Positions 1-64,000 of a stretch of DNA of 64,000 bases are shown here, one piece after another. Source of the DNA: Arthrobacter globiformis (GTDB taxonomy: Bacteria; Actinomycetota; Actinomycetes; Actinomycetales; Micrococcaceae). Each line of letters opens with the position of its first letter. Positions within the stretch are counted from its first letter, which is position 1. The stretch covers positions 4,712,001 to 4,776,000 of the forward strand of contig NZ_JAUSZX010000001.1 of the NCBI RefSeq assembly GCF_030818015.1, given 5' to 3'. The position numbers and the translations under genes are program-made. The notes beneath the pieces were generated by a model, which was not told the origin of the DNA, made no database searches, and was given only the letters and a program-made list of their open reading frames with translations.

Positions 1-689
1 GCGGCGCAGCCGTTCTCCACGCATTCGCGCATGACGGCCCACAGCTTCAGCAGTTCCTCGCGGAGCTCCGTCTCGCTGCGCCACACCAGCTCGTTGGCGA
101 GCATGACGTCCGAGATCGACATGCCTTCGCGCTTGCAGATCTCCAGGAGTTCGTTGGCAGTGGTGAATGGGTACGGCAGCGGGGTTTCATCCGCCACCAC
201 CTTGGCGCCGGCGTCGGCATCGCCGTCAACCACGAAGCCGCCGCCGATGGAGTAGAAGCTCCGCTCGCTCAGCACCGTACCGGCGTGATCGAGGGCGCGG
301 AAGGTCATGCCGTTGGGGTGGGCCGGCAGCGACTTGCGCCGGTGCAGCACCACGTCCTCGTCCCAGTTGAAGTCCACCCGGTGGTCCCCGCCAATCCGCA
401 GTTCGGCGTCCAGGGCGGCGGCTGCCACCTGGTCATCAGCGGTGGACGTGTCAACGGTTTCCGGTTCCAAGCCCTGCAGGCCCAGCACCACTGCCTTGTC
501 GGAGCCGTGGCCCCGGCCAGTGGCACCAAGGGACCCGAAGAGCTCTGCCTGGACCCGGGTTGTGGCACTGAGCAGCCCGCCGCCCTTGAGCCCGTCGGCG
601 AACTGCTTTGCCGCCCGCATCGGGCCGACCGTGTGTGACGACGACGGCCCGATGCCAACGGAAAACAAGTCCAGGGCGCTGAGCGCCAT
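1..689 (-). CDS. sdaA: L-serine dehydratase (iron-sulfur type), N-terminal part, cut by window edge
   Basis: Deaminates L-serine to pyruvate and ammonia in the cytoplasm with a [4Fe-4S] cluster. The 229 residues present begin [20 protein letters not shown], the conserved SdaA beta-domain start, followed by VGPMRAAKQFADGL. The alpha domain with the cluster cysteines lies beyond base 1. The ATG (689-687) overlaps the TGA of soxG, so translation is probably coupled. As the last gene of glyA-soxBDAG-sdaA it turns the serine made by GlyA into pyruvate. Corynebacterium sp. P-1 is known to have purU at this operon position; here purU lies elsewhere. Confidence 0.93.
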   Translation of the reverse strand, partial: MALSALDLFSVGIGPSSSHTVGPMRAAKQFADGLKGGGLLSATTRVQAELFGSLGATGRGHGSDKAVVLGLQGLEPETVDTSTADDQVAAAALDAELRIGGDHRVDFNWDEDVVLHRRKSLPAHPNGMTFRALDHAGTVLSERSFYSIGGGFVVDGDADAGAKVVADETPLPYPFTTANELLEICKREGMSISDVMLANELVWRSETELREELLKLWAVMRECVENGCA

Positions 690-1324
690 CAGGGTACCTC
701 GGGGGAAGCGAACTCCCTCATGGCGTCCAGGAGCCAGCGGCCCAGGTAGTCCGCGAACGAGGCGCGGGGAAACAGCCGGAAGCTTTCCTCCCCGGTCTTG
801 AACAGGACCACCGGGATGTTGCCCACCTCGGTGTTCAGGGCGGTGCCCGGCTTGAGGGTGCGCGGGTGCAGGTCCAGGGCGCAGCCCTTCTCCAGCACCG
901 CCCGGGCCCGCGGGCCGGAGAGCTCGAACGTGGTGCGGTTGGCGGACAGGTCCACCACCTGTCCGGCGCCGTCGCCCAGGGCGGACTTGAGGGAGCCGAT
1001 CAGGTCTCCGCCCAGGGAGTCGTGGGCGTCTTCCGGGGCCACCACCAGGAACTCCTGCGGACCGAGCCACAGGACGCTGACCCGTTCCGTGCCGCGGACC
1101 TCGCCGCAGCGCTCCGGCAGGCCGCCGGTGACGGAGGCAATCCGGGCGCCGGCCTCGGAGCTGCGGTCCACCCGGACGCCGGCCATGGTCTGGAACGGGC
1201 CCTCTTTGAGGGTGACTGTTCCCTGCACGGACCCGGAGTCGAATGCTTCGGCCAGGTGTGAGGCTGGGCTGCGGCGGATTTCCCGGAGTCCATTGATGCC
1301 TGTGAAGGCTGCGGTGTTAGCCAT
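689..1324 (-). CDS. soxG: Sarcosine oxidase gamma subunit
   Basis: Smallest folate-domain-like subunit of heterotetrameric sarcosine oxidase, which oxidatively demethylates sarcosine to glycine, H2O2 and 5,10-methylene-THF. The protein begins [20 protein letters not shown] and is about 211 residues, normal for SoxG. An upstream in-frame ATG at 1348 exists, but the start at 1324 is preferred because it overlaps the last codons of soxA in the usual coupled way. The 3' end overlaps the sdaA start. Cytoplasmic, sixth-to-last step of the pathway operon. Confidence 0.92.
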
Positions 1325-4271
1325 CTTTGCGGGTCCCTTCGGGGTCAAACAGTACGGTTTCTGCCACGACTACGTCGACGAGCTGGTTGCCGGCGGCGGC
1401 CACCAGGGTCTCGCCGATCCGGTTGCGGCCGTTCTTGATCAGGGCCAAGCCGAACGAGCGGCCCAGTGCGGCACTGTGGTAGCTGGAGGTCACGAAGCCC
1501 TGCATCGGGACGGGGCCGTAGGCGGGGCTCGCCGGGATGCCCTTCTCCACCAGCTGGGTTCCTTCCGGAAGCTTCAGCGAGCCGTCCACCGGCAGGACGC
1601 TGACCAGGTGCTTGCGGTCATCGCGCTGCGCGTCCACCCGGGAGTAGGAGCGCTTGCCGATGAAGTCCTTGGCCTTGGAGACGATCCATTCCATGCCGGC
1701 ATCCTGCGGGGTGACGGTGCCGTCGGTGTCCTGCCCGACGATCGGGTAGCCCTTCTCGGCACGCAGCACGTGCATGGTCTCGGTGCCGTAAGGGGTGATG
1801 TTGAACTCGGCACCGGCCGCGGCCACGGATTCCCAGGTGTTCAGCCCGTACCAGGACGGCACGTTGATTTCGTAGGCCAGTTCACCGGAGAACGAGATCC
1901 GGCAGATGCGGGCCTGCACGCCGGACGCGAGGGTGGTTTCGCGGAAGGTCATGAACGGGAACGCCTCGGCGTCGAGGCCGCCGTTGGCGGCCAGTTCCGG
2001 GGCAACCTTGGCGATGACGTCGCGGGACTTGGGTCCGACGACGGCGATCGTGCTCCACTGTTCGGTCACCGAGGTGCAGTGCACGTCGAGTTCCGGCCAT
2101 TCGGTCTGCAGCCATTCCTCCAGCCAGTCCAGTACCTTGGCGGCACCGCCGGTGGTGGTGGTCATGAAGTACGTTTCCTCGTCCAGGCGCAGGGTCACGC
2201 CGTCGTCGAAGATCATGCCGTCCGGGAGGCACATGACGCCGTAGCGGGCGGAACCCGGGGCCAGCTTCTTGAACGCGTTGGTGTAGATCCGGTTCAGGAA
2301 CTCACCGGCATCCTTGCCACGGATTTCGATCTTGCCGAGGGTGGTGGCATCCATGAAGCCCACGGAGTCGCGGACGGCGGCGCACTCGCGGAGCACAGCC
2401 TCGTCCATGTCCTCGCCGTTCTGCGGGTAGTACCACGGCCGCTTCCACTGCCCGACGTCCTCGAACAGGGCGCCCTGGGCAACGTGCCACGGGTGGATCG
2501 AGGTGACGCGGGCGGGATCGAACAGCTCGCCGCGCTGGCGTCCGGCCAGTGCCGCGAAGGCCACCGGGGTGAACGGTGCCCGGTAGGTGGTGGTGCCGAT
2601 GTCGCCGATGCCCCGGGACGCCTCGCCGGCCTGGCGGAGAGCCGCAGCGATAACGCCGATGGCGTTCACGCCGGACGTCTTGCCCTGGTCGTTGGCGGTG
2701 CTGATGGAGGTGTAGCGCTTGATGTGCTCGACGGACCGCATGCCGGCGCCGGTGGAGCGCAGGACGTCGGCCACGGACTGGTCACGCTGGAAGTCGACGA
2801 AGTGGTGGTGCCAGTCGTCGGGGGTTCCGGTCTGGCCGGGGACCAGCCACAGCTGGCGGGTCGGGGCGGACGCCTTCGGCTCCGCCAGGGCGGAGGGCTC
2901 GACGGCGGACTCGAAGCCGGCGGCGATCGCAGCCGTTGCTCCGGCCGAGATGCCCTCGGCCAGGCAGTCCGCGAGTTCAAAGCTGCCGCGGCCGGAGCCG
3001 ATGGTCTGCTGGTTCGGAACCACGGTGGCCGGCACGAAGGCCGCGAGGTCCTCGTCCCAGCGCAGCTTGCCCTGTCGCTGCGAGTGCAGGTGCACCAGCG
3101 GGCTCCAGCCGCCGGACACTGCCAGCAGGTCGGCGGCGATCTCTTCGATACCGGAGGTGAGCTCGCCGTCGTCGTTGATGCTGCGGACGGTGACGCTGTT
3201 CAGCCGGCCATCGGCTGTGCCCTCTCCGGAGGAAGAGGTGTTGGCCACCGCGCTGCCGATGAGCACCCGGGTGCCGGCTTCGACGGCGGCGGCAGCCACC
3301 GGCGTGAGGGCGGGACGGGCGTCGACGACGGCCGCGACCTTGATGCCGGCGGCGCGCAGGTCCGCGGCCAGGGCGTAGGCGCTGTCGTTGGTGGTGCTGA
3401 TGACCACCCGCTGGCCGGCAGCCACGGCGTAGCGGTTCAGGTAGCTGCGGACAGCCGAGGCGAGCATGATGCCCGGGCGGTCGTTGTTCTCGAACACCAG
3501 CGGACGCTCGTGGGCGCCGGGGGCCAGGACAACCTGGTTGGCACGGATGTGCCAAATACGCTGGCGGGAAACGCCGGCGGCGGCCGGGCTGGAGAGGTGG
3601 TCGGTGCGGTTCTGCACGGCGATGACGTAGTTGGCGTCGTAGGCGCCGAACGCGCTGGTGCGGTTCAGCACGGTGCTTTCGGCGCCGGAGACGAGCTCGG
3701 CTTCGACGTCGGCAACCCATTCCAGTGCGGGCTTGCCCTCGATGGTTTCCGCCAGTTCGGACGCCGTGGATCCGGACAGCAGGGACCCGCCGAGTTCGGG
3801 CTGGTCGTCCATCAGGATGACGCGGGCGCCACTGCGGACAGCCTCGCGTGCGGCGGCCAGGCCTGCGGGTCCACCACCGATCACCAGGATGTCGGTGTGG
3901 ACGTACTTCTTGTCGTACTCGGCGCGGTCATCCGCCGGGTCGAGCTTGCCCAGGCCGTTCAGGAAGCCGGCCTTCAGGCCGTCCACCAGCGAAACGGTGG
4001 TGGCGGGGAGCATGGACTCGGCAACGTCACCGGGGAACCGGGCTTCGATCCGGACCAGGGCGTTGGGCTCTTCCACGCCGGCGGCCAGGATGCCGCGGGC
4101 GCGGTCCTCGTACAGCGAGTTGCCGGCGGCGATGCGGCCGTTGGCCAGCAGCGCGGAGGCCAGGGTGTCGCCTGGGTGTCCGGTGAATTCCTCGCCGTCC
4201 ACGGTGAAGCGCCAGGAGATGCTGCGGTCGATGCGGCCGCCGGTGCTGAGGCGCGCGTTCTGGGAAGTCAC
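1317..4271 (-). CDS. soxA: Sarcosine oxidase alpha subunit
   Basis: The 984-residue large subunit carries the noncovalent FAD/NAD site and the tetrahydrofolate site that converts the imine intermediate to methylene-THF. An N-terminal ferredoxin-like segment contains [21 protein letters not shown] dinucleotide-binding motif, [15 protein letters not shown], lies near residues 130-145. The C-terminal 380 residues are a GcvT-like aminomethyltransferase domain ([19 protein letters not shown]). Length is typical for heterotetrameric enzymes. The start overlaps the soxD stop by 4 bases (ATGA). The 1199-aa opposite-strand reading frame over this gene is an artefact of high GC. Confidence 0.96.
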
Positions 4272-4639
4272 TTGGTCGCTCCTTCCGGGGCGGTGCTGGG
4301 GCTGAGGGGGGTGGTGCTGGCGGCGCCGGTACTTGCGGTGCCGGTGTCAGCTGCGGGTGGAACGGGCGCGGCGGGCCGCGGCACCCCCATCTGGTAGACG
4401 GCCTGGATGTCGTACGTGACCGTGTCGCGGAGCATGTTGAACCACTGCCGGCAGCCGGTGCTGTGCACCCACCGCTCGGCGAAGGTGCCCTTGGTGTTCT
4501 CGCGGTAGAACAGGTACTCGGCCCATTCCCGGTCGGTGAGGTCGTTGGGGTTCTCGGGGTAGGGCACGTGGGCCTGGCCGCCGTAGTGGAACTCAGTTTC
4601 GTCCCGCGGGCCGCAGTTGGGGCAGGAGATAAGCAGCAT
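4268..4639 (-). CDS. soxD: Sarcosine oxidase delta subunit (zinc-binding)
   Basis: Small zinc-binding structural subunit of the sarcosine oxidase complex. Residues Cys6 and Cys9 (CPNCG), His59 and Cys63 (WVHSTGC) fall at the positions of the zinc ligands known from the family. The core ends near residue 92; the last 30 residues are a low-complexity Pro/Ala/Thr tail. It lies 30 bases downstream of soxB and overlaps soxA by 4 bases. Confidence 0.95.
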
Positions 4640-4669
4640 GTGCGTCTTCTTCTTTCTTATGGACCGTGG

Positions 4670-5890
4670 CTAGTGGGCGACGGCGGCAGCGCCGTGTTCG
4701 TCAATCAGGGCACCGGTTTCGAAGCGTTCCAGGGCAAACGGCCTGTTGAGCTTGTGCGGTGCTCCGGTGGCGATGGTGTGCGCGAAGGTCAGGCCGGCAG
4801 CCGGCGTGCCCTTGAAGCCGCCGGTTCCCCAGCCGCAGTTGACGAACATGTTGTCCACTGGGGTGGTGCCCACGATCGGTGAGGCATCCAGGGTTGTGTC
4901 CACGATGCCGCCCCAGGTCCGGAGAACGTGTGCCCGGGCAAAGATCGGGAACAGTTCGACGGCGGCCGCCATCTGGTGCTCGATCACGTGGAAGGAACCG
5001 CGCTGGCCGTAGCCGTTGTAGGAGTCCACGCCGGCACCCATGACCAGCTCGCCCTTGTGTGCCTGGGAGACGTACACGTGAACGTGGTTGGACATGACTA
5101 CGGTGGGGTGCACGGGCTCGTGCAGCTCGGAGACCAAGGCCTGCAGCGGGTGGGACTGGATGGGGAGCCGGAAGCCGGCCATTTCCGCCAGGACCGAGCT
5201 GTGGCCGGCGGCGCAGAGACCCACCTTCTCGGTGTTGATGGTGCCGCGGTTGGTCTTGACGCCCACCACGCGGTTGCCGTCCTTGACGAAGCCGGTGACT
5301 TCGCAGTTCTGGATGATGTCCACGCCCATCTCGTCACACTTGCGGGCGAAGGCCCAGGCGACGTGGTCGTGCTTGGCGATGCCGGCGCGAGGCTGGTAGG
5401 TGGCGCCCATGACCGGGTAGCGGATGTCGTCGCGGATGTTCAGGATCGGGCAGAGTTCCTTGACCTGTTGCGGGTCCAGCCATTCCGCGTCCACGCCGTT
5501 GAGCTTGTTGGCGCCCACGCGGCGGATGCTCTCGCGCACGTCGCCCAGGGTGTGGGCCAGGTTCATCACGCCGCGCTGGCTGAAGAGGAAGTCGTACTCC
5601 AGCTCCTCGGGCAGGATCTCCCACAGCTTCAGGGCGTGCTCGTAGATGGCGGCGCTCTCGTCCCAGAGGTAGTTGGAACGGATGATGGTGGTGTTGCGGG
5701 CCATGTTGCCGCCGGCCAGCCAGCCCTTTTCCAGGACGGCGATGTTGGTCATGCCGTGGTTCTTGGCCAGGAAGTACGCGGTGGCCAGGCCGTGCCCGCC
5801 GCCGCCGACGATCACGGCGTCATAGGAGGACTTGGGCTCCGGGTTGTGCCACAGGAAATCCGGATGCTCCGGGAGCTGGTGGGTGCTCAC
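4670..5890 (-). CDS. soxB: Sarcosine oxidase beta subunit
   Basis: Catalytic flavin subunit (406 residues) that binds sarcosine and FAD and carries the covalent FMN shared with the alpha subunit. Features seen are the dinucleotide motif [19 protein letters not shown] (residues 25-43), [15 protein letters not shown], and KHDHVAWA at 173-180, where His174 sits at the expected FMN-attachment histidine. The ATG overlaps the glyA stop (ATGA), placing it second in the operon. Length is normal. Confidence 0.95.
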
Positions 5891-7242
5891 TGGGCTGCTC
5901 CAATCATGTCGGTTTCAAACGCGGCAATCTCGGTTGCGCCGCTGAGCTGGGGGTACAGGGGGAACTGCTCGGCGAGTGCAGTGACGCGGGCGCGGAGTTC
6001 GACGGCGGTGTCGTCGTCGAGCGTTCCGGTACCGTCTGTACCAGTACTGGCAGAGGCGATCAGGGCCGTGGCGATGATGTCCGCTACCTCGGTGAACGCG
6101 GCGGCACCGAAGCCGCGGGTGGCCAGGGCGGGGGTACCGATCCGGAGGCCGGAGGAAACCATCGGCGGGCGGGGGTCGAAGGGGACGGCATTGCGGTTGA
6201 CGGTGATGCCGATCCGGTGCAGCGTGTCCTCGGCCTGCTGGCCGTCGAGTTCCGAGTTCCGCAGGTCAACGAGGACCAGGTGGACGTCCGTGCCGCCGTT
6301 GACCACGGTGATGCCCGCGGCTTCGAGGTCGGGCTGCAGGAAGCGCTCGGCCAGCAGCTTGGCGCCCTCCAGGACGCGCTCCTGGCGTTCCTTGAAGCCC
6401 TCGGTTGCTGCCAGCTTGAAGGCCACGGCCTTGGCAGCAATGACATGCTCCAGCGGGCCGCCCTGCTGGCCAGGGAAGACGGCGCTGTTGATTTTCTTGG
6501 CGTATTGCTCCTTGGCGAGGATGACGCCGCCGCGGGGGCCGCCCAGGGTCTTGTGCGTGGTGGTGGTGACGACGTCGGCGTAGGGCACCGGGTTGGGGTG
6601 GAGGCCCGCGGCGACGAGGCCGGCGAAGTGCGCCATGTCCACCATCAGGTAGGCACCGACGAGGTCGGCGATCCGGCGGAACTCGGCGAAGTCGAGCTGG
6701 CGGGAGTAGGCGGACCAGCCGGCCACGATGAGCTTGGGCTTGTGCTCCAGCGCCAGGGCCTCAACCTCGGCCATGTCCACGCGGAAGTCGGATTCGCGGA
6801 CGTGGTACGGGACCACGTTGTAGAGCTTGCCGGAGAAGTTGATGCGCATGCCGTGGGTGAGGTGGCCGCCGTGGGCCAGGTCCAGGCCCATGATGGTGTC
6901 GCCCGGGTTCAGCAGTGCGAACATTGCCGCCGCGTTAGCCTGGGCGCCGGAGTGCGGCTGGACGTTGGCGAACTCGGCACCGAAGAGTGCCTTCACGCGG
7001 TCGATGGCGAGCTGCTCGACCACATCAACGTGTTCGCAGCCGCCGTAGTAGCGCTTGCCGGGGTAGCCCTCGGCGTACTTGTTGGTGAGGACCGAACCCT
7101 GCGCCTCCATGACGGCCGCAGGAGCGAAGTTCTCCGAGGCGATCATTTCCAGCGTGGACTGCTGGCGGTCCAGCTCGCGGGCGACTGCTTGCTGGATCTC
7201 GGGATCGACTGCGGAAAGTCGGTCGTTCAACTGCTCAACCAC
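5887..7242 (-). CDS. glyA: Serine hydroxymethyltransferase
   Basis: PLP enzyme that joins glycine and methylene-THF to give serine, here using both products of sarcosine oxidase. The 451-residue protein has the SHMT core [21 protein letters not shown] and [14 protein letters not shown] with PLP-binding Lys231. A loop of about 15 residues rich in Ser/Thr/Gly ([15 protein letters not shown]) near residue 395 is an unusual insertion. First gene of the sarcosine operon. Its promoter carries a perfect TGATATATCA operator between -35 and -10. A second, housekeeping glyA is probable elsewhere in the genome (inference). Confidence 0.96.
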
Positions 7243-7270
7243 GAATGCTCCTTATGAAATACCACTTTGC

Positions 7271-7299
7271 TTATGACTGATATATCAGTATGAGGTCAA
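7271..7299 (-). promoter_or_regulatory. glyA-sox promoter with GntR-type operator in the spacer
   Basis: On the minus strand, TTGACC (7299-7294) and TCATAA (7276-7271) are 17 bp apart. A perfect 14-bp palindrome ACTGATATATCAGT occupies 7276-7289, inside the spacer and touching the -10. A repressor bound there would block the promoter. The GntR/FCD gene starting at 7387 is divergent and the obvious candidate regulator. Related sites occur at 22429, 27101 and 34878. Confidence 0.7.
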
Positions 7300-7386
7300 T
7301 GGTATGATTGGGCTCACAACAGAGTCAATAGCTGGAAGCAAAATGGCACTTCGCTTCCGCTTGGAGCCCATGAACGGAGTCTCGCT

Positions 7387-8058
7387 GTGAATGCTCTTCA
7401 CGCCATGTCACCCGCCGAGGACGAAGCGCTGTCCCAGGCCGAGGCTGCGTACCGGCAGCTGCGCGACAAGCTGATCATGTTGGACATCCGCCCGGGCGAG
7501 CCCATCAATGACGGCCAGCTTGCGGCTGAACTCGGCTTCGGGCGCACGCCCGTCCGTGAGGCCATCAAGCGGCTGGAGGTGGACCACCTGGTGGTGTCCT
7601 ACCCCCGACGGGGCACCTTCGCCACCACCGTTGACTTCACGGAACTGGCCGACGTCTCGGAAATCCGGGAACTGCTTGAACCGCTCGCGGCACGGCGGGC
7701 TGCCAAGCGGGCAAACACCGCCATGCGCGAGGAACTGCTGGACGTCGCCAAGGCCATCTCTGAGCTGGCGCCCACCCCCGCCCAGTCGCGGGAGCTCATG
7801 CGCTACGACCTGACCGTGCACCGGCTGATCTACCGCGCCGCGGCCAATCCGCACCTCGAGGACACCCTGATCCGCTACGACAACCTCGCCACGCGAATCT
7901 GGTGCCTGGTCCTGGACAAGGTCCCGTCGGTGAGCGGCCACATCAGCGAGCACGTGGACCTGCTCAAGGCCGTAGCAGAGGGGGACGCGGACAAGGCCGG
8001 CGAGCTCGCGCTGCACCACGTCACGAGCTTCGAGGAGACCATCCGCAAGGTGCTGTAA
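7387..8058 (+). CDS. GntR-family (FCD domain) transcriptional regulator 1
   Basis: N-terminal winged helix (residues about 15-80, LGFGRTPVREAIKRLEVDHL) and a C-terminal FCD ligand domain ending near residue 220. The start is taken as GTG 7387; an ATG six codons later is possible. It is divergent from glyA-sox and shares the intergenic palindrome, so it probably represses the sarcosine operon and itself. It is clearly paralogous to the regulator at 26346-27026: both contain ANPHLEDxLIRYDNLATRIWC. The ligand is unknown; a pathway metabolite such as sarcosine or dimethylglycine is an inference. Confidence 0.9.
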   Translation: MNALHAMSPAEDEALSQAEAAYRQLRDKLIMLDIRPGEPINDGQLAAELGFGRTPVREAIKRLEVDHLVVSYPRRGTFATTVDFTELADVSEIRELLEPLAARRAAKRANTAMREELLDVAKAISELAPTPAQSRELMRYDLTVHRLIYRAAANPHLEDTLIRYDNLATRIWCLVLDKVPSVSGHISEHVDLLKAVAEGDADKAGELALHHVTSFEETIRKVL

Positions 8059-8166
8059 GTCGGGACTTTCGCGCCGCAGTGCGGGAGCGTTCAACTTTGG
8101 GCGACGGGAAGTGAGGGCGCGTCGCACATCAGGCGACGGGATCTGCGGGAGCGTTTGAGTGGGAAC

Positions 8167-8200
8167 GAGGAATCCCCCGGGACTTTCCGGGGGATTCCTC
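8167..8200. terminator. Bidirectional hairpin between convergent genes
   Basis: Perfect 14-bp stem GAGGAATCCCCCGG (8167-8180) and its complement (8187-8200), loop GACTTT. It lies between the convergent GntR gene and the secreted-protein gene. No strong T-run on either side. Confidence 0.65.
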
Positions 8201-8269
8201 AGTTCATGGGTGAGGTCAGGTCATGGGTGAATTCAGGCTGACGGTGTCGGCAGCCTGGTGGACTGCTTG

Positions 8270-8800
8270 CTAGTGGCCGCCGCCTCCGATCACGCCCTTC
8301 TCGACGGCCTTCGTGACGGCGTCGGCTTCGGCCTGGGTCAGGGTGCCGTCCTTGACGGCCGTGTCGAGCTTGGTCTTCAGCGCGGCAGCTCGTTCCGCCT
8401 GCTCAGCCGTGCGGATTTCCGTCAGGGCCGCGGTGACCTTGGATTCGTCGACGCCGAGTGCCGTCGCCAGGGATTTGGCCAGCGCCGCATCCTGGGCAGT
8501 GCGGTCTGGCTTGGTGCCCTCGGCCGGCGACGCCGTCGGCTTGTTGGCATCGCGGAACGCCTGGATTGCCTCGGTGACCTTCGCTTCGTCAACACCCAGC
8601 TTGGCGGCAAGGTCTGCCGCGATCTGGCCGCGGTCGCCCTTGTGGCCCCGGAAGCCGTCGGTCGATGCGCTGCTAGTGCCCGACGTTGCGCTGGGGCTCG
8701 GGGTGGTGGCGGCTGAGGCCATTCCGGTAACCCCCAGGCCGGCGCCGAGCGCCAGGGCGCCAGCGGTGATGCCGAGGGTGATTCTCTTGGTTCGTGACAT
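8270..8800 (-). CDS. Secreted or surface helical-repeat protein, unknown function
   Basis: 176 residues with a classic signal peptide (SRTKRITLGITAGALALGAG, likely cut after MASA near residue 30). The mature part has a Ser/Thr linker and two similar helical repeats, LAAKLGVDEAKVTEAI (about 65-80) and LATALGVDESKVTAAL (about 111-126). It ends in Gly-Gly-Gly-Gly-His. The start has a good ribosome site (AAGGAGA, 7 bases upstream). Many actinobacteria encode similar short exported proteins without assigned function. No link to betaine metabolism is visible. Confidence 0.8.
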   Translation of the reverse strand: MSRTKRITLGITAGALALGAGLGVTGMASAATTPSPSATSGTSSASTDGFRGHKGDRGQIAADLAAKLGVDEAKVTEAIQAFRDANKPTASPAEGTKPDRTAQDAALAKSLATALGVDESKVTAALTEIRTAEQAERAAALKTKLDTAVKDGTLTQAEADAVTKAVEKGVIGGGGH

Positions 8801-8910
8801 GGTGTCTCCTTGATCGGCCGTGCGATACGGCTTTGAACGGGAAGGGCATCTGTCCTAGCCCCTCACTCAAAGATCCGGCAGCAGCTTAGGGCACCGCTGT
8901 TCGGAAACTG

Positions 8911-9279
8911 TCAGGAGGCTGTGAACCCGGCTGCTCTGCGGAAGTTTTCAGCCAGTGAAAACCGCGCATACTTCAACCCGGGCAATCCGCCAAGCTTGTC
9001 CAAACGACGTCCCCACGGCGATGCCGAATAAAGAAGGACGGAACTCCACCACAGGGCGGTCTGCTCCAGTCGGCGCTCGGCGACCGCCAGCAGAAGGTGC
9101 TTCTTAGAGCGGAAGTGGTGCAGCAGGCCGCTTTCGCTGAGTCCGACGTCGGCGGCCACCTGCGACAGCGGCACCCGGTGATAGCCGGACGCTGAAAAGA
9201 GCCGCGCGGCAGCGTCCAGAATTTCGGCCCGCTTGGCCCGGCCTACCTCGTAGCTGCCTGTTTTCCGCCTCGTCCGCAC
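8911..9279 (-). CDS. Short TetR-family regulator, probably truncated
   Basis: The helix-turn-helix region is clear: RAKRAEILDAAARLFSASGY, LSQVAADVGLSESGLLHHF, SKKHLLLAVAERRL. The protein stops about 120 residues after the GTG proposed at 9279, whereas TetR proteins usually run 190-210, so most of the ligand/dimer domain is missing. A longer reading to 9414 would overlap the divergent EAL gene and adds no TetR-like sequence. Either a degraded gene or an unusual minimal regulator. Confidence 0.6.
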   Translation of the reverse strand: MRTRRKTGSYEVGRAKRAEILDAAARLFSASGYHRVPLSQVAADVGLSESGLLHHFRSKKHLLLAVAERRLEQTALWWSSVLLYSASPWGRRLDKLGGLPGLKYARFSLAENFRRAAGFTAS

Positions 9280-9371
9280 CGCTTCAGGGTAGCGGCCCAC
9301 GCCGCTTCGGGTAACGGACGGCCACAGTCCCGGTGCCGCCTCGATCGCGGCATCAGCTACCGAGGAGTAGT

Positions 9372-10388
9372 GTGAAAGCCATGGACGAGTCGTCTCCAGA
9401 CGGTGAACACGCACCGGAACTGTTCCGCAACGTGGACGGAGAAACGCTTCGGCGCCAGGTGCTGGAGATCATCAGCGATGTGCTGGCAGACTCCGACCCG
9501 CAGAAGGCCTGGGCGAGGGAGCAACTGCTCGACCTGCTGGCGACTCACATGGACGACCCGGAACAGGCACTACTGCACCATCTGATCAGCACCAGGAACG
9601 TCCCCGACTCCTCACATGAGGATTCATCGGAGGAGTCTTCCAGGCCCACCACCCCGGCCGCAACGGGAAAGCGGATGCTGCTGACGGCTTTCCAGCCCAT
9701 CAGGCGGCTGCCTGGCGGCGAAGTGATCGGCGTTGAGGCGCTGGCACGGTTCGTCAGCCATGAAGGGACCAGCGCAGACGTCTGGTTCCGGGGAGCAGCC
9801 GCCATGGGACTGGGGCCGGACCTGGAAATCGCAGCCCTGCACCTCGCTCTTTCCGCAGCAGGAGAGATTCCAGCCCACCTTTTCGCATCGGTCAACCTCA
9901 GCCCCACCGCATGCGCCGACCCCCGCGTTCAGGCGCTGATGCTGGGAGGGACCGTCGACCCGCACAGGATGGTCATCGAAATCATGGGCGACATTGCGGA
10001 CCGGGAACTGGCGGCCCTCGCCGCGGTCCTGAGCCCCCTGCGCCAACACGGTGTACGCCTGGCTGTGGACGGTTCCGGTCCGGCCGCCACCTCGGCCAAG
10101 CAAATCCTCCACCTGCTTCCCGACATCATCAAAGTCGACCGCGACTTCCTCGCCAGTGCCGTTGCTTCAGGAGACCGGCCTGCCACAGCCCCCTTCGTTT
10201 TCGCACTCGCCGAGCAGACCGGCGCAACGCTGTCCGCGGAGGGAATCGAGAGCCGCGAGGAACTCGCCGCCGTCGTGGAATTGGGAATCGACAGGGGCCA
10301 GGGCTACCTGCTGGGCAGGCCCTCAGTGGACCCGCGGGACTGGGCAGCCTGGACCAGTGACTCAGACCCGGTGGAGGACCGCGGATAA
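9372..10388 (+). CDS. EAL-domain protein with degenerate active site
   Basis: About 336-339 residues. The first 100 are acidic and helical; the rest is an EAL fold: FQPIRRLPGGEVIGVEALARF, SVNLSP, IIKVDRDFL, AEGIES, GQGYLLGRP. The EAL glutamate and the Asn of SVNLSP are kept. The metal-binding Asp-Asp-Phe-Gly motif is replaced by LAVDGSG, and the usual E-x-T-E strand reads IEIMGD. Hydrolysis of c-di-GMP is therefore doubtful; sensing or scaffolding is possible. The start is GTG 9372 (GAGGAG 4 bases upstream) or ATG 9381. Confidence 0.8.
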   Translation: MKAMDESSPDGEHAPELFRNVDGETLRRQVLEIISDVLADSDPQKAWAREQLLDLLATHMDDPEQALLHHLISTRNVPDSSHEDSSEESSRPTTPAATGKRMLLTAFQPIRRLPGGEVIGVEALARFVSHEGTSADVWFRGAAAMGLGPDLEIAALHLALSAAGEIPAHLFASVNLSPTACADPRVQALMLGGTVDPHRMVIEIMGDIADRELAALAAVLSPLRQHGVRLAVDGSGPAATSAKQILHLLPDIIKVDRDFLASAVASGDRPATAPFVFALAEQTGATLSAEGIESREELAAVVELGIDRGQGYLLGRPSVDPRDWAAWTSDSDPVEDRG

Positions 10389-10412
10389 AAACAGTGCGTA
10401 CTCGGTTTTTAT
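10385..10412. terminator. A/T-rich hairpin at the end of the EAL gene
   Basis: ATAAAAAC (10385-10392) pairs with GTTTTTAT (10405-10412), with AGT/ACT continuing the stem inside. It overlaps the TAA of the EAL gene. The T-run in the 3' arm resembles a rho-independent terminator, though the stem is weak. Confidence 0.4.
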
Positions 10413-10430
10413 CGACTGCTCTTTGAGTAA

Positions 10431-10781
10431 CTTTTCAAGGAGAAGCCAGCCGGCATTCGCCTGCCGGCGGATCCGGCCGAGGAGGAGACCGCCTACCGGC
10501 GCCTCGCCATCGCCCCGCAGCCCGGCGGCGGCATCACTTCGGCGAGCGCCGCCGTCGTAACTCCCCGGGGCCGCATCAGCGTTGCCTGGACACTTAAGCG
10601 CGGCCAGTTCACACTCGAGGTGGACCTGCCCTACGGCGTTGAGGCCGCCGTCGCTGCAGCACCGGACAGCGGAGGCCGGCGTGGAACAACCGTTCTTAAC
10701 GCCAATGGCGGCCCCCAACTGTCGGTGAGGACCGCCCCGGCGGCGGATGCCGCCGCCGGCCTTGAACCAGGAAAGACCTAG
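10431..10781 (+). pseudogene. C-terminal remnant of an alpha-L-rhamnosidase (GH78-like)
   Basis: One frame is open from just after a TAA (10428) to TAG (10779-10781), with no start or ribosome site. It reads YRRLAIAPQPGGGITSASAA, then VVTPRGRISVAWTL and FTLEVDLPYGVEAAV, the typical C-terminal beta-domain of bacterial rhamnosidases. The catalytic (alpha/alpha)6 barrel, several hundred residues, is absent. The end overlaps the 3' end of hxlA. Remnant of a gene lost by deletion. Confidence 0.65.
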
Positions 10782-11401
10782 ACGATTGCTGCGCGGAGTT
10801 CCTTCGCGGCCAGTGCGGGGTCGGCTGCACCGTAGATGGCACCGCCGGCGACGGCGACATCGGCGCCGGCCTTCTGGACGTCTGCGATGGTGGCGAGCTT
10901 CACTCCGCCGGCCACGGAGAACGGAACGCGGGCTTCGGCGCCGGCGCGGAGCAGACCGTTCAGGTCGAAACCGGGCTTGGCCTGCTCGTCCAGGCCGGCA
11001 TGCATCTCAACGAACTTCGCACCCAGCGCGCGGACTTCCTTGGCACGGGTGACCTTGTCCTCGATGCCGATGAGGTCCACGACGACGCCCTTGTTGTGGG
11101 CCTTGGCTGCCTTGACCGCACCGGCAATGGTGGAATCGTCGGCGGCACCGAGCACGGTGACCAGGTCGGCACCGGCCTTGAAGGCGATGTCGGCCTCGAG
11201 CTCGCCGGCGTCCATCGTCTTCAGGTCAGCAAAAACGATCTTCTCCGGGTGGGCTTCCTTGACGGCCGTAATGACGGAGAGCCCTTCGGCCTTGATCAGG
11301 GGCGTGCCGAGTTCGATGATGTCCACGTATTCGGCAACCTTGCCGGCCAGTTCGAGGGCAGCTTCGGTGGTCAGGAGGTCGATAGCAACTTGGAGCTTCA
11401 T
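10778..11401 (-). CDS. hxlA: 3-hexulose-6-phosphate synthase
   Basis: Condenses formaldehyde with ribulose 5-phosphate to hexulose 6-phosphate, first step of the ribulose-monophosphate pathway. The 207-residue protein shows the orotidine-decarboxylase-like barrel: MKLQVAIDLLTTEAALELAG, IELGTPLIKAEG, VFADLKTMDAGELEA, VDLIGIED and FSVAGGVKL. Length is normal. It follows hxlB by 69 bases on the same strand. In this context it captures formaldehyde released by betaine demethylation. Confidence 0.95.
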   Translation of the reverse strand: MKLQVAIDLLTTEAALELAGKVAEYVDIIELGTPLIKAEGLSVITAVKEAHPEKIVFADLKTMDAGELEADIAFKAGADLVTVLGAADDSTIAGAVKAAKAHNKGVVVDLIGIEDKVTRAKEVRALGAKFVEMHAGLDEQAKPGFDLNGLLRAGAEARVPFSVAGGVKLATIADVQKAGADVAVAGGAIYGAADPALAAKELRAAIV

Positions 11402-11470
11402 GTGTTGTTTCCTTACTTGGGTTGGGTTTTGGATGCTTTGTTGGCTTTGTGTGTTGCTCGGGGTTTCTGG

Positions 11471-12088
11471 CTACTCGAGGTTTGCGTGGCGCAGCCAGAG
11501 GTCTTCCGGAGCAGCGGCGTCCTCTTCCCAGAGGCTCTGGAACACCGCTTCAGTGGTGGTGAACAGCACCTGCTCGAACAGGCTCCCTGAGTACTGGCGC
11601 GAGACGGCCGACCCGTGATCCGTCTTCTGGACTCCCGGGATCACGACGACGGCGGACGCCGTCTCCGCGAGCGGGGAACCGGGGTTCGTGGTGTAAACGG
11701 CCACCCGCGCGCCCTGGGCGGCAGCCGTCTGGGCGGCCTTCACGACGCTCGACGTCGTGCCCGAACCGGAGGCTGCGAGCAGCACGTCGCCAGAGCGGAT
11801 GGCGGGTGCCGTGGTCTCACCCACCACGTGCACCGTCAGTCCGAGGTGCATAAGCCTCATGGCGGCCATCTTCAGGACCAGGCCGCTGCGGCCAGCGCCG
11901 GTGACGAAGATCCGGTCTGCGTGCCGGATTTCTGATGCCAGGGCGGCAACCTGCTCCGGATCCACCCGGGCGGCCGTCCGCTGGATCTCGTCAAGGACCA
12001 GGAGTTGGTTCCTGCTGACCGATGCTGCCGGCACTGCCGTGGACGTTCCTGCCAGCGTGGCGGAGTCGGGGTCCGTGATGACGCTCAA
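11471..12088 (-). CDS. hxlB: 6-phospho-3-hexuloisomerase
   Basis: Isomerises hexulose 6-phosphate to fructose 6-phosphate. A SIS sugar-isomerase domain is visible: DRIFVTGAGRSGLVLKMAAM, LLAASGSGTTSSVV, and the C-terminal SRQYSGSLFEQVL. Start chosen at TTG 12088-12086 because AAGGAGGT ends 6 bases upstream, giving 205 residues. Upstream in-frame ATGs lack a ribosome site and would add a stretch unlike the family. Promoter-proximal gene of hxlBA and divergent from the LuxR-type regulator at 12224. Confidence 0.93.
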   Translation of the reverse strand: MSVITDPDSATLAGTSTAVPAASVSRNQLLVLDEIQRTAARVDPEQVAALASEIRHADRIFVTGAGRSGLVLKMAAMRLMHLGLTVHVVGETTAPAIRSGDVLLAASGSGTTSSVVKAAQTAAAQGARVAVYTTNPGSPLAETASAVVVIPGVQKTDHGSAVSRQYSGSLFEQVLFTTTEAVFQSLWEEDAAAPEDLWLRHANLE

Positions 12089-12209
12089 GGGGTTACCTCC
12101 TTCGGGACGGTGTTGTTGCCCTTCCATCTTCGAACGCCAAGCAGGTGGGCACCACAGCATGATCGGACAGTCTTTCCCGCCCAAAGGGATAGGCGGCACC
12201 TGAGTTTTC

Positions 12210-12226
12210 TATACAATGGACAGGTG
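12210..12226 (+). promoter_or_regulatory. -10 element placing transcription start at the GTG (leaderless gene)
   Basis: TACAAT (12212-12217) lies 6 bases before the GTG at 12224, and no ribosome site precedes that codon. This geometry fits a leaderless transcript. The purF gene at 62418 shows the same spacing. Confidence 0.45.
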
Positions 12227-13552
12227 TCAGTCACCACCGAAGCCGCCATTCCTCCCCCGACGCCAGACACCGCCGAAGGCGTGAAACCCCTGCTCGAGGC
12301 GATCGCGGACCTGTCCTCAGCGTCGCTGGCCGAGATTGCCCAGCGGCTGCATCAGGCCACGCTCCCGTACCTGCGCAGCAGCGCCCTCGTGATCTTCACG
12401 GAAGACTGCACGGGCCGGCCGCAGAAGAAGTCCGGCGACGAGGCCATCATCAGCCAGGTTTCCATCGCCGAACTGGACGCCATCAGGGCGGCATTGTCCG
12501 GAGATGAAACATGGCAGGGCCGGGCGCCGATAGGCGGGCGGGAGCACACGGTCCTTGCGCTCCCCTCGCCCACGAATGCGCTGCTGGTTCTGGTCGATCC
12601 GCAGCCGGTCGCCCGAGAAGGCGGTACGGACCTGTCCGGGCACGAGGTCCCTGTGCCGTGGCTGGTTCGCTATCTGTGGAACCTCGCGGCTGAGCGTATC
12701 CGCGAAAAGGTGGCGGATGCACCGCCGTCGTACCTCATCGAGTCCCGGGCGGCATCCGCCGAACGGGTCAGGGTGACCGCGGAGTTGGTGGACCGGCACT
12801 CGACCACGCTGGAGACCCTGCTTGCGGCGCTGCGTGCCCCCTCCCTCGCCGACGAGGCGGCGCGGAAATCTGCCATCGACGTCGCCGCCAGGGCCCTGGT
12901 GGAACTGCGGACGCTCAACGACCGCACCACGGAACTCGTCGAAGAACCTGTTGCCACGGCGTTCCAGCGCCTCCGCGACGATCTCCGCCCGCTCATGCAT
13001 TTCAGCGGCATCGACGTCCAGTTCATCGAACCGCCGGTCAACGGCCGGGCCCTTCCCGGGGAAGTGGCGCATGCTGCCCGGGCCATCGTCCGGGGCCTGG
13101 TGCTCGCCATGGTTGAACAGCCCGACGTACGGCGCATCCGCACCCAGTGGGATTGCGACGGCGAGAACCTCCTCATCAACGTCCGCGATGATGGCCAGGG
13201 CAGCCTCTCCGCCGAGGCTCCCAGCATTGTCCGCCTGGTGCAACGCGTGGAAGTCCTGGACGGCCGGATGACGATTGACCTGATGAAGGGCTGGGGCGCC
13301 GACGTCGCCGTCACCCTTCCGCTGGACCCGCCCGGGCGCAAACTGCCCGACGCCGCTGCCTGGAACCTGGGCGACCGCGAACTGGAGGTCCTGCAACTGC
13401 TGGCCGCCGGGCAGCGGAACCGGGCGATAGCAGCCATGCTGCACGTCAGCGAGAACACGGTGAAGTTCCACCTCCGCAACATCTATCGCAAACTCGGCGC
13501 CACGTCGCGCACCGAAGCGATCGCCCTGGCGCACAGCAACGGCCTGCGCTGA
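12224..13552 (+). CDS. LuxR-type regulator with a kinase-like ATPase domain
   Basis: 442 residues. N-terminal sensory-like region (about 1-180), a helical segment (AARALVELRTLNDRTTELV), then an HATPase-like region (LLINVRDDGQGS, GWGADVAVTLPL). The C-terminal LuxR helix-turn-helix contains LGDRELEVLQLLAAGQRN, IAAMLHVSENTVKFHLRNIY. No receiver domain is present and no phospho-accepting histidine box is obvious, so it may sense and bind DNA in one chain. It is divergent from hxlBA and may regulate it (inference). The start is GTG 12224; longer readings lack coding character. Confidence 0.8.
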   Translation: MSVTTEAAIPPPTPDTAEGVKPLLEAIADLSSASLAEIAQRLHQATLPYLRSSALVIFTEDCTGRPQKKSGDEAIISQVSIAELDAIRAALSGDETWQGRAPIGGREHTVLALPSPTNALLVLVDPQPVAREGGTDLSGHEVPVPWLVRYLWNLAAERIREKVADAPPSYLIESRAASAERVRVTAELVDRHSTTLETLLAALRAPSLADEAARKSAIDVAARALVELRTLNDRTTELVEEPVATAFQRLRDDLRPLMHFSGIDVQFIEPPVNGRALPGEVAHAARAIVRGLVLAMVEQPDVRRIRTQWDCDGENLLINVRDDGQGSLSAEAPSIVRLVQRVEVLDGRMTIDLMKGWGADVAVTLPLDPPGRKLPDAAAWNLGDRELEVLQLLAAGQRNRAIAAMLHVSENTVKFHLRNIYRKLGATSRTEAIALAHSNGLR

Positions 13553-13629
13553 TTGCCGGCCAGCCTTTAGCCGGCCCGGGTGTAAGGTCAGGAGTCAGGA
13601 ACCTCTTCGGTTCCGCTACAGGAGCGATC

Positions 13630-13776
13630 ATGGCTGACAAGTCCCCCCGTCAAGCAGCATCCAAGAAATCCACCAAATCCATCAAGGAAAAGCGTGCCGA
13701 CAAGCGGGCCGCCGCGGCACCCGCCAGCTCACTTGACAAGACCAGCGCCAAGCCCATGCCGGCAAAGAAGAAGTGA
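13630..13776 (+). CDS. 48-residue lysine-rich basic protein
   Basis: ATG 13630 with AGGAG upstream; begins MADKSPRQAASKKSTKSIKE and ends PMPAKKK. About 30 percent Lys/Arg, no Cys, no membrane segment. Its TGA overlaps the GTG of the next gene (GTGA), suggesting translational coupling. Function unknown; basic composition suggests nucleic-acid or ribosome contact, but nothing proves it. Confidence 0.65.
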   Translation: MADKSPRQAASKKSTKSIKEKRADKRAAAAPASSLDKTSAKPMPAKKK

Positions 13777-14942
13777 CCGTTTCACCGAACTACCTCACCC
13801 TTGGGGTGCTCTCCTCATCACGCAAACCTGATGAACGCCGCGTTCCCGTGCACCCGCTCCACCTTGAACGCATCCCGCCGGAGCTGCGCCAGCACATGCT
13901 CTTTGAGCGCGGCTACGGGGAACGTTTCGGCCTTTCCGACGCCCAGCTGGCCCAGTTGGTAGGACGGTTGGCCAACCGTCAAGAGATTGTGGCGCAGGCG
14001 GACGTTGTTCTGTTGCCCAAACCCCAGCCGCAGGACCTTGCCGAGCTGCGGCACGAACAGGTTCTCTGGGGCTGGCCGCACTGTGTCCAGGACAGGGCCA
14101 TCACGCAGTTGGCCATCGATAAGAAGCTGACGCTGATCGCCTTCGAGGCCATGAACCACTGGGCATCCGACGGCGGCTTCGGGCTCCATGTCTTCCACAA
14201 GAACAACGAGCTGGCCGGCTACTGCTCGGTCATACATGCTTTGGCGCTGACCGGGTCCACCGGGGACTACGGCCGCCGCCTCCGCGCGGTCGTCATCGGT
14301 TTCGGTGCCACCGCCCGCGGCGCTGTCACCGCATTGAACGCACACGGCATCCATGACGTGCAGGTACTGACGAACAGGGGCGTTGCCGCGGTAGGCGCCC
14401 CGATCCACTCAGTACGGATCACCCAGTTTGATCACGACGACAAGGCACCGTTCCTTAGCCAGGTCATCACCGAACGCGGCCGGGTTCCCCTGGCCCCGTT
14501 TCTGGCCGAGAGCGACATCGTAGTCAACTGCACCCTTCAGGACCCGAACAATCCCCTGACCTACCTCCGGACAGAGGATTTGGCCGCGTTCCGGCCGGGA
14601 AGCCTGATCGTGGATGTGTCCTGCGACGAAGGCATGGGCTTCAGCTGGGCCAAGACCACGACCTTCGCGGAGCCGATGTTCACCGTGGGCGAGCACATCA
14701 ACTATTACGCAGTGGATCACAGCCCGTCCTACTTGTGGAACTCCTCCAGCTGGGAAATCAGCGAGGCCCTCCTGCCTTTTCTCGAGCCAGTCATGTCAGG
14801 ACCTGGGGCCTGGGATAACAGCGAGACCATCAGCAGGGCGATCGAGATCCGCGAGGGCGTCGTTCTCAACCCGGACGTGCTGGAATTCCAGGGACGCGAG
14901 CCGGGCTACCCCCATGCCGTGCCCGGAATGGTGGTCAGCTAG
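13773..14942 (+). CDS. Alanine dehydrogenase / N5-(carboxyethyl)ornithine synthase-like enzyme
   Basis: 389 residues of the alanine dehydrogenase/PNT superfamily. The N-terminal catalytic half has SSSRKPDERRVPVHPLHLER and ADVVLLPKPQPQDL; the Rossmann half has RAVVIGFGATARGAVTALNA and IVDVSCDEGMGFSWA. The divergence from true alanine dehydrogenases and the KPDERR start match proteins annotated as N5-(carboxyethyl)ornithine synthase, an NADPH-dependent reductive coupling enzyme. Substrate not provable here. GTG start overlaps the upstream small gene. Confidence 0.78.
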   Translation: MTVSPNYLTLGVLSSSRKPDERRVPVHPLHLERIPPELRQHMLFERGYGERFGLSDAQLAQLVGRLANRQEIVAQADVVLLPKPQPQDLAELRHEQVLWGWPHCVQDRAITQLAIDKKLTLIAFEAMNHWASDGGFGLHVFHKNNELAGYCSVIHALALTGSTGDYGRRLRAVVIGFGATARGAVTALNAHGIHDVQVLTNRGVAAVGAPIHSVRITQFDHDDKAPFLSQVITERGRVPLAPFLAESDIVVNCTLQDPNNPLTYLRTEDLAAFRPGSLIVDVSCDEGMGFSWAKTTTFAEPMFTVGEHINYYAVDHSPSYLWNSSSWEISEALLPFLEPVMSGPGAWDNSETISRAIEIREGVVLNPDVLEFQGREPGYPHAVPGMVVS

Positions 14943-15213
14943 CGGACCACCATTTCCGGCGCAGAGCCGGCTCTGCAGCCTCTTCTCCGGTGCGCTCGGC
15001 ATCAGCATCGTCAGTCCGGTCAAGAACCTCCCACACCACCACCGCCAGTGTGACGGCGGCGGCCAGGGCTCCGGCGACGATCCAGGCGATCCGGGAGCCC
15101 TTACCCGGTTGGCGCCCGCGACGAATACTAACCGGATCGATGCCAGCGGACCGCCGGTCCAGCTCCCGGCCCTTGATGCGTCCGTGTGCGCGTCCAAACA
15201 TCTCCGTTCCCAA
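14935..15213 (-). CDS. Small single-pass membrane protein, unknown function
   Basis: Up to 92 residues; M5 (MFGRAHGRIKGRELDRRS) is the more likely start. One hydrophobic helix, AWIVAGALAAAVTLAVVVW, is flanked by a basic N-terminal segment and an acidic C-terminal tail, so the N terminus is predicted inside. Convergent with, and overlapping by 8 bases, the preceding gene. No family recognised. Confidence 0.5.
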   Translation of the reverse strand: MGTEMFGRAHGRIKGRELDRRSAGIDPVSIRRGRQPGKGSRIAWIVAGALAAAVTLAVVVWEVLDRTDDADAERTGEEAAEPALRRKWWSAS

Positions 15214-15343
15214 CTTTCTCTAACTCCCAACATCTCTAACGCTGTTTCGTCCCGAGCGGGACTGCCAAACGTACCGAGCACGATAGCAGGATTCATCCGA
15301 AGAGCGCCTTGCCTGCATCCAAGACCGGTGGCAGGGTGGCCGC

Positions 15344-15916
15344 ATGGCGATCGAAGTCCGTCCGGCGACGCAGTTTGAAGACGTGAAAGCGGTGGTGGGG
15401 CCCAAGCGTCCGGACGCAACGGTGTGCTGGTGCCTGAGCTACCGCCTCCCCTCCAGGCAGAACGTGGAGCTGCGGGGCACTGCCCGCGGGGAGCTGGTCC
15501 AGGAACTGCTAGCACAGGATCCGCCGCCCGGGGTGCTGGCGTACGACGCCGGGGAAGTAGTTGGGTGGGCAGGTGTCCATCCGCGCGCCGATACCAGCTT
15601 CGCCCGCAACCGCCGGATCCCCCATGTGGACGATCTGGACGTGTGGTCCGTGTGGTGCATCCGGGTCCGGCCGGGGTACCGGGGGAAGGGAATCTCCCAT
15701 CGGCTGCTGCACGGCGCCACCGACTTTGCGCGCTCCTACGGCGCTCCTGCCATCGAGGGATATCCGGTGGACAACCAGGGCAAGAAGGTGGACCTCACAA
15801 TGGCCTATGTGGGCACCCGCAAGCTCTTCGAGGAGGCAGGCTTCACCAAGGCCGCCGACACCGACTCCGTCCTCAATGGCTTCCCGCGGGTGCTCATGCG
15901 CCTTGACCTGCGCTGA
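15344..15916 (+). CDS. GNAT-family N-acetyltransferase
   Basis: 190 residues with a GNAT fold: acetyl-CoA loop CIRVRPGYRGKGISHRLLHG near residues 105-124, followed by GYPVDN and AYVGTRKLFEEAGF. Substrate unknown. The stop codon lies inside a 20-bp tandem duplication (15906-15945). Confidence 0.82.
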   Translation: MAIEVRPATQFEDVKAVVGPKRPDATVCWCLSYRLPSRQNVELRGTARGELVQELLAQDPPPGVLAYDAGEVVGWAGVHPRADTSFARNRRIPHVDDLDVWSVWCIRVRPGYRGKGISHRLLHGATDFARSYGAPAIEGYPVDNQGKKVDLTMAYVGTRKLFEEAGFTKAADTDSVLNGFPRVLMRLDLR

Positions 15917-15945
15917 TTGCACCGGACCTGCGCTGATTGCACCGG
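15906..15945. repeat. Two tandem 20-bp units spanning a stop codon
   Basis: The unit ACCTGCGCTGATTGCACCGG occurs at 15906-15925 and again at 15926-15945, followed by a partial third copy (ATCTGCGC). The first unit contains the GNAT stop codon, so the duplication leaves the protein end unchanged. Confidence 0.85.
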
Positions 15946-16113
15946 ATCTGCGCGCGCCGCCTGCCGTGACGCCTGACGGCGTTACCGGGCTTAACGCAAT
16001 GTCGGCTCCGTCACACTTCCCGGCATAGGATCAACACTGTGGATCGGCTGCCAGGCCCGCCCACGCGGTCTCCCGCGAAAGCAGGCCGCCGAAACTACTT
16101 GAGAGTATGGATC

Positions 16114-16929
16114 ATGGCTTCGAACAATGTCCTTGAATCCGATGCCGACGCCGAGGGCGAGGGCGGCCAGCAGGGCGGCGTCCAGTCCGTGGACAGGGCG
16201 CTCGCTGTCCTGGAGATCCTGGCCCGCGACGGCCATGCAGGCGTGAGCGACATCGCCGAGGAAATGGGCATCCACAAGTCCACCGTGTCCAGGCTGCTCG
16301 GTTCCCTCGTGGGCAGGGAGATGGTCCACCAGAACAGCGAACGGGGCAAGTACCAGCTCGGCTTTGGCATCCTGCGCCTGGCCAGCTCCATTCCCGGCCG
16401 GCTGAGTCTGGTCCGCGAGGCCCGCCCGGTACTCGAAAACCTGGCCGAGGAATTCAAGGAAACCGTCAACCTCGCCGTTCTCCGCTCCAATTACGCCGTC
16501 AATGTTGACCAGGCCATGGGGCCATCAACCCTGGCCACCTACGACTGGGTGGGAAGCCTGACTCCCTTGCACGCGACGTCCAGCGGCAAGGTTCTGCTGG
16601 CAGCGCTGTCCGCAGATGAGCGTGAGCGCATCCTGAAGGAGACAGGGCTGCCCGCCCGGACACCGCGGACCATCACCCGGCGCGACAAACTCGAAAAGCA
16701 GCTGATCGACGTCGCCCACGACGGCTACGCAGTGGTCCTTGAGGAGTTCGAAATCGGGCTGAATTCCATGGCGGTGCCGGTCTACAACCACCTGGGAACG
16801 GTGATTGGCGCGGTCAGCATCTCCGGCCCGGCCTTCCGCTTCGACCCGGAGAAGATACCGGGCCTCGTGGAGGGCCTCGGCCAGGCCGGCCTGCGGATCA
16901 GCGCCAACATGGGCTACACCCGCCGTTAA
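16114..16929 (+). CDS. IclR-family transcriptional regulator 1
   Basis: 271 residues: winged helix (QSVDRALAVLEILARDGHAG, IAEEMGIHKSTVSRLLGSL, about residues 23-65) and an IclR effector domain with VNLAVLRSNYAVNVDQAMG and TPLHATSSGKVLLAAL. Start at ATG 16114 by comparison with its paralogue at 37467, which aligns almost end to end. Each IclR gene sits upstream of a ferredoxin-reductase/betaine block, so a role in betaine catabolism is likely (inference). Overlaps the convergent glycosyltransferase by 4 bases. Confidence 0.92.
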   Translation: MASNNVLESDADAEGEGGQQGGVQSVDRALAVLEILARDGHAGVSDIAEEMGIHKSTVSRLLGSLVGREMVHQNSERGKYQLGFGILRLASSIPGRLSLVREARPVLENLAEEFKETVNLAVLRSNYAVNVDQAMGPSTLATYDWVGSLTPLHATSSGKVLLAALSADERERILKETGLPARTPRTITRRDKLEKQLIDVAHDGYAVVLEEFEIGLNSMAVPVYNHLGTVIGAVSISGPAFRFDPEKIPGLVEGLGQAGLRISANMGYTRR

Positions 16930-18176
16930 GCCAGACCGCCCAGGTACTCCTCCATGGCGTCAGCGGCCGCCGTTGCCCCGCCGGAGTTGCGGACGCGCGG
17001 GCTCATCGCCGCAATGTTGCGGCGGATCTGCTGGTCCTGGCTGACCTCCGTCACGACGTCGTGGATCAGCTTTGATGTAAGGCCGTCCGCGGGGAGGCGG
17101 CGTCCCAGCCCCAGGTCCTCAACGCGGCGGGCGTTGGCTTCCTGCTCTGGCTGCAGCGGAAACGCCACGAGGGGGACGCCCAAATACAGCGCCTCCATGG
17201 TCGAGTTCATCCCCGTGTGGGAGAGGAACACATCGGCATGAGGCAGAACATCCAGCTGTGGAAAGAAGGGCCGGACCTCTACGTTCTGCGGAACCTCTCC
17301 CAGCTCGGCCACATCCAAGCGGTCGCCGACGGCCATGGCCACCTGCCATTCAGTGTGCGCGAATGCTTGCAGGCACATGCGGAAGAAATCCGGCCGGTCG
17401 TTCAACGGCGTGGTTCCCAGCGAAATGAACAGCAGCGGCGCGTCCTTGACGCGGGGCTGCCATTCCTTCTCGCTTCCCCTCCGGCCAAGGCTGGGCCCCA
17501 CGAAGCGGAAACGGTCATCGAAGGTGTCACCTGCGGGCTGGAATTCCCGGGGGATGAAACAGATGTTCAAGGAAGCCGGAGGTCCTTCCATGAAGTTGAA
17601 CCCGGCCAGTCCCTGCTCCCGGGCGAAATCCTCGATGAGCTGACGGGCCTGCTTCCATGCCGCCAGCATTTCCGCAGGTGCACGGGAGGGCATCAGCTCC
17701 CGCATCGAGAAATGTTCATTGGTGGCATAGGTCGGAAGCAATGCGATGTCCGGCAGGTCAAGCTTCATCGCGGCCATCTTCCCGGCGAGGGTCATGGCGT
17801 CGTAGCACACCGCATCCGGCTGATCTGCGGCCAGGCGTGCCAACAAGGCGGGGAACTCTTCCCGCGCCCTTTCCAGCAGACGCTCCAGCAGTCCGGACAT
17901 CATGCCTGACCCCAGCCCCGCGAGCATGCCCGCCCGAGGCGACCGGCCGGCGTCGTCCTGGGCGGGGCTGCCTGGTGCATTGCCGAATCGGGGAAACTGC
18001 GCGGACAGGTCCTCGCCGTTCTCGAAAAAGATGGCCCCGGCAGATTCGACGGCGGCCGCGTACTTGGCCGAGGTGGCATACGTGACGCGGTGGCCCCTCC
18101 GGACCAGCTCTGCGACCACCGGCAGCGTGGGGTTCACGTGCCCCGTGGCTGGGAGACAAACAAACGCGAAATGCAT
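16926..18176 (-). CDS. MGT/UGT-type glycosyltransferase
   Basis: 416-residue GT1-fold enzyme of the macrolide glycosyltransferase type. N-terminal acceptor half: MHFAFVCLPATGHVNPTLPV, DAVCYDAMTLAGKMAA. C-terminal nucleotide-sugar half: LLFISLGTTPLNDRPD and FPQLDVLPHADVFLSHTGMNSTMEAL. The HTGMNS stretch corresponds to the donor-binding H-x-G-x-N-S signature. Good ribosome site GGAGGAGAA. Acceptor unknown; it looks unrelated to the surrounding pathway. Confidence 0.88.
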   Translation of the reverse strand: MHFAFVCLPATGHVNPTLPVVAELVRRGHRVTYATSAKYAAAVESAGAIFFENGEDLSAQFPRFGNAPGSPAQDDAGRSPRAGMLAGLGSGMMSGLLERLLERAREEFPALLARLAADQPDAVCYDAMTLAGKMAAMKLDLPDIALLPTYATNEHFSMRELMPSRAPAEMLAAWKQARQLIEDFAREQGLAGFNFMEGPPASLNICFIPREFQPAGDTFDDRFRFVGPSLGRRGSEKEWQPRVKDAPLLFISLGTTPLNDRPDFFRMCLQAFAHTEWQVAMAVGDRLDVAELGEVPQNVEVRPFFPQLDVLPHADVFLSHTGMNSTMEALYLGVPLVAFPLQPEQEANARRVEDLGLGRRLPADGLTSKLIHDVVTEVSQDQQIRRNIAAMSPRVRNSGGATAAADAMEEYLGGLA

Positions 18177-18259
18177 GACGTTCTCCTCCGCCGGACAGCG
18201 ACAGGATCATCGTACGCGCTCAAAAACTGATGAGCCTCTGGAGATTACTGCATGCCGGC

Positions 18260-19465
18260 CTAGGGCGCGGTTGCCGTCGCCCGGCCGCCCGGGGCCTCCG
18301 ATCGGAGCGCCGGAGCGGCTAGACTCCGGCGCCAGCGTGTAAAGAGCCGTGGCTGATTCATGCCCAGGACCGCCACCGCGTCCTCGCCGCGGTAGTAAAC
18401 GGCGAGGAAATTGTGTTCCTGGGGATCGCCCGTCGCTATCTCCACGCGGTCATAGCCGGCTGAGTGGCCGGCAAACTGGATCTTCACGCCGTGCTGGTCC
18501 GACCAGAAATACGGCGGCTTCAGCGGCTGCGCCGGCGAATCGCTGTCCAGCAGGGCCTGCACTGCCAGCGCCGCCCGCTCCAGCGCACCCGTCCAGTGCT
18601 CCACCCGGCGGTGCTTGTCAACCGCAGCGTCGAACCAGGCAGCACAGTCCCCCACCGCCACAATGCCCGGAACACTGGTGCGCCCCATCGCATCACACAA
18701 CACACCGCCGTCGACCTCCACGCCCGAACCCGCGAGCCACTCAACGTTCGGCTCCGCGCCGATGCCCACCACCACAACGTCCGCCGCCAACTCCCGGCCA
18801 TCCGCCAAGCGAAGCCCGGTCACGCTGTTCGCGGTGCTGTGGAACTCGTCGATGCCGGTGCCACAGATCAGGTTCACGCCGTTGGCCTCGTGGAGGTTGG
18901 CCACAACGGACCCCATGTCCTGTCCAAGCTGGGCACTGAACGGGACCGGCCCGCTATTGATCATGGTCACTTCCATCCCCCGTGAAGCGGCGGCGGAGGC
19001 AACCTCGGCGCCGATGAAGCCGGCGCCGATCACAATCATGCGGGCGCCGGCCACCAACATGGGCGTCAAACCCTGCGCATCTGCCATCGTCCGCAGGTAG
19101 AACACATTGTCGAGACCGGCGAGGGCGGGAATCTGGCGGGCCCGTGCACCGGTCGCTATGACGATGCCGTCTGCCGTGACGGTCCGGCCGTCATCCAGGT
19201 GGATGGTCCGCGTAGCTGAGTCGAGACGGATCGCGCCGCCTCCCAGAAGCCACTCAGCGTTCAATCCGTCGTCGTCAGTCTCGAGGAAGAGGTCTTCTGC
19301 CGTAATGGTGCCGAGTAGGAAATCCTTGGATAGGGGCGGCCTGTCATAAGGACGGTGATGCTCATCGCCAATGATGACCAGCCGTCCCGAGAAGCCCTGA
19401 GCGCGGGCGGCCCTGGCTGCCGAAAGACCAGCCAGCGAGGCTCCCACGATCGCAAGAGTCTTCAT
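18260..19465 (-). CDS. Ferredoxin--NAD(P) reductase 1 (Rieske-oxygenase type)
   Basis: 401 residues starting MKTLAIVGASLAGLSAARAA (FAD site). A second Rossmann motif, VIGAGFIGAEVASAAASRG, lies near 150 and the ATGARAR and GIVAVGDCAAWF motifs are present, as in oxygenase-coupled ferredoxin reductases. It transfers electrons from NAD(P)H to a Rieske ferredoxin. Closely related to the copy at 39613, but no oxygenase or ferredoxin gene adjoins this one. Start at 19465 chosen for the AAGGAAC ribosome site; an ATG at 19501 lacks one. Transcribed from the shared-motif promoter at 19495-19547. Confidence 0.92.
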   Translation of the reverse strand: MKTLAIVGASLAGLSAARAARAQGFSGRLVIIGDEHHRPYDRPPLSKDFLLGTITAEDLFLETDDDGLNAEWLLGGGAIRLDSATRTIHLDDGRTVTADGIVIATGARARQIPALAGLDNVFYLRTMADAQGLTPMLVAGARMIVIGAGFIGAEVASAAASRGMEVTMINSGPVPFSAQLGQDMGSVVANLHEANGVNLICGTGIDEFHSTANSVTGLRLADGRELAADVVVVGIGAEPNVEWLAGSGVEVDGGVLCDAMGRTSVPGIVAVGDCAAWFDAAVDKHRRVEHWTGALERAALAVQALLDSDSPAQPLKPPYFWSDQHGVKIQFAGHSAGYDRVEIATGDPQEHNFLAVYYRGEDAVAVLGMNQPRLFTRWRRSLAAPALRSEAPGGRATATAP

Positions 19466-19494
19466 GATGAACTTGTTCCTTAATTGCTTTATGC

Positions 19495-19547
19495 GCAACA
19501 ACAGTCACGATAAGCAACAGCGTGCTGCATCACATACCGACTGTCAA
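19495..19547 (-). promoter_or_regulatory. Shared-architecture promoter E (ferredoxin reductase 1)
   Basis: Minus strand: TTGACA (19547-19542), 17 bp, CACGCT, then TGTTGC (19519-19514) and TGTTGC (19500-19495), 19 bp apart. It matches four other promoters in this window (19574, 24590, 40931, 40986). The -10 is poor, suggesting activator dependence. Confidence 0.7.
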
Positions 19548-19573
19548 GAGGTGACGGCGGCAACAAAAAGTCC

Positions 19574-19626
19574 TTGACAATGCGTGTGAGCTAGCGCACT
19601 CTGTTGCTGAAGGCGAAGTGTGTTGA
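19574..19626 (+). promoter_or_regulatory. Shared-architecture promoter A (BCCT transporter)
   Basis: TTGACA (19574-19579), 17 bp, CACTCT (19597-19602), TGTTGC (19602-19607) and TGTTGA (19621-19626), 19 bp apart. The spacer contains GTGAGCTAGCGCAC, a near palindrome shared with promoters B and C. The transcript would carry a leader of nearly 200 nt before the ATG at 19809. Confidence 0.7.
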
Positions 19627-19808
19627 TTAGTGCGGAACTGAGACGAAACAAAAGCTCCCGGCGAAACCGCCGGTCCGCATTCACGAAGTCAGGATCGTCG
19701 ACGGCGACCATCCGGGCTGTCCTCCGTGGACGAGCCGAACCTGCCGCCGGGCCCAAACCCCGGCGGCACGGCCGGGCCGTCCCGCATATTCAATTAAGGA
19801 AACCCCTC

Positions 19809-21707
19809 ATGACAATCAATAGTGACGTCACTATCGATGAAAGCAGTGAAGACGGTCGGGCCTCGGGGGTGGAACCGGTGTCGGAACGAGAACCTGAAAC
19901 TCCCCAGGAAGACCTGGAAATCCTTCAGGCCCTGCGGGAAACAGAATCAGAACATGAAGAAGCGCGGCGCAGCAGCCAGCTGTTCCGCAATGGAGGCCTG
20001 GACAAGGTGGTCTTCGGCATCGCCGGACTGCTCACACTGGCCTTTGTTATCTGGGGATTTGCCGGCAAGGACAACCTGGCCGCCACTTCCCAGGTTGTCC
20101 TTGACTGGGTCATGGAAAACACCGGCTGGCTGTTCGTTGCCCTCTCCTCCCTGTTCGTGGTCTACGTGCTGTGGCTGGCGGTCAGCCGTTTCGGGAACAT
20201 TCCGCTGGGGAAAGACGCGGAAAAGCCCGAATACTCCATGGTCTCGTGGGTCTCAATGATGTTCGCGGCAGGCATGGGAATCGGCCTGATGTTCTACGGC
20301 GTGGCGGAGCCGCTCTACCACTACATCTCACCACCGCCGGGCACCGTGGCCGGCCAGACTCCCGCAGCCGTCCAAACGGCAATGGCAACTTCGATCTTCC
20401 ACTGGACCCTGCACCCGTGGGCCATGTACGCGGTGGTGGGCGTGGCCATGGCCTACGGGTCCTACCGCCTCGGCCGCAAGCAACTCATTTCCACCGTTTT
20501 CACGTCGCTGTTCGGCATCCGCAGGGTGGAAGGTCCCATCGGCAAGCTCATCAACATGCTGGCCATCTTCGCCACACTCTTCGGCACGGCAGCATCCCTC
20601 GGACTCGGGGCACTGCAGATCGGCAGCGGCATGGCATCCAACGGCTGGATCGGTGGCCAGCTTGCCACTCCCGTGCTCGTGGTGATCGTTGCCGTACTCA
20701 CAGCCTGCTTTGTGGCGTCGGCAGTCTCCGGCATCAGCCGCGGCATCCAGTGGCTGTCCAACATCAACATGGTCCTGGCTGCAGTCCTGGCCATCATCGT
20801 GTTCGTGGCCGGCCCGACGCTCTTCATCCTGAACCTGATCCCGGCGGCTGTCGGCGACTATGCACGGGACCTGGCCGAGATGGCTTCCCGGACGGAGGCC
20901 GTCGGCGACGATGCCCTGCGCACGTGGATGTCCGGCTGGACCATCTTCTACTGGGCCTGGTGGGTCTCCTGGACTCCCTTCGTGGGTCTGTTCATCGCCC
21001 GCATCAGCCGCGGCCGCACCATCCGCCAGTTCGTCACCGGCGTCCTGCTGGTCCCCAGCATCGTGAGCGTGATCTGGTTCGGCATCTTCGGCGGCGCCGC
21101 CATCCACATCCAGTCCACGGCAGATGCCACACCGGACAAGAGCGATGGCCTGGCCAAGATCGTCGACGGGACTCCGACGATTTCCTTTGACGGGGCTCTG
21201 TTCGATTTGCTCCACCACTTGCCTCTGCCTAACGCAATTGCCGGCGCCGTTTCCATTCTGGCGATGGTCCTGGTGGCCATCTTCTTCGTCACGGGTGCTG
21301 ACGCGGCCTCCATCGTGATGGGCTCGCTCAGCTCCAACGGTGCTGAAGAACCACGCCGGGGAGTGGTTATCTTCTGGGGTACCCTCACCGGCGCAGTCGC
21401 CGCAGTGATGCTCCTTGCCGGCGGCGACAAGCCTGCCGAGGCACTCGCCGGACTGCAACGGATCACCATCGTGTCAGCCCTGCCGTTCGTCATCGTGATG
21501 TTCCTGATGTGCCTTGCCCTGACAAGGGACCTGCGCAGGGACCCGCTGTCGCTGCGTAGGCGGCTGGTGACGTCCGTCGTCGAGCGCTCCATCCGCAGTG
21601 GAGTCGAACAGCACGGCGGCGGCCAGTTCGACCTGGTGACAAAGCACGAATGTGACGAACGGTGTGCCAACAATGGGCTTGATCCGAACGGGGACAAGCG
21701 GCACTAA
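19809..21707 (+). CDS. BCCT-family transporter (betaine/choline/carnitine type)
   Basis: 632-residue secondary transporter with about 12 membrane helices after a hydrophilic, acidic N-terminal tail of about 70 residues. Family signatures: AAGMGIGLMFYGVAEP, the tryptophan-rich SGWTIFYWAWWVSWTPFVG and FIARISRGRTIRQF. Probable uptake of glycine betaine or a related N-methyl compound. Start at 19809 follows AAGGA by 8 bases. The first 16 residues (MTINSDVTIDESSEDG) resemble those of the unrelated transporter at 24808. The C-terminal tail has ECDERC. Confidence 0.93.
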   Translation: MTINSDVTIDESSEDGRASGVEPVSEREPETPQEDLEILQALRETESEHEEARRSSQLFRNGGLDKVVFGIAGLLTLAFVIWGFAGKDNLAATSQVVLDWVMENTGWLFVALSSLFVVYVLWLAVSRFGNIPLGKDAEKPEYSMVSWVSMMFAAGMGIGLMFYGVAEPLYHYISPPPGTVAGQTPAAVQTAMATSIFHWTLHPWAMYAVVGVAMAYGSYRLGRKQLISTVFTSLFGIRRVEGPIGKLINMLAIFATLFGTAASLGLGALQIGSGMASNGWIGGQLATPVLVVIVAVLTACFVASAVSGISRGIQWLSNINMVLAAVLAIIVFVAGPTLFILNLIPAAVGDYARDLAEMASRTEAVGDDALRTWMSGWTIFYWAWWVSWTPFVGLFIARISRGRTIRQFVTGVLLVPSIVSVIWFGIFGGAAIHIQSTADATPDKSDGLAKIVDGTPTISFDGALFDLLHHLPLPNAIAGAVSILAMVLVAIFFVTGADAASIVMGSLSSNGAEEPRRGVVIFWGTLTGAVAAVMLLAGGDKPAEALAGLQRITIVSALPFVIVMFLMCLALTRDLRRDPLSLRRRLVTSVVERSIRSGVEQHGGGQFDLVTKHECDERCANNGLDPNGDKRH

Positions 21708-21715
21708 AGAACAGC

Positions 21716-21758
21716 GCGGCCGGATCCAGGGTGGCACAAACCACCGGGATCCGGCCGC
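21716..21758 (+). terminator. Strong hairpin after the BCCT gene
   Basis: GCGGCCGGATCC (21716-21727) pairs with GGATCCGGCCGC (21747-21758), and GGTGG/CCACC extends the stem inside, loop CACAAA region. It starts 8 bases after the BCCT stop. No long T-run; likely a terminator or mRNA-stabilising hairpin. Confidence 0.65.
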
Positions 21759-21813
21759 TCTGACGTTGGTCCTAAAAAACGCACTGCGGCTCACACTCGG
21801 AAAGGCATCTCAT

Positions 21814-21927
21814 ATGGCATCGGCGCCCACAATGACACAGGTTGCAACGGAATCGGATAAAGACCGCCCTGTTGATGACTGCGACTATCACGGCTGCTTC
21901 TTCTGCTCCGGCCCCGAGACCGACTGA
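21814..21927 (+). CDS. 37-residue Cys/His-containing small protein
   Basis: ATG 21814 preceded by GGAAAGG at 8-base spacing; stop at 21925-21927. The sequence ends DDCDYHGCFFCSGPETD, with three Cys and one His in ten residues, which could bind a metal. No known family recognised. It lies behind the BCCT terminator and is convergent with the DUF6457 gene (6-base gap). Could be a real small protein or chance; the ribosome site and cysteine cluster favour the former. Confidence 0.45.
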   Translation: MASAPTMTQVATESDKDRPVDDCDYHGCFFCSGPETD

Positions 21928-21933
21928 CTGCGG

Positions 21934-22260
21934 CTACGCAGCCCCGGCCGGGCTGCCGCCCCCGCCTTCCGTGCTGCTGTTAGCCCGGTTCTCGCACAGC
22001 CGGAACGCGATGTCTGCGGCCTGGGCAGTTGCGTTCCTGGCCTCCTCCGGGCCCGCGTTATCCCTCCCGGCTTCACGGCCAGCCACGTAGCCCACCATGA
22101 AAGCCGTCACCGGTGCGGCGGCATGAATTACTGAATCCGCAGCTTTCCTCGCCACATCCAGCAGCAGTTCTTGATCGACGTCGAGATCCGGGATCTCCAG
22201 CGCCTTCGCCAACTGCTCGCACCACTCACCCAGGATCTGCATTTCATCACCGACGGCCAT
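21934..22260 (-). CDS. DUF6457-like small protein
   Basis: 108 residues, MAVGDEMQILGEWCEQLAKA, then IPDLDVDQELLLDVARKAAD and AAPVTAFMVGYVAGREAG. This all-helical domain is familiar as DUF6457, which in other actinobacteria occurs fused or next to molybdenum-cofactor guanylyltransferase (MobA). That would fit the molybdenum enzymes of this window, but the role is unproven. Start at 22260 follows AAGGAGAG; the upstream ATG at 22293 lacks a site. Confidence 0.72.
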   Translation of the reverse strand: MAVGDEMQILGEWCEQLAKALEIPDLDVDQELLLDVARKAADSVIHAAAPVTAFMVGYVAGREAGRDNAGPEEARNATAQAADIAFRLCENRANSSTEGGGGSPAGAA

Positions 22261-22397
22261 GATCTCTCCTTGTACAGAACACTTCCGCTTCAAGCTGGTG
22301 CCCTGACCCTACAAGGCATGGCGACGTAAGTCACCGGCCTTTTGGTGGCCTGCCCCGGCGTTGCCGTGCGGCCGGCCTAATGATTGGCTCGGCCACG

Positions 22398-22442
22398 TTG
22401 ACGCAGCCAAGTTCCGCCGCATACGATCACTTATATATCAGT
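22398..22442 (+). promoter_or_regulatory. Mycothiol dehydrogenase promoter with GntR-type operator
   Basis: TTGACG (22398-22403), 18 bp, TACGAT (22422-22427), then ACTTATATATCAGT at 22429-22442, one mismatch from the perfect operator before glyA. The operator would cover the transcription start. The rest of the 331-base gap (22261-22591) shows no gene. Confidence 0.55.
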
Positions 22443-22591
22443 TACCTAGCTCACAAATATCAAAGGCATATCAGCCGTGCTGATGCCGTCAGAAGACCTT
22501 CGGCCGCCGTCCGCTCCCCGCAAAAACAGCGCCAAGCGCCAGCCGGGTGGACTGTGTCAGCCGCAGAACACCCGAAAGGAAACGAGATCTC

Positions 22592-23740
22592 ATGGTTCAT
22601 AAAGTGAAGGCTGTTGTTGTCAGGGCGAAGGATGCTCCGGTGTCGGTGGAGACGATCCTGGTGCCGGATCCGGGGCCGGGTGAGGCGTTGGTGGATGTTC
22701 TGACGTGCGGGGTGTGCCATACGGATCTGCATTACAAGCTGGGCGGGATCGGGGATGAGTTCCCGTATCTGCTGGGTCATGAGGCGACCGGTGTTGTCTC
22801 TGCCGTGGGTGAGGGCGTCACTGAGGTCGCGGTCGGTGACCGGGTGATCCTGAACTGGCGTGCGGTGTGCGGGCAGTGCCGGGCGTGTGCGAAGGGCCAG
22901 CCGCAGTACTGTTTCAACACGGCCAACGCGACGCAGAAGATGACCCTGGAGGACGGGACCGTGCTGTCCCCGGCGTTGGGGATCGGGGCGTTCGCGGAGA
23001 AGACCCTGGTCGCTGCCGGGCAGTGCACGAAGGTCGATGAGGACGCCGACCCGGCCGCGGTGGGTTTGCTGGGGTGCGGTGTGATGGCCGGGATCGGGGC
23101 GGCGATTAACACCGGTGAGGTCAAGCGCGGCGAGTCCGTGGCGGTGATCGGCTGCGGCGGGGTGGGGATCGCCGCGGTTGCCGGGGCGAAACTCGCCGGC
23201 GCGACGACGATCATCGCCGTGGACATCGATGAGAACAAGATCGAGATGGCGAAGTCCCTGGGCGCGACGCACGGGGTGAACTCCCGCACCGCGGACCCGG
23301 TGGAGGCGATCCGGGAGCTGACCGGCGGGAACGGGGCCGATGTGGTGATCGAGGCGGTCGGCCGCCCGGAGACGTACAAGCAGGCGTTCTACGCCCGCGA
23401 CCTCGCCGGGCGTGTGGTCCTGGTCGGGGTGCCGACCCCGGAGATGGTCCTGGAGCTGCCGCTGCTGGATGTCTTTGGTAGGGGCGGGTCGCTGAAGTCC
23501 TCCTGGTACGGGGACTGCCTGCCCTCCCGTGACTTCCCGATGCTCGTCTCCCATTACAAGCAGGGCAACCTGGACCTGGACGCGTTCGTGTCCGAACGGA
23601 TCACCATCGACCAGGTCGAGGAAGCCTTCGAGAAAATGCACGAAGGCAAGGTCCTGCGCTCCGTCGTCGAAATCCAGCCCGGCACCGGAGGAGCGGCCTC
23701 CACGGCAGCTGCTGCCCAGCCTGCAGGGGTATCCGCATGA
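22592..23740 (+). CDS. fadH: S-(hydroxymethyl)mycothiol dehydrogenase, copy 1
   Basis: Zinc, NAD-dependent medium-chain dehydrogenase (382 residues) that oxidises the formaldehyde-mycothiol adduct. Catalytic zinc region [11 protein letters not shown] and GHEATG; structural zinc [18 protein letters not shown] motif [15 protein letters not shown]. Start 22592 follows AAAGGAAACGAG. The stop overlaps the next ATG (ATGA). The first half uses more GGG, GCG and TTG codons than neighbours. A copy with one amino-acid change (Pro/Ser near the C terminus) lies at 50315-51463, inverted. Confidence 0.95.
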
Positions 23741-24357
23741 GCGTCACAATCGAGAACCTCGTCACCTCGGGCACGTTTTCCCTGGACGGCGGGACCTGGG
23801 ATGTGGACAACAACGTCTGGATCGTGGGCAACGAGGAGGAATGCGTGATCATTGACTCCCCGCACGACGCCGCCGCGATCATCAACCAGGTCCGGGGCCG
23901 GAAGGTCCTGGCGGTCCTGCTCACGCACGCGCATAACGACCACATCGGCGCCGCCCGCGAGGTCGCCGACGCCGTCGGCGCCCCTGTCTGGCTGAACCCG
24001 GAGGACCAGGTCCTCTGGGAACAGGTCTACCCCGGCACCACCGCCGACCGGGACATCGCGGACGGGGACGAGTTCCAGGTCGCCGGTGCCACGCTGAAGG
24101 CGATCCACACCCCGGGCCACTCACCGGGCTCCACGTGCTTCCACCTCGAAACCGAGAACACCGTGTTCACCGGGGACACCTTGTTCAACGGCGGACCCGG
24201 CGCCACCGGCCGCTCCTACAGCGACTACCCCACCATCCTGACCTCCATCCGCGAACGACTCCTCACCCTCCCGGCGGACACAACCGTCAGGACCGGACAC
24301 GGGGACAACACCACCATCGCCGCCGAACGCGAAACCCTCGCCAAAGTCGCGCAGTAA
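23737..24357 (+). CDS. Metallo-beta-lactamase-fold hydrolase of the mycothiol formaldehyde pathway, copy 1
   Basis: 206-residue hydrolase with the metal motif [10 protein letters not shown] (about residues 64-73), [18 protein letters not shown] and GHGDNTT. Coupled by a 4-base overlap to S-(hydroxymethyl)mycothiol dehydrogenase, so the likely substrate is S-formylmycothiol, releasing formate and mycothiol (inference from context). The inverted copy at 49698-50318 differs at three residues (D/E, A/P, V/A). Confidence 0.9.
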
Positions 24358-24371
24358 CACTCAGCAAACAG

Positions 24372-24405
24372 CGAATGGCCCCCGTCCTGCGATGGGGGCC
24401 ATTCG
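24372..24405 (+). terminator. Terminator after the mycothiol operon copy 1
   Basis: CGAATGGCCCCC (24372-24383) pairs with GGGGGCCATTCG (24394-24405); GTC/GAT closes a CTGC loop. It begins 14 bases after the hydrolase stop. The second copy of this operon has a different terminator. Confidence 0.7.
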
Positions 24406-24442
24406 TGTACCACCTAAGCAGAGACATTTCCCCGCCCGAAGG

Positions 24443-24555
24443 TGAGGAAGCGTCCGGTCAAAACCTGCAAAAGCTGAGGAAGGATCGCGTTAAAAGCTGC
24501 AAGACGTGAGGAAGGATCCGGTCAAAGCTGCAGCATCTGAGGAAGCGTCCGCGGG
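24443..24555. repeat. 32-bp imperfect tandem repeats, about 3.5 units
   Basis: TGAGGAAG recurs at 24443, 24475, 24507 and 24538 (periods 32, 32, 31). It is followed each time by a variant of (C/G)(G/A)TCCGGTCAAA and, in the full units, CTGCA. No open frame or palindrome dominates. It lies between the terminator and promoter B, in a 450-base gap with no gene. Confidence 0.8.
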
Positions 24556-24589
24556 TTAGCGCAGAGGCCGCGGAGCTCGTGTCATGTTC

Positions 24590-24642
24590 TTGACATTGAC
24601 TGTGAGCTGACGCACGCTGTTGCATAGGCCGAATCCTGTTGA
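24590..24642 (+). promoter_or_regulatory. Shared-architecture promoter B (MHS transporter)
   Basis: TTGACA (24590-24595), 17 bp, CACGCT (24613-24618), TGTTGC (24618-24623) and TGTTGA (24637-24642), 19 bp apart; the spacer holds GTGAGCTGACGCAC. Similarity to promoter A continues through the leader (GCCGAACCTG, GAAGTCA, AAGGAA) into the coding sequence. Confidence 0.7.
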
Positions 24643-24807
24643 TTAACACGGAACACGCGAGGATCCCACGTGCGGTCCCCCGTAAGAAGTCACAGTCCTG
24701 GACAACGCCTCCTGGCCCTGGAGTCCAAGGACCGCCGAACCTGTCCGCGGGGTGAAACGCAGCTCGCTGCACGTGAGCCCCGCCAATACTCAGTAAGGAA
24801 CCCCTTT

Positions 24808-26265
24808 ATGACAGTCCAAGGTGATGTCACAACCGATCAGAGCAGTAGAGACAGACCGTACTCCCGCCGGCTCACGGTGTCCGACGTCAATGTCGTGGAC
24901 CAGCGGATGCTGAAGAAGGCCCTCGGCGGCACCATCGTGGGCAACACCATGGAATGGTACGACGTCGGGGTTTTCGGCTATCTCATTACCACCATGGGTC
25001 CGGTGTTCCTGCCGGAAGCGGACAGGACGGTCCAGACCCTGTTCCTGCTCGGCACCTTCGCGGCGACCTTCATTGCGCGGCCTATTGGCGGCGTCGTCTT
25101 CGGTTGGCTCGGGGACAAGGTAGGCCGGCAAAAGGTGCTCGCCGCGACCCTCATGCTAATGGCGGCCAGCACCTTCGCCGTCGGCCTCCTGCCCGGCTAC
25201 GCGCAAATAGGCGTCTGGGCGGCCGCGCTGCTGGTTCTCCTGAAGCTCGTGCAGGGCTTCTCCACGGGTGGCGAGTACGCAGGGGCCACCACGTTCGTGT
25301 GTGAATATGCCCCTGACAAGCGGCGCGGCTTCTTCGCCAGTTTTCTGGACATGGGCTCCTATATCGGGTTTGCCCTGGGCGCTGCCACGGTCTCGGTCCT
25401 GCAGGTGACGCTCGGCGAGGCCGCCATGGAGGACTGGGGCTGGAGGCTGCCATTCCTGGTGGCCGGACCTCTGGGCCTGATCGCCATCTACTTCCGGAAC
25501 AAGATCGAGGAATCCCCCCAGTTCCAGGCCACCCTTGGAGCGCAGGAGGCAGCCTCCGTCGCGGCCGCTGCCGGCGACAAGGCTGATGCCAGGGGGCCGG
25601 TGGGCATCATGAAAAGCCACTGGCGCCAGATCGTGCTGGCCATGATCCTGGCCGGGGCTGCCAACACCGTCGGCTACGCCCTGACGTCGTACATGCCCAC
25701 ATATTTGACCGAGTCCAAGGGCTATGACCCCGTCCACGGCACGCTGCTGACCATACCGGTGCTCGTGGTGATGTCCTTGTGCATCCCGCTCACCGGCAAA
25801 CTTTCGGACCGCATCGGACGGCGCCCGGTGCTGTGGATCGGTGCCGGAAGCACCGTTCTGTTCGCCGTCCCCGCCTTCATGCTGATCGGCATCGGCAGCG
25901 TCTGGTCCACCCTGGCGGGCCTGTCCCTGGTTGCCTTCCCCGTGACGTTCTACGTTGCCAACCTCGCATCAGCACTTCCGGCCCTGTTCCCCACGTCATG
26001 CCGCTACAGCAGCATGGGCATCGCCTACAACTTCTCCGTGGCGATCTTCGGCGGGACAACGCCGTTCCTGGTCCAGGGCCTGATCGAGGCCACCGGGGAC
26101 GACATGGCCCCCGCGTACTACCTGATGGCGACGTCGGTCATCGGCGCGGTCGCCATCTATTTCCTTCGGGAGTCCGCCCGCCGCCCGCTCCCGGGCTCCA
26201 TGCCGAGCGTGGACACCGAGGCGGAGGCGCGGGAACTCGTCGCCACGCAGGACGTGTGGCGCTAG
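24808..26265 (+). CDS. MHS-family (ProP-like) MFS transporter
   Basis: 485 residues, 12 predicted helices. Signatures: GGTIVGNTMEWYDVGVFGYL, RPIGGVVFGWLGDKVGRQK, GFSTGGEYAGATTF, and GKLSDRIGRRPVL in the second half. This family includes proton symporters for betaine, proline and related osmolytes, so uptake of betaine or dimethylglycine is plausible. Start 24808 follows AAGGAA. The N-terminal tag MTVQGDVTTDQSSRD resembles that of the BCCT transporter although the proteins are unrelated. Confidence 0.93.
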   Translation: MTVQGDVTTDQSSRDRPYSRRLTVSDVNVVDQRMLKKALGGTIVGNTMEWYDVGVFGYLITTMGPVFLPEADRTVQTLFLLGTFAATFIARPIGGVVFGWLGDKVGRQKVLAATLMLMAASTFAVGLLPGYAQIGVWAAALLVLLKLVQGFSTGGEYAGATTFVCEYAPDKRRGFFASFLDMGSYIGFALGAATVSVLQVTLGEAAMEDWGWRLPFLVAGPLGLIAIYFRNKIEESPQFQATLGAQEAASVAAAAGDKADARGPVGIMKSHWRQIVLAMILAGAANTVGYALTSYMPTYLTESKGYDPVHGTLLTIPVLVVMSLCIPLTGKLSDRIGRRPVLWIGAGSTVLFAVPAFMLIGIGSVWSTLAGLSLVAFPVTFYVANLASALPALFPTSCRYSSMGIAYNFSVAIFGGTTPFLVQGLIEATGDDMAPAYYLMATSVIGAVAIYFLRESARRPLPGSMPSVDTEAEARELVATQDVWR

Positions 26266-26285
26266 CCGCGCCCCTCCACACAGCA

Positions 26286-26323
26286 GTGTCCCCGTCGTAT
26301 GAACGACGGGGACACGACTTTTG
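26286..26323 (+). terminator. Rho-independent terminator after the MHS transporter
   Basis: GTGTCCCCGTCGT (26286-26298) pairs perfectly with ACGACGGGGACAC (26303-26315), loop ATGA region, followed by GACTTTTGTT. It also sits at the 3' end of the convergent GntR gene. Confidence 0.85.
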
Positions 26324-26345
26324 TTGCTTGTGTTTCGAACCAGCG

Positions 26346-27026
26346 CTAGGCGGCGAACAGGGCTGTCCGCACGGCCTTCTCAAAGCCGTCCACGTGTTCG
26401 CGGGCCAGCGCTGCCGCCCGGGCCTCGTCCCCTTCGATCACTGCCTCAAGCAGGTCGACATGCTCGTGCACATGCCGGGAAAGGTTCGGCAGGCGGTCCA
26501 GCACCATGCACCAAATGCGTGTTGCCAAATTGTCGTAGCGGATCAATGCGTCTTCCAGATGCGGATTTGCCGCTGCGGCGTAGATTCCCTGATGCACCCG
26601 GGCGTCCAGGCGCAGGGTCTCCACCACAGATGCACTGTCCACGTCGAAGGCCTCCACTTCCTCGACAATGAGGCGGAGGCGATCCCGGGCGGCCGGCGTG
26701 GCCACCCGTGCAGCACGGGAGGCTGCGAGAGGCTCCAGCTGGGCACGGATTTCCGAGATGAACGCGAGGTCCGTAACCTCAACGCGCGTTGCGAAAGTGC
26801 CGCGCCGCGGATAGGTCACCACAAGCCGGTCCACTTCGAGCCGTTTCAGCGCTTCCCTGACCGGAGTGCGCCCCAAGCCGAGCTGCTTGGCAATCCCCTC
26901 GTCGTAGAGCGGATCACCGGGCCGGATCTCCAGGGTCAGCAGGCTGTCACGTATCCGTTCATAGGCCACATCGGCCAGGGACCTCGAACCTCCGGCCTCC
27001 GTCACCGCCAAAGCTTCAAACGCCAC
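26346..27026 (-). CDS. GntR-family (FCD domain) transcriptional regulator 2
   Basis: About 226 residues. Winged helix with LGLGRTPVREALKRLEVDRLVV and YPRRGTFATRVEV; FCD domain with ANPHLEDALIRYDNLATRIW and VHEHVDLLEAV. Start taken as GTG 27026 (AGGAGAGG about 10 bases upstream); ATG 27053 is the alternative. The open frame continues far upstream but that part is antisense to purU and not coding. Divergent from purU-dmg and next to operator-like sites, so it probably controls that operon and itself. Paralogue of the 7387 regulator. Confidence 0.9.
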   Translation of the reverse strand: MAFEALAVTEAGGSRSLADVAYERIRDSLLTLEIRPGDPLYDEGIAKQLGLGRTPVREALKRLEVDRLVVTYPRRGTFATRVEVTDLAFISEIRAQLEPLAASRAARVATPAARDRLRLIVEEVEAFDVDSASVVETLRLDARVHQGIYAAAANPHLEDALIRYDNLATRIWCMVLDRLPNLSRHVHEHVDLLEAVIEGDEARAAALAREHVDGFEKAVRTALFAA

Positions 27027-27100
27027 CGCTCCGCCTCTCCTATGGGCCAACATTCGCCTATTGACCTCATCCGCACACCAGTATACGCTGGCCATCAGCC

Positions 27101-27133
27101 CTGATATATCAATAAGGTTATCAACCATATATC
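27101..27133. promoter_or_regulatory. Operator-like TGATATATCA and ATATATC elements before purU 1
   Basis: TGATATATCA at 27102-27111 and a second half-site ATATATC at 27127-27133 lie between the divergent GntR 2 and purU 1 genes. The first matches the core of the palindrome at 7276-7289. The second is 5 bases before the purU ribosome site AAAGGA. Confidence 0.6.
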
Positions 27134-27146
27134 TAAAGGATGCGAC

Positions 27147-28061
27147 ATGACCCTTGTGGACACAGCCACAAAAACCACGCCGGCTGCGCAGACAGCAGCC
27201 TCTGAAGAAACCAAAACCGGCAAGTTCGTGCTCACACTGTCGTGTGTCGAACGTGCCGGCATCGTTCAGGCAGTAACCACGTTCCTGTTTGAGCGGGGAT
27301 TCAACATCGAAGAGCACCAGCAGTTCGACGACGGCCTCCGTCACACCCTGCACCTGCGCACGGCCTTCTCGGGAGCCACGGATTACGATCTGCAGGCGCT
27401 CGAGGAGGAGTTCCGCCCCATCGCGGAACGCTTTGAAATGAGGTTCAACGTCCACGACGAGACCAAGCCGCGCGTTCTGGTCATGGTGTCCAAGTTCGGG
27501 CACTGCCTCAACGACCTGATTTTTCGCTGGCGGGGCGGCAGCCTCGGCGGAGACCTGGCCCTGGTGGTTTCCAACCACGAAACGCACCGGGCAATGGCCG
27601 AGGCTGCCGGACTTCCTTTCGTTCACATTCCCGTGACTCCAGAAACCAAGCAGGATGCCGAGCGGCGCCTGCTCGAGCTCGTGGATGAGTACAACATCGA
27701 CCTTGTCGTCCTGGCCCGGTACATGCAGGTGCTTTCCGATGACCTGTGCCGGTCCCTTGAGGGCAGGGCCATCAACATCCACCACTCGTTCCTGCCCGGG
27801 TTCAAGGGCGCGCGCCCCTACCACCAGGCCTACGACCGCGGCGTCAAGCTTGTGGGCGCAACCGCCCACTACGTCACCGCCGACCTTGATGAGGGTCCGA
27901 TCATCGAGCAGGAAGTCATTCGCGTCGACCACAGCCACGGACCCACCACGCTCTCGACTATCGGGCAGGACGCGGAGGCCCTGGCGTTGTCCCGCGCAGT
28001 GCGGTGGCATTGCGAGCACCGCGTGCTGATCGACCAGACCAGCACCATCGTCTTCCGCTAA
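27147..28061 (+). CDS. purU: Formyltetrahydrofolate deformylase, copy 1
   Basis: Hydrolyses 10-formyl-THF to formate and THF, regenerating folate for dimethylglycine oxidase. 304 residues: ACT domain (FVLTLSCVERAGIVQAVTTF, about 27-100) and formyltransferase-like domain with VMVSKFGHCLNDLIFRW, INIHHSFLPGFKGARPY and TAHYVTADLDEGPIIEQ containing the catalytic Asn, His and Asp. First gene of the dmg-C1 operon, 55 bases before dmg. A second copy lies at 41538. Confidence 0.95.
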   Translation: MTLVDTATKTTPAAQTAASEETKTGKFVLTLSCVERAGIVQAVTTFLFERGFNIEEHQQFDDGLRHTLHLRTAFSGATDYDLQALEEEFRPIAERFEMRFNVHDETKPRVLVMVSKFGHCLNDLIFRWRGGSLGGDLALVVSNHETHRAMAEAAGLPFVHIPVTPETKQDAERRLLELVDEYNIDLVVLARYMQVLSDDLCRSLEGRAINIHHSFLPGFKGARPYHQAYDRGVKLVGATAHYVTADLDEGPIIEQEVIRVDHSHGPTTLSTIGQDAEALALSRAVRWHCEHRVLIDQTSTIVFR

Positions 28062-28098
28062 AGCAGCCACCTACAGGTTGCAGAAGCCTACTACTTAA

Positions 28099-30609
<2,511 letters not shown>

Positions 30610-30721
30610 GCAGCCCGCAGGGCCCCTTGGGTCCACGCAGCCCAGCTCATCCTCGCAACGGGAGCCGGGCTGCGTGCAGCCCCTTTCCGCTCCAGCCTCT
30701 ACCAGCCCAGGATATGGACAA

Positions 30722-31348
30722 ATGATCGGTTCAGAAACAATAAATGACTACCTAGGTAGGCTTGCCTCGCGGAAGCCCACCCCCGGTGGCGGCGCGGCCG
30801 CGGCCCTCCACGCGGCACAGGGTGCGGCCCTGGTGGCGATGGTGGCACGCTTCAGCACCGGCGGCAAATATGAGCAGCACGCAGAGACAACCTCCAGAAT
30901 CATTGCCGCCGCTGACCAGCTCATCGGCGAGACGCTGGGGCTGGCCGACGCCGACGAAGCCGCCTTCAAAGCTGTAATCGCCTCCTACAAGCTGCCCGCT
31001 GCAAGCGACGCCGAACGTGCGGCGCGCGCAGCCGCCATCAACAACGCACTTGCCCAGGCCGCCCAGCCGCCGGCCCGGCTGATTAAGCTGTCAGGTGCCG
31101 TCGTGGAACTCGCGGCCGAGCTTCTGGATATTGCGAACCCGAATGTCATCAGCGACATTGCCGCAGCCGCCGACGCGGCCAGGGCGGCCGCCACCACAGC
31201 CCGCGTCAACATCGACATCAACGTCGTCGCCATCAAGGACGCCAAGGCGCGCGCGGCACTTGCTGAACAGACTGACGGACTCGAAGAAAAGGTCGTGCTG
31301 GCAGCGGACTCGCTCTCGCGCCAGGTACGGGAAAGGATCCTCCGATGA
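30722..31348 (+). CDS. fchA: Cyclodeaminase/cyclohydrolase-family protein (methenyl-THF cyclohydrolase)
   Basis: 208 residues of the formiminotransferase-cyclodeaminase C-terminal family: NDYLGRLASRKPTPGGGAAA and LADADEAAFKAVIASYKLP with the conserved Asp. In methylotrophs and acetogens FchA opens 5,10-methenyl-THF to 10-formyl-THF. Its last bases overlap folD (ATGA), and that FolD lacks the cyclohydrolase lysine, so FchA probably supplies this activity. Start at ATG 30722; the frame opens 48 bases earlier. 112 bases after dmg. Confidence 0.85.
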   Translation: MIGSETINDYLGRLASRKPTPGGGAAAALHAAQGAALVAMVARFSTGGKYEQHAETTSRIIAAADQLIGETLGLADADEAAFKAVIASYKLPAASDAERAARAAAINNALAQAAQPPARLIKLSGAVVELAAELLDIANPNVISDIAAAADAARAAATTARVNIDINVVAIKDAKARAALAEQTDGLEEKVVLAADSLSRQVRERILR

Positions 31349-32223
31349 CGGCTTCCCTGCTCTCCGGCAAGCCTCTCGCCAAACTGATCCAGCAGCAGGC
31401 GCAGACCGAAGCCAAGACCCTGGCCGAAGAAGGCTCCAGCCCTACCCTCGCGGTTGTGGTTGCGACGGAGGACAGCTCAACGCTCTGGTACGTGCGCTCA
31501 ATAGAGCGCGCGGCGGAAAATGCCGGCATCGGCTGCAGGATCATCGACGTCGGCCACGACGCGACCGAACAGGTGCTCATCGCCGTGCTGAAGGACCTCA
31601 GCGCCGAGCCTTCCGTCAACGGCATCATCCTGCAGACTCCCCTGCCTCCCGGCGTCAGAACCCAGGAACTGGTCAAGTACATCGCGCCGGAAAAGGACAT
31701 CGACGGCGCGAACCCGCTGAGCCTGGGACTTCTCGCGGTCGGGGAACGTGCCTTCGCCCCGGCGACGGCACGCGCCGTTGTGGAAATACTGGACCACTTC
31801 GAGATTCCGGTGGCCGGCCGCAACGTGGTGGTGGTGGGCCGTTCCACCGTGGTTGGCAAGCCGCTCTCCCTGCTGCTGCTGCAGAAGGACGCCACCACAA
31901 CCGTCTGCCACTCGAAGTCCGGGCCCCTCGGGAAGTACACCAAGACGGCCGACGTCGTGGTTGTTGCGGCGGGCCGCACCGGACTGCTCACCGGGACGGA
32001 TGTTTCGGAATATTCTGTGGTCATCGATGTGGGAACCAACGTGCTCTCCGATGGCTCACTCGCCGGCGACGTCGACGAAGCCAGCGTCCGTCCGGTCGCT
32101 GCCGCGCTGACGCCGGTCCCCGGGGGCGTGGGCTCAGTCACCACCGCGCTGCTCCTTCTCCACACCGCCGAAGCGGCGCGCCAACAGTCCCGCGCAACCC
32201 GCACGCCCGTCCTCACGCAGTGA
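31345..32223 (+). CDS. folD: Methylene-THF dehydrogenase (FolD family) lacking the cyclohydrolase lysine
   Basis: 292 residues with the FolD fold: ILQTPLPPGVRTQELVKYI, PEKDIDGANPLSLG, VVVGRSTVVGKPLSLLLL and PVPGGVGSVTTALLL. The Tyr-Val-x-x-Lys motif reads YVRSIERAA: Tyr49 is kept but the lysine position is Ile53 (codon ATA at 31501-31503, one base from AAA). In characterised FolD proteins replacing this lysine abolishes cyclohydrolase and spares dehydrogenase activity. Predicted to oxidise methylene-THF only, with FchA doing the next step. Confidence 0.9.
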   Translation: MTASLLSGKPLAKLIQQQAQTEAKTLAEEGSSPTLAVVVATEDSSTLWYVRSIERAAENAGIGCRIIDVGHDATEQVLIAVLKDLSAEPSVNGIILQTPLPPGVRTQELVKYIAPEKDIDGANPLSLGLLAVGERAFAPATARAVVEILDHFEIPVAGRNVVVVGRSTVVGKPLSLLLLQKDATTTVCHSKSGPLGKYTKTADVVVVAAGRTGLLTGTDVSEYSVVIDVGTNVLSDGSLAGDVDEASVRPVAAALTPVPGGVGSVTTALLLLHTAEAARQQSRATRTPVLTQ

Positions 32224-32234
32224 CCGGGGCACTG

Positions 32235-32468
32235 ATGGCACACAGCACCGCGCCGCAGCCCACCAGCACCAAGGTCGTGGCGGACTGGACAGCGCTCATG
32301 CCAGGCGACTTCGTCACCGTGCTGGAGTCGTACACGGTTCCCCACAGCGGCTGGATCGACGACCTGACCGAGGACGGCCGCATCATCTGGCTGGTTCGCG
32401 CCTTCGGGGGTGGCCGTCGCATGTTCTTCCGCGAGAACGGCGACATCATCACGGTCGAAGCTCCCTAG
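32235..32468 (+). CDS. 77-residue small protein of the formate operon, unknown function
   Basis: Reads MAHSTAPQPTSTKVVADWTA, then PGDFVTVLESYTVPHSGWID and GGGRRMFFRENGDIITVEAP. Looks like a small all-beta domain (alternating hydrophobics, Gly turns). An in-frame GTG at 32220 overlapping the folD stop is an alternative start. It lies between folD and the formate dehydrogenase-like gene (45-base gap). No family recognised; a role with the molybdenum enzyme is an inference from position. Confidence 0.65.
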   Translation: MAHSTAPQPTSTKVVADWTALMPGDFVTVLESYTVPHSGWIDDLTEDGRIIWLVRAFGGGRRMFFRENGDIITVEAP

Positions 32469-32513
32469 GCAACAACGCCCTCACTGCCCGGCACAGATCT
32501 AAAGGAAGACCCA

Positions 32514-34880
32514 ATGGCCTCTAAAGCCCCCCGCGAGAACATCGATGAGTCAAAGCTGACCGTCAGCAAACCCAAAACCAAGGCCGTAGGCATCCCCGCG
32601 GTGGCCAACGCCCTGAAAATCTCCCTGGAGCAGATGGGTCCGCTGCGCAGCGTCCAGACCCTGATGGCGGTCAACCAGATAGACGGCTTCGACTGCATGG
32701 GCTGCGCCTGGCCGGAACATGAGAAGCGCAATGCCGCGGAATTCTGCGAGAACGGCGCCAAGGCCGTGGCGGAGGAGGCTACCCGCCGCCGCGTCAGCCC
32801 TGAGTTTTTCGCCCGGCATTCCGTCGCCGACCTCAAAACCCGTGATGACTACTGGCTGGGGCAGCAGGGAAGGCTCACCCACCCGATGGTCCTGGATGAG
32901 GGCGCAACCCACTACAGGCCCATTGGCTGGGACGACGCCCTGGAAATGATCGCCCAGGAACTCAGGGACATGGACCACCCCGACCAGAGCGTCTTCTATA
33001 CCTCCGGCAGGACCTCCAACGAGGCGGCGTTCGTGTACCAGCTGCTCGTCCGCGGTGTGGGCACCAACAACCTTCCGGACTGTTCAAATATGTGCCACGA
33101 GTCCTCCGGGTCGGCGCTGGTGGAGACCATTGGCATTGGCAAGGGTTCGGTCAGCCTCAAGGATCTGGAGACGGCGTCCCTCATTTTCGTGGCGGGCCAG
33201 AACCCGGGCACGAACCACCCGCGCATGCTCAGCGCCTTGGAGAAGGCCAAGAAAAACGGTGCCGCCATCGTATCCATCAACCCGCTCCCCGAGGCCGGAC
33301 TCCTTCACTTCGAGAACCCGCAGACCATTGCCGGAACGCTGGTGGGCACGCAGCTGACTGACGACTTCCTGCAGATCAGGGCCGGCGGGGACCAGGCACT
33401 CTTCCAGGGCCTCGGAAAATACCTGCTGGACGCAGAACGCGCCGGCAGGAACACCCCGGGCCTGACCACGGTTTTTGACCACGGTTTCATCAGGAACCAT
33501 ACGGTCGGCCTCGAGTCCTACCTTTCGCAGCTGGAACAGGTGGAGTGGGACGACATCGTCGAGGCGACCGGCCTGACCATGGAGCAGATCAACGCCACCG
33601 GTGAACGGCTCCTGGCCTCGGGCTCCACCATTGTCTGCTGGGCGATGGGCCTGACGCAGCACAAGCACTCGGTGCCCACCCTTCGCGACGTCGTCAATGT
33701 CCTGCTGCTGCAAGGCAACATCGGCAAGCCCGGAGCGGGAGTCTGCCCGGTTCGCGGACATTCCAATGTCCAGGGTGACCGGACCATGGGCATCTTCGAA
33801 CGGATGCCCGAAGGCTTCCACGACAGGCTGGACCAGGAATTCCAGTTCCATTCACCCCGGGCGCACGGCTACGACACCGTCGCCGCAATCCGGGCGATGC
33901 GTGACGGCAAGGTGAGGCTGTTCGTGGGCATGGGCGGGAACTTCGTGCGGGCGGCTCCGGACTCGGATGCCACCGAGAAAGCCCTGGCCAATACCCGGCT
34001 GACCGTGCAGATCTCGACGAAACTGAACCATTCGCACCTGTCGACAGGAAAGCGCGCCCTGATTCTCCCAACGCTGGGCCGCACCGAGCGGGATACCCAG
34101 CGGTCCGGTGACCAAAGGGTCACCGTGGAGGATTCCATGAGCGCTGTTCACGCATCCCGCGGCCGGCTCAAGCCCGCCAGCGAGCACCTGATGTCCGAGG
34201 TGGCCATCGTCTGCAACCTCGCGCACAAGGTGTTCACGGACGCCGACGGCCAGCCCCGCCCCAACACGCCGGTGGCCGACTGGCTCGCGCTCCGGGACGA
34301 CTACTCCCTGGTCAGGAAGCACATCGAGGCCGTCATCGATGGCTTCGAGAATTTCGAAGAGAGAATCCAGCACCCCGGCGGCTTCGTTCTGCCCCACCCG
34401 CCACGGGACAACAGGGAATTCAAGACCCCGTCCGGCAAGGCGCACTTCACATCGAATACCCTGGAGTACCTTCGGGTCCCGCCCGGCCGGCTGATCCTGC
34501 AGACCCTCCGTTCGCACGACCAGTACAACACCACCATTTATGGAAAGGACGACCGGTACCGCGGAATCCACGGAGGCCGGCGCGTGGTCCTGGTCAACGA
34601 GGCGGACATCGCCGAGCTGGGCTATGCCGACGGCGACATGGTGGACCTGGTCTCGGAGTTCCGGGGTACAGAACGCAGGGCAGAGAGCTTCCGCGTCGTC
34701 AGCTACTCGACGCCGAAGGGCTGCGCAGCCGCCTACTACCCGGAAACCAACGTGCTGGTACCGCTGGACTCCGTGGCCGACACCAGCGGCACCCCGACGT
34801 CCAAGTCCGTCGTCGTGAGACTGGAACCGGCCGGGGCAAAAGCACCGGAAAATCAGATTCCTGCAACTCTTCCCGCCTGA
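32514..34880 (+). CDS. FdhF/YdeP-family molybdopterin oxidoreductase 1 (formate dehydrogenase-like)
   Basis: 788 residues of the bis-MGD oxidoreductase superfamily, YdeP-like branch. N-terminal Cys set FDCMGCAWPE and AAEFCENGAK (putative Fe-S site); SVFYTSGRTSNEAAF; DCSNMCHESSG with the likely Mo-ligand Cys; LQGNIGKPGAGVCPVRGHSN; C-terminal cofactor domain with LQTLRSHDQYNTT. Placed after purU, folD and fchA and before moeA and fdhD, so formate oxidation is the likely activity. No NADH-binding partner subunit is encoded nearby; the electron acceptor is unknown. Confidence 0.87.
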   Translation: MASKAPRENIDESKLTVSKPKTKAVGIPAVANALKISLEQMGPLRSVQTLMAVNQIDGFDCMGCAWPEHEKRNAAEFCENGAKAVAEEATRRRVSPEFFARHSVADLKTRDDYWLGQQGRLTHPMVLDEGATHYRPIGWDDALEMIAQELRDMDHPDQSVFYTSGRTSNEAAFVYQLLVRGVGTNNLPDCSNMCHESSGSALVETIGIGKGSVSLKDLETASLIFVAGQNPGTNHPRMLSALEKAKKNGAAIVSINPLPEAGLLHFENPQTIAGTLVGTQLTDDFLQIRAGGDQALFQGLGKYLLDAERAGRNTPGLTTVFDHGFIRNHTVGLESYLSQLEQVEWDDIVEATGLTMEQINATGERLLASGSTIVCWAMGLTQHKHSVPTLRDVVNVLLLQGNIGKPGAGVCPVRGHSNVQGDRTMGIFERMPEGFHDRLDQEFQFHSPRAHGYDTVAAIRAMRDGKVRLFVGMGGNFVRAAPDSDATEKALANTRLTVQISTKLNHSHLSTGKRALILPTLGRTERDTQRSGDQRVTVEDSMSAVHASRGRLKPASEHLMSEVAIVCNLAHKVFTDADGQPRPNTPVADWLALRDDYSLVRKHIEAVIDGFENFEERIQHPGGFVLPHPPRDNREFKTPSGKAHFTSNTLEYLRVPPGRLILQTLRSHDQYNTTIYGKDDRYRGIHGGRRVVLVNEADIAELGYADGDMVDLVSEFRGTERRAESFRVVSYSTPKGCAAAYYPETNVLVPLDSVADTSGTPTSKSVVVRLEPAGAKAPENQIPATLPA

Positions 34881-34899
34881 TATATCTTTACGATATAAT
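34878..34899 (+). promoter_or_regulatory. moeA promoter with TGATATATC element overlapping the upstream stop
   Basis: TGATATATC (34878-34886) begins at the stop codon of the preceding gene. A consensus -10 TATAAT follows at 34894-34899. No clear -35. The element matches the glyA, fadH and purU upstream sites, suggesting the same GntR-type control. Expected start near 34906, leaving a leader of about 160 nt. Confidence 0.5.
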
Positions 34900-34963
34900 T
34901 GGAATATCACAGCGGCGGCCCGCGGGGCGGGGCCTGAGCCCGCACTGCCAAGGGTAGAGAGCA

Positions 34964-35046
34964 GTTTCGTTTCCCGTGAACGGTGTTTCGGAGGCCTGAA
35001 ATACCTGGGGAGGTAAGCGCCGAAACACCGCTTTCGGGAAACGAAC
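34964..35046 (+). promoter_or_regulatory. Long structured leader RNA before moeA
   Basis: TTCGTTTCCCG (34966-34976) pairs with CGGGAAACGAA (35035-35045). A second perfect 11-bp helix, CGGTGTTTCGG (34981-34991) with CCGAAACACCG (35020-35030), lies inside, separated by symmetric 4-base internal loops (TGAA/CTTT). The apical 28 bases hold ACCT-GGGG-AGGT. Without a T-run it is not a typical terminator. A cis-regulatory RNA for molybdenum-cofactor genes is possible; a match to the known Moco riboswitch could not be verified. Confidence 0.6.
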
Positions 35047-35067
35047 AATCCAACGAGGGGACGACCA

Positions 35068-36360
35068 GTGGTAGCTCCAGCCCTGCAAAGCGTCGACAGG
35101 CCGGGCAAGGATGGCGGGCGGCCTCCCAACCGGGAGCACACCTGGGCGGAAGCACGCCGCCTGGCTTTTGACTCCGCCAGCCCGCTGGGACCAGAGGGTG
35201 TGCCGCTTGGGGAGGCGAACGGCAGAACCCTGGCGGCCGACGTCGTCGCGCTTCAGGAGATGCCCCACTACGCCTCATCCGCCATGGACGGCTGGACGGT
35301 CAGTGGTGACGGCCCGTGGGTACTGACGGAACCGGGACACCCCCTGCACAGCGGAGAGGCCAGCCCCGTAGTCACCGGCGGCGTAATCCCTCCGGGCACC
35401 TTGGCGGTGCTCCGTGTTGAGAGCGGACGGCTTGCCACCAATGCAAGCGGCCAGGCGATGCTTAGACTGGGCGAGGCGGCATCCCCCGGCGAACCCCGTC
35501 CGGGCCAGCACATCCGCGAGTCGGGCGAGGAAGCGGCAGCCGGCGAGGTGCTGATCCCCGCCGGAACAACCTTGAACCCTGCGCATATCGCGCTGGCCGC
35601 CGTCGCCGGCTTCGACCAGCTCACGGTGCGGGGCAAGCCACTGGTCAAGATGCTGGTTACAGGCTCAGAGGTCGTCGCGGCCAGGCTCCCGGCACCGGGA
35701 CAGGTCAGGGATGCCTTCGGTCCCCAGCTCAGCACTGTCATCCAGATGCTTGGCGGTGTCCCGGGGCCCCTGGTCCGGATCGGGGACTCCTACGAGGAAT
35801 GGCTCACGGCGCTGGGTGCCTCCGAAGCGCCGATGGGGCAGTGGCCCGACGTCATCGTGACCACCGGCGGCACAGGACGTTCAGGCGCGGACCATTTCCG
35901 AAATGCCGTGGTGGCGCTAGGCGGACGGCTCCTCATCGACGGCATCGCCATGCGGCCCGGCCATCCCGCCGCCTTGGGCAAACTGCCCAACGGCCGGTTC
36001 GTCGTCGGACTTCCCGGCAATCCGCTCGCCGCCCTCATGGCGCTCTTCACCGTGGGCGGTCCGCTGCTGGCCGCCCTCGGCCACCAGCCGTTGCCCGGCA
36101 TCAGCCGGGTGCCGTGCGGCAGCACCATCGACGCCCACCGTGCGTCCACCCGGCTCTTGCCGTTCCGCTGGGCCAACGGCCTGGCGACTCCGGCCCACTA
36201 CACGGGCCCCGGAATGATGCGCGGGCTGGCCAGCGCCGACGGCGTCATGGTGGTTCCGTCCCGCGGCGTTCAGCTGGGCGAGCCAGTCCCTGCATTTGCG
36301 CTCCCGTGGCGCCCGGAGCTGCGGCCACCGCTGCCCGGCAAATTGATCTGGGAGGACTAG
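35068..36360 (+). CDS. moeA: Molybdopterin molybdenumtransferase
   Basis: Inserts molybdenum into adenylylated molybdopterin. 430 residues with the MoeA/gephyrin E domain: ALQEMPHYASSAMDGWTVS, GEVLIPAGTTLNPAHIALAA, MLVTGSEVV, VTTGGTGRSGADHF and FVVGLPGNPLAALMAL. GTG start with GAGGGG upstream. Followed 4 bases later by fdhD. The gene sits in the formate operon region rather than with general moa genes, so it may serve the formate dehydrogenases specifically. Confidence 0.93.
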   Translation: MVAPALQSVDRPGKDGGRPPNREHTWAEARRLAFDSASPLGPEGVPLGEANGRTLAADVVALQEMPHYASSAMDGWTVSGDGPWVLTEPGHPLHSGEASPVVTGGVIPPGTLAVLRVESGRLATNASGQAMLRLGEAASPGEPRPGQHIRESGEEAAAGEVLIPAGTTLNPAHIALAAVAGFDQLTVRGKPLVKMLVTGSEVVAARLPAPGQVRDAFGPQLSTVIQMLGGVPGPLVRIGDSYEEWLTALGASEAPMGQWPDVIVTTGGTGRSGADHFRNAVVALGGRLLIDGIAMRPGHPAALGKLPNGRFVVGLPGNPLAALMALFTVGGPLLAALGHQPLPGISRVPCGSTIDAHRASTRLLPFRWANGLATPAHYTGPGMMRGLASADGVMVVPSRGVQLGEPVPAFALPWRPELRPPLPGKLIWED

Positions 36361-36363
36361 CGC

Positions 36364-37257
36364 GTGGCACGCATGACCCAACGCCGGAAAGTCCACCGCT
36401 ACCTGCTGGACGGCTCCGAGGCCGCCATGGAATACCCCGTGCGGCTCCGTGAAGACGTGCTGGCCGCGGAGGAACCGCTGGAAATCCGCTTCGGAAACTT
36501 GTCCTTTGCCGTGACGATGCGGACGCCGGGCGATGACTTTGACCTCGTTGCGGGCTTTCTCGTCTCGGAAGGCATCATCGCCAGCCAGGCGGATCTCGTG
36601 TCACTCCGCTTCTGCGCCGGCGAGGACGAAACTGGCAGGCAGACCTTCAACGTCGTCGAAGCGCAGTTCCGGCCCGGCCTGGCACTGCCGGACACGGGCA
36701 GGCACGTTTACACGTCCAGCTCCTGCGGCATCTGTGGCAGCACATCCATCGAGGCCGTCCGCAAGACCCTCACTTATGACGTGCACGAGGACCAGCTGCG
36801 GGTGCCGGTGGACGTCATAGCGCGGCTGCCGGAACAGCTGCGCGAAGCCCAGGCGCTGTTCGACAAGACCGGCGGCGTCCACGCTGCAGGGCTGTTCAAG
36901 ATCGACGACGGGGGTGAGGCGGAGCTGCTTTGCCTCCGCGAGGACGTGGGCCGCCACAATGCAGTGGACAAGGTCATCGGGTGGGCGCTGCGCGAAGGGC
37001 TTCTGCCGCTGTGCGGAACCGTCCTGCAGGTCTCGGGCAGGGCGTCGTTCGAGCTCGTCCAGAAGGCTGCCCTCGCCGGCATCCCAGTTTTGGCGGCGGT
37101 CAGCGCACCCTCAAGTCTTGCGGCGGACCTCGCCGCCGACACCGGCATAACGCTTGTGGGCTTCAACAGGGGCAAGAGCCTCAACGCATATGTCGGCCAG
37201 GAACGCCTGGCACCTGCACTCGCGGCAGCTGCCCTGACGAGTCCCGCCGTCGGCTGA
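36364..37257 (+). CDS. fdhD: Formate dehydrogenase sulfurtransferase FdhD
   Basis: Transfers sulfur to the Mo-bis-MGD cofactor of formate dehydrogenases. 297 residues; the essential cysteines are Cys121 and Cys124 in SSSCGICGS, the same numbers as in E. coli FdhD. Also VRLREDVLAAEEPLEIRFG, CLREDVGRHNAVDKVIGWAL and VLQVSGRASFELVQKAA. GTG start, 3 bases after moeA. Its presence supports the formate dehydrogenase assignment of the two FdhF/YdeP-like genes. Confidence 0.95.
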   Translation: MARMTQRRKVHRYLLDGSEAAMEYPVRLREDVLAAEEPLEIRFGNLSFAVTMRTPGDDFDLVAGFLVSEGIIASQADLVSLRFCAGEDETGRQTFNVVEAQFRPGLALPDTGRHVYTSSSCGICGSTSIEAVRKTLTYDVHEDQLRVPVDVIARLPEQLREAQALFDKTGGVHAAGLFKIDDGGEAELLCLREDVGRHNAVDKVIGWALREGLLPLCGTVLQVSGRASFELVQKAALAGIPVLAAVSAPSSLAADLAADTGITLVGFNRGKSLNAYVGQERLAPALAAAALTSPAVG

Positions 37258-37276
37258 CTACTCCAGACAAAAGCAA

Positions 37277-37313
37277 GGGGACCCCGCCACGGCACAGCCG
37301 CGGCGGGGTCCCC
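37277..37313 (+). terminator. Terminator after fdhD
   Basis: GGGGACCCCGCC (37277-37288) pairs with GGCGGGGTCCCC (37302-37313), followed by TGTTTGC. It closes the purU-fdhD transcription region; the IclR 2 gene begins 150 bases later. Confidence 0.8.
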
Positions 37314-37466
37314 TGTTTGCGGGCTTCCCTGCGTCCGGAAAATAAACGTTGTGTTCAGGAAAATGACGCCGGTACGTCCGCCGCAGTCTAGGATCAGACG
37401 TGTGAAGCATGCTGGACGGCGCGGAGCCTGACCGCTGGTCACCGCGACGACACGGGAGCACCTCTG

Positions 37467-38273
37467 ATGGCTGCAAGAGACGAACCAGGGACTGGCAGGG
37501 ATCCGGACGCCCAAGGCGGAGGGGTCCAGTCCGTCGACCGCGCCCTCCAGATCCTGGAGATCCTCGCCCGAGACGGACACGCAGGCGTCAGCGACATTGC
37601 CGACGAAATGAGGGTCCACAAGTCCACCGTCTCGCGGCTGCTGGGATCGCTGGTGTCCAGGGAGATCGTGCGGCAGAACAACGACCGCGGCAAGTATCAG
37701 TTGGGCTTTGGCATCCTGCGACTGGCCAGTTCCATTCCAGGCCGGCTGAGCCTGGTCCACGAGGCACGTCCCATCCTGGAGAGCCTCGCAGACCAATACA
37801 AGGAAACCGTCAACCTCGCCGTCCTGCAGTCCAACTACGCGGTGAACGTGGACCAGGCCATGGGCCCGTCAACGCTGGCCACGTCTGACTGGGTTGGCAG
37901 CCTCACGCCTCTCCATGCCACGTCCAGCGGCAAGGTACTGCTGGCAGCACTGCCTGTTGAAGAACGCTCCCGGATCCTCCGGGAGGCGGGCCTTCCGGCC
38001 CGGACCCCGCGGACCATCACGGACCGGGACACCCTGGAAAACCAACTCCTCGATGTCTCCCGCAACGGCTATGCAGTTGTCCATGAGGAATTCGAGATCG
38101 GACTGACCGCGGTTGCCGTGCCCGTCTACAACCACTTCGGGACGGTCATCGGGTCCGTCAGTATCTCCGGCCCCGCCTTCCGCTTCGACCCGGAAAATAC
38201 GCCCGGTCTGATCCAGGGTCTCCAAGAGGCCGGCCTGAACATCAGCGGAAAAATGGGCTACACCCACCGATGA
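37467..38273 (+). CDS. IclR-family transcriptional regulator 2
   Basis: 268 residues, very similar to the 16114 regulator: QSVDRALQILEILARDGHAG, IADEMRVHKSTVSRLLGSL, VNLAVLQSNYAVNVDQAMG. Convergent with the oxygenase/reductase operon of glycine betaine monooxygenase. A candidate to act at the TGTTGC repeats found at five promoters in this window (inference). Start ATG 37467. Confidence 0.93.
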   Translation: MAARDEPGTGRDPDAQGGGVQSVDRALQILEILARDGHAGVSDIADEMRVHKSTVSRLLGSLVSREIVRQNNDRGKYQLGFGILRLASSIPGRLSLVHEARPILESLADQYKETVNLAVLQSNYAVNVDQAMGPSTLATSDWVGSLTPLHATSSGKVLLAALPVEERSRILREAGLPARTPRTITDRDTLENQLLDVSRNGYAVVHEEFEIGLTAVAVPVYNHFGTVIGSVSISGPAFRFDPENTPGLIQGLQEAGLNISGKMGYTHR

Positions 38274-38331
38274 CCCCGGCCGCTGGCCGGGGTCACCGCA
38301 AGGGTTTGGTTGCGCCGTTAGTGGCGGAACC

Positions 38332-39558
38332 TTAGGAGGCCGGGGTAGCGGTCTCTTTGCGCTGCAGGGTTTCGGCGCGTTCCTCCAGCGGCGGGGTGTC
38401 CGCGGTGAGGCCCAGCAGGGCTTCTCCGGACAGCTGGACGTCGCCGACCTTTTCCTGGACCCAGTCGTGGAAAGCGCCGATGTGGTGTTCGCTGGGGACG
38501 AGCACGCCGCCCTTGGCGTAGGACTTAGATGCCATGCCCGGCTGGCAGCGCTCGCACGCGTCGAAGTCCTGCATGTTCACGCGGTGGAACAGCTCAACGG
38601 AGGCGCTGACGTCCTTGCCGGACTCCACCACGGAGGGCAGGTACAGCCAGTCGCATTCAACGATCGTGTGGTCTGCGGACATCGGGAACATGCGGTGGAT
38701 GATCACGTGGTCCGGAACCAGGTTCACGAACACGGTCGGCTTGATCGTGATCGCGTAGTAGCGCCGGTCCTGGTCCTCGGCCACGCCCGGGATGACGTCC
38801 AGGCCCTCGGAGCCATCTACAGTGAAGCCCTTGATGTCCTCACCGAACTCCGCGCCGTGGCCCACGAAGTACTGAGCGGCCAGGCCGTCAGCGAACTCCG
38901 GCAGGACCTCGGTCAGCTCCGGGTGGATGGTGGCGCAGTGGTAGCACTCCATGAAGTTCTCAATGATGAGCTTCCAGTTGGCCTTCACGTCATAACGGAT
39001 CCGGCGGCCCACGGACAGGTTCGCAACGTCGTACCCGTCAATGGCGTGCACGTTGCCCAGGCGCTCCTCGATCGCGCCCATCACGTCATCCTCGAAGGAC
39101 GGCGGCTCCTCGGCCAAGCACACCCACACGTAGCCGAGGTACTCGCGGATGTGAACCTTGGACAGGCCGTACTCGTCGCGGTCGATGTCCGGCATCTTGG
39201 TCAGGTTCGGGGCTGCGATCAGCTTGCCCTCGAAGTCATAGGTCCAGGCGTGGTACGGGCACTGGAAGTTGCGGGCAGCTTCGCCCTTTTCCTCCATGCA
39301 CAGCTTCACGCCGCGGTGCCGGCAGACGTTGTAGAAGGCCCGGATCTCGCCCTTGCGGGTCCGCGAGATCAGCACGCTTTCCCGGCCCACCTGCACCGTC
39401 TGCCACGCCCCTGGCTTGTCCAGGTCCGAGGACCGGATCGCACAGAACCACATCTGCTCGAAAATACGCTCCTGCTCAGCCCGGAAGATTGCCGGATCCG
39501 TGTACAAGTGGCCGCCCAGCGTCGGGATCAGGCTCGGGGTGGATACCTCAACAGACAA
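38332..39558 (-). CDS. gbcA: Glycine betaine monooxygenase, oxygenase component (Rieske)
   Basis: 408 residues of the ring-hydroxylating oxygenase alpha family acting on quaternary amines. Rieske ligands Cys79, His81, Cys100 and His103 (CRHRG, CPYHAW); mononuclear iron histidines His207 and His212 in NFMECYHCATIHPEL; a late Asp motif MQDFDACERCQPG. Together with adjoining reductase and nearby ferredoxin, and dmg/sox genes, it should demethylate betaine to dimethylglycine and formaldehyde. 54 bases after the reductase gene, same strand. A closely related carnitine-type oxygenase role is a less likely alternative. Confidence 0.92.
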   Translation of the reverse strand: MSVEVSTPSLIPTLGGHLYTDPAIFRAEQERIFEQMWFCAIRSSDLDKPGAWQTVQVGRESVLISRTRKGEIRAFYNVCRHRGVKLCMEEKGEAARNFQCPYHAWTYDFEGKLIAAPNLTKMPDIDRDEYGLSKVHIREYLGYVWVCLAEEPPSFEDDVMGAIEERLGNVHAIDGYDVANLSVGRRIRYDVKANWKLIIENFMECYHCATIHPELTEVLPEFADGLAAQYFVGHGAEFGEDIKGFTVDGSEGLDVIPGVAEDQDRRYYAITIKPTVFVNLVPDHVIIHRMFPMSADHTIVECDWLYLPSVVESGKDVSASVELFHRVNMQDFDACERCQPGMASKSYAKGGVLVPSEHHIGAFHDWVQEKVGDVQLSGEALLGLTADTPPLEERAETLQRKETATPAS

Positions 39559-39612
39559 TTTGTTCTCCTAACAAAACAACACAAACAACACGAATTACAA
39601 GAAGAGTCGGGG

Positions 39613-40854
39613 CTAAAGCCCCGCGGCAGCACCGGCAAGGACGGGTTCGCCCGCCGGCGTCAAAACTGAGGGCACGACGGCGGCTGCCGGCTTGGGCGCC
39701 GACGGCGCGAGGCTCCGGCGCCACTTGGTGAACAGCCGAGGCTGGTTCATGCCCAGTACGGCAACGGGAACGTCATCCCGGTAGTAGACGGCCAGCAGGC
39801 TATGCTCGGCAGCATCCCCCGCCTCGACGTCCAGGCGGTCGTAACCGGCCGAGTGACCGGCGAACTGGATCTTCACCCCGTGCTGGTCCGACCAGAAGTA
39901 CGGCGGCTTCAGCGGCTGCGCCGGTGCGTCGTCATCGAACAGCGCCTGAACCGCCAGGGCCGCCCGCTCCTGGGCTCCCGTCCAGTGCTCCACCCGGCGG
40001 TGCCTGTCAACGGCGGCGTCAAACCAGGCGGCGCAGTCACCCACTGCCACAATGCCGGGAACGTTGGTGCGCCCCATCGCGTCGCACAGCACACCGCCGT
40101 CGACCTCCACGCCGGAACCGGCGAGCCATTCAACGTTCGGCTCCGCGCCGATTCCCACCACCACAACGTCGGCGGCGACAAAGGTCCCGTCGGCCAGCCG
40201 GAGCCCGGTCACGTTCCCCTCGCCTGCGTAAAAGTCCTCGATGACTGCCGACGAGATGAGCCGGACACCCTTGGCGGTGTGCAGGCCGCCCACCACCGAA
40301 CCCATCTCAGTACCCAGCTGCGCGGCGAACGGCACCGGTTTGGTGTCCACCAGGGTGACGTCCATCCCGCGGGAGGCGGCGGAAGAGGCAACCTCGGCGC
40401 CGACGAAGCCTGCTCCAATGACGGCCATCTTGCTCCCCGGCACAAGTTCCGGCGCCAGGCTTTGCGCATCTGCGAGGGTGCGCAGCGAGAAGACGTTGCT
40501 CAGGCCGGCCAGGGCTGGCAGCTGCCGGGCACGAGCGCCGGTGGCGATGACGATGCCGTCAGCCTGGATAACCTTGCCGTCGGCCAGGCCGATGGTCTTC
40601 GACGACGCGTCCAGGGACACTGCACGTGTACCCAGCAGCCATTCGGCGTCAAGGTCGTCAGTTTCGGTTTCCAGGGACAGGTCCTCGGCCGTAATGGATC
40701 CCAGCAGGAAGTCCTTGGAGAGCGGCGGCCTGTCATACGGACGGTGCTCTTCATCGCCGATGATGACGAGCCGTCCGGTGAAGCCTTGGGCGCGGGCTGC
40801 CCGCGCGGCGGAAAGACCGGCCAGCGAGGCTCCCACGATCGCAAGCGTCTGCAT
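39613..40854 (-). CDS. Ferredoxin--NAD(P) reductase 2, reductase component of betaine monooxygenase
   Basis: 413 residues; FAD motif IVGASLAGLSAARAARAQGF, second Rossmann motif VIGAGFVGAEVASSAASRG, GIVAVGDCAAWFDAAVD. Supplies electrons via the Rieske ferredoxin encoded divergently at 41101. Co-transcribed with the oxygenase gene downstream. About three quarters of residues appear shared with reductase 1 (18260). Promoter D precedes it. Confidence 0.93.
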   Translation of the reverse strand: MQTLAIVGASLAGLSAARAARAQGFTGRLVIIGDEEHRPYDRPPLSKDFLLGSITAEDLSLETETDDLDAEWLLGTRAVSLDASSKTIGLADGKVIQADGIVIATGARARQLPALAGLSNVFSLRTLADAQSLAPELVPGSKMAVIGAGFVGAEVASSAASRGMDVTLVDTKPVPFAAQLGTEMGSVVGGLHTAKGVRLISSAVIEDFYAGEGNVTGLRLADGTFVAADVVVVGIGAEPNVEWLAGSGVEVDGGVLCDAMGRTNVPGIVAVGDCAAWFDAAVDRHRRVEHWTGAQERAALAVQALFDDDAPAQPLKPPYFWSDQHGVKIQFAGHSAGYDRLDVEAGDAAEHSLLAVYYRDDVPVAVLGMNQPRLFTKWRRSLAPSAPKPAAAVVPSVLTPAGEPVLAGAAAGL

Positions 40855-40883
40855 TTCTTCACCCTCTTTCTATTGCTCTTAGC

Positions 40884-40936
40884 GCAACAAGAATCGCTAT
40901 ATGCAACAGAGTGATCCATACCACGGTAGCTGTCAA
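40884..40936 (-). promoter_or_regulatory. Shared-architecture promoter D (reductase-oxygenase operon)
   Basis: Minus strand: TTGACA (40936-40931), 17 bp, CACTCT (40913-40908), TGTTGC (40908-40903) and TGTTGC (40889-40884), 19 bp apart. Divergent from promoter C, whose -35 is 50 bp away. Confidence 0.72.
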
Positions 40937-40985
40937 GGGATTGGTGTCTCATTAAGGACGAGCTGCGTAATCGGGTTATTAACCC

Positions 40986-41040
40986 TTGACAAAACAGTGT
41001 GAGCGAAAGCACTCTTGTTGCATATTACGACTGCTGTTGA
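40986..41040 (+). promoter_or_regulatory. Shared-architecture promoter C (Rieske ferredoxin operon)
   Basis: TTGACA (40986-40991), 18 bp, CACTCT (41010-41015), TGTTGC (41016-41021) and TGTTGA (41035-41040), 19 bp apart. The only member with 24 rather than 22 bp between TTGACA and the first TGTTGC. Followed by ATGCGGAAC, also found in related form after promoters A and B. Confidence 0.7.
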
Positions 41041-41100
41041 GCTATGCGGAACAAGCGCCAGCACTAGCCATCTACCTCCCACCCAAGAAATGAGGCCCCC

Positions 41101-41451
41101 ATGCACAAGGCATGCCCGCTCAGCGAACTGGCACCAGGGGAAGCCCTGCGCCTGAACACTGCGCCACCCATCGCTGTCTTCCACACCGAGGACGGTGAGC
41201 TCTTCGCCATTGATGACACCTGCACCCACCAGGACGCCTCGCTGACCGACGGCTGGGTGGAAGGCTGCGAGGTCGAGTGCCCGCTGCACGCCTCCAAGTT
41301 CAACCTCCGGACCGGCCAGGTTGACGCACCGCCGGCCAAGCTCCCCGTCCGCACCCACGAAGTCACCGTTGTTGACGGTGACATCATGGTCATCGAGTCC
41401 GAGGATGAGCCCAACCTTCCCCCTGGGCTGACAGTCAACGGCCACATCTAA
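41101..41451 (+). CDS. Rieske ferredoxin, electron carrier of betaine monooxygenase
   Basis: 116 residues with a [2Fe-2S] Rieske site at Cys41/His43 (DTCTHQDAS) and Cys60/His63 (ECPLHASKF). Shuttles electrons from the divergent reductase (39613) to the oxygenase (38332). Begins the ferredoxin-purU-dmg transcription unit. Makes the betaine oxygenase a three-component system, unlike the two-component GbcAB of Pseudomonas. Confidence 0.93.
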   Translation: MHKACPLSELAPGEALRLNTAPPIAVFHTEDGELFAIDDTCTHQDASLTDGWVEGCEVECPLHASKFNLRTGQVDAPPAKLPVRTHEVTVVDGDIMVIESEDEPNLPPGLTVNGHI

Positions 41452-41537
41452 CGCCATCCCGTCCGGTGGCCAAAGCAGCGCGGCTTGGGTCACCTCCGCA
41501 ATCGCAGCGACGTCTGCACCAACCCAGGAGACACCCC

Positions 41538-42533
41538 TTGTCCACACTCCTTGAAGGCGCCCCCGCAGTCGCCGCCACCACCGCCGCCAACTCCGGCGCT
41601 CCGGCAAAAGCCCGTGCCGCAGAATTCGTTCTCACCCTGGCCTGCCCGGAACGGCCGGGCATCGTCCGCGCCATCACTACGTTCCTGGCCGACCGTGGCT
41701 TCGACATTGTGGAGCACCAGCAGTTCGACGACCATGTCAGCGGCAACCTCTACCTGCGCACCGCCTTCACGCAGAGCAGCGCCTTCACGGAGAGCAGCGA
41801 TGCCGGCGACCAGGGTCCCTTCGCCAAGCTCGACCAGCGGGAACAGCCCAGCCAGCAGACCGCCGAAAGCCTCACCTCCGAGTTCGCAGCCATCGCTGGC
41901 GAGTTCGGCATGGACTTCAGCATCCACGACGGACGCCCGCAGCGACTGCTGGTCATGGTGTCGAAGTTCGGCCACTGCCTGAACGACCTCATCTTCCGGT
42001 GGCGCGCCGGCAGCCTGGGTGCGGAGATCGCCGTCGTGGTTTCCAACCACGAGGACTTGCGGCCGATGGCCGAAGCGGCTGGGCTGCCCTTCATCCACGT
42101 GCCGGTAACGGCAGCCACCAAGGCGGAAGCCGAGGCCCGCCTGCTGGAGCTGGTGGCCGAATACGACGCGGATCTCGTGGTGCTGGCCCGCTACATGCAG
42201 GTGCTGTCCGACGATCTGTGCAGGCAGCTGCGCGGCCGGGCCATTAACATCCACCACTCGTTCCTGCCCGGGTTCAAGGGCGCGAAGCCGTACCACCAGG
42301 CCTACGACCGCGGAGTCAAGATGGTCGGCGCCACGGCCCACTACGTCACCGCCGACCTCGACGAAGGTCCCATCATCGAGCAGGAAGTCTTCCGGGTAGA
42401 CCACGCCCTCGACCCGGACGCCCTGGTGACAGTAGGCCGGGACGCGGAGACCCAGGCGCTCTCCCGCGCGGTGAAATGGCACTGCCAGCACCGCGTCCTG
42501 CTCAACAAGACCCGCACCGTCGTATTCCGCTAA
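41538..42533 (+). CDS. purU: Formyltetrahydrofolate deformylase, copy 2
   Basis: 331 residues; start at TTG 41538 because AGGAG ends 7 bases upstream and no ATG follows before the ACT domain. ACT domain FVLTLACPERPGIVRAITTF, catalytic INIHHSFLPGFKGAKPY and TADLDEGPIIEQE as in copy 1. Longer than copy 1 owing to a hydrophilic insertion between ACT strands (TQSSAFTESSDAGDQGPF, then REQPSQQTAESL). 35 bases before dmg copy 2. Confidence 0.93.
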   Translation: MSTLLEGAPAVAATTAANSGAPAKARAAEFVLTLACPERPGIVRAITTFLADRGFDIVEHQQFDDHVSGNLYLRTAFTQSSAFTESSDAGDQGPFAKLDQREQPSQQTAESLTSEFAAIAGEFGMDFSIHDGRPQRLLVMVSKFGHCLNDLIFRWRAGSLGAEIAVVVSNHEDLRPMAEAAGLPFIHVPVTAATKAEAEARLLELVAEYDADLVVLARYMQVLSDDLCRQLRGRAINIHHSFLPGFKGAKPYHQAYDRGVKMVGATAHYVTADLDEGPIIEQEVFRVDHALDPDALVTVGRDAETQALSRAVKWHCQHRVLLNKTRTVVFR

Positions 42534-42544
42534 TTTTCCGCTAA

Positions 42545-45076
<2,532 letters not shown>

Positions 45077-45097
45077 CGCTCATTTCGCCCGCCACCA

Positions 45098-45133
45098 AGA
45101 ACGGCCCGCTTCCGAAAGGAAGCGGGCCGTTCT
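45098..45133 (+). terminator. Terminator after dmg copy 2
   Basis: Perfect 16-bp stem AGAACGGCCCGCTTCC (45098-45113) with its complement (45118-45133), GAAA tetraloop, followed by GTTGACT. Confidence 0.85.
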
Positions 45134-45214
45134 GTTGACTGGGCTGCAAGAGTGTCTGGGACGCTCGGCCCGTCGCTCCAATTCTCAGCCGGGCGCTAAC
45201 CCCGGCAACAGCAG

Positions 45215-45400
45215 CTAGCCAGACGGTGCCCGTTCCAACGCATCGAGGATCAACTCCAGCCCGTAGGCGAATTCGTTGCCGTAGTCGTAGCCGGGCTGCA
45301 TGACAACCTGCGTGGCGATCTCGACCATGTGTGGGTATTCCCCGGTCGCGAACCGTTCCATGATGGGACCGGCCACCTCCGCCATCGGCTCATTGCCTGG
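45215..45400 (-). pseudogene. C-terminal fragment of a TetR-family regulator
   Basis: Frame reads [40 protein letters not shown], the usual end of TetR C-terminal domains of one actinobacterial subgroup. The DNA-binding domain and most of the ligand domain are absent; the reading frame before it (to 45448) has no TetR character. Remnant in the 45-47 kb patch. Confidence 0.55.
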
Positions 45401-45444
45401 TTGATGTTTACATCTGATGCATCCACCCCAGGTCGACGTGCCAC

Positions 45445-45615
45445 TCAACCCGGAACGTTCCTGGGGTCGTTGCCATGGCTATTCTTCTCGGCAATGTTGC
45501 CGTCCTGGTTCTTGATGACGTGCTCCACCTTGTCGGCCTGGGCAGCGTCCCGGCCGGCAGCTATCGTTTCATCCTTAGTGCCGCAGCCAGCACCGAAAGC
45601 ACGGCCGTGCCAGCA
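45445..45615 (-). pseudogene. Possible DUF2188-like fragment
   Basis: Minus-strand frame ending at TGA 45447-45445 reads [38 protein letters not shown]. The H-V-x-x-N-x-D-G and E-K-N-S-x-G-N-D-P pattern recalls DUF2188 proteins. No good start is visible upstream. Could be a short real gene or a remnant; low certainty. The remainder of 45134-45724 shows nothing else. Confidence 0.35.
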
Positions 45616-45724
45616 TTATCCAACGGAGACTGCCTGTACCGCGTGAGTACTACGACCAAAAGGGAATTGATACTGGTGGGGCCAACCCCCACCCCGGTCG
45701 GGAATCGAGTACTACAGTGGATGC

Positions 45725-46759
45725 ATGGCTGCCAGCCGCAATCCGCTCGACGACCTGCGCGAAACCATCGGCCATCTGACCGATCAGCTCAAGCTGCACG
45801 GTTCGGAGCGCGTCGACGACCTGGTCGGCGATCTCATCGGTGCGAGGCCCGGGCCGGCCCGGCCACTGTCCGAGGTGCAGGCCGAGCTCGACGCGCTGGT
45901 CGGACTGGAGACCGTGAAGGAACAGGTGCGGGCCCTCGTCGCACTGCTCCAGGTCCAGGCCCGCCGTAAGACGCACGGCCTGCCGGAGGTGGCCACATCA
46001 CAGCATCTGGTGTTCCTCGGAAACCCGGGCACGGGCAAGACCACCGTGGCGCGGCTCCTGGCCGAGATGTACCGCGCGGTCGGTCTGCTGCAGAAGGGCC
46101 ACTTGGTCGAGGTCGACCGTTCTGGCCTGGTGGGGCAGTACGTCGGCGCGACCGCCATCAAGACGGACCGGGTGATCCGGCGTGCGCTGGACGGCGTCCT
46201 GTTCATCGACGAGGCCTACGCGCTGGCCCCGGAAGACGGCCGGACGGACTTCGGCCCCGAGGCGATCGAGGTCCTGCTCAAGCGGATGGAGGACCACCGC
46301 CACCGACTGGTCGTGATCGTGGCCGGGTACCCGCGGCTGATGGAGTCCTTCTTGCTCTCGAACCCCGGACTGCGCTCCCGGTTCGCCCGCGAGATCACGT
46401 TCCCCGACTACTCCGTCGACGCACTCCAGACGATCTTCCACCAGATGCTGGTCCAGCACGAGTACACACTGGAGCCGGGTGCGGACCAGACGCTGCGCCG
46501 CATCCTCACCGGGCTCCACGCGGGCGAGGACTCCGGCAACGCACGGTTCGCCCGCACGCTGTTCGAGCAGGCGCTCAACCGCCAGGCGCTGCGGCTGTCG
46601 CTCGACGAGGAACAAAGTCTCGACGCGCTCGATCGTGAGGCCGTCATGACGCTCACCGCGGACGACATCGTCGAGGCCGCGCTGGCCTTGGGCGAGGAGC
46701 CGGAGCCGGAACCGACGCCGGAACCGGAGCGGTCACGCTGGTGGCGCTGGCTGGTCTGA
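45725..46759 (+). CDS. AAA+ ATPase of the CbbX/CfxQ type
   Basis: 344 residues. N-terminal helical segment, then Walker A GNPGTGKTT (99-107), pore-loop region SGLVGQYVGATAIKTD, Walker B GVLFIDEAYAL, sensor NPGLRSRF and the helical lid; acidic C-terminal tail ending SRWWRWLV. Such ATPases remodel Rubisco (CbbX) or act in type VII secretion (EccA-like); neither partner is nearby. It stands alone between gene remnants and a broken transposase, suggesting acquisition. Confidence 0.8.
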   Translation: MAASRNPLDDLRETIGHLTDQLKLHGSERVDDLVGDLIGARPGPARPLSEVQAELDALVGLETVKEQVRALVALLQVQARRKTHGLPEVATSQHLVFLGNPGTGKTTVARLLAEMYRAVGLLQKGHLVEVDRSGLVGQYVGATAIKTDRVIRRALDGVLFIDEAYALAPEDGRTDFGPEAIEVLLKRMEDHRHRLVVIVAGYPRLMESFLLSNPGLRSRFAREITFPDYSVDALQTIFHQMLVQHEYTLEPGADQTLRRILTGLHAGEDSGNARFARTLFEQALNRQALRLSLDEEQSLDALDREAVMTLTADDIVEAALALGEEPEPEPTPEPERSRWWRWLV

Positions 46760-46830
46760 CCGGACCTGCGGCGGCTGCCAGGCGAATGCCCGTCCCGCCC
46801 CCGAGCGGGAAAAGCACAACTGAACTGGTC

Positions 46831-47232
46831 CCCAGAAGTTGGACTGGCCAAATAAGATCCTAAGCCGCGAGGGCCTGGGCCCGGTATTGCACCGGGCCCA
46901 GGCCCTCGAGGATCGCACCTGCGCCCGAGGAGACTCCACCACGAGGCGTGGCGGTATTGGAAGCCCTGATCGGAATGCACGAGCGGTTGCTGACCAGGCT
47001 CCAGGCAGGTTAGGGCTTCACGCAACGAAGTGTTGGTCAGAGCCGGGTTCGGGGAGGTGCCGATGGTTGGCAAAGCAGCTCGAGTGCCCGGATCAGCTTC
47101 AGCACGGTCTTCTTCGCGACCGCCCAGCCCTGGTTGAGCAGTTCCGTGTGGATGCGGCGGTGCCCGTACCGGCCATGGTTCTTCTTGAAGATTCCGGGGA
47201 GCAGTTCAAAGGAAGCGGGGCCGTTCTTGTGC
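46831..47232 (-). pseudogene. Broken IS3-family transposase (orfB) remnant
   Basis: Two minus-strand pieces in different frames. Near 47080-47232: KKNHGRYGHRRIHTELLNQG and KKTVLKLIRALELL. Near 46930-47073: PNPALTNTSLREALTCLEPG and PLVHSDQGFQYRHASW, containing a catalytic Asp. The middle of the DDE domain is deleted and a frameshift separates the pieces. GTCCCCAGAAGTTGGAC at 46828-46844 resembles an IS3-type terminal repeat. Confidence 0.7.
46868..46908. terminator. 18-bp perfect inverted repeat downstream of the AAA+ gene
   Basis: CGAGGGCCTGGGCCCGGT (46868-46885) and its exact complement (46891-46908) with loop ATTGC. May terminate the CbbX-type gene or be part of the IS remnant. No T-run. 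Confidence 0.5.
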
Positions 47233-47240
47233 GGAATGGG

Positions 47241-49592
47241 TCAGCTAGCTGAAGCCGGCTCCAGGGCACCGGCCTCGGCAGCCGCAGTCCCGCCTGCGTG
47301 CGGCTCGAAGCGGACGAACATGGCCTTGAAGCCAGGGGTGTTCGACACCCGGGCCACGTTTTCCTTGTGGACCAGCGCGTTGGCTTCGGGGAAGTACGCC
47401 GCGGCGCAGCCCTTGGCCGTCGGGTAGGCCACCAGCCGGAACTTCTCCGCGCGCCGGTCCGTCCCCTGGAAGGTGCTCACCACATCCACGAGGTCGCGGT
47501 CCTTGAAGCCCTGCTCGGCCAGGTCCTCAGGGTGCACCAGGATCACCCGGCGCCCGTCGGAGATACCCCGGTAGCGGTCGTCCAGGCCGTAGAACGTGGT
47601 GTTGTACTGGTCGTGGCTGCGGATGGTCTGCAGCACCAGGTGGCCGGACGGCGGCGTGAGGTACTCCAGCGGGCTGACCGTGAAGCGACCGCGGCCGATG
47701 TCCGTCGCGAAGGAGCGGGTGTCGCGCGGCGGGTTCGGCAGCACGAAGCCGTTCTTGGTCCGGACCCGGGCGTTGAAGTCCTCGAACCCGGGCAGGACCC
47801 GGGAGATGTGGTCGCGGACCACGTCGTAGTCCTCGGCCATGGCCTTCCAGTCCACGGAATGATCCGGGCCGAACGTGGCCTCGGCCATCCGCGCCACAAT
47901 GACCGGCTCAGCGAGCAGGTGCTCGGAGACCGGCTGCAGCCTGCCCTGGGTGGAGTGGACCACGGACATGGAGTCCTCCACGGACAGGAACTGGGCGCCC
48001 TTGGGGTGCTTGTCGTCCTTGTCCGTGCGGCCCAGCGTGGGGAGGATGAGCGAGGTGCGGCCGTGCACCACGTGCGACCGGTTGGGCTTGGTGGAGATGT
48101 GGACGGTCAGGCCGATCCGCTGCATCCCGGCTTCCAGGGTTTCCGTGTCCGAGCACGCCAGCGAAAAGTTCCCACCCATGGACACGAACACGTCCACCTC
48201 GTCGCGCTCGAACGCCTCCATGGACTCCACTGCGTCGTGGCCGTGGTGCCGCGGCGACTGGATGCCGAACTCCTTGTCGAGGGCCTCCAGCAGCCACTCC
48301 TTCGGCTTCTCCCAGATACCCATGGTCCGGTCGCCCTGGACATTGGAATGTCCCCGCACCGGGCACGCACCGGCACCGGGCTTTCCGAAGTTGCCCTGCA
48401 GCAGGAGGACGTTGACCATCTCCTTGATGGTGTCCACCGAGTGCGGCTGCTGGGTAACGCCCAGCGCCCAGCAGAAGATGCTGGCCTTGGACGCCACCAG
48501 CATCGCGGCCACGTCCTCGATCTGCTGCCGGCTCAGGCCCGTGGCCCGCTCCGTCTCCTCCCAGTCCAGTTCCCGGCGGGCTTCGACGTACGCCTCAAAA
48601 CCGTCGGTCTGCGCCGCAATGAAGGAACGGTCGACGACGGTCCCCGGGTTTTGCTCTTCGGCCTGCAGCAGCAGGTGGCCGAGGGCCTGGAACAGGGCGA
48701 GGTCGCCGCCCACCTTGATCTGCAGGTATTCGTCGGCCAGCGGCGTGCCGCCGCCCACCACGCCGGAGAGCGTCTGCGGATCACGGAAGTTGAACAGGCC
48801 GGCCTCGGGCAGCGGGTTCACCGCCACCACCTTGCCGCCCTTGTCCTTGCATTCCTTCAGCGCGGACAGCATGCGGGGATGGTTGGTGCCGGGGTTCTGC
48901 CCCACCACGAAGATCAGCTCGGCGTCGTGAATGTCATCCAGCGATACCGTGCCCTTGCCGATGCCGATGGTCGGGTTCAACGCGGAGCCGGAGGACTCGT
49001 GGCACATGTTGGAACAGTCCGGCAGGTTGTTGGTGCCCAGGGACCGGGCGAACAGCTGGTACATGAACGCTGTCTCGTTCGCCGTGCGGCCCGAGGTGTA
49101 AAAGAGGCAGCGGTCCGGCGTGCTGGCCCGGATGTGCTCCCCGATCAGCTCGAAGGCATCCGCCCAGGAAATCGGAGAGTAGTGCGTCTCCCCCTCCCTG
49201 ATGACCACCGGTTCGCTGAGCCTGCCCTGGTTGCCCAGCCAGTACTCGGTCTTCTCCGACAGCTCCGCGATCGAGTGCTTAGCCCAGAACTCCGCACCCA
49301 CGGTCCGCAGGGTATTCTCCTCGGCCACGGCCTTGGCGCCGTTCTCGCAGAACTCGGCGGCCTTGCGCTTCTTGTCCGACTCCGGCCACGCACAGCCCGG
49401 GCAGTCAAAACCGCCGCGCTGGTTCAGCCGCAGCAGCGACTGCGCCGTGCGGGTCACCCCGGCCTGCGCCACCGCGCGTTCCAGCGCCACCATCACGGCC
49501 TTGACGCCGGCCGCTTCGGTCTTCGGCTTGTGGACTTCGAGCTCGTCCTCGTTGATGTCCGCGACGGGGGCGGGCTGCTTCCCGAACTTCAT
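47241..49592 (-). CDS. FdhF/YdeP-family molybdopterin oxidoreductase 2 (formate dehydrogenase-like)
   Basis: 783 residues, paralogue of the 32514 enzyme: GFDCPGCAWPE, AAEFCENGAK, CLFYTSGRTANETAFMYQLF, DCSNMCHESSG, LQGNFGKPGAGACPVRGHSN, LQTIRSHDQYNTT. Transcribed alone in the opposite direction from copy 1, just downstream of the hydrolase/dehydrogenase pair, so it could oxidise formate from the mycothiol pathway. Its long opposite-strand reading frame (781 residues) is a shadow. Confidence 0.87.
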   Translation of the reverse strand: MKFGKQPAPVADINEDELEVHKPKTEAAGVKAVMVALERAVAQAGVTRTAQSLLRLNQRGGFDCPGCAWPESDKKRKAAEFCENGAKAVAEENTLRTVGAEFWAKHSIAELSEKTEYWLGNQGRLSEPVVIREGETHYSPISWADAFELIGEHIRASTPDRCLFYTSGRTANETAFMYQLFARSLGTNNLPDCSNMCHESSGSALNPTIGIGKGTVSLDDIHDAELIFVVGQNPGTNHPRMLSALKECKDKGGKVVAVNPLPEAGLFNFRDPQTLSGVVGGGTPLADEYLQIKVGGDLALFQALGHLLLQAEEQNPGTVVDRSFIAAQTDGFEAYVEARRELDWEETERATGLSRQQIEDVAAMLVASKASIFCWALGVTQQPHSVDTIKEMVNVLLLQGNFGKPGAGACPVRGHSNVQGDRTMGIWEKPKEWLLEALDKEFGIQSPRHHGHDAVESMEAFERDEVDVFVSMGGNFSLACSDTETLEAGMQRIGLTVHISTKPNRSHVVHGRTSLILPTLGRTDKDDKHPKGAQFLSVEDSMSVVHSTQGRLQPVSEHLLAEPVIVARMAEATFGPDHSVDWKAMAEDYDVVRDHISRVLPGFEDFNARVRTKNGFVLPNPPRDTRSFATDIGRGRFTVSPLEYLTPPSGHLVLQTIRSHDQYNTTFYGLDDRYRGISDGRRVILVHPEDLAEQGFKDRDLVDVVSTFQGTDRRAEKFRLVAYPTAKGCAAAYFPEANALVHKENVARVSNTPGFKAMFVRFEPHAGGTAAAEAGALEPASAS

Positions 49593-49631
49593 TGTTCCAA
49601 CTTCCTAACCGGCTGCTTTCGTGCCTGTTTT

Positions 49632-49684
49632 GATCGCCACTAAGGCGCGCCAGGTATTCCTGGCGCGCCTTGCGTGTGGCGATC
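49632..49684 (-). terminator. Long hairpin after the mycothiol operon copy 2
   Basis: AAGGCGCGCCAGG (49642-49654) pairs with CCTGGCGCGCCTT (49659-49671), loop TATT. GATCGCCAC (49632-49640) and GTGGCGATC (49676-49684) extend the stem. Lies between the hydrolase stop (49698) and the formate dehydrogenase-like gene. Confidence 0.75.
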
Positions 49685-49697
49685 TTGTCTTTACTGC

Positions 49698-50318
49698 TTA
49701 CTGCGCGGCCTTGGCGAGGGTTTCGCGTTCGGCGGCGATGGTGGTGTTGTCCCCGTGTCCGGTCCTGACGGTTGTGTCCGGGGGGAGGGTGAGGAGTCGT
49801 TCGCGGATGGAGGTCAGGATGGTGGGGTAGTCGCTGTAGGAGCGGCCGGTGGCGCCGGGTCCGCCGTTGAACAGGGTGTCCCCGGTGAACACGGTGTTCT
49901 CGGTTTCGAGGTGGAAGCAGGTGGAGCCCGGTGAGTGGCCCGGGGTGTGGATCGCCTTCAGCGTGGCCCCGGCGACCTGGAACTCGTCCCCGTCCGCGAT
50001 CTCCCGGTCGGCGGTGGTGCCGGGGTAGACCTGTTCCCAGAGGACCTGGTCCTCCGGGTTCAGCCAGACAGGGGCGCCGACGGCGTCGGCGACCTCGCGG
50101 GCGGCGCCGATGTGGTCGTTGTGCGCGTGCGTGAGCAGGACCGCCAGGACCTTCCGGCCCCGGACCTGGTTGATGATCGCGGCGGCGTCGTGCGGGGAGT
50201 CAATGATGACGCATTCCTCCTCGTTGCCCACGATCCAGACGTTGTTGTCCACATCCCAGGTCCCGCCGTCCAGGGAGAACGTGCCCGAGGTGACGAGGTT
50301 CTCGATTGTGACGCTCAT
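49698..50318 (-). CDS. Metallo-beta-lactamase-fold hydrolase of the mycothiol formaldehyde pathway, copy 2
   Basis: 206 residues, identical to the 23737 protein except at three positions ([16 protein letters not shown] and the C-terminal KAAQ). Metal ligands THAHNDHIG are kept. Overlaps fadH copy 2 by 4 bases. Probably splits S-formylmycothiol into formate and mycothiol (inference). Confidence 0.9.
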
Positions 50319-51463
50319 GCGGATACCCCTGCAGACTGGGCAGCAGCTGCCGTGGAGGCCGCTCCTCCGGTGCCGGGCTGGATTTCGACGACGGAGCGCA
50401 GGACCTTGCCTTCGTGCATTTTCTCGAAGGCTTCCTCGACCTGGTCGATGGTGATCCGTTCGGACACGAACGCGTCCAGGTCCAGGTTGCCCTGCTTGTA
50501 ATGGGAGACGAGCATCGGGAAGTCACGGGAGGGCAGGCAGTCCCCGTACCAGGAGGACTTCAGCGACCCGCCCCTACCAAAGACATCCAGCAGCGGCAGC
50601 TCCAGGACCATCTCCGGGGTCGGCACCCCGACCAGGACCACACGCCCGGCGAGGTCGCGGGCGTAGAACGCCTGCTTGTACGTCTCCGGGCGGCCGACGG
50701 CCTCGATCACCACATCGGCCCCGTTCCCGCCGGTCAGCTCCCGGATCGCCTCGACCGGGTCCGCGGTCCGGGAGTTCACCCCGTGCGTCGCGCCCAGGGA
50801 CTTCGCCATCTCGATCTTGTTCTCATCGATGTCCACGGCGATGATCGTCGTCGCGCCGGCGAGTTTCGCCCCGGCAACCGCGGCGATCCCCACCCCGCCG
50901 CAGCCGATCACCGCCACGGACTCGCCGCGCTTGACCTCACCGGTGTTAATCGCCGCGCCGATGCCGGCCATCACACCGCACCCCAGCAAACCCACCGCGG
51001 CCGGGTCGGCGTCCTCATCGACCTTCGTGCACTGCCCGGCAGCGACCAGGGTCTTCTCCGCGAACGCCCCGATCCCCAACGCCGGGGACAGCACGGTCCC
51101 GTCCTCCAGGGTCATCTTCTGCGTCGCGTTGGCCGTGTTGAAACAGTACTGCGGCTGGCCCTTCGCACACGCCCGGCACTGCCCGCACACCGCACGCCAG
51201 TTCAGGATCACCCGGTCACCGACCGCGACCTCAGTGACACCCTCACCCACGGCAGAGACAACACCGGTCGCCTCATGACCCAGCAGATACGGGAACTCAT
51301 CCCCGATCCCGCCCAGCTTGTAATGCAGATCCGTATGGCACACCCCGCACGTCAGAACATCCACCAACGCCTCACCCGGCCCCGGATCCGGCACCAGGAT
51401 CGTCTCCACCGACACCGGAGCATCCTTCGCCCTGACAACAACAGCCTTCACTTTATGAACCAT
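50315..51463 (-). CDS. fadH: S-(hydroxymethyl)mycothiol dehydrogenase, copy 2
   Basis: 382 residues, identical to the 22592 copy except Ser for Pro in the C-terminal QSAGVSA. Zinc and NAD motifs intact. Ribosome site GAAAGGAA also shared, but sequence further upstream differs, and no TGATATATCA operator precedes this copy. The two copies are therefore likely to be expressed under different control. Confidence 0.95.
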
Positions 51464-51520
51464 AAGATCGCGTTCCTTTCCTGAGCCCGGGGGCCCTTTG
51501 GCTACGGCACCTCAGCCAAT

Positions 51521-53161
51521 CTAACCGACTCGCTGCGGTTCAAAATCCCCGTCCCGAGGACCGGACGTTTCGCTCGCCGTGCTGCTGGTGTCGACGCGGG
51601 CGGTCGGATCCTGGGCGGGCACCGGGAACGAGGCGGCGTGCACTGTGGCATGCTCTGCGAGAATGCCCGTCTGGTGCCTGATCTTCAATCGGTAGAGCAG
51701 CGCCCCGCCGGCAGTTGCGGCGGCGACGAAGAGGACCCCGCCCCACTGCAGGTACCACTCGAAGGGCGGCACCGAGTTGTAGATTTCGGGGCGCGGCCAG
51801 ATCAGGTTCAGCGTCATGGCACCGCCCCACAGGACCGCAAGGATGTTCACGGGCAGTCCCCACCTACCCATGCTGAAACCGGCCTCGGAGTGGTCGCCGG
51901 CGCCCGGCCACTTTTTCAGGAGGCGCTTGCGCAGCATGGGAACCGTGACCAGCAGGTAGGACATGTAGATCAGGACAATGCTGATACTGGACAGGATCGT
52001 GAATATCGCCGGCTGCATGACATTGACCAGCAGCGGGATGACGGCCAGGACGCCGATCACGATGGCCGCAACGGTGGGGGTCTTGCGGACCGGGTCCACC
52101 TTGCTGAGCTGGCGGCTGAACGGCAGGTTGTTGTCCCGGGCCATGGCAAACATCATGCGGATGGCGGCGGCGTGCACGGCCAGCGTGCAGACCACCACGG
52201 CAACCACAATGCACACCAGGAAGGCCTTGCCGAAGGGTCCGCCGAGAACGGAGAGCACGATGTGCTGCAGGCCGCCGTCGGCCGCGCCTATCTTGGGGTC
52301 GGTGAGGTCCGGCGCGGCCAGGATGCCGAAGAGCAGGATCAGCCCGCCCAGCAGGAAGGAAGCCGTGACGGCGCGCAGAATGGCCTTGGGGGCGGTGCGC
52401 TTCGGGTCCTTCGTTTCCTCGCCGAGGGAGCTGGCGGTGTCGAAGCCGTACATGACGTAGCCTGACGCCATCGCTCCGATGAGGAACACACCGAAGAAGC
52501 CGAGGTCGTGGCCCTCGCCGAACCCCGCGGTGTCGAAGAAGACCTCGGGTCCCCGCACCACGTGCCAGCCCAGCGCAAGGATGAGCAGCACGGCCGCGAT
52601 CAGCTCAACGAACACGCCGATGCTGTTGATCCGGGTCATGAGCTTCACACCGAACGCGTTGATCAGAGTGGAGATGGTGATCATGATGGTGGCCAGGACC
52701 ACGCCGTTGACGGCGAAGTCAAAGGGTCCGGTGCCGTCGCCGACGATCTGGAATCCGGACCACAGCTGCGGCAGGGTGATCTGCAGGGCAAGCGCCACGG
52801 ACCCCAGCGCCATGATGGAGGACAGCAGCAGCAGCCAGCCGGCAAGCCAGGCCGAGGTCCCGGAGGCGAGGCGCTTCGCCCAGTTGTAGACCGAGCCTGC
52901 CACGGGATAGCGGCCTGCCAGTTCGGCGAAGCACAGCGCTACCATCAGCTGGCCGACGAAAACGATGGGCCAGGACCACGCGTAGGCAGGGCCGGCCATG
53001 GAGAAACCAAAGTAGAACAGTTGAAAAACGCCGGTGAGGATGGAGATGTAGCTGACGCCGGCGGCGAAGCTGGCAAACTTGCCGATGCTCCGGTCCAGGG
53101 TCTGGGCATAGCCGAACTCGTCCATGCCGCTTGAATCAGTACTCTTGCTGGGTTCCAACAT
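51521..53161 (-). CDS. APC-family amino acid/amine permease
   Basis: 546 residues, about 12 helices. Start ATG 53161 with AGGAG 6 bases upstream; the frame extends further but without coding character. Motifs: GVSYISILTGVFQLFYFGFS, FAELAGRYPVAGSVYNWAKR, YGFDTASSLGEETKDPKRTA. Resembles permeases for GABA, polyamines or choline-like amines; its place beside betAB suggests choline uptake (inference). A terminator separates it from betB, so it has its own promoter. Confidence 0.88.
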   Translation of the reverse strand: MLEPSKSTDSSGMDEFGYAQTLDRSIGKFASFAAGVSYISILTGVFQLFYFGFSMAGPAYAWSWPIVFVGQLMVALCFAELAGRYPVAGSVYNWAKRLASGTSAWLAGWLLLLSSIMALGSVALALQITLPQLWSGFQIVGDGTGPFDFAVNGVVLATIMITISTLINAFGVKLMTRINSIGVFVELIAAVLLILALGWHVVRGPEVFFDTAGFGEGHDLGFFGVFLIGAMASGYVMYGFDTASSLGEETKDPKRTAPKAILRAVTASFLLGGLILLFGILAAPDLTDPKIGAADGGLQHIVLSVLGGPFGKAFLVCIVVAVVVCTLAVHAAAIRMMFAMARDNNLPFSRQLSKVDPVRKTPTVAAIVIGVLAVIPLLVNVMQPAIFTILSSISIVLIYMSYLLVTVPMLRKRLLKKWPGAGDHSEAGFSMGRWGLPVNILAVLWGGAMTLNLIWPRPEIYNSVPPFEWYLQWGGVLFVAAATAGGALLYRLKIRHQTGILAEHATVHAASFPVPAQDPTARVDTSSTASETSGPRDGDFEPQRVG

Positions 53162-53261
53162 CTGAACTCCTAAGTCAGATAAGCACGATGGTGATGACCC
53201 GCGGCCGCCTTTGGACGCGGATAACACTACACGCAGTGGATACTGCACGCAGCTGAAAATC

Positions 53262-53296
53262 GACGGCCGGCCACTGCGCTGCAGCGCCCGGCCGTC
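53262..53296 (-). terminator. Terminator of the betAB operon
   Basis: GACGGCCGG (53262-53270) pairs with CCGGCCGTC (53288-53296) with GCGCT/AGCGC extending the stem inside; reading on the minus strand it is followed by GATTTTCAG. Confidence 0.75.
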
Positions 53297-53315
53297 TCCC
53301 CCAAAAAGCTGATGC

Positions 53316-54863
53316 CTAGCCGGCCGTGCCCGCCCCCGTTTCCCCGAGGGCTTCCCCGGGAGCTGAGCCGAACCATCCGCTCGGGGCGGGGGCGATGTTC
53401 TGCCAGATGTGCTTGGCTTCGCGGTACTCGGCCAGGCCGGCATGGCCTAGCTCACGGCCGATCCCGGACTTCCCGAAACCGCCCCATTCCGCCTGCGGAA
53501 CGTACGGGTGGTAGTCGTTGATCCACACCGTTCCGTGCCGGAGAGCGCCCGCGACGCGCTGCGCCTTCGATGCGTCCGACGTCCACACCGCGCCGGCCAG
53601 TCCGTACTCAGTGTCGTTTGCGATCGCGACGGCCTCGGCCTCGGTCCGGAACGTCTCCACGGTCAGCACCGGGCCGAACGATTCCTCCTGCAGCACGCTC
53701 ATCCCCGAGCGGCAGTTGCCGAGCACGGTGGGCGGGTAGAAGAAGCCGTCCGCAAGCGGCCCGTCGTCGGGGATGTAGCCGCCGCACAACAGCTCTGCGC
53801 CTTCCGCGATCCCGGCCTGGACGTAGGCGTGGACCTGATCGCGGTGCCTGGCCGAGATGAGCGGCCCTGTCTCGGCGTCGGCGTCAAACGGTCCCCCCAT
53901 ACGGATCTTCTTCGCCTGTTCGACCACCTCGGCCACAAAACGCTCGGCAATCGTCTCCTCGATGACGAGCCGCGCCCCCGCCGAGCAAACCTGGCCGGAG
54001 TGCAGGAACACCGCGGTCAGGGCGTTGTCGACGGCGGCGTCCCAGTCCGCGTCCGCAAAGACGACGTTCGGGTTCTTGCCCCCGAGCTCGAAGGCGACGC
54101 GCTTCACTGTTTCGGCGGCGGCAGCCATGATCGTTTGTCCCGTGGACAGGCTCCCAGTCAGGGATACGAGGTCGACGCGCGGATCGGAGCTGAGCGGGCC
54201 GCCCACCCTCGATCCGGATCCGGTGACCAGATTCGCGACGCCGGCCGGAACGCCCGCCTCTGCGAGGGTTTCCATGAGCAGGATCGAGGTCGACGGCGTG
54301 AGCTCGCTTGGCTTGAGCACGAACGAGTTCCCCGCCACGAGTGCCGGCGCCACCTTCCACGCCGCTTGGAGGAGCGGGTAGTTCCACGGCGCAATGAGCG
54401 CGCAGACGCCGAGCGGTTCGTACACCACACGGCTGATCGCGTCCGCCCGGCCGGTGTCGATGACACGGCCGGCGTCGAGCCCGGCGACCTTGCCGTAGTA
54501 CCGGAAGCACGCGGCGATGTCGTCCATGTCGTACTCGGCCTCCACGAGCCGCTTGCCCGTGTCGAGCGCCTCGGCCCGCGCATAGGTGGCCTTGTCCCGC
54601 TCAAGGAGCTCCGCAACGCGCAGCATGACAGCGCCGCGCTCCATGTCCGTGAGCCGGCGCCACGGGCCGTCGTCGAACGCGGCCCGGGCACTGCCGATCG
54701 CCCGCTCCGCGTCCTCCACCGTCGACGAGGCGACGACCGCCACCTCGCGCCCGTCCGCCGGGCAGCGCACAGTGGTGGTCCCGCCGTCGGACGCCTCTTG
54801 CCAGGCGCCGTCAATGTACAGGCCGCGGGCGAGATCCAGTTGAGTATCGATCGTCACGCTCAT
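53316..54863 (-). CDS. betB: Betaine-aldehyde dehydrogenase
   Basis: 515-residue aldehyde dehydrogenase oxidising betaine aldehyde to glycine betaine with NAD(P). Motifs: LIAPWNYPLLQAAWKVAPAL, FELGGKNPNVVFADADWD (general-base Glu), HSGQVCSAGARLVIEE with the catalytic Cys, and EESFGPVLTVETF. It starts 4 bases after betA on the same strand. Assigned as BetB by this linkage; the fold alone would allow other aldehydes. Confidence 0.9.
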   Translation of the reverse strand: MSVTIDTQLDLARGLYIDGAWQEASDGGTTTVRCPADGREVAVVASSTVEDAERAIGSARAAFDDGPWRRLTDMERGAVMLRVAELLERDKATYARAEALDTGKRLVEAEYDMDDIAACFRYYGKVAGLDAGRVIDTGRADAISRVVYEPLGVCALIAPWNYPLLQAAWKVAPALVAGNSFVLKPSELTPSTSILLMETLAEAGVPAGVANLVTGSGSRVGGPLSSDPRVDLVSLTGSLSTGQTIMAAAAETVKRVAFELGGKNPNVVFADADWDAAVDNALTAVFLHSGQVCSAGARLVIEETIAERFVAEVVEQAKKIRMGGPFDADAETGPLISARHRDQVHAYVQAGIAEGAELLCGGYIPDDGPLADGFFYPPTVLGNCRSGMSVLQEESFGPVLTVETFRTEAEAVAIANDTEYGLAGAVWTSDASKAQRVAGALRHGTVWINDYHPYVPQAEWGGFGKSGIGRELGHAGLAEYREAKHIWQNIAPAPSGWFGSAPGEALGETGAGTAG

Positions 54864-54867
54864 GCCT

Positions 54868-56586
54868 TTAGCCCTTCACCGTCACGGCAGCGGCTGCTGC
54901 TGGCACGGATCCGCCGCGTTCCAGCGGGCTCACGCCGTGCCGGTAAAACTCGGCGTGCTGGGGAGCGAGCGGCGCCTTGCCGGCGATCAGGTCCGCAGCC
55001 TTTTCGGCGAGCATCATCACCGGGGCGTAGATGTTGCCGTTGGTGACGTACGGCATGGCCGAGGCGTCCACAACCCGGAGGCCGCGTGTGCCGTGCACGG
55101 TCATGTCCAGCGGGTTCACCACCGCCATGGGATCGGAGTCCGGGCCCATCTTCGCGGTGCAGGACGGGTGCAGCGCCGTCTCGGCGTCGCGGGCAACCCA
55201 GTCAAGGATCTCCGCATCCGTCTGCACGCTCCGGCCGGGGGAAAGCTCCCCGCCGTTGAAGGGCCCCATGGCGGACTGGCCGAGGATGTCGCGGGCAACA
55301 TGGATCGCCTCGACCCATTCGCGGCGGTCCTGCTCAGTGGAGAGATAGTTGAACAGCATAGACGGGTGCACTGTGGGATCGGTCGACTTGATTTTCAGGC
55401 TGCCGCGGGCGTCAGAGTACATGGGGCCGATGTGCACCTGGTAGCCGTGCTTGGCGTCGGCCTTCTGGCCGTCGTACCGGACGGCAACCGGGAGGAAGTG
55501 GAACATGAGGTTGGGGTAGGCCACGTCCTCGTTCGAGCGGACGAAGCCGCCGCCCTCGAAGTGGTTGGTGGCGGCCGGACCCTTCCGGCCCAGCATCCAC
55601 TGCAGCCCGATCAGCGGGTAGCGCCACAGGTCCAGGTTGGGCTGCATGGAGACCGGCTGGGTGCAGGCGTGCTGGATGTAGACCTCGAGGTGGTCCTGGA
55701 GGTTTTCGCCGACGCCGGGCAGGTTCACCACGGAGTTGATGCCCAGCGAGTTCAGGTGGGCTGCGTTGCCCACGCCGGAGAGCTGCAGCAGCTGCGGGGT
55801 GTTGATGGCGCCGCCGGCCAGGATCACTTCACCCGCAGTCACCTGGTGGGTCTTGCCGTTGCGGCGGTAAGTGACGCCGGTGGCCACGTTGCCCTTGAAG
55901 TTGACCTTGGTGACGAGCGCACGGGTCAGGACGGTCAGGTTCTTCCGGCCGAATTCAGGCCGCAGGTAGGCGCGGGAAGCGGAGAGCCGCTGGCCCTTGT
56001 GGACGTTGCGGTCGAACGCTGCGAAGCCCTCCTGGCGGTAGCCGTTGACGTCGTCGGTCAGGGGGTAGCCGGCTTCCTGGGCGGCGGCGAAGAAGGCCTG
56101 GAACAACGGGTTTGTGGCGGGGCCGCGCTCCAGCACCAGCGGGCCGGAGTGTCCGCGCAGTTCATCGTCGGGGTCGGCGGCCAGCGCGTTTTCCATCCGG
56201 TTGAAGTACGGGAGGCAGTGTGCGAAGTCCCATGTTTCCATCCCGGCGTCGGCGCCCCAGCGCTCGTAGTCGAGCGGGTTTCCGCGCTGGAAGATCATGC
56301 CGTTGATGGAGCTCGAGCCGCCCAGGACCTTGCCGCGGGCGTGCGCCACGCGCCGGCCGCCCATGTGGGGCTCGGGATCGGACTCGTAGCGCCAGTCATA
56401 GAACGGGTTGCCGCTGGGGAAGGTCAGTGCGGCGGGCATCTGGATGAAAAGGTCCCAGGGGTAGTCGCTCCGTCCGGCCTCAAGAACCAGGACGCTGCTC
56501 TGGCCTCCGTCGCTCAGGCGGTTGGCGAGCACGGAACCCGCGCTTCCGCCGCCGACGATGACGTAGTCGTAATTGGTCTGTGTCAT
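54868..56586 (-). CDS. betA: Choline dehydrogenase (GMC oxidoreductase)
   Basis: 572-residue FAD enzyme converting choline to betaine aldehyde. [20 protein letters not shown] at the N terminus, [20 protein letters not shown] (GMC signature), [12 protein letters not shown] and [19 protein letters not shown] at the C terminus. Ends with a short Ala/Val tail. The leader from its predicted promoter is about 300 nt long. Followed directly by betB. Confidence 0.92.
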
Positions 56587-57030
56587 GCAAAATCTCCTTC
56601 TACCTGGTGCAGATCAACCGCCGGGGCGGGTTGTCCTTCATCCGGAAGCTGGCGATACACCTGGTGCCCCGGAAAGTTGTGGAATCCCCTACGTGCTTGG
56701 TGCAGCGCGGACCGGGGAATGGGTCAGTTATTGAGTGGTCCTTAACCCGGCGTGGGGGTTGACGAGATGGTCAGGGAGTCGCGGTGAGGGGAGTTTTCCC
56801 TGGTCCGGAAACCGAAAGTCTGGCCTGAACCGGAAGCCGCCGATGAAACGCCTTTATTTCCGCGGGACCCCGTTTGTGTGGTGTAGGTCATACACATGCA
56901 GAGTAGTCCACCTTGAACAAGTGTTCAAGGTTAAAACTGAACTGATGTTCAAGAAATTTTGAACGCAGTCCGCCGGAGGCAGAGCCGTGCTTGTTTCAGC
57001 CGTACTTGTTTTGGCTAGGGCCTGTATCCG
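56587..57030. other. betA upstream region (444 bases, no gene)
   Basis: Between the betI-like stop and betA. It holds the predicted betA promoter and two palindromes near 56910-56965. The rest (56590-56880) is G-rich leader with no convincing reading frame or hairpin. Confidence 0.6.
56894..56962 (-). promoter_or_regulatory. betA promoter and BetI-type operators
   Basis: On the minus strand TTGAAC, 17 bp, TACTCT forms a promoter. The inverted repeat CTTGAACA-AG-TGTTCAAG overlaps its -35 and spacer. A second repeat, GTTCAA-GAAATT-TTGAAC (56945-56962), lies upstream. The TetR-type gene immediately upstream is the expected repressor. Confidence 0.65.
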
Positions 57031-57615
57031 CTACGCGGCGAAGGCGATCTGCTCCGTCCGGGCGATGCTCCTCCGGATGGATGCCTCATCCACGCCCAGG
57101 AGCGCCGTGAGCCACATCCCGTTTTGCACGACAACGATGTCAGCCGCCCGCTCCCTGCATTCCTCGCCGGAAAGCTCGGGTTTGGCATTCCCTATCAGCG
57201 CCGCGAGTCCATCGAGATACCGCTCAAAAGCTGCCGCATTTATCAGGGCAAAGTCTTCATGGGCCTGCGCGAGCGCCCAAAGATGGAGGCGCAGGGAGAG
57301 GTGCTGTGTGGTCAGCAATTCCGGGTCCGCAACACGCCGGAGGGCTTTCTGGAGCTGTTCGTCCGGGGCCGATGCCGGGTCGGGCGCAACGAGCTTAAGG
57401 TCGCGCTCGTCAATCCGGTGCAAGGCCGCACGGATCAAGCTCGACTTGTCCTCGTAGTAGTAATTCACCAGCCCCAGCGCGACGCCGGCTTCCCGGGCCA
57501 CAGCGCGCATATTCACACCTGAGATGCCGTGGCGTGACAGCAGGCCCAGCGCCGCTTCGAGAATGCGTTCCTGACGGTCAACCTGTTCGCCGGAGTTCAC
57601 GGTGCTTGTATCCAC
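57031..57615 (-). CDS. TetR-family repressor, BetI-like
   Basis: 194 residues. HTH: RQERILEAALGLLSRHGISG, MRAVAREAGVALGLVNYYYE; C-terminal ligand domain with LSLRLHLWALAQAHEDFALI and QNGMWLTALLG. Upstream of betAB in the same direction, with palindromes before betA. BetI proteins repress choline genes and release DNA with choline; the same is likely here by context. Confidence 0.88.
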   Translation of the reverse strand: MDTSTVNSGEQVDRQERILEAALGLLSRHGISGVNMRAVAREAGVALGLVNYYYEDKSSLIRAALHRIDERDLKLVAPDPASAPDEQLQKALRRVADPELLTTQHLSLRLHLWALAQAHEDFALINAAAFERYLDGLAALIGNAKPELSGEECRERAADIVVVQNGMWLTALLGVDEASIRRSIARTEQIAFAA

Positions 57616-57679
57616 TTGGCCAGAATATGGCGAAACCCGTTATGGTGCATCCGCTGTCCGGGCGATGGTCGAATTCCGG

Positions 57680-59080
57680 TCAGGGGCGCGGGGCTGCCTT
57701 GAATGTAACACGGGCGTCCAGGCCCGGTGTGCCGGGCCTGGACGCAAGGGACGCCGCCGCGCCGCTGGCCTCGGCGAGCTGCTGGACGATGGCCAGGCCA
57801 AGGCCACTGCCCTCGGACGTCGACTGGCCGCGCCAAAAGCGGTTGAAGGCCCGGTGCCGGTCCTCCTCGGAAAGCCCGGGACCGTCGTCGAGCACGTGGA
57901 GCTCATAGCCGGCGGAGGCACCGTCCGGGCGGACCACAAGGCGGATCTCCGAGTCCGGCGGCGCCACGGCCAGGGCGTTGTCGATGAGGTTGTCGATGAT
58001 CTGTTCCGCCGCGCCCGGCATGGCCACCACCCTCGCCTCCGGAACCGCGTCCAGCACTGTCCGAACTCCGTTTTCCTCGGCCAGCGCCTCCCACTGCTCC
58101 ACGCGGTTCCGGGCGATCTCGCTGAGGTCCACATCCTCCCGGTCAACGTGGCGGCTGTCGGCCCGGCTCAGGAGGAGCAGGCCGTCGATGATGCGCTGCA
58201 GCCGGTACGTCTCCTCCAGTGAGTCGGCCACCATGACGCGCGCGCCGTCGGGATCGTTTCCGACGGCGTCCACCGCATTCTCCAGCCGCAGCCGCAGTCC
58301 CGTCAGCGGGGTGCGCAGCTGGTGGGATGCGTCGCTGGCAAATCCCCGCTGCTGCTGCAGCAGGTGCTCCAGCCGGTCCGCCATCTGGTTGAAGGAACGA
58401 GCCAGGGTGCGCAGCTCCGGCGGGCCCTGCTCCTCCTCGGTGCGGGTGGCGAGGTTTCCTTCCGCCAGCAGTTCGGTGGCCTTCTGCAGCCGCTTGATCC
58501 GCCTGGTCACGGCGCCGGCCATCAGGTAGGCCAGCAGCCCGGCAAGCAGCACGGTGGTGCCCGCTACCGCCCACATCACCCTCAGCTGGCCGGACACGCG
58601 GTCGTCCACCACGGAGGCCGGGTAGGTCAGGCGCACCGCACCGGTGATGTTCTCGCCGCTGAGGACGGGAACCGTGACGTACACGAGATCGATTCCCAGG
58701 GTGTCGGAGTGCCGCTTGCCCGAGGTGATCTGGCCGGCGAGGGCGGCGGCAATTTCTGGGCGCGAAAGGTAAGAGGACCCGGTGGACGACTGGTCGTCGT
58801 CGGACGTTGCCACCGCTGTACCGGCGCGGTCCACCACCACCACGCGGGCGCCGCTGGCACGGCCGTAATCGCGGACGGCCGTGGCCACCGTCCCGGGTTC
58901 CGGACCGCCCGTTTCGAGCAGCTGCCGTGCCCGCCCGCTGAGCAGGAAGGCGTCGCGTTCAAGGGAGGTGGCCAGCCGGTCGCGTTCCACCCGCACGAGG
59001 TAGCTGCCCAGCGGAATGTCCTGCACCAGCACCACCAGGAGCGTGATGGCCATGAACGCGCCAATCAGCCGCCACCTCAT
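57680..59080 (-). CDS. Sensor histidine kinase
   Basis: 466 residues. Membrane helix at 6-22, periplasmic/extracellular sensor of about 145 residues, second helix 168-190, HAMP-like linker, then His253 in FASDASHQLRTPLTG. ATPase boxes: QIIDNLIDNALAVAPP, LDDGPGLSEEDR, GSGLGLAIVQQLAEAS. Its ATG overlaps the stop of the response regulator. Resembles TctE/QseC-type kinases; signal unknown. Confidence 0.92.
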   Translation of the reverse strand: MRWRLIGAFMAITLLVVLVQDIPLGSYLVRVERDRLATSLERDAFLLSGRARQLLETGGPEPGTVATAVRDYGRASGARVVVVDRAGTAVATSDDDQSSTGSSYLSRPEIAAALAGQITSGKRHSDTLGIDLVYVTVPVLSGENITGAVRLTYPASVVDDRVSGQLRVMWAVAGTTVLLAGLLAYLMAGAVTRRIKRLQKATELLAEGNLATRTEEEQGPPELRTLARSFNQMADRLEHLLQQQRGFASDASHQLRTPLTGLRLRLENAVDAVGNDPDGARVMVADSLEETYRLQRIIDGLLLLSRADSRHVDREDVDLSEIARNRVEQWEALAEENGVRTVLDAVPEARVVAMPGAAEQIIDNLIDNALAVAPPDSEIRLVVRPDGASAGYELHVLDDGPGLSEEDRHRAFNRFWRGQSTSEGSGLGLAIVQQLAEASGAAASLASRPGTPGLDARVTFKAAPRP

Positions 59081-59760
59081 CCGGGCACATCCAGCCTGAA
59101 TCCGACGCCGCGCACCGCCTCGATCCAGCGGGGGTTGCCAAGCTTCTTCCGGATCGCGGCCACGTGCGCGTCCAGGGTCTTGGTGGTTCCGTACCAGGTG
59201 CCGTCCCACACTGCGCGCAGAATGTCGCTGCGCTGGCACACGGCGCCGGGGTCCTCCGCCAGGTAGTACAGGAGCTCGAACTCCTTGGCGGTGAGGTGGA
59301 TTTCGGTTCCGTCCACCACGACCCTGCGCGAGCGCTGGTCGATGCTGAGCGTGCCGATCACGCGGGTGCCGTCGGCCGGCGGAGCGGTCTCTGACTGCTG
59401 GTCGGCCGTGCGGCGGGCCACGGCCCGAATCCGCGCGATGAGTTCCCGCATTCCGAACGGCTTCACGAGGTAGTCGTCTGCCCCCAACTCCAGGGCCAGC
59501 ACGCGGTCGATCTCTTCGTCGCGGGCACTGACAACGATGATCGGCGTCATGGTCAGGGACCGGATGGACCGGCAGACGTCCGTGCCGTCCATGTCCGGCA
59601 GCCCCAAGTCAAGGAGCACGAAGTCAGGGCTGGAGGAGCGGACCTCGGCGAGCGCCCCTGCCCCGTCGGCGACATGCCGGGCCTGGAAACCGGCCCTGGT
59701 GAGGCCTTCCAGCACACCGGCGGCCACCGATTCGTCGTCTTCAACCACCAGGATCTGCAT
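59077..59760 (-). CDS. OmpR/PhoB-family response regulator
   Basis: 227 residues. Receiver domain with Asp8/Asp9, phospho-acceptor Asp51 (LLDLGLPDMDG) and Lys100 (DDYLVKPFG). C-terminal winged helix: LTAKEFELLYYLAEDPGAVC, TLDAHVAAIRKKLG, VRGVGFRLDVPG. Paired with the overlapping kinase gene. Targets unknown; nothing ties it to the urate genes beyond divergence. Confidence 0.93.
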   Translation of the reverse strand: MQILVVEDDESVAAGVLEGLTRAGFQARHVADGAGALAEVRSSSPDFVLLDLGLPDMDGTDVCRSIRSLTMTPIIVVSARDEEIDRVLALELGADDYLVKPFGMRELIARIRAVARRTADQQSETAPPADGTRVIGTLSIDQRSRRVVVDGTEIHLTAKEFELLYYLAEDPGAVCQRSDILRAVWDGTWYGTTKTLDAHVAAIRKKLGNPRWIEAVRGVGFRLDVPG

Positions 59761-60198
59761 GTCCGATTATCTTCCGGCCGGAACGGTACCGCGGCGGATA
59801 GCCACGGCTTGAACAGCCTACTTCTCCGAGCTTTAACAATTCTTGGGCCGTCGAGGGCCCCAACCACCCCCTCCGTCCCCAAACCCTCCCTCAGACCCTG
59901 CACCCCAAACACCGACCCTTCCGCAGATCCTGCAGGAAAACCCGACCCCTTCCGCACCGAGTGCGGGAGCGTTGGCCGGAACCGGACGGAAACTGAAGGA
60001 GCGTTCACGCTCAATCCCTGTTGTAGTGTCTCTTGACACCGACGGACAAGCTCGGCTCTACTATTACGTATGCTGAAATAACAGTTCCATGATGCGGAAC
60101 TCGGCACTCCCTGACGAGGGATGTCGATCGCCGGGAGAGGACCCGGACCTCCGCATAGCCGTCACCATGGATGCCAGCATCTGCTTGAGGATCACAAC
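59761..60198. other. Intergenic region with C-rich tract and urate promoter elements
   Basis: 59850-59970 is an unusual C/A-rich tract without a gene, ending in GTGCGGGAGCGTT. Next come TTGACA (60033-60038) and TACTAT (60059-60064), spaced 20 bp and so not ideal. A perfect palindrome AGTTCC-ATGATGC-GGAACT occupies 60083-60101, a likely operator for the uraD-uraH genes. Confidence 0.5.
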
Positions 60199-60696
60199 GT
60201 GAAGCTTGCCGAATTCAATGCCGCGGACAGGGACACTGCCAGCGCAGTCCTGCGCCCCTGCATCGACGTCCCGCGCTGGGTGGACCAGATTGCCGAGGCG
60301 CGCCCGTTCGCCTCTCTCCGCGATCTCCTTGACGGAGCCCGGGCTGCCGCCGCACCGTTCACCCCGGATGAGGTGGAAGGTGCCATGGCACACCACCCGC
60401 GGATCGGCGAACGCCCCGCCGCGCAGACCACCGAGGCCGCCATGTCCCGGTCCGAGCAGGCAGGCGTGGATCCGGCGGACACGGAGGTGGCCGACGCCCT
60501 GGCGCGCGGCAACCGTGCGTACGAGGAAAAGTTCGGCCGGGTCTTCCTGATCCGCGCCGCCGGCCGCACCGCCCCCGAAATCCTGGCAGCGCTGAACGAG
60601 CGCCTGGCCAATACCCCGTCGCAGGAAGACGTCATTGTTGCGCAGCAGCTGCGGGAAATTGCCCTGCTGCGCCTGGAAGGAGTGATCAGCGAATGA
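60199..60696 (+). CDS. uraD: OHCU decarboxylase (urate pathway)
   Basis: Decarboxylates 2-oxo-4-hydroxy-4-carboxy-5-ureidoimidazoline to S-allantoin. 165 residues from GTG 60199 (GAGG 9 bases upstream). Conserved AMAHHPRIGE with the catalytic His, SRSEQAG, NRAYEEKFGRVFLI. The frame opens 78 bases earlier but that part is not conserved-looking. Overlaps uraH by 4 bases. Confidence 0.93.
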   Translation: MKLAEFNAADRDTASAVLRPCIDVPRWVDQIAEARPFASLRDLLDGARAAAAPFTPDEVEGAMAHHPRIGERPAAQTTEAAMSRSEQAGVDPADTEVADALARGNRAYEEKFGRVFLIRAAGRTAPEILAALNERLANTPSQEDVIVAQQLREIALLRLEGVISE

Positions 60697-61031
60697 GCGT
60701 TTCCCACGTGACAACCCACGTTCTGGACACGGGCGCCGGACGCCCGGCGGCGGGTATCGCCGTCGTGCTTTACGCGAACGACGGCGGAAGCTGGACAGAG
60801 CTGGGCAGCGGCACCACCGATGCGGACGGCCGCGCGAAGGACCTGGGACCGGAGGTCCTTGCCCCCGGGAACTACCGGCTCAACTTCGCCACCGGCGACT
60901 ACTACGCCCAGCAGGGCGGCACGACGTTCTTCCCGGAGGTGGACCTGGTCTTCGAGGTCACCGGCACCGAGCACTACCATGTGCCGCTGCTGCTGAGCCC
61001 GTTCGCCTACTCCACCTACCGCGGCAGCTGA
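60693..61031 (+). CDS. uraH: 5-hydroxyisourate hydrolase
   Basis: Transthyretin-like enzyme opening 5-hydroxyisourate to OHCU. 112 residues: VTTHVLDTGAGRPAAGIAVV at the N terminus and HYHVPLLLSPFAYSTYRGS at the C terminus, the family signature. Coupled to uraD, so the two work in sequence. A urate oxidase gene is not in the window. Confidence 0.95.
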   Translation: MSVSHVTTHVLDTGAGRPAAGIAVVLYANDGGSWTELGSGTTDADGRAKDLGPEVLAPGNYRLNFATGDYYAQQGGTTFFPEVDLVFEVTGTEHYHVPLLLSPFAYSTYRGS

Positions 61032-61042
61032 GAGGAGACAGC

Positions 61043-61900
61043 ATGCGGCTGATGCGCATTGGCCCGGCGGGCCAGGAGGTTCCGGTGGCCGTCGACGACG
61101 ACGGCCAGGCCTACGACCTGCGGCCGGTCACCCGGGACATTGACGGGCACTTCCTGCAGACCTGGACCGGACAGGTGCCGGACCTGGACCTGACCGGCCT
61201 CCCCCGGGTGACCGTCGACGGCAAACGGGTCGGCGCACCCATCGCCAGGCCCGGCGCCGTGATCGGTGTGGGACTGAATTACGCCGCGCACGCCGCAGAA
61301 TCCGGCCTGCCCGTACCGGAGCGCCCCATCATCTTCTTCAAGCACCCCAACACCGTGGTGGGCCCCGACGACGACGTCGTCATCCCGCCAGGGGCGCAGC
61401 GGGTGGACTGGGAGGTGGAGCTGGGCGTGGTCATCGGCCGTCGTGCCAGCTACCTGGCATCCGACGCCGAGGCGGCCGACTGCATCGCCGGCTACGTCCT
61501 GTCCAACGACGTCTCCGAGCGCGAGTACCAGCTGGAGCACTCGGGGCCGCAGTGGTCCCTCGGCAAGTCCTGCCCCACCTTCAACCCGGTGGGGCCATGG
61601 CTGGTGCCCGCCGCCGCGGTGCAGGCAGACGGTATCCGCCTCGCTTCCTGGGTCAACGACGAGGTCCGGCAGGACAGCTCGACGGCGGACATGGTCTTCG
61701 GACCGGCCGAACTGGTCCGCCGGCTCTCGCAGTACATGGTGCTCGAACCCGGCGACCTCATCACCACCGGCACCCCGGAGGGCGTGGCACTGTCCGGCCG
61801 CTTCCCGTACCTGAAAGCCGGGGACGTCATGCGGATGTCCGGCGGGGACCTCCTGGGCGAACAGCACCAGCGGCTGGTGCCGGCGGGACCGCAGGCCTGA
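61043..61900 (+). CDS. Fumarylacetoacetate hydrolase-family protein
   Basis: 285 residues. Metal-binding FAH core: VGLNYAAHAAESGLPVPERP, FKHPNTVVGPDDDVVIPPGA, DWEVELGVVIGR, GYVLSNDVSEREYQ. GAGGAGA precedes the ATG; 11 bases after uraH, so likely co-transcribed. The family includes acylpyruvate hydrolases and ureidoglycolate lyase-like enzymes; a purine-degradation role is suggested only by position. Confidence 0.85.
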   Translation: MRLMRIGPAGQEVPVAVDDDGQAYDLRPVTRDIDGHFLQTWTGQVPDLDLTGLPRVTVDGKRVGAPIARPGAVIGVGLNYAAHAAESGLPVPERPIIFFKHPNTVVGPDDDVVIPPGAQRVDWEVELGVVIGRRASYLASDAEAADCIAGYVLSNDVSEREYQLEHSGPQWSLGKSCPTFNPVGPWLVPAAAVQADGIRLASWVNDEVRQDSSTADMVFGPAELVRRLSQYMVLEPGDLITTGTPEGVALSGRFPYLKAGDVMRMSGGDLLGEQHQRLVPAGPQA

Positions 61901-61947
61901 ACCCGCTGGGGCAGGCCGGCAGCTTGGATGACAGTAGGCTAGATGGC

Positions 61948-62370
61948 ATGTCTTCCGACCAGCCCACCCCTGAACGGCGCGAAATTCCCGAACGGCGCGA
62001 GATCACCGTCCGGCGCGCCCCCAAGTATGTTCCCTTCCTGATCCTGGGCGGGCTGGTGGGGTTCGCCGCGGCGGCGGTCATTGCGTACGCCCTGCCCGGC
62101 GATGCCAGCTACGACCGCGGCGCCGTGTACGGCTTCTTCATGGTGCCGTGCGCCGCGGCCGGTGTGATTCTCGGCGCAGTTGGCGCCCTGGTGCTGGACC
62201 GGGCCAGCGTGCGCCGCGCCCGCCGCGGCGTCGTCGAAGCCGTGCCCGAAGCGGAACTTTCTGCCGAAGGCACGGCGCCAGCCACAGAACCGGGCACGGC
62301 GCCAGGCACCGAACCCGGCACTGCCCCGGAGCGGACCACGGACGACGGCGAGCCCGGCCAGCGGTCATAA
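61948..62370 (+). CDS. Small two-helix membrane protein with repeats
   Basis: 140 residues from ATG 61948. N-terminal duplication PERREIPERREI, two membrane helices (FLILGGLVGFAAAAVIAYAL and FMVPCAAAGVILGAVGALVL), and a C-terminal tail with tandem GTAPATEPGTAPGTEPGTAP. Conserved-type membrane protein found before purF in related actinobacteria as far as the pattern is familiar; function unknown. Confidence 0.72.
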   Translation: MSSDQPTPERREIPERREITVRRAPKYVPFLILGGLVGFAAAAVIAYALPGDASYDRGAVYGFFMVPCAAAGVILGAVGALVLDRASVRRARRGVVEAVPEAELSAEGTAPATEPGTAPGTEPGTAPERTTDDGEPGQRS

Positions 62371-62405
62371 TCCGGCGGCCGGAATTTCCTTACCCCATGA
62401 CGTGA

Positions 62406-62420
62406 GATAATCGACCAGTG
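62406..62420 (+). promoter_or_regulatory. -10 element for leaderless purF
   Basis: GATAAT (62406-62411) ends 6 bases before the GTG at 62418, with no ribosome site between, the geometry of a leaderless mRNA. Confidence 0.5.
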
Positions 62421-64000
62421 GCACGCGGCGATGGAAAACTTTCTCATGATCTTCTCCCTGGCGAAAAAGGCCCGATGGACGCTTGCGGCGTCTTTGGGGT
62501 CTGGGCACCAGGTGAAGAAGTAGCAAAACTCACCTACTACGGGCTGTACGCACTGCAGCACCGCGGTCAGGAGTCGGCTGGTATAGCTACCAGCGACGGC
62601 AAGCGGATCAACGTCTACAAGGACATGGGCCTCGTGTCCCAGGTCTTCGACGAGACCACGCTTAACACCCTGACCGGGCATCTGGCCGTCGGCCACTGCC
62701 GCTACTCCACCACCGGAGCCAGCCACTGGGCCAACGCGCAGCCCACGCTGGGCGCTACCGCCACCGGCACGGTGGCCCTGGCCCACAACGGCAACCTCAC
62801 CAACACGGCCGAACTCAACGCCATGATCCTTGAGCGCAACGGCGGCCAGCTCAGCGGCGAAATGAAGCAGGGCAACACCTCCGACACCGCCCTGGTGACG
62901 GCGCTGCTGGAAGGCGAAGAGGGCAAGTCCCTCGAGCAGACCGCCCTCGAACTGCTTCCCAAGATCCGCGGCGGCTTCTGCTTCGTCTTCATGGACGAAG
63001 GCACGCTTTACGCAGCCCGCGACACCTTCGGCATCCGCCCGCTTTGCCTGGGCCGGCTGGAGCGCGGCTGGGTGGTCGCTTCCGAGCAGTCCGCCCTCGC
63101 CACTGTTGGCGCCAGCTTCATCCGGGAGATCGAGCCCGGCGAGTTCATCGCCATCGACGAGCAGGGCGTGCGGTCCAGCCGCTTCGCGGACCCGACGCCG
63201 GCCGGCTGCGTTTTCGAATACGTCTACCTCGCGCGTCCCGACGCCGCCATCGCCGGACGCTCCGTCTACGAATCCCGCGTGGAGATGGGCCGCCAGCTGG
63301 CACGCGAGAACACCCAGACCGCTGACATCGTCATCCCGGTCCCCGAGTCCGGCACCCCCGCGGCCGTGGGCTACGCCGAGGAATCCGGCATCCCGTTCGC
63401 GCACGGCTTCGTCAAGAACTCCTACGTGGGCCGCACATTCATCCAGCCGTCGCAGACGCTGCGCCAGCTGGGCATCCGGCTGAAGCTCAACGCCCTGGAG
63501 TCCGTGATCCGCGGTAAGCGTGTGGTGGTGGTGGATGACTCGATCGTCCGCGGCAACACCCAGCGCGCCATCGTCCGGATGCTCCGCGAAGCCGGCGCCG
63601 CCGCCGTCCACGTCAAGATTTCCTCCCCGCCGGTCCAGTGGCCCTGCTTCTACGGCATCGATTTCGCCTCCCGGGCAGAGCTCATCGCCAACGGCGCCAC
63701 CATCGAGGAGATCTCCCAGGCCATCGGCGCCGATTCGCTGGCGTACATTTCCGAAGACGGCATGATCGGCGCCACCCAGCAGCCCCGCGAACGGCTCTGC
63801 ACGGCATGCTTCACGGGCAAGTACCCCATCGAGCTGCCCGGCGCCGACAAGCTCGGCAAGAACCTCCTGGAGCGCACGGACCTTGGCGGCCTGCCTGCCT
63901 CGTCCGGCGCCGCTCCCGCCGGTTCGGCAGCGAACGCTGCCGCCGACGCCGCCATCGAACCGGCTGCCGCCACCCCCGGCAACCCGGACAACATCCCGGT
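62418..64000 (+). CDS. purF: Amidophosphoribosyltransferase, cut by window edge
   Basis: First committed enzyme of purine synthesis. From GTG 62418 the frame stays open to the window end (527 codons). After a propeptide of about 21 residues, DACGVFGVWAP carries the catalytic Cys that becomes the N terminus. Then LTYYGLYALQHRGQESAGIA, GHCRYSTTGASHW (glutaminase), and VVVVDDSIVRGNTQRAIVRM (PRPP site) with cluster-type cysteines in QWPCFYGIDF and RLCTACFTGKYP. The Ala/Pro-rich C-terminal end continues beyond the window. Confidence 0.96.
   Translation, partial: MARGDGKLSHDLLPGEKGPMDACGVFGVWAPGEEVAKLTYYGLYALQHRGQESAGIATSDGKRINVYKDMGLVSQVFDETTLNTLTGHLAVGHCRYSTTGASHWANAQPTLGATATGTVALAHNGNLTNTAELNAMILERNGGQLSGEMKQGNTSDTALVTALLEGEEGKSLEQTALELLPKIRGGFCFVFMDEGTLYAARDTFGIRPLCLGRLERGWVVASEQSALATVGASFIREIEPGEFIAIDEQGVRSSRFADPTPAGCVFEYVYLARPDAAIAGRSVYESRVEMGRQLARENTQTADIVIPVPESGTPAAVGYAEESGIPFAHGFVKNSYVGRTFIQPSQTLRQLGIRLKLNALESVIRGKRVVVVDDSIVRGNTQRAIVRMLREAGAAAVHVKISSPPVQWPCFYGIDFASRAELIANGATIEEISQAIGADSLAYISEDGMIGATQQPRERLCTACFTGKYPIELPGADKLGKNLLERTDLGGLPASSGAAPAGSAANAAADAAIEPAAATPGNPDNIP

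Follow-up and report, generated by a model that had tools for sequence, protein, structure and literature searches.

Five Arthrobacter globiformis promoters of a candidate betaine regulon combine a shared core with tandem IclR-type operators and, in four, a spacer palindrome

Five promoters in a 64-kb stretch of the genome of the soil bacterium Arthrobacter globiformis (the window, meaning the whole stretch of DNA that was analysed) share a core with TTGACA and an unusual -10 element, tandem 17-bp IclR-type palindromes directly 3' of the -10 with centres 19 bp apart and, in four of the five, a GTG-N8-CAC palindrome within the -35/-10 spacer that overlaps the -10. Judging by their sequence, we read them as two-input promoters, in which a shared core is combined with a pathway-specific operator after the -10. 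With a probability of about 70%, they represent modular betaine promoters composed of a sigma-A-type core, tandem repressing IclR operators and a CRP/GlxR site in the spacer. This model builds on observed sequence, conservation, gene content, co-occurrence and module separability.

Re-reading all elements letter by letter confirmed the five sites where the sequence-only reading had placed them (Table 1), with TTGACA and TGTTGC separated by N22 at four sites and by N24 at the fifth. The repeat TGTTGC-N13-TGTTG occurs five times in the window, with TTGACA ahead of 5/5, whereas 60 order-1 simulations of 64 kb each averaged 0.017 repeats, in no case preceded by TTGACA. Nor does the motif appear at random across the genome, which had been named as a refuting outcome: a search of all 5.09 Mb gave four exact matches to TTGACA-N22-TGTTGC-N13-TGTTG, all inside the window, and the next-best matches carry three mismatches (n = 2; reversed control, 1). 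With up to three mismatches allowed, the operator part alone gave five exact matches plus two with two mismatches and 25 with three mismatches, versus seven in total for the reversed control. While all elements of the described order are present, CAC(T/G)CT and TGTTGC are separate only at the 40986 site; in the other four sites the last T of the former is the first T of the latter. The TGTTGC direct repeat retains its 19-bp period, but the repeated unit is longer (17 bp) and TGTTGC forms one of its arms; a better reading is a tandem of two 17-bp IclR-type palindromes whose left arms make up the repeat. Five independent inventions of the sites are ruled out by paralogy (A, D) and a common leader (B, C): the ferredoxin reductases behind sites A and D are paralogues with 78% identity, and the leaders of B and C are homologous over about 150-170 nt, with a local score of 59 where 2000 simple shuffles never gave more than 42.

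Table 1. Genes and promoter elements in the window.
Feature	Position	Strand	Sequence or remark	Basis
IclR paralogue 1, candidate regulator	16039..16929	+	real start probably at residue 26	
Ferredoxin reductase 1	18260..19465	-	start MKTLAIVG	Pfam Pyr_redox_2/Reductase_C
BCCT-family betaine/choline/carnitine transporter	19809..21707	+		Pfam BCCT 576.6 bits
MFS metabolite/H+ symporter, ProP-like	24808..26265	+		NCBIfam ProP 476.8 bits, below cut-off 544
IclR paralogue 2, candidate regulator	37467..38273	+	about 80% identical to paralogue 1	
Rieske oxygenase	38332..39558	-	relative of GbcA and solved Rieske demethylases	
Ferredoxin reductase 2	39613..40854	-		
Small Rieske ferredoxin	41101..41451	+		
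purU, formyltetrahydrofolate deformylase	41466..42533	+	start codon provisional	
Dimethylglycine oxidase-like protein	42569..45076	+	DAO + GCV_T	
Site A (ferredoxin reductase 1) -35	19542..19547	-	TTGACA	sequence re-read
Site A -10	19519..19524	-	CACGCT, 17-bp spacer	sequence re-read
Site A IclR-type palindrome 1	19502..19518	-	GTTGCTTATCGTGACTG	consensus match
Site A IclR-type palindrome 2	19483..19499	-	GTTGCGCATAAAGCAAT	consensus match
Site B (BCCT transporter) -35	19574..19579	+	TTGACA	sequence re-read
Site B spacer palindrome	19586..19599	+	GTGAGCTAGCGCAC (GTG-N8-CAC)	sequence re-read
Site B -10	19597..19602	+	CACTCT	sequence re-read
Site B IclR-type palindrome 1	19603..19619	+		consensus match
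Site B IclR-type palindrome 2	19622..19638	+	GTTGATTAGTGCGGAAC	consensus match
Site C (ProP-like MFS transporter) -35	24590..24595	+	TTGACA	sequence re-read
Site C spacer palindrome	24602..24615	+	GTGAGCTGACGCAC	sequence re-read
Site C -10	24613..24618	+	CACGCT	sequence re-read
Site C IclR-type palindrome 1	24619..24635	+		consensus match
Site C IclR-type palindrome 2	24638..24654	+	GTTGATTAACACGGAAC	consensus match
Site D (ferredoxin reductase 2 - oxygenase) -35	40931..40936	-	TTGACA	sequence re-read
Site D spacer palindrome	40911..40924	-	GTGGTATGGATCAC	sequence re-read
Site D -10	40908..40913	-	CACTCT	sequence re-read
Site D IclR-type palindrome 1	40891..40907	-	GTTGCATATAGCGATTC	consensus match
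Site D IclR-type palindrome 2	40872..40888	-		consensus match
Site E (Rieske ferredoxin-purU-dmg) -35	40986..40991	+	TTGACA	sequence re-read
Site E spacer palindrome	40999..41012	+	GTGAGCGAAAGCAC	sequence re-read
Site E -10	41010..41015	+	CACTCT, 18-bp spacer	sequence re-read
Site E IclR-type palindrome 1	41017..41033	+	GTTGCATATTACGACTG	consensus match
Site E IclR-type palindrome 2	41036..41052	+	GTTGAGCTATGCGGAAC, 15/17 to IclR consensus	

IclR group-1 operators follow the consensus GKTYCRYW3RYGRAMC, with tandem distances of 18-22 nt (Suvorova and Gelfand 2021, PMC8222616). Among 67 unique operators, the match to this consensus peaked in exactly two frames, whose 19-bp distance falls within that range, reaching 12.75 and 12.61 of 17, where 6.7 would be expected; the highest peak among 500 shuffles, which used the first 40 of these operators, was 8.2. 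The window's five sites scored 11-14 for palindrome 1 and 13-15 for palindrome 2, and the 19-bp period was also best in the columns left free by the search pattern. Symmetry scoring placed centre 28 (palindrome 2) at the top. By symmetry, palindrome 1 is a weak palindrome that scores higher one base off its expected centre.

Analysis of 186 sites picked by the operator alone revealed TTGACN-17/18-NANNNT in 170, the remainder being nine sites without TTGAC and seven with TTGAC but without NANNNT. The first base of the -10 in these 170 is C in 164, G in five, A in one and T in none; TTGACA and the 17-18-bp spacer agree with sigma-A promoters, with CANNNT instead of TANNNT. TTGACA/TANNNT pairs exist in the same genome (20 versus 4 in the control), and TTGACA-N17/18-CANNNT is hardly enriched outside the window (15 versus 10). 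Nine CANNNT-type sites were read elsewhere in the genome, one before a GntR-family regulator and one, probably due to chance (15-bp spacer), before a Bax-inhibitor-like gene. A standard TATAAT-type promoter scan missed all three sites in the stretch scanned.

The spacer palindrome, which the sequence-only reading had not described, is replaced by GTG-N6-CAC at site A. GTG-N8-CAC is present in 111 of 135 sites picked independently of the spacer element; other GTG/CAC spacings occurred 0-8 times each, except for N10 (37), which we put down to overlapping GTGTG. In three other genera, several sites in front of the same genes lack it while keeping the IclR operator, and it also occurs at other genes without a match to the IclR operator pattern. 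These include 36 of 80 permease loci, as far as Lentzea, 33 of which then carry a different palindrome, of the GGACT..AGTCC type, behind the promoters of amino-acid-permease-family transporters. At least one GTGA half was found in 123 of 133 sites and both in 17, short of full TGTGA-N6-TCACA. Because the palindrome is mostly half-perfect, CRP is only a candidate binder. The genome encodes a CRP/GlxR protein as its single PF00027 match, with solved Crp/Fnr-family chains as nearest relatives, and TGTGA-N6-TCACA at up to one mismatch occurs 105 times versus 29 in the control. Based on sequence, the spacer palindrome is most likely bound by this CRP/GlxR orthologue.

The composite motif recurs in 82 of 395 family genomes. 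The genes downstream of 190 position-matrix hits encode BCCT transporters (59), ferredoxin reductases (33), dimethylglycine oxidases (20), GbcA-like oxygenases (20) and MFS transporters (11, six of them distant relatives only). The motif precedes mostly betaine/choline uptake and demethylation genes, and this gene content supports the suggested uptake-plus-demethylation regulon. The automated gene picker gave no gene for 34 of the 190 hits; a choline dehydrogenase and a ProV-type ATPase are among these. In the window, the sites directly serve both reductases, the ferredoxin unit and the two transporters, as had been claimed; the oxygenase, listed with them, is served, we infer, as second gene behind the 40936 (-) promoter. 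Its PDB relatives are 3vca, 4qup and 6y8j, and it scores 227.5 bits against NCBIfam GbcA (NF058607; curated cut-off 670), where another oxygenase of the regulon (L045) scores 382.6. As the window oxygenase falls below this cut-off, glycine betaine is only a candidate substrate. The BCCT transporter scores 530.8 bits against NCBIfam betaine_BCCT (cut-off 650).

Both IclR paralogues of the window share the recognition helix HKSTVSRL, and of 93 aligned rows, 92 have HKST(V/A/I)SRL and one does not include that part. In a genus sample, an IclR orthologue was found in 54 of 55 motif-positive versus 9 of 22 motif-negative genomes (Fisher p = 3e-8, no phylogenetic correction); the single motif-bearing exception, G334, has an intact site and no IclR orthologue at E 1e-40. 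Four of the nine motif-negative, IclR-positive genomes carry a 38-39-bit site beside the IclR gene, and five genomes with IclR gene and cluster showed no site above 12 bits in the stretch examined. Operator form, neighbourhood (an IclR gene within the fetched stretch of 76/105 site-bearing loci) and co-occurrence together support the two paralogues as the candidates they had been taken for. Most likely, as far as sequence can tell, they repress until a ligand releases them.

Binding, ligand, sign of regulation, transcript start and CRP identity are predicted parts of the model. Each core (TTGACA, 17-18 bp, CANNNT) would be of the sigma-A type, with the two tandem 17-bp operators extending from about -6 to about +30 relative to the expected transcript. 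Dimer pairs of one IclR paralogue, or of both, would bind these and block initiation or promoter escape, until betaine or a demethylation product binds IclR and releases it from the operators. Given its position, a CRP/GlxR orthologue on the spacer palindrome would repress and add a carbon-status input.

Alternatively, GTG-N8-CAC together with CANNNT could be a promoter signature that RNA polymerase recognizes when it carries a particular sigma factor, consistent with the GTG-to-CAC distance, which stays at eleven bases with -35/-10 spacers of either 17 or 18, and with CACNCT accompanying GTG. This is unlikely, as CAC is the exact reverse complement of GTG, as would suit a dimeric protein, and GTG-less sites retain TTGAC and CANNNT (or GANNNT) in front of the same genes. 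IclR could also be an activator that, alone or with a CRP-like protein, helps a weak CANNNT promoter from downstream; a -10 that never starts with T (0/170 sites) may mean low basal strength, but the window sites have a perfect -35, and their operator lies over the start region, an uncommon place for an activator. Although the IclR family includes activators (PMC8222616), GylR at a comparable place is said to repress in the excerpt of PMC9732521, and we regard activation as quite unlikely. Another dimeric regulator on the spacer, for example the redox repressor Rex (TTGTGAAW4TTCACAA), has little to recommend it: the S. aureus Rex site has the same arm distance as GTG-N8-CAC in the excerpt of PMC2883068, but Rex half-sites need GTGAA, and the fifth base is A in only 7 of 133 sites. 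That the likeness is a mere trace of segmental duplication without regulation is hardly credible: paralogues lie behind A and D and a homologous leader is common to B and C, but the same columns are kept across 82 genomes and several genera while intervening bases diverged, and they are also conserved at unrelated genes.

Beyond the betaine promoters, a class, widespread in Actinomycetota, of modular nutrient-uptake promoters, with a global operator in the spacer and an exchangeable operator after the -10, is conceivable at slightly less than even odds. In such promoters, the -35 would be perfect or near-perfect and the spacer operator probably one for cAMP-CRP/GlxR; since its right arm would form the first half of the -10, CANNNT would replace TANNNT. 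The downstream slot would hold tandem IclR sites for betaine and a GGACT..AGTCC-type palindrome for permease-family transporters, and two-input gates would arise by swapping this slot only. Seemingly, the same design also serves a further nutrient transporter, whose promoter has another site in the second slot.

Arthrobacter sp. Rue61a grows on glycine betaine, and its predicted pathway is listed as incomplete in the excerpt of PMC3534580. The regulon supplies a full candidate set of oxygenase, reductase, ferredoxin, transporters and C1 genes plus a switch, and exact sites for mutation are now defined. If true, a core with a built-in global operator, combined with a specific operator that can be exchanged, would account for the wiring of actinobacterial uptake genes to carbon status, and TATAAT-type promoter searches would miss such promoters.

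Both GbcAB and the carnitine enzyme consist of two components. Similar to GbcA-type Rieske betaine demethylases (NF058607), the window combines oxygenase and reductase beside dimethylglycine oxidase and C1 genes, but it has a separate small Rieske ferredoxin and its oxygenase is below the GbcA cut-off. The operators resemble the GTT-11-AAC subgroup of IclR group 1 in their 17-bp unit, C5-N7-G13 core and GTT..AAC ends, and group-1 tandem sites in their 19-bp centre distance and nearby IclR gene (PMC8222616); they differ in the fourth base of the left arm (G, not Y), the pairing with a fixed core promoter and the betaine genes served. The words Arthrobacter, choline, sarcosine and dimethylglycine are absent from the main text of PMC8222616. 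Operators of PcaU and PobR, which regulate aromatic catabolism, and of HmgR likewise have, in the excerpt of that source, an extra direct half-site beyond one palindrome, whereas two full tandem 17-mers are present here. GylR, a Streptomyces IclR-family repressor (glycerol), has one footprint in its own promoter, immediately behind the -10, from where it is said to repress; it shares this actinobacterial placement of an IclR-type site directly behind the -10, but operator, ligand and genes differ, and the excerpt mentions no spacer palindrome (PMC9732521). The spacer element matches actinobacterial GlxR/CRP operators (TGTGA-N6-TCACA; PMC7999487, PMC4117774) in its GTG-N8-CAC geometry, usually with one perfect GTGA half; in M. 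tuberculosis, such sites close to a start go with repression (PMC4117774). Unlike these operators, its second half is usually imperfect, and it lies inside the -35/-10 spacer, where CAC belongs to the -10.

All five promoters that the sequence-only reading had described, sites A (19547, -), B (19574, +), C (24590, +), D (40936, -) and E (40986, +), are present exactly as located. The repeat TGTTGC-N13-TGTTG occurs five times in the window and is preceded by TTGACA in 5/5 cases; in 60 simulated 64-kb sequences such repeats averaged 0.017 per sequence, and TTGACA preceded none of them. Across the genome (5,085,937 bases), the full pattern with an N22 gap has four exact matches, all inside the window, the fifth site having N24. 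Beyond the five sites the closest full-pattern match carries at least three mismatches, so the motif is not scattered at random. The operator part alone gave five exact matches genome-wide, two with two mismatches and 25 with three (reversed control, seven in total). A position matrix made leaving out the window sites scored sites A-E at 40-51 bits and the next-best window position at 12.7, and 20 column-permuted matrices yielded no hits. In the same scan, a betaine promoter preceded only one of the two purU-dmg pairs.

The five sites are not independent of one another. The ferredoxin reductases of sites A and D are paralogues (78% identical), and sites B and C have a common homologous leader of ~150-170 nt (local score 59 against a maximum of 42 in 2000 simple shuffles); functional evidence must therefore be sought in other genomes. 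These leaders (19638-19808 and 24654-24807) precede unrelated proteins, a BCCT and an MFS transporter, as though a copy of promoter and leader together had come to stand before a second transporter. The idea that B and C are followed by a riboswitch or other RNA structure was rejected: Rfam returned nothing for 19400-19900, the stretch around the site B leader, and RNAalifold gave an unfavourable covariation term (+1.32) for five leaders. Plasmid carriage was dropped, as 40860-41100 had no match among 72,556 plasmid records.

Features of the betaine region (plain numbers, window positions) and of core promoters elsewhere (C1, genome contig)
Feature	Position	Strand	Relation
IclR paralogue 1	16039-16929		
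Ferredoxin reductase 1	18260-19465	-	behind site A
BCCT transporter	19809-21707		behind site B
ProP-like MFS transporter	24808-26265		behind site C
Molybdopterin oxidoreductase, MoeA-like and FdhD genes	32514-37257		between the region's two halves
IclR paralogue 2	37467-38273		
Ferredoxin reductase 2, then Rieske oxygenase after 54 bp	40854-38332	-	behind site D
Small Rieske ferredoxin, purU, dimethylglycine oxidase-like gene	41101-45076		behind site E
FAD oxidoreductase, DAO family	C1:462969		core match upstream
Amino acid permease	C1:490802		core match upstream
ABC-type membrane component	C1:549966		core match upstream
Second permease, same family as C1:490802	C1:1404409		core match upstream
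Bax-inhibitor-like protein	C1:1562405		core match upstream, 15-bp spacer

The best solved relatives of the oxygenase are 3vca, which we take to be stachydrine demethylase, and 4qup; carnitine monooxygenase 6y8j aligned across residues 8-359. Its score against the GbcA model (227.5 bits) lies below the cut-off of 670, and 'betaine-type demethylase' is therefore as far as its sequence goes. The molybdopterin oxidoreductase group suggests a formate dehydrogenase that would consume PurU-made formate. IclR, ferredoxin reductase, purU and dimethylglycine oxidase are each present twice in the region, in a diverged double set (16161-19465 vs 37505-40854 and 27225-30021 vs 41625-44488; 72-80% DNA identity). 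A further pair, 22576-24357 and 49698-51479, consists of inverted copies of 1782 nt carrying a mycothiol-dependent formaldehyde dehydrogenase gene and a metallo-beta-lactamase-fold gene; it is a recent duplication or gene conversion, because its identity is 99%, against 72-80% for the other duplicated stretches.

Conservation of the design was examined across 395 family genomes. The strict pattern was found in 54 (reversed control, 0) and a looser one, lacking CAC and the first T, in 82 (control total, 2). Among 77 unique strict sites, columns left free by the pattern were almost invariant, both in the operator (A8 in 77, G13 in 75, A14 in 73 and G32 in 76) and in the GTG eleven bases ahead of CAC (74, 73 and 75 of 77). 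Genes behind the 190 matrix hits (score > 20, downstream gene chosen automatically) were BCCT transporters (59), ferredoxin reductases (33), DMG oxidases (20), a second GbcA-like oxygenase (20), MFS transporters (11, six of them distant relatives with no substrate assigned) and PurU (7), followed by IclR and the window-type oxygenase (2 each) and a molybdopterin oxidoreductase and a formaldehyde dehydrogenase (1 each). Many of the 34 hits left without a gene looked on reading like failures of the picker; they include a choline dehydrogenase (L113; 833.5 bits, above cut-off) and a ProV-type ATPase above its subfamily model's cut-off (L130). At another locus, L112, a ferredoxin stands directly after the site, with a betaine-aldehyde-dehydrogenase-like gene (below cut-off) behind it. 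The proposed uptake-plus-demethylation regulon thus finds support, in that the hits front mainly betaine and choline genes. Arthrobacter sp. Rue61a is described as growing on glycine betaine with a predicted pathway termed 'incomplete', in a paper whose main text does not contain the word IclR (PMC3534580). Among the matches listed for openly licensed literature, titles and abstract beginnings gave no actinobacterial IclR regulon controlling betaine demethylation; the supplements of PMC8222616 may hold one.

The downstream element had been read as a TGTTGC direct repeat. Its 19-bp period holds, and the repeat as recognition unit gives way to two tandem palindromes of which TGTTGC forms the left arms, since the unfixed columns repeat at 19 bp (3.65; runner-up 1.79) and both frames match the IclR consensus. 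Group-1 IclR sites are given as GKTYCRYW3-4RYGRAMC, and for 94 groups tandem sites are described at a distance of 18-22 nt (Suvorova and Gelfand, PMC8222616). Averaged over 67 unique operators, agreement with the 17-bp consensus peaked in frames 1 and 20, at 12.75 and 12.61 (expected 6.7; other frames at most 9.2), values to which the pattern-fixed GTTGC and GTTG contribute a part. Palindrome 1 is weaker than palindrome 2, and symmetry alone favours a centre one base off. Taken as a whole, we put the probability that IclR binds these predicted tandem operators at roughly 0.85.

The two IclR paralogues had been named as the natural candidate regulators, and this assignment is supported by the match to the operator consensus, by co-occurrence and by gene proximity. 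An IclR orthologue (at least 65% identity, E up to 1e-40) was present in 54/55 motif-positive and 9/22 motif-negative genus genomes (77 sampled; Fisher p 3e-8, relatedness ignored), and an IclR gene lay within the examined stretch at 76 of 105 loci whose site scored above 30 bits. Four of the nine IclR-positive, motif-negative cases (L137, L141, L144, L145) have a 38-39-bit site adjoining the IclR gene that the pattern had missed. At the other five, which have the IclR gene and the full cluster (L138-L140, L142, L143), nothing exceeded 12 bits in the examined stretch; read one by one, the stretch ahead of BCCT that bears the site in relatives is gone in 5/5, and BCCT would therefore rely on the upstream operon. 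Genome G334 (locus L136), the one motif-positive genome without an IclR orthologue, keeps an intact betaine site ahead of BCCT and lacks the neighbouring IclR gene, whose place (~10050-11106) is taken by another open frame, SGNH-hydrolase-like on reading; it is a naturally occurring case in which expression could be constitutive. In 92/93 aligned rows (a few genes counted twice) the recognition helix reads HKST(V/A/I)SRL. It is common to both window paralogues, which are ~80% identical across 255 residues, and all five sites could be served by one of them or by the two together. In genome G377 the IclR orthologue is split between two reading frames, as a pair of pieces that overlap (C1:2492397-2493195), either a pseudogene or a sequencing error, and one betaine site is retained.

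A GntR/FCD regulator (26349-27050; family by Pfam) was rejected as the regulator of these sites, an orthologue (at least 70%) being present in just 9/105 site loci. In the stretch ~26349-27112 its gene is divergent from purU1-dmg1, with the palindrome TGATATATCA between them, which also occurs near the IclR gene in L137 and L144 and is possibly the operator of this regulator.

Upstream of the operator, NANNNT lies 16-19 bases past TTGACN in 134 of 135 unique looser-pattern sites, nearly always at 17 or 18. A set selected on the operator only (190 rows, 186 unique) gave the same arrangement, TTGACN-17/18-NANNNT, in 170; nine lacked TTGAC, and seven had TTGAC without NANNNT. The first -10 base in these 170 was C in 164, G in 5, A in 1 and T in none. 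Where the gap from CAC to TGTTGC exceeded 2, the T of the -10 was unmoved in 11/11, and it is therefore not merely the operator's T. The A. globiformis genome has 20 TTGACA/TANNNT pairs against 4 in the control; the absence of an initial T from the -10 at these sites is therefore specific. TTGACA/CANNNT pairs numbered 20 against 10, five of the 20 being the window sites, and outside the window the combination is hardly above chance.

The spacer carries GTG-N8-CAC in 111/135 sites of a set unselected for it; other spacings occurred 0-8 times, except N10 (37), attributed to overlapping GTGTG. GTG and CAC keep their eleven-base distance at both 17- and 18-bp spacers. In the window the palindrome is present in 4/5 sites, site A having N6. 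The genome has a single cNMP-binding family match, in a protein that among solved structures comes nearest to Crp/Fnr-family chains, presumably CRP of M. tuberculosis and GlxR of C. glutamicum. At least one GTGA half was found in 123/133 sites and two in 17/133; this geometry, with a typical single perfect half, would fit a CRP/GlxR dimer, for which the consensus TGTGA-N6-TCACA is given (PMC7999487) and is enriched in the genome (105 vs 29 in control). M. tuberculosis CRP sites near the start are described as accompanying repression (PMC4117774). We slightly favour CRP acting at the spacer. A third IclR site there was rejected: the spacer has no C5-N7-G13 core, and several same-gene sites in three other genera lack the palindrome yet retain -35, -10 and operator. 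Rex, which shares the GTG-N8-CAC geometry, is improbable there: its half-sites need GTGAA, and the fifth base is A in 7/133.

The core also occurs without the IclR operator. TTGACN5-8GTGN8CACNNT had nine genome matches (reversed control, 1), the four palindrome-bearing betaine sites and five others, whose genes were identified by Pfam; none of these five matches the operator pattern, even with three mismatches allowed. The match ahead of the Bax-inhibitor-like gene is probably chance. Four more of the 15 out-of-window TTGACA/CANNNT matches were read: one lies ahead of a GntR/FCD regulator and the other three ahead of MFS transporters; of these three, two have ATG-N8-CAC together with CACACT, and in the third the palindrome is displaced. 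Among the best 80 of 117 relatives of permease C1:1404409, the core was present in the 400 nt upstream of 36 and lacking from the remaining 44; other arm distances occurred 0-2 times, except N10 (9). The 36 loci (spacer 17 in 10, 18 in 26) span Arthrobacter, Glutamicibacter, Kocuria and Lentzea, and because many Lentzea loci are near-identical they are not 36 independent cases. The IclR tandem operator was found in none of them; 33 carry a different, conserved palindrome directly after the -10, GGACT..AGTCC (exact in 18, looser in 15, by a pattern composed after inspecting these loci), ~60-155 nt upstream of the permease (L169-L248).

We propose that RNA polymerase would recognise TTGACA and CANNNT, and that IclR dimers on the tandem sites, spanning ~ -6 to +30, would hinder initiation or escape; IclR is thus likely to repress, and a betaine-pathway ligand would free the promoter. 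At sites with the spacer palindrome, RNA polymerase would face competition from a CRP-like dimer, which would couple expression to carbon status. For the combination of a spacer-embedded global site, a CANNNT -10 and an exchangeable downstream operator, titles and abstract beginnings among the matches listed for openly licensed literature gave no precedent. Every single part is of an already known kind. For GylR of Streptomyces, a footprint directly after a -10 is described, at which place it is said to repress (PMC9732521), a position comparable to that of the predicted IclR tandem sites here.
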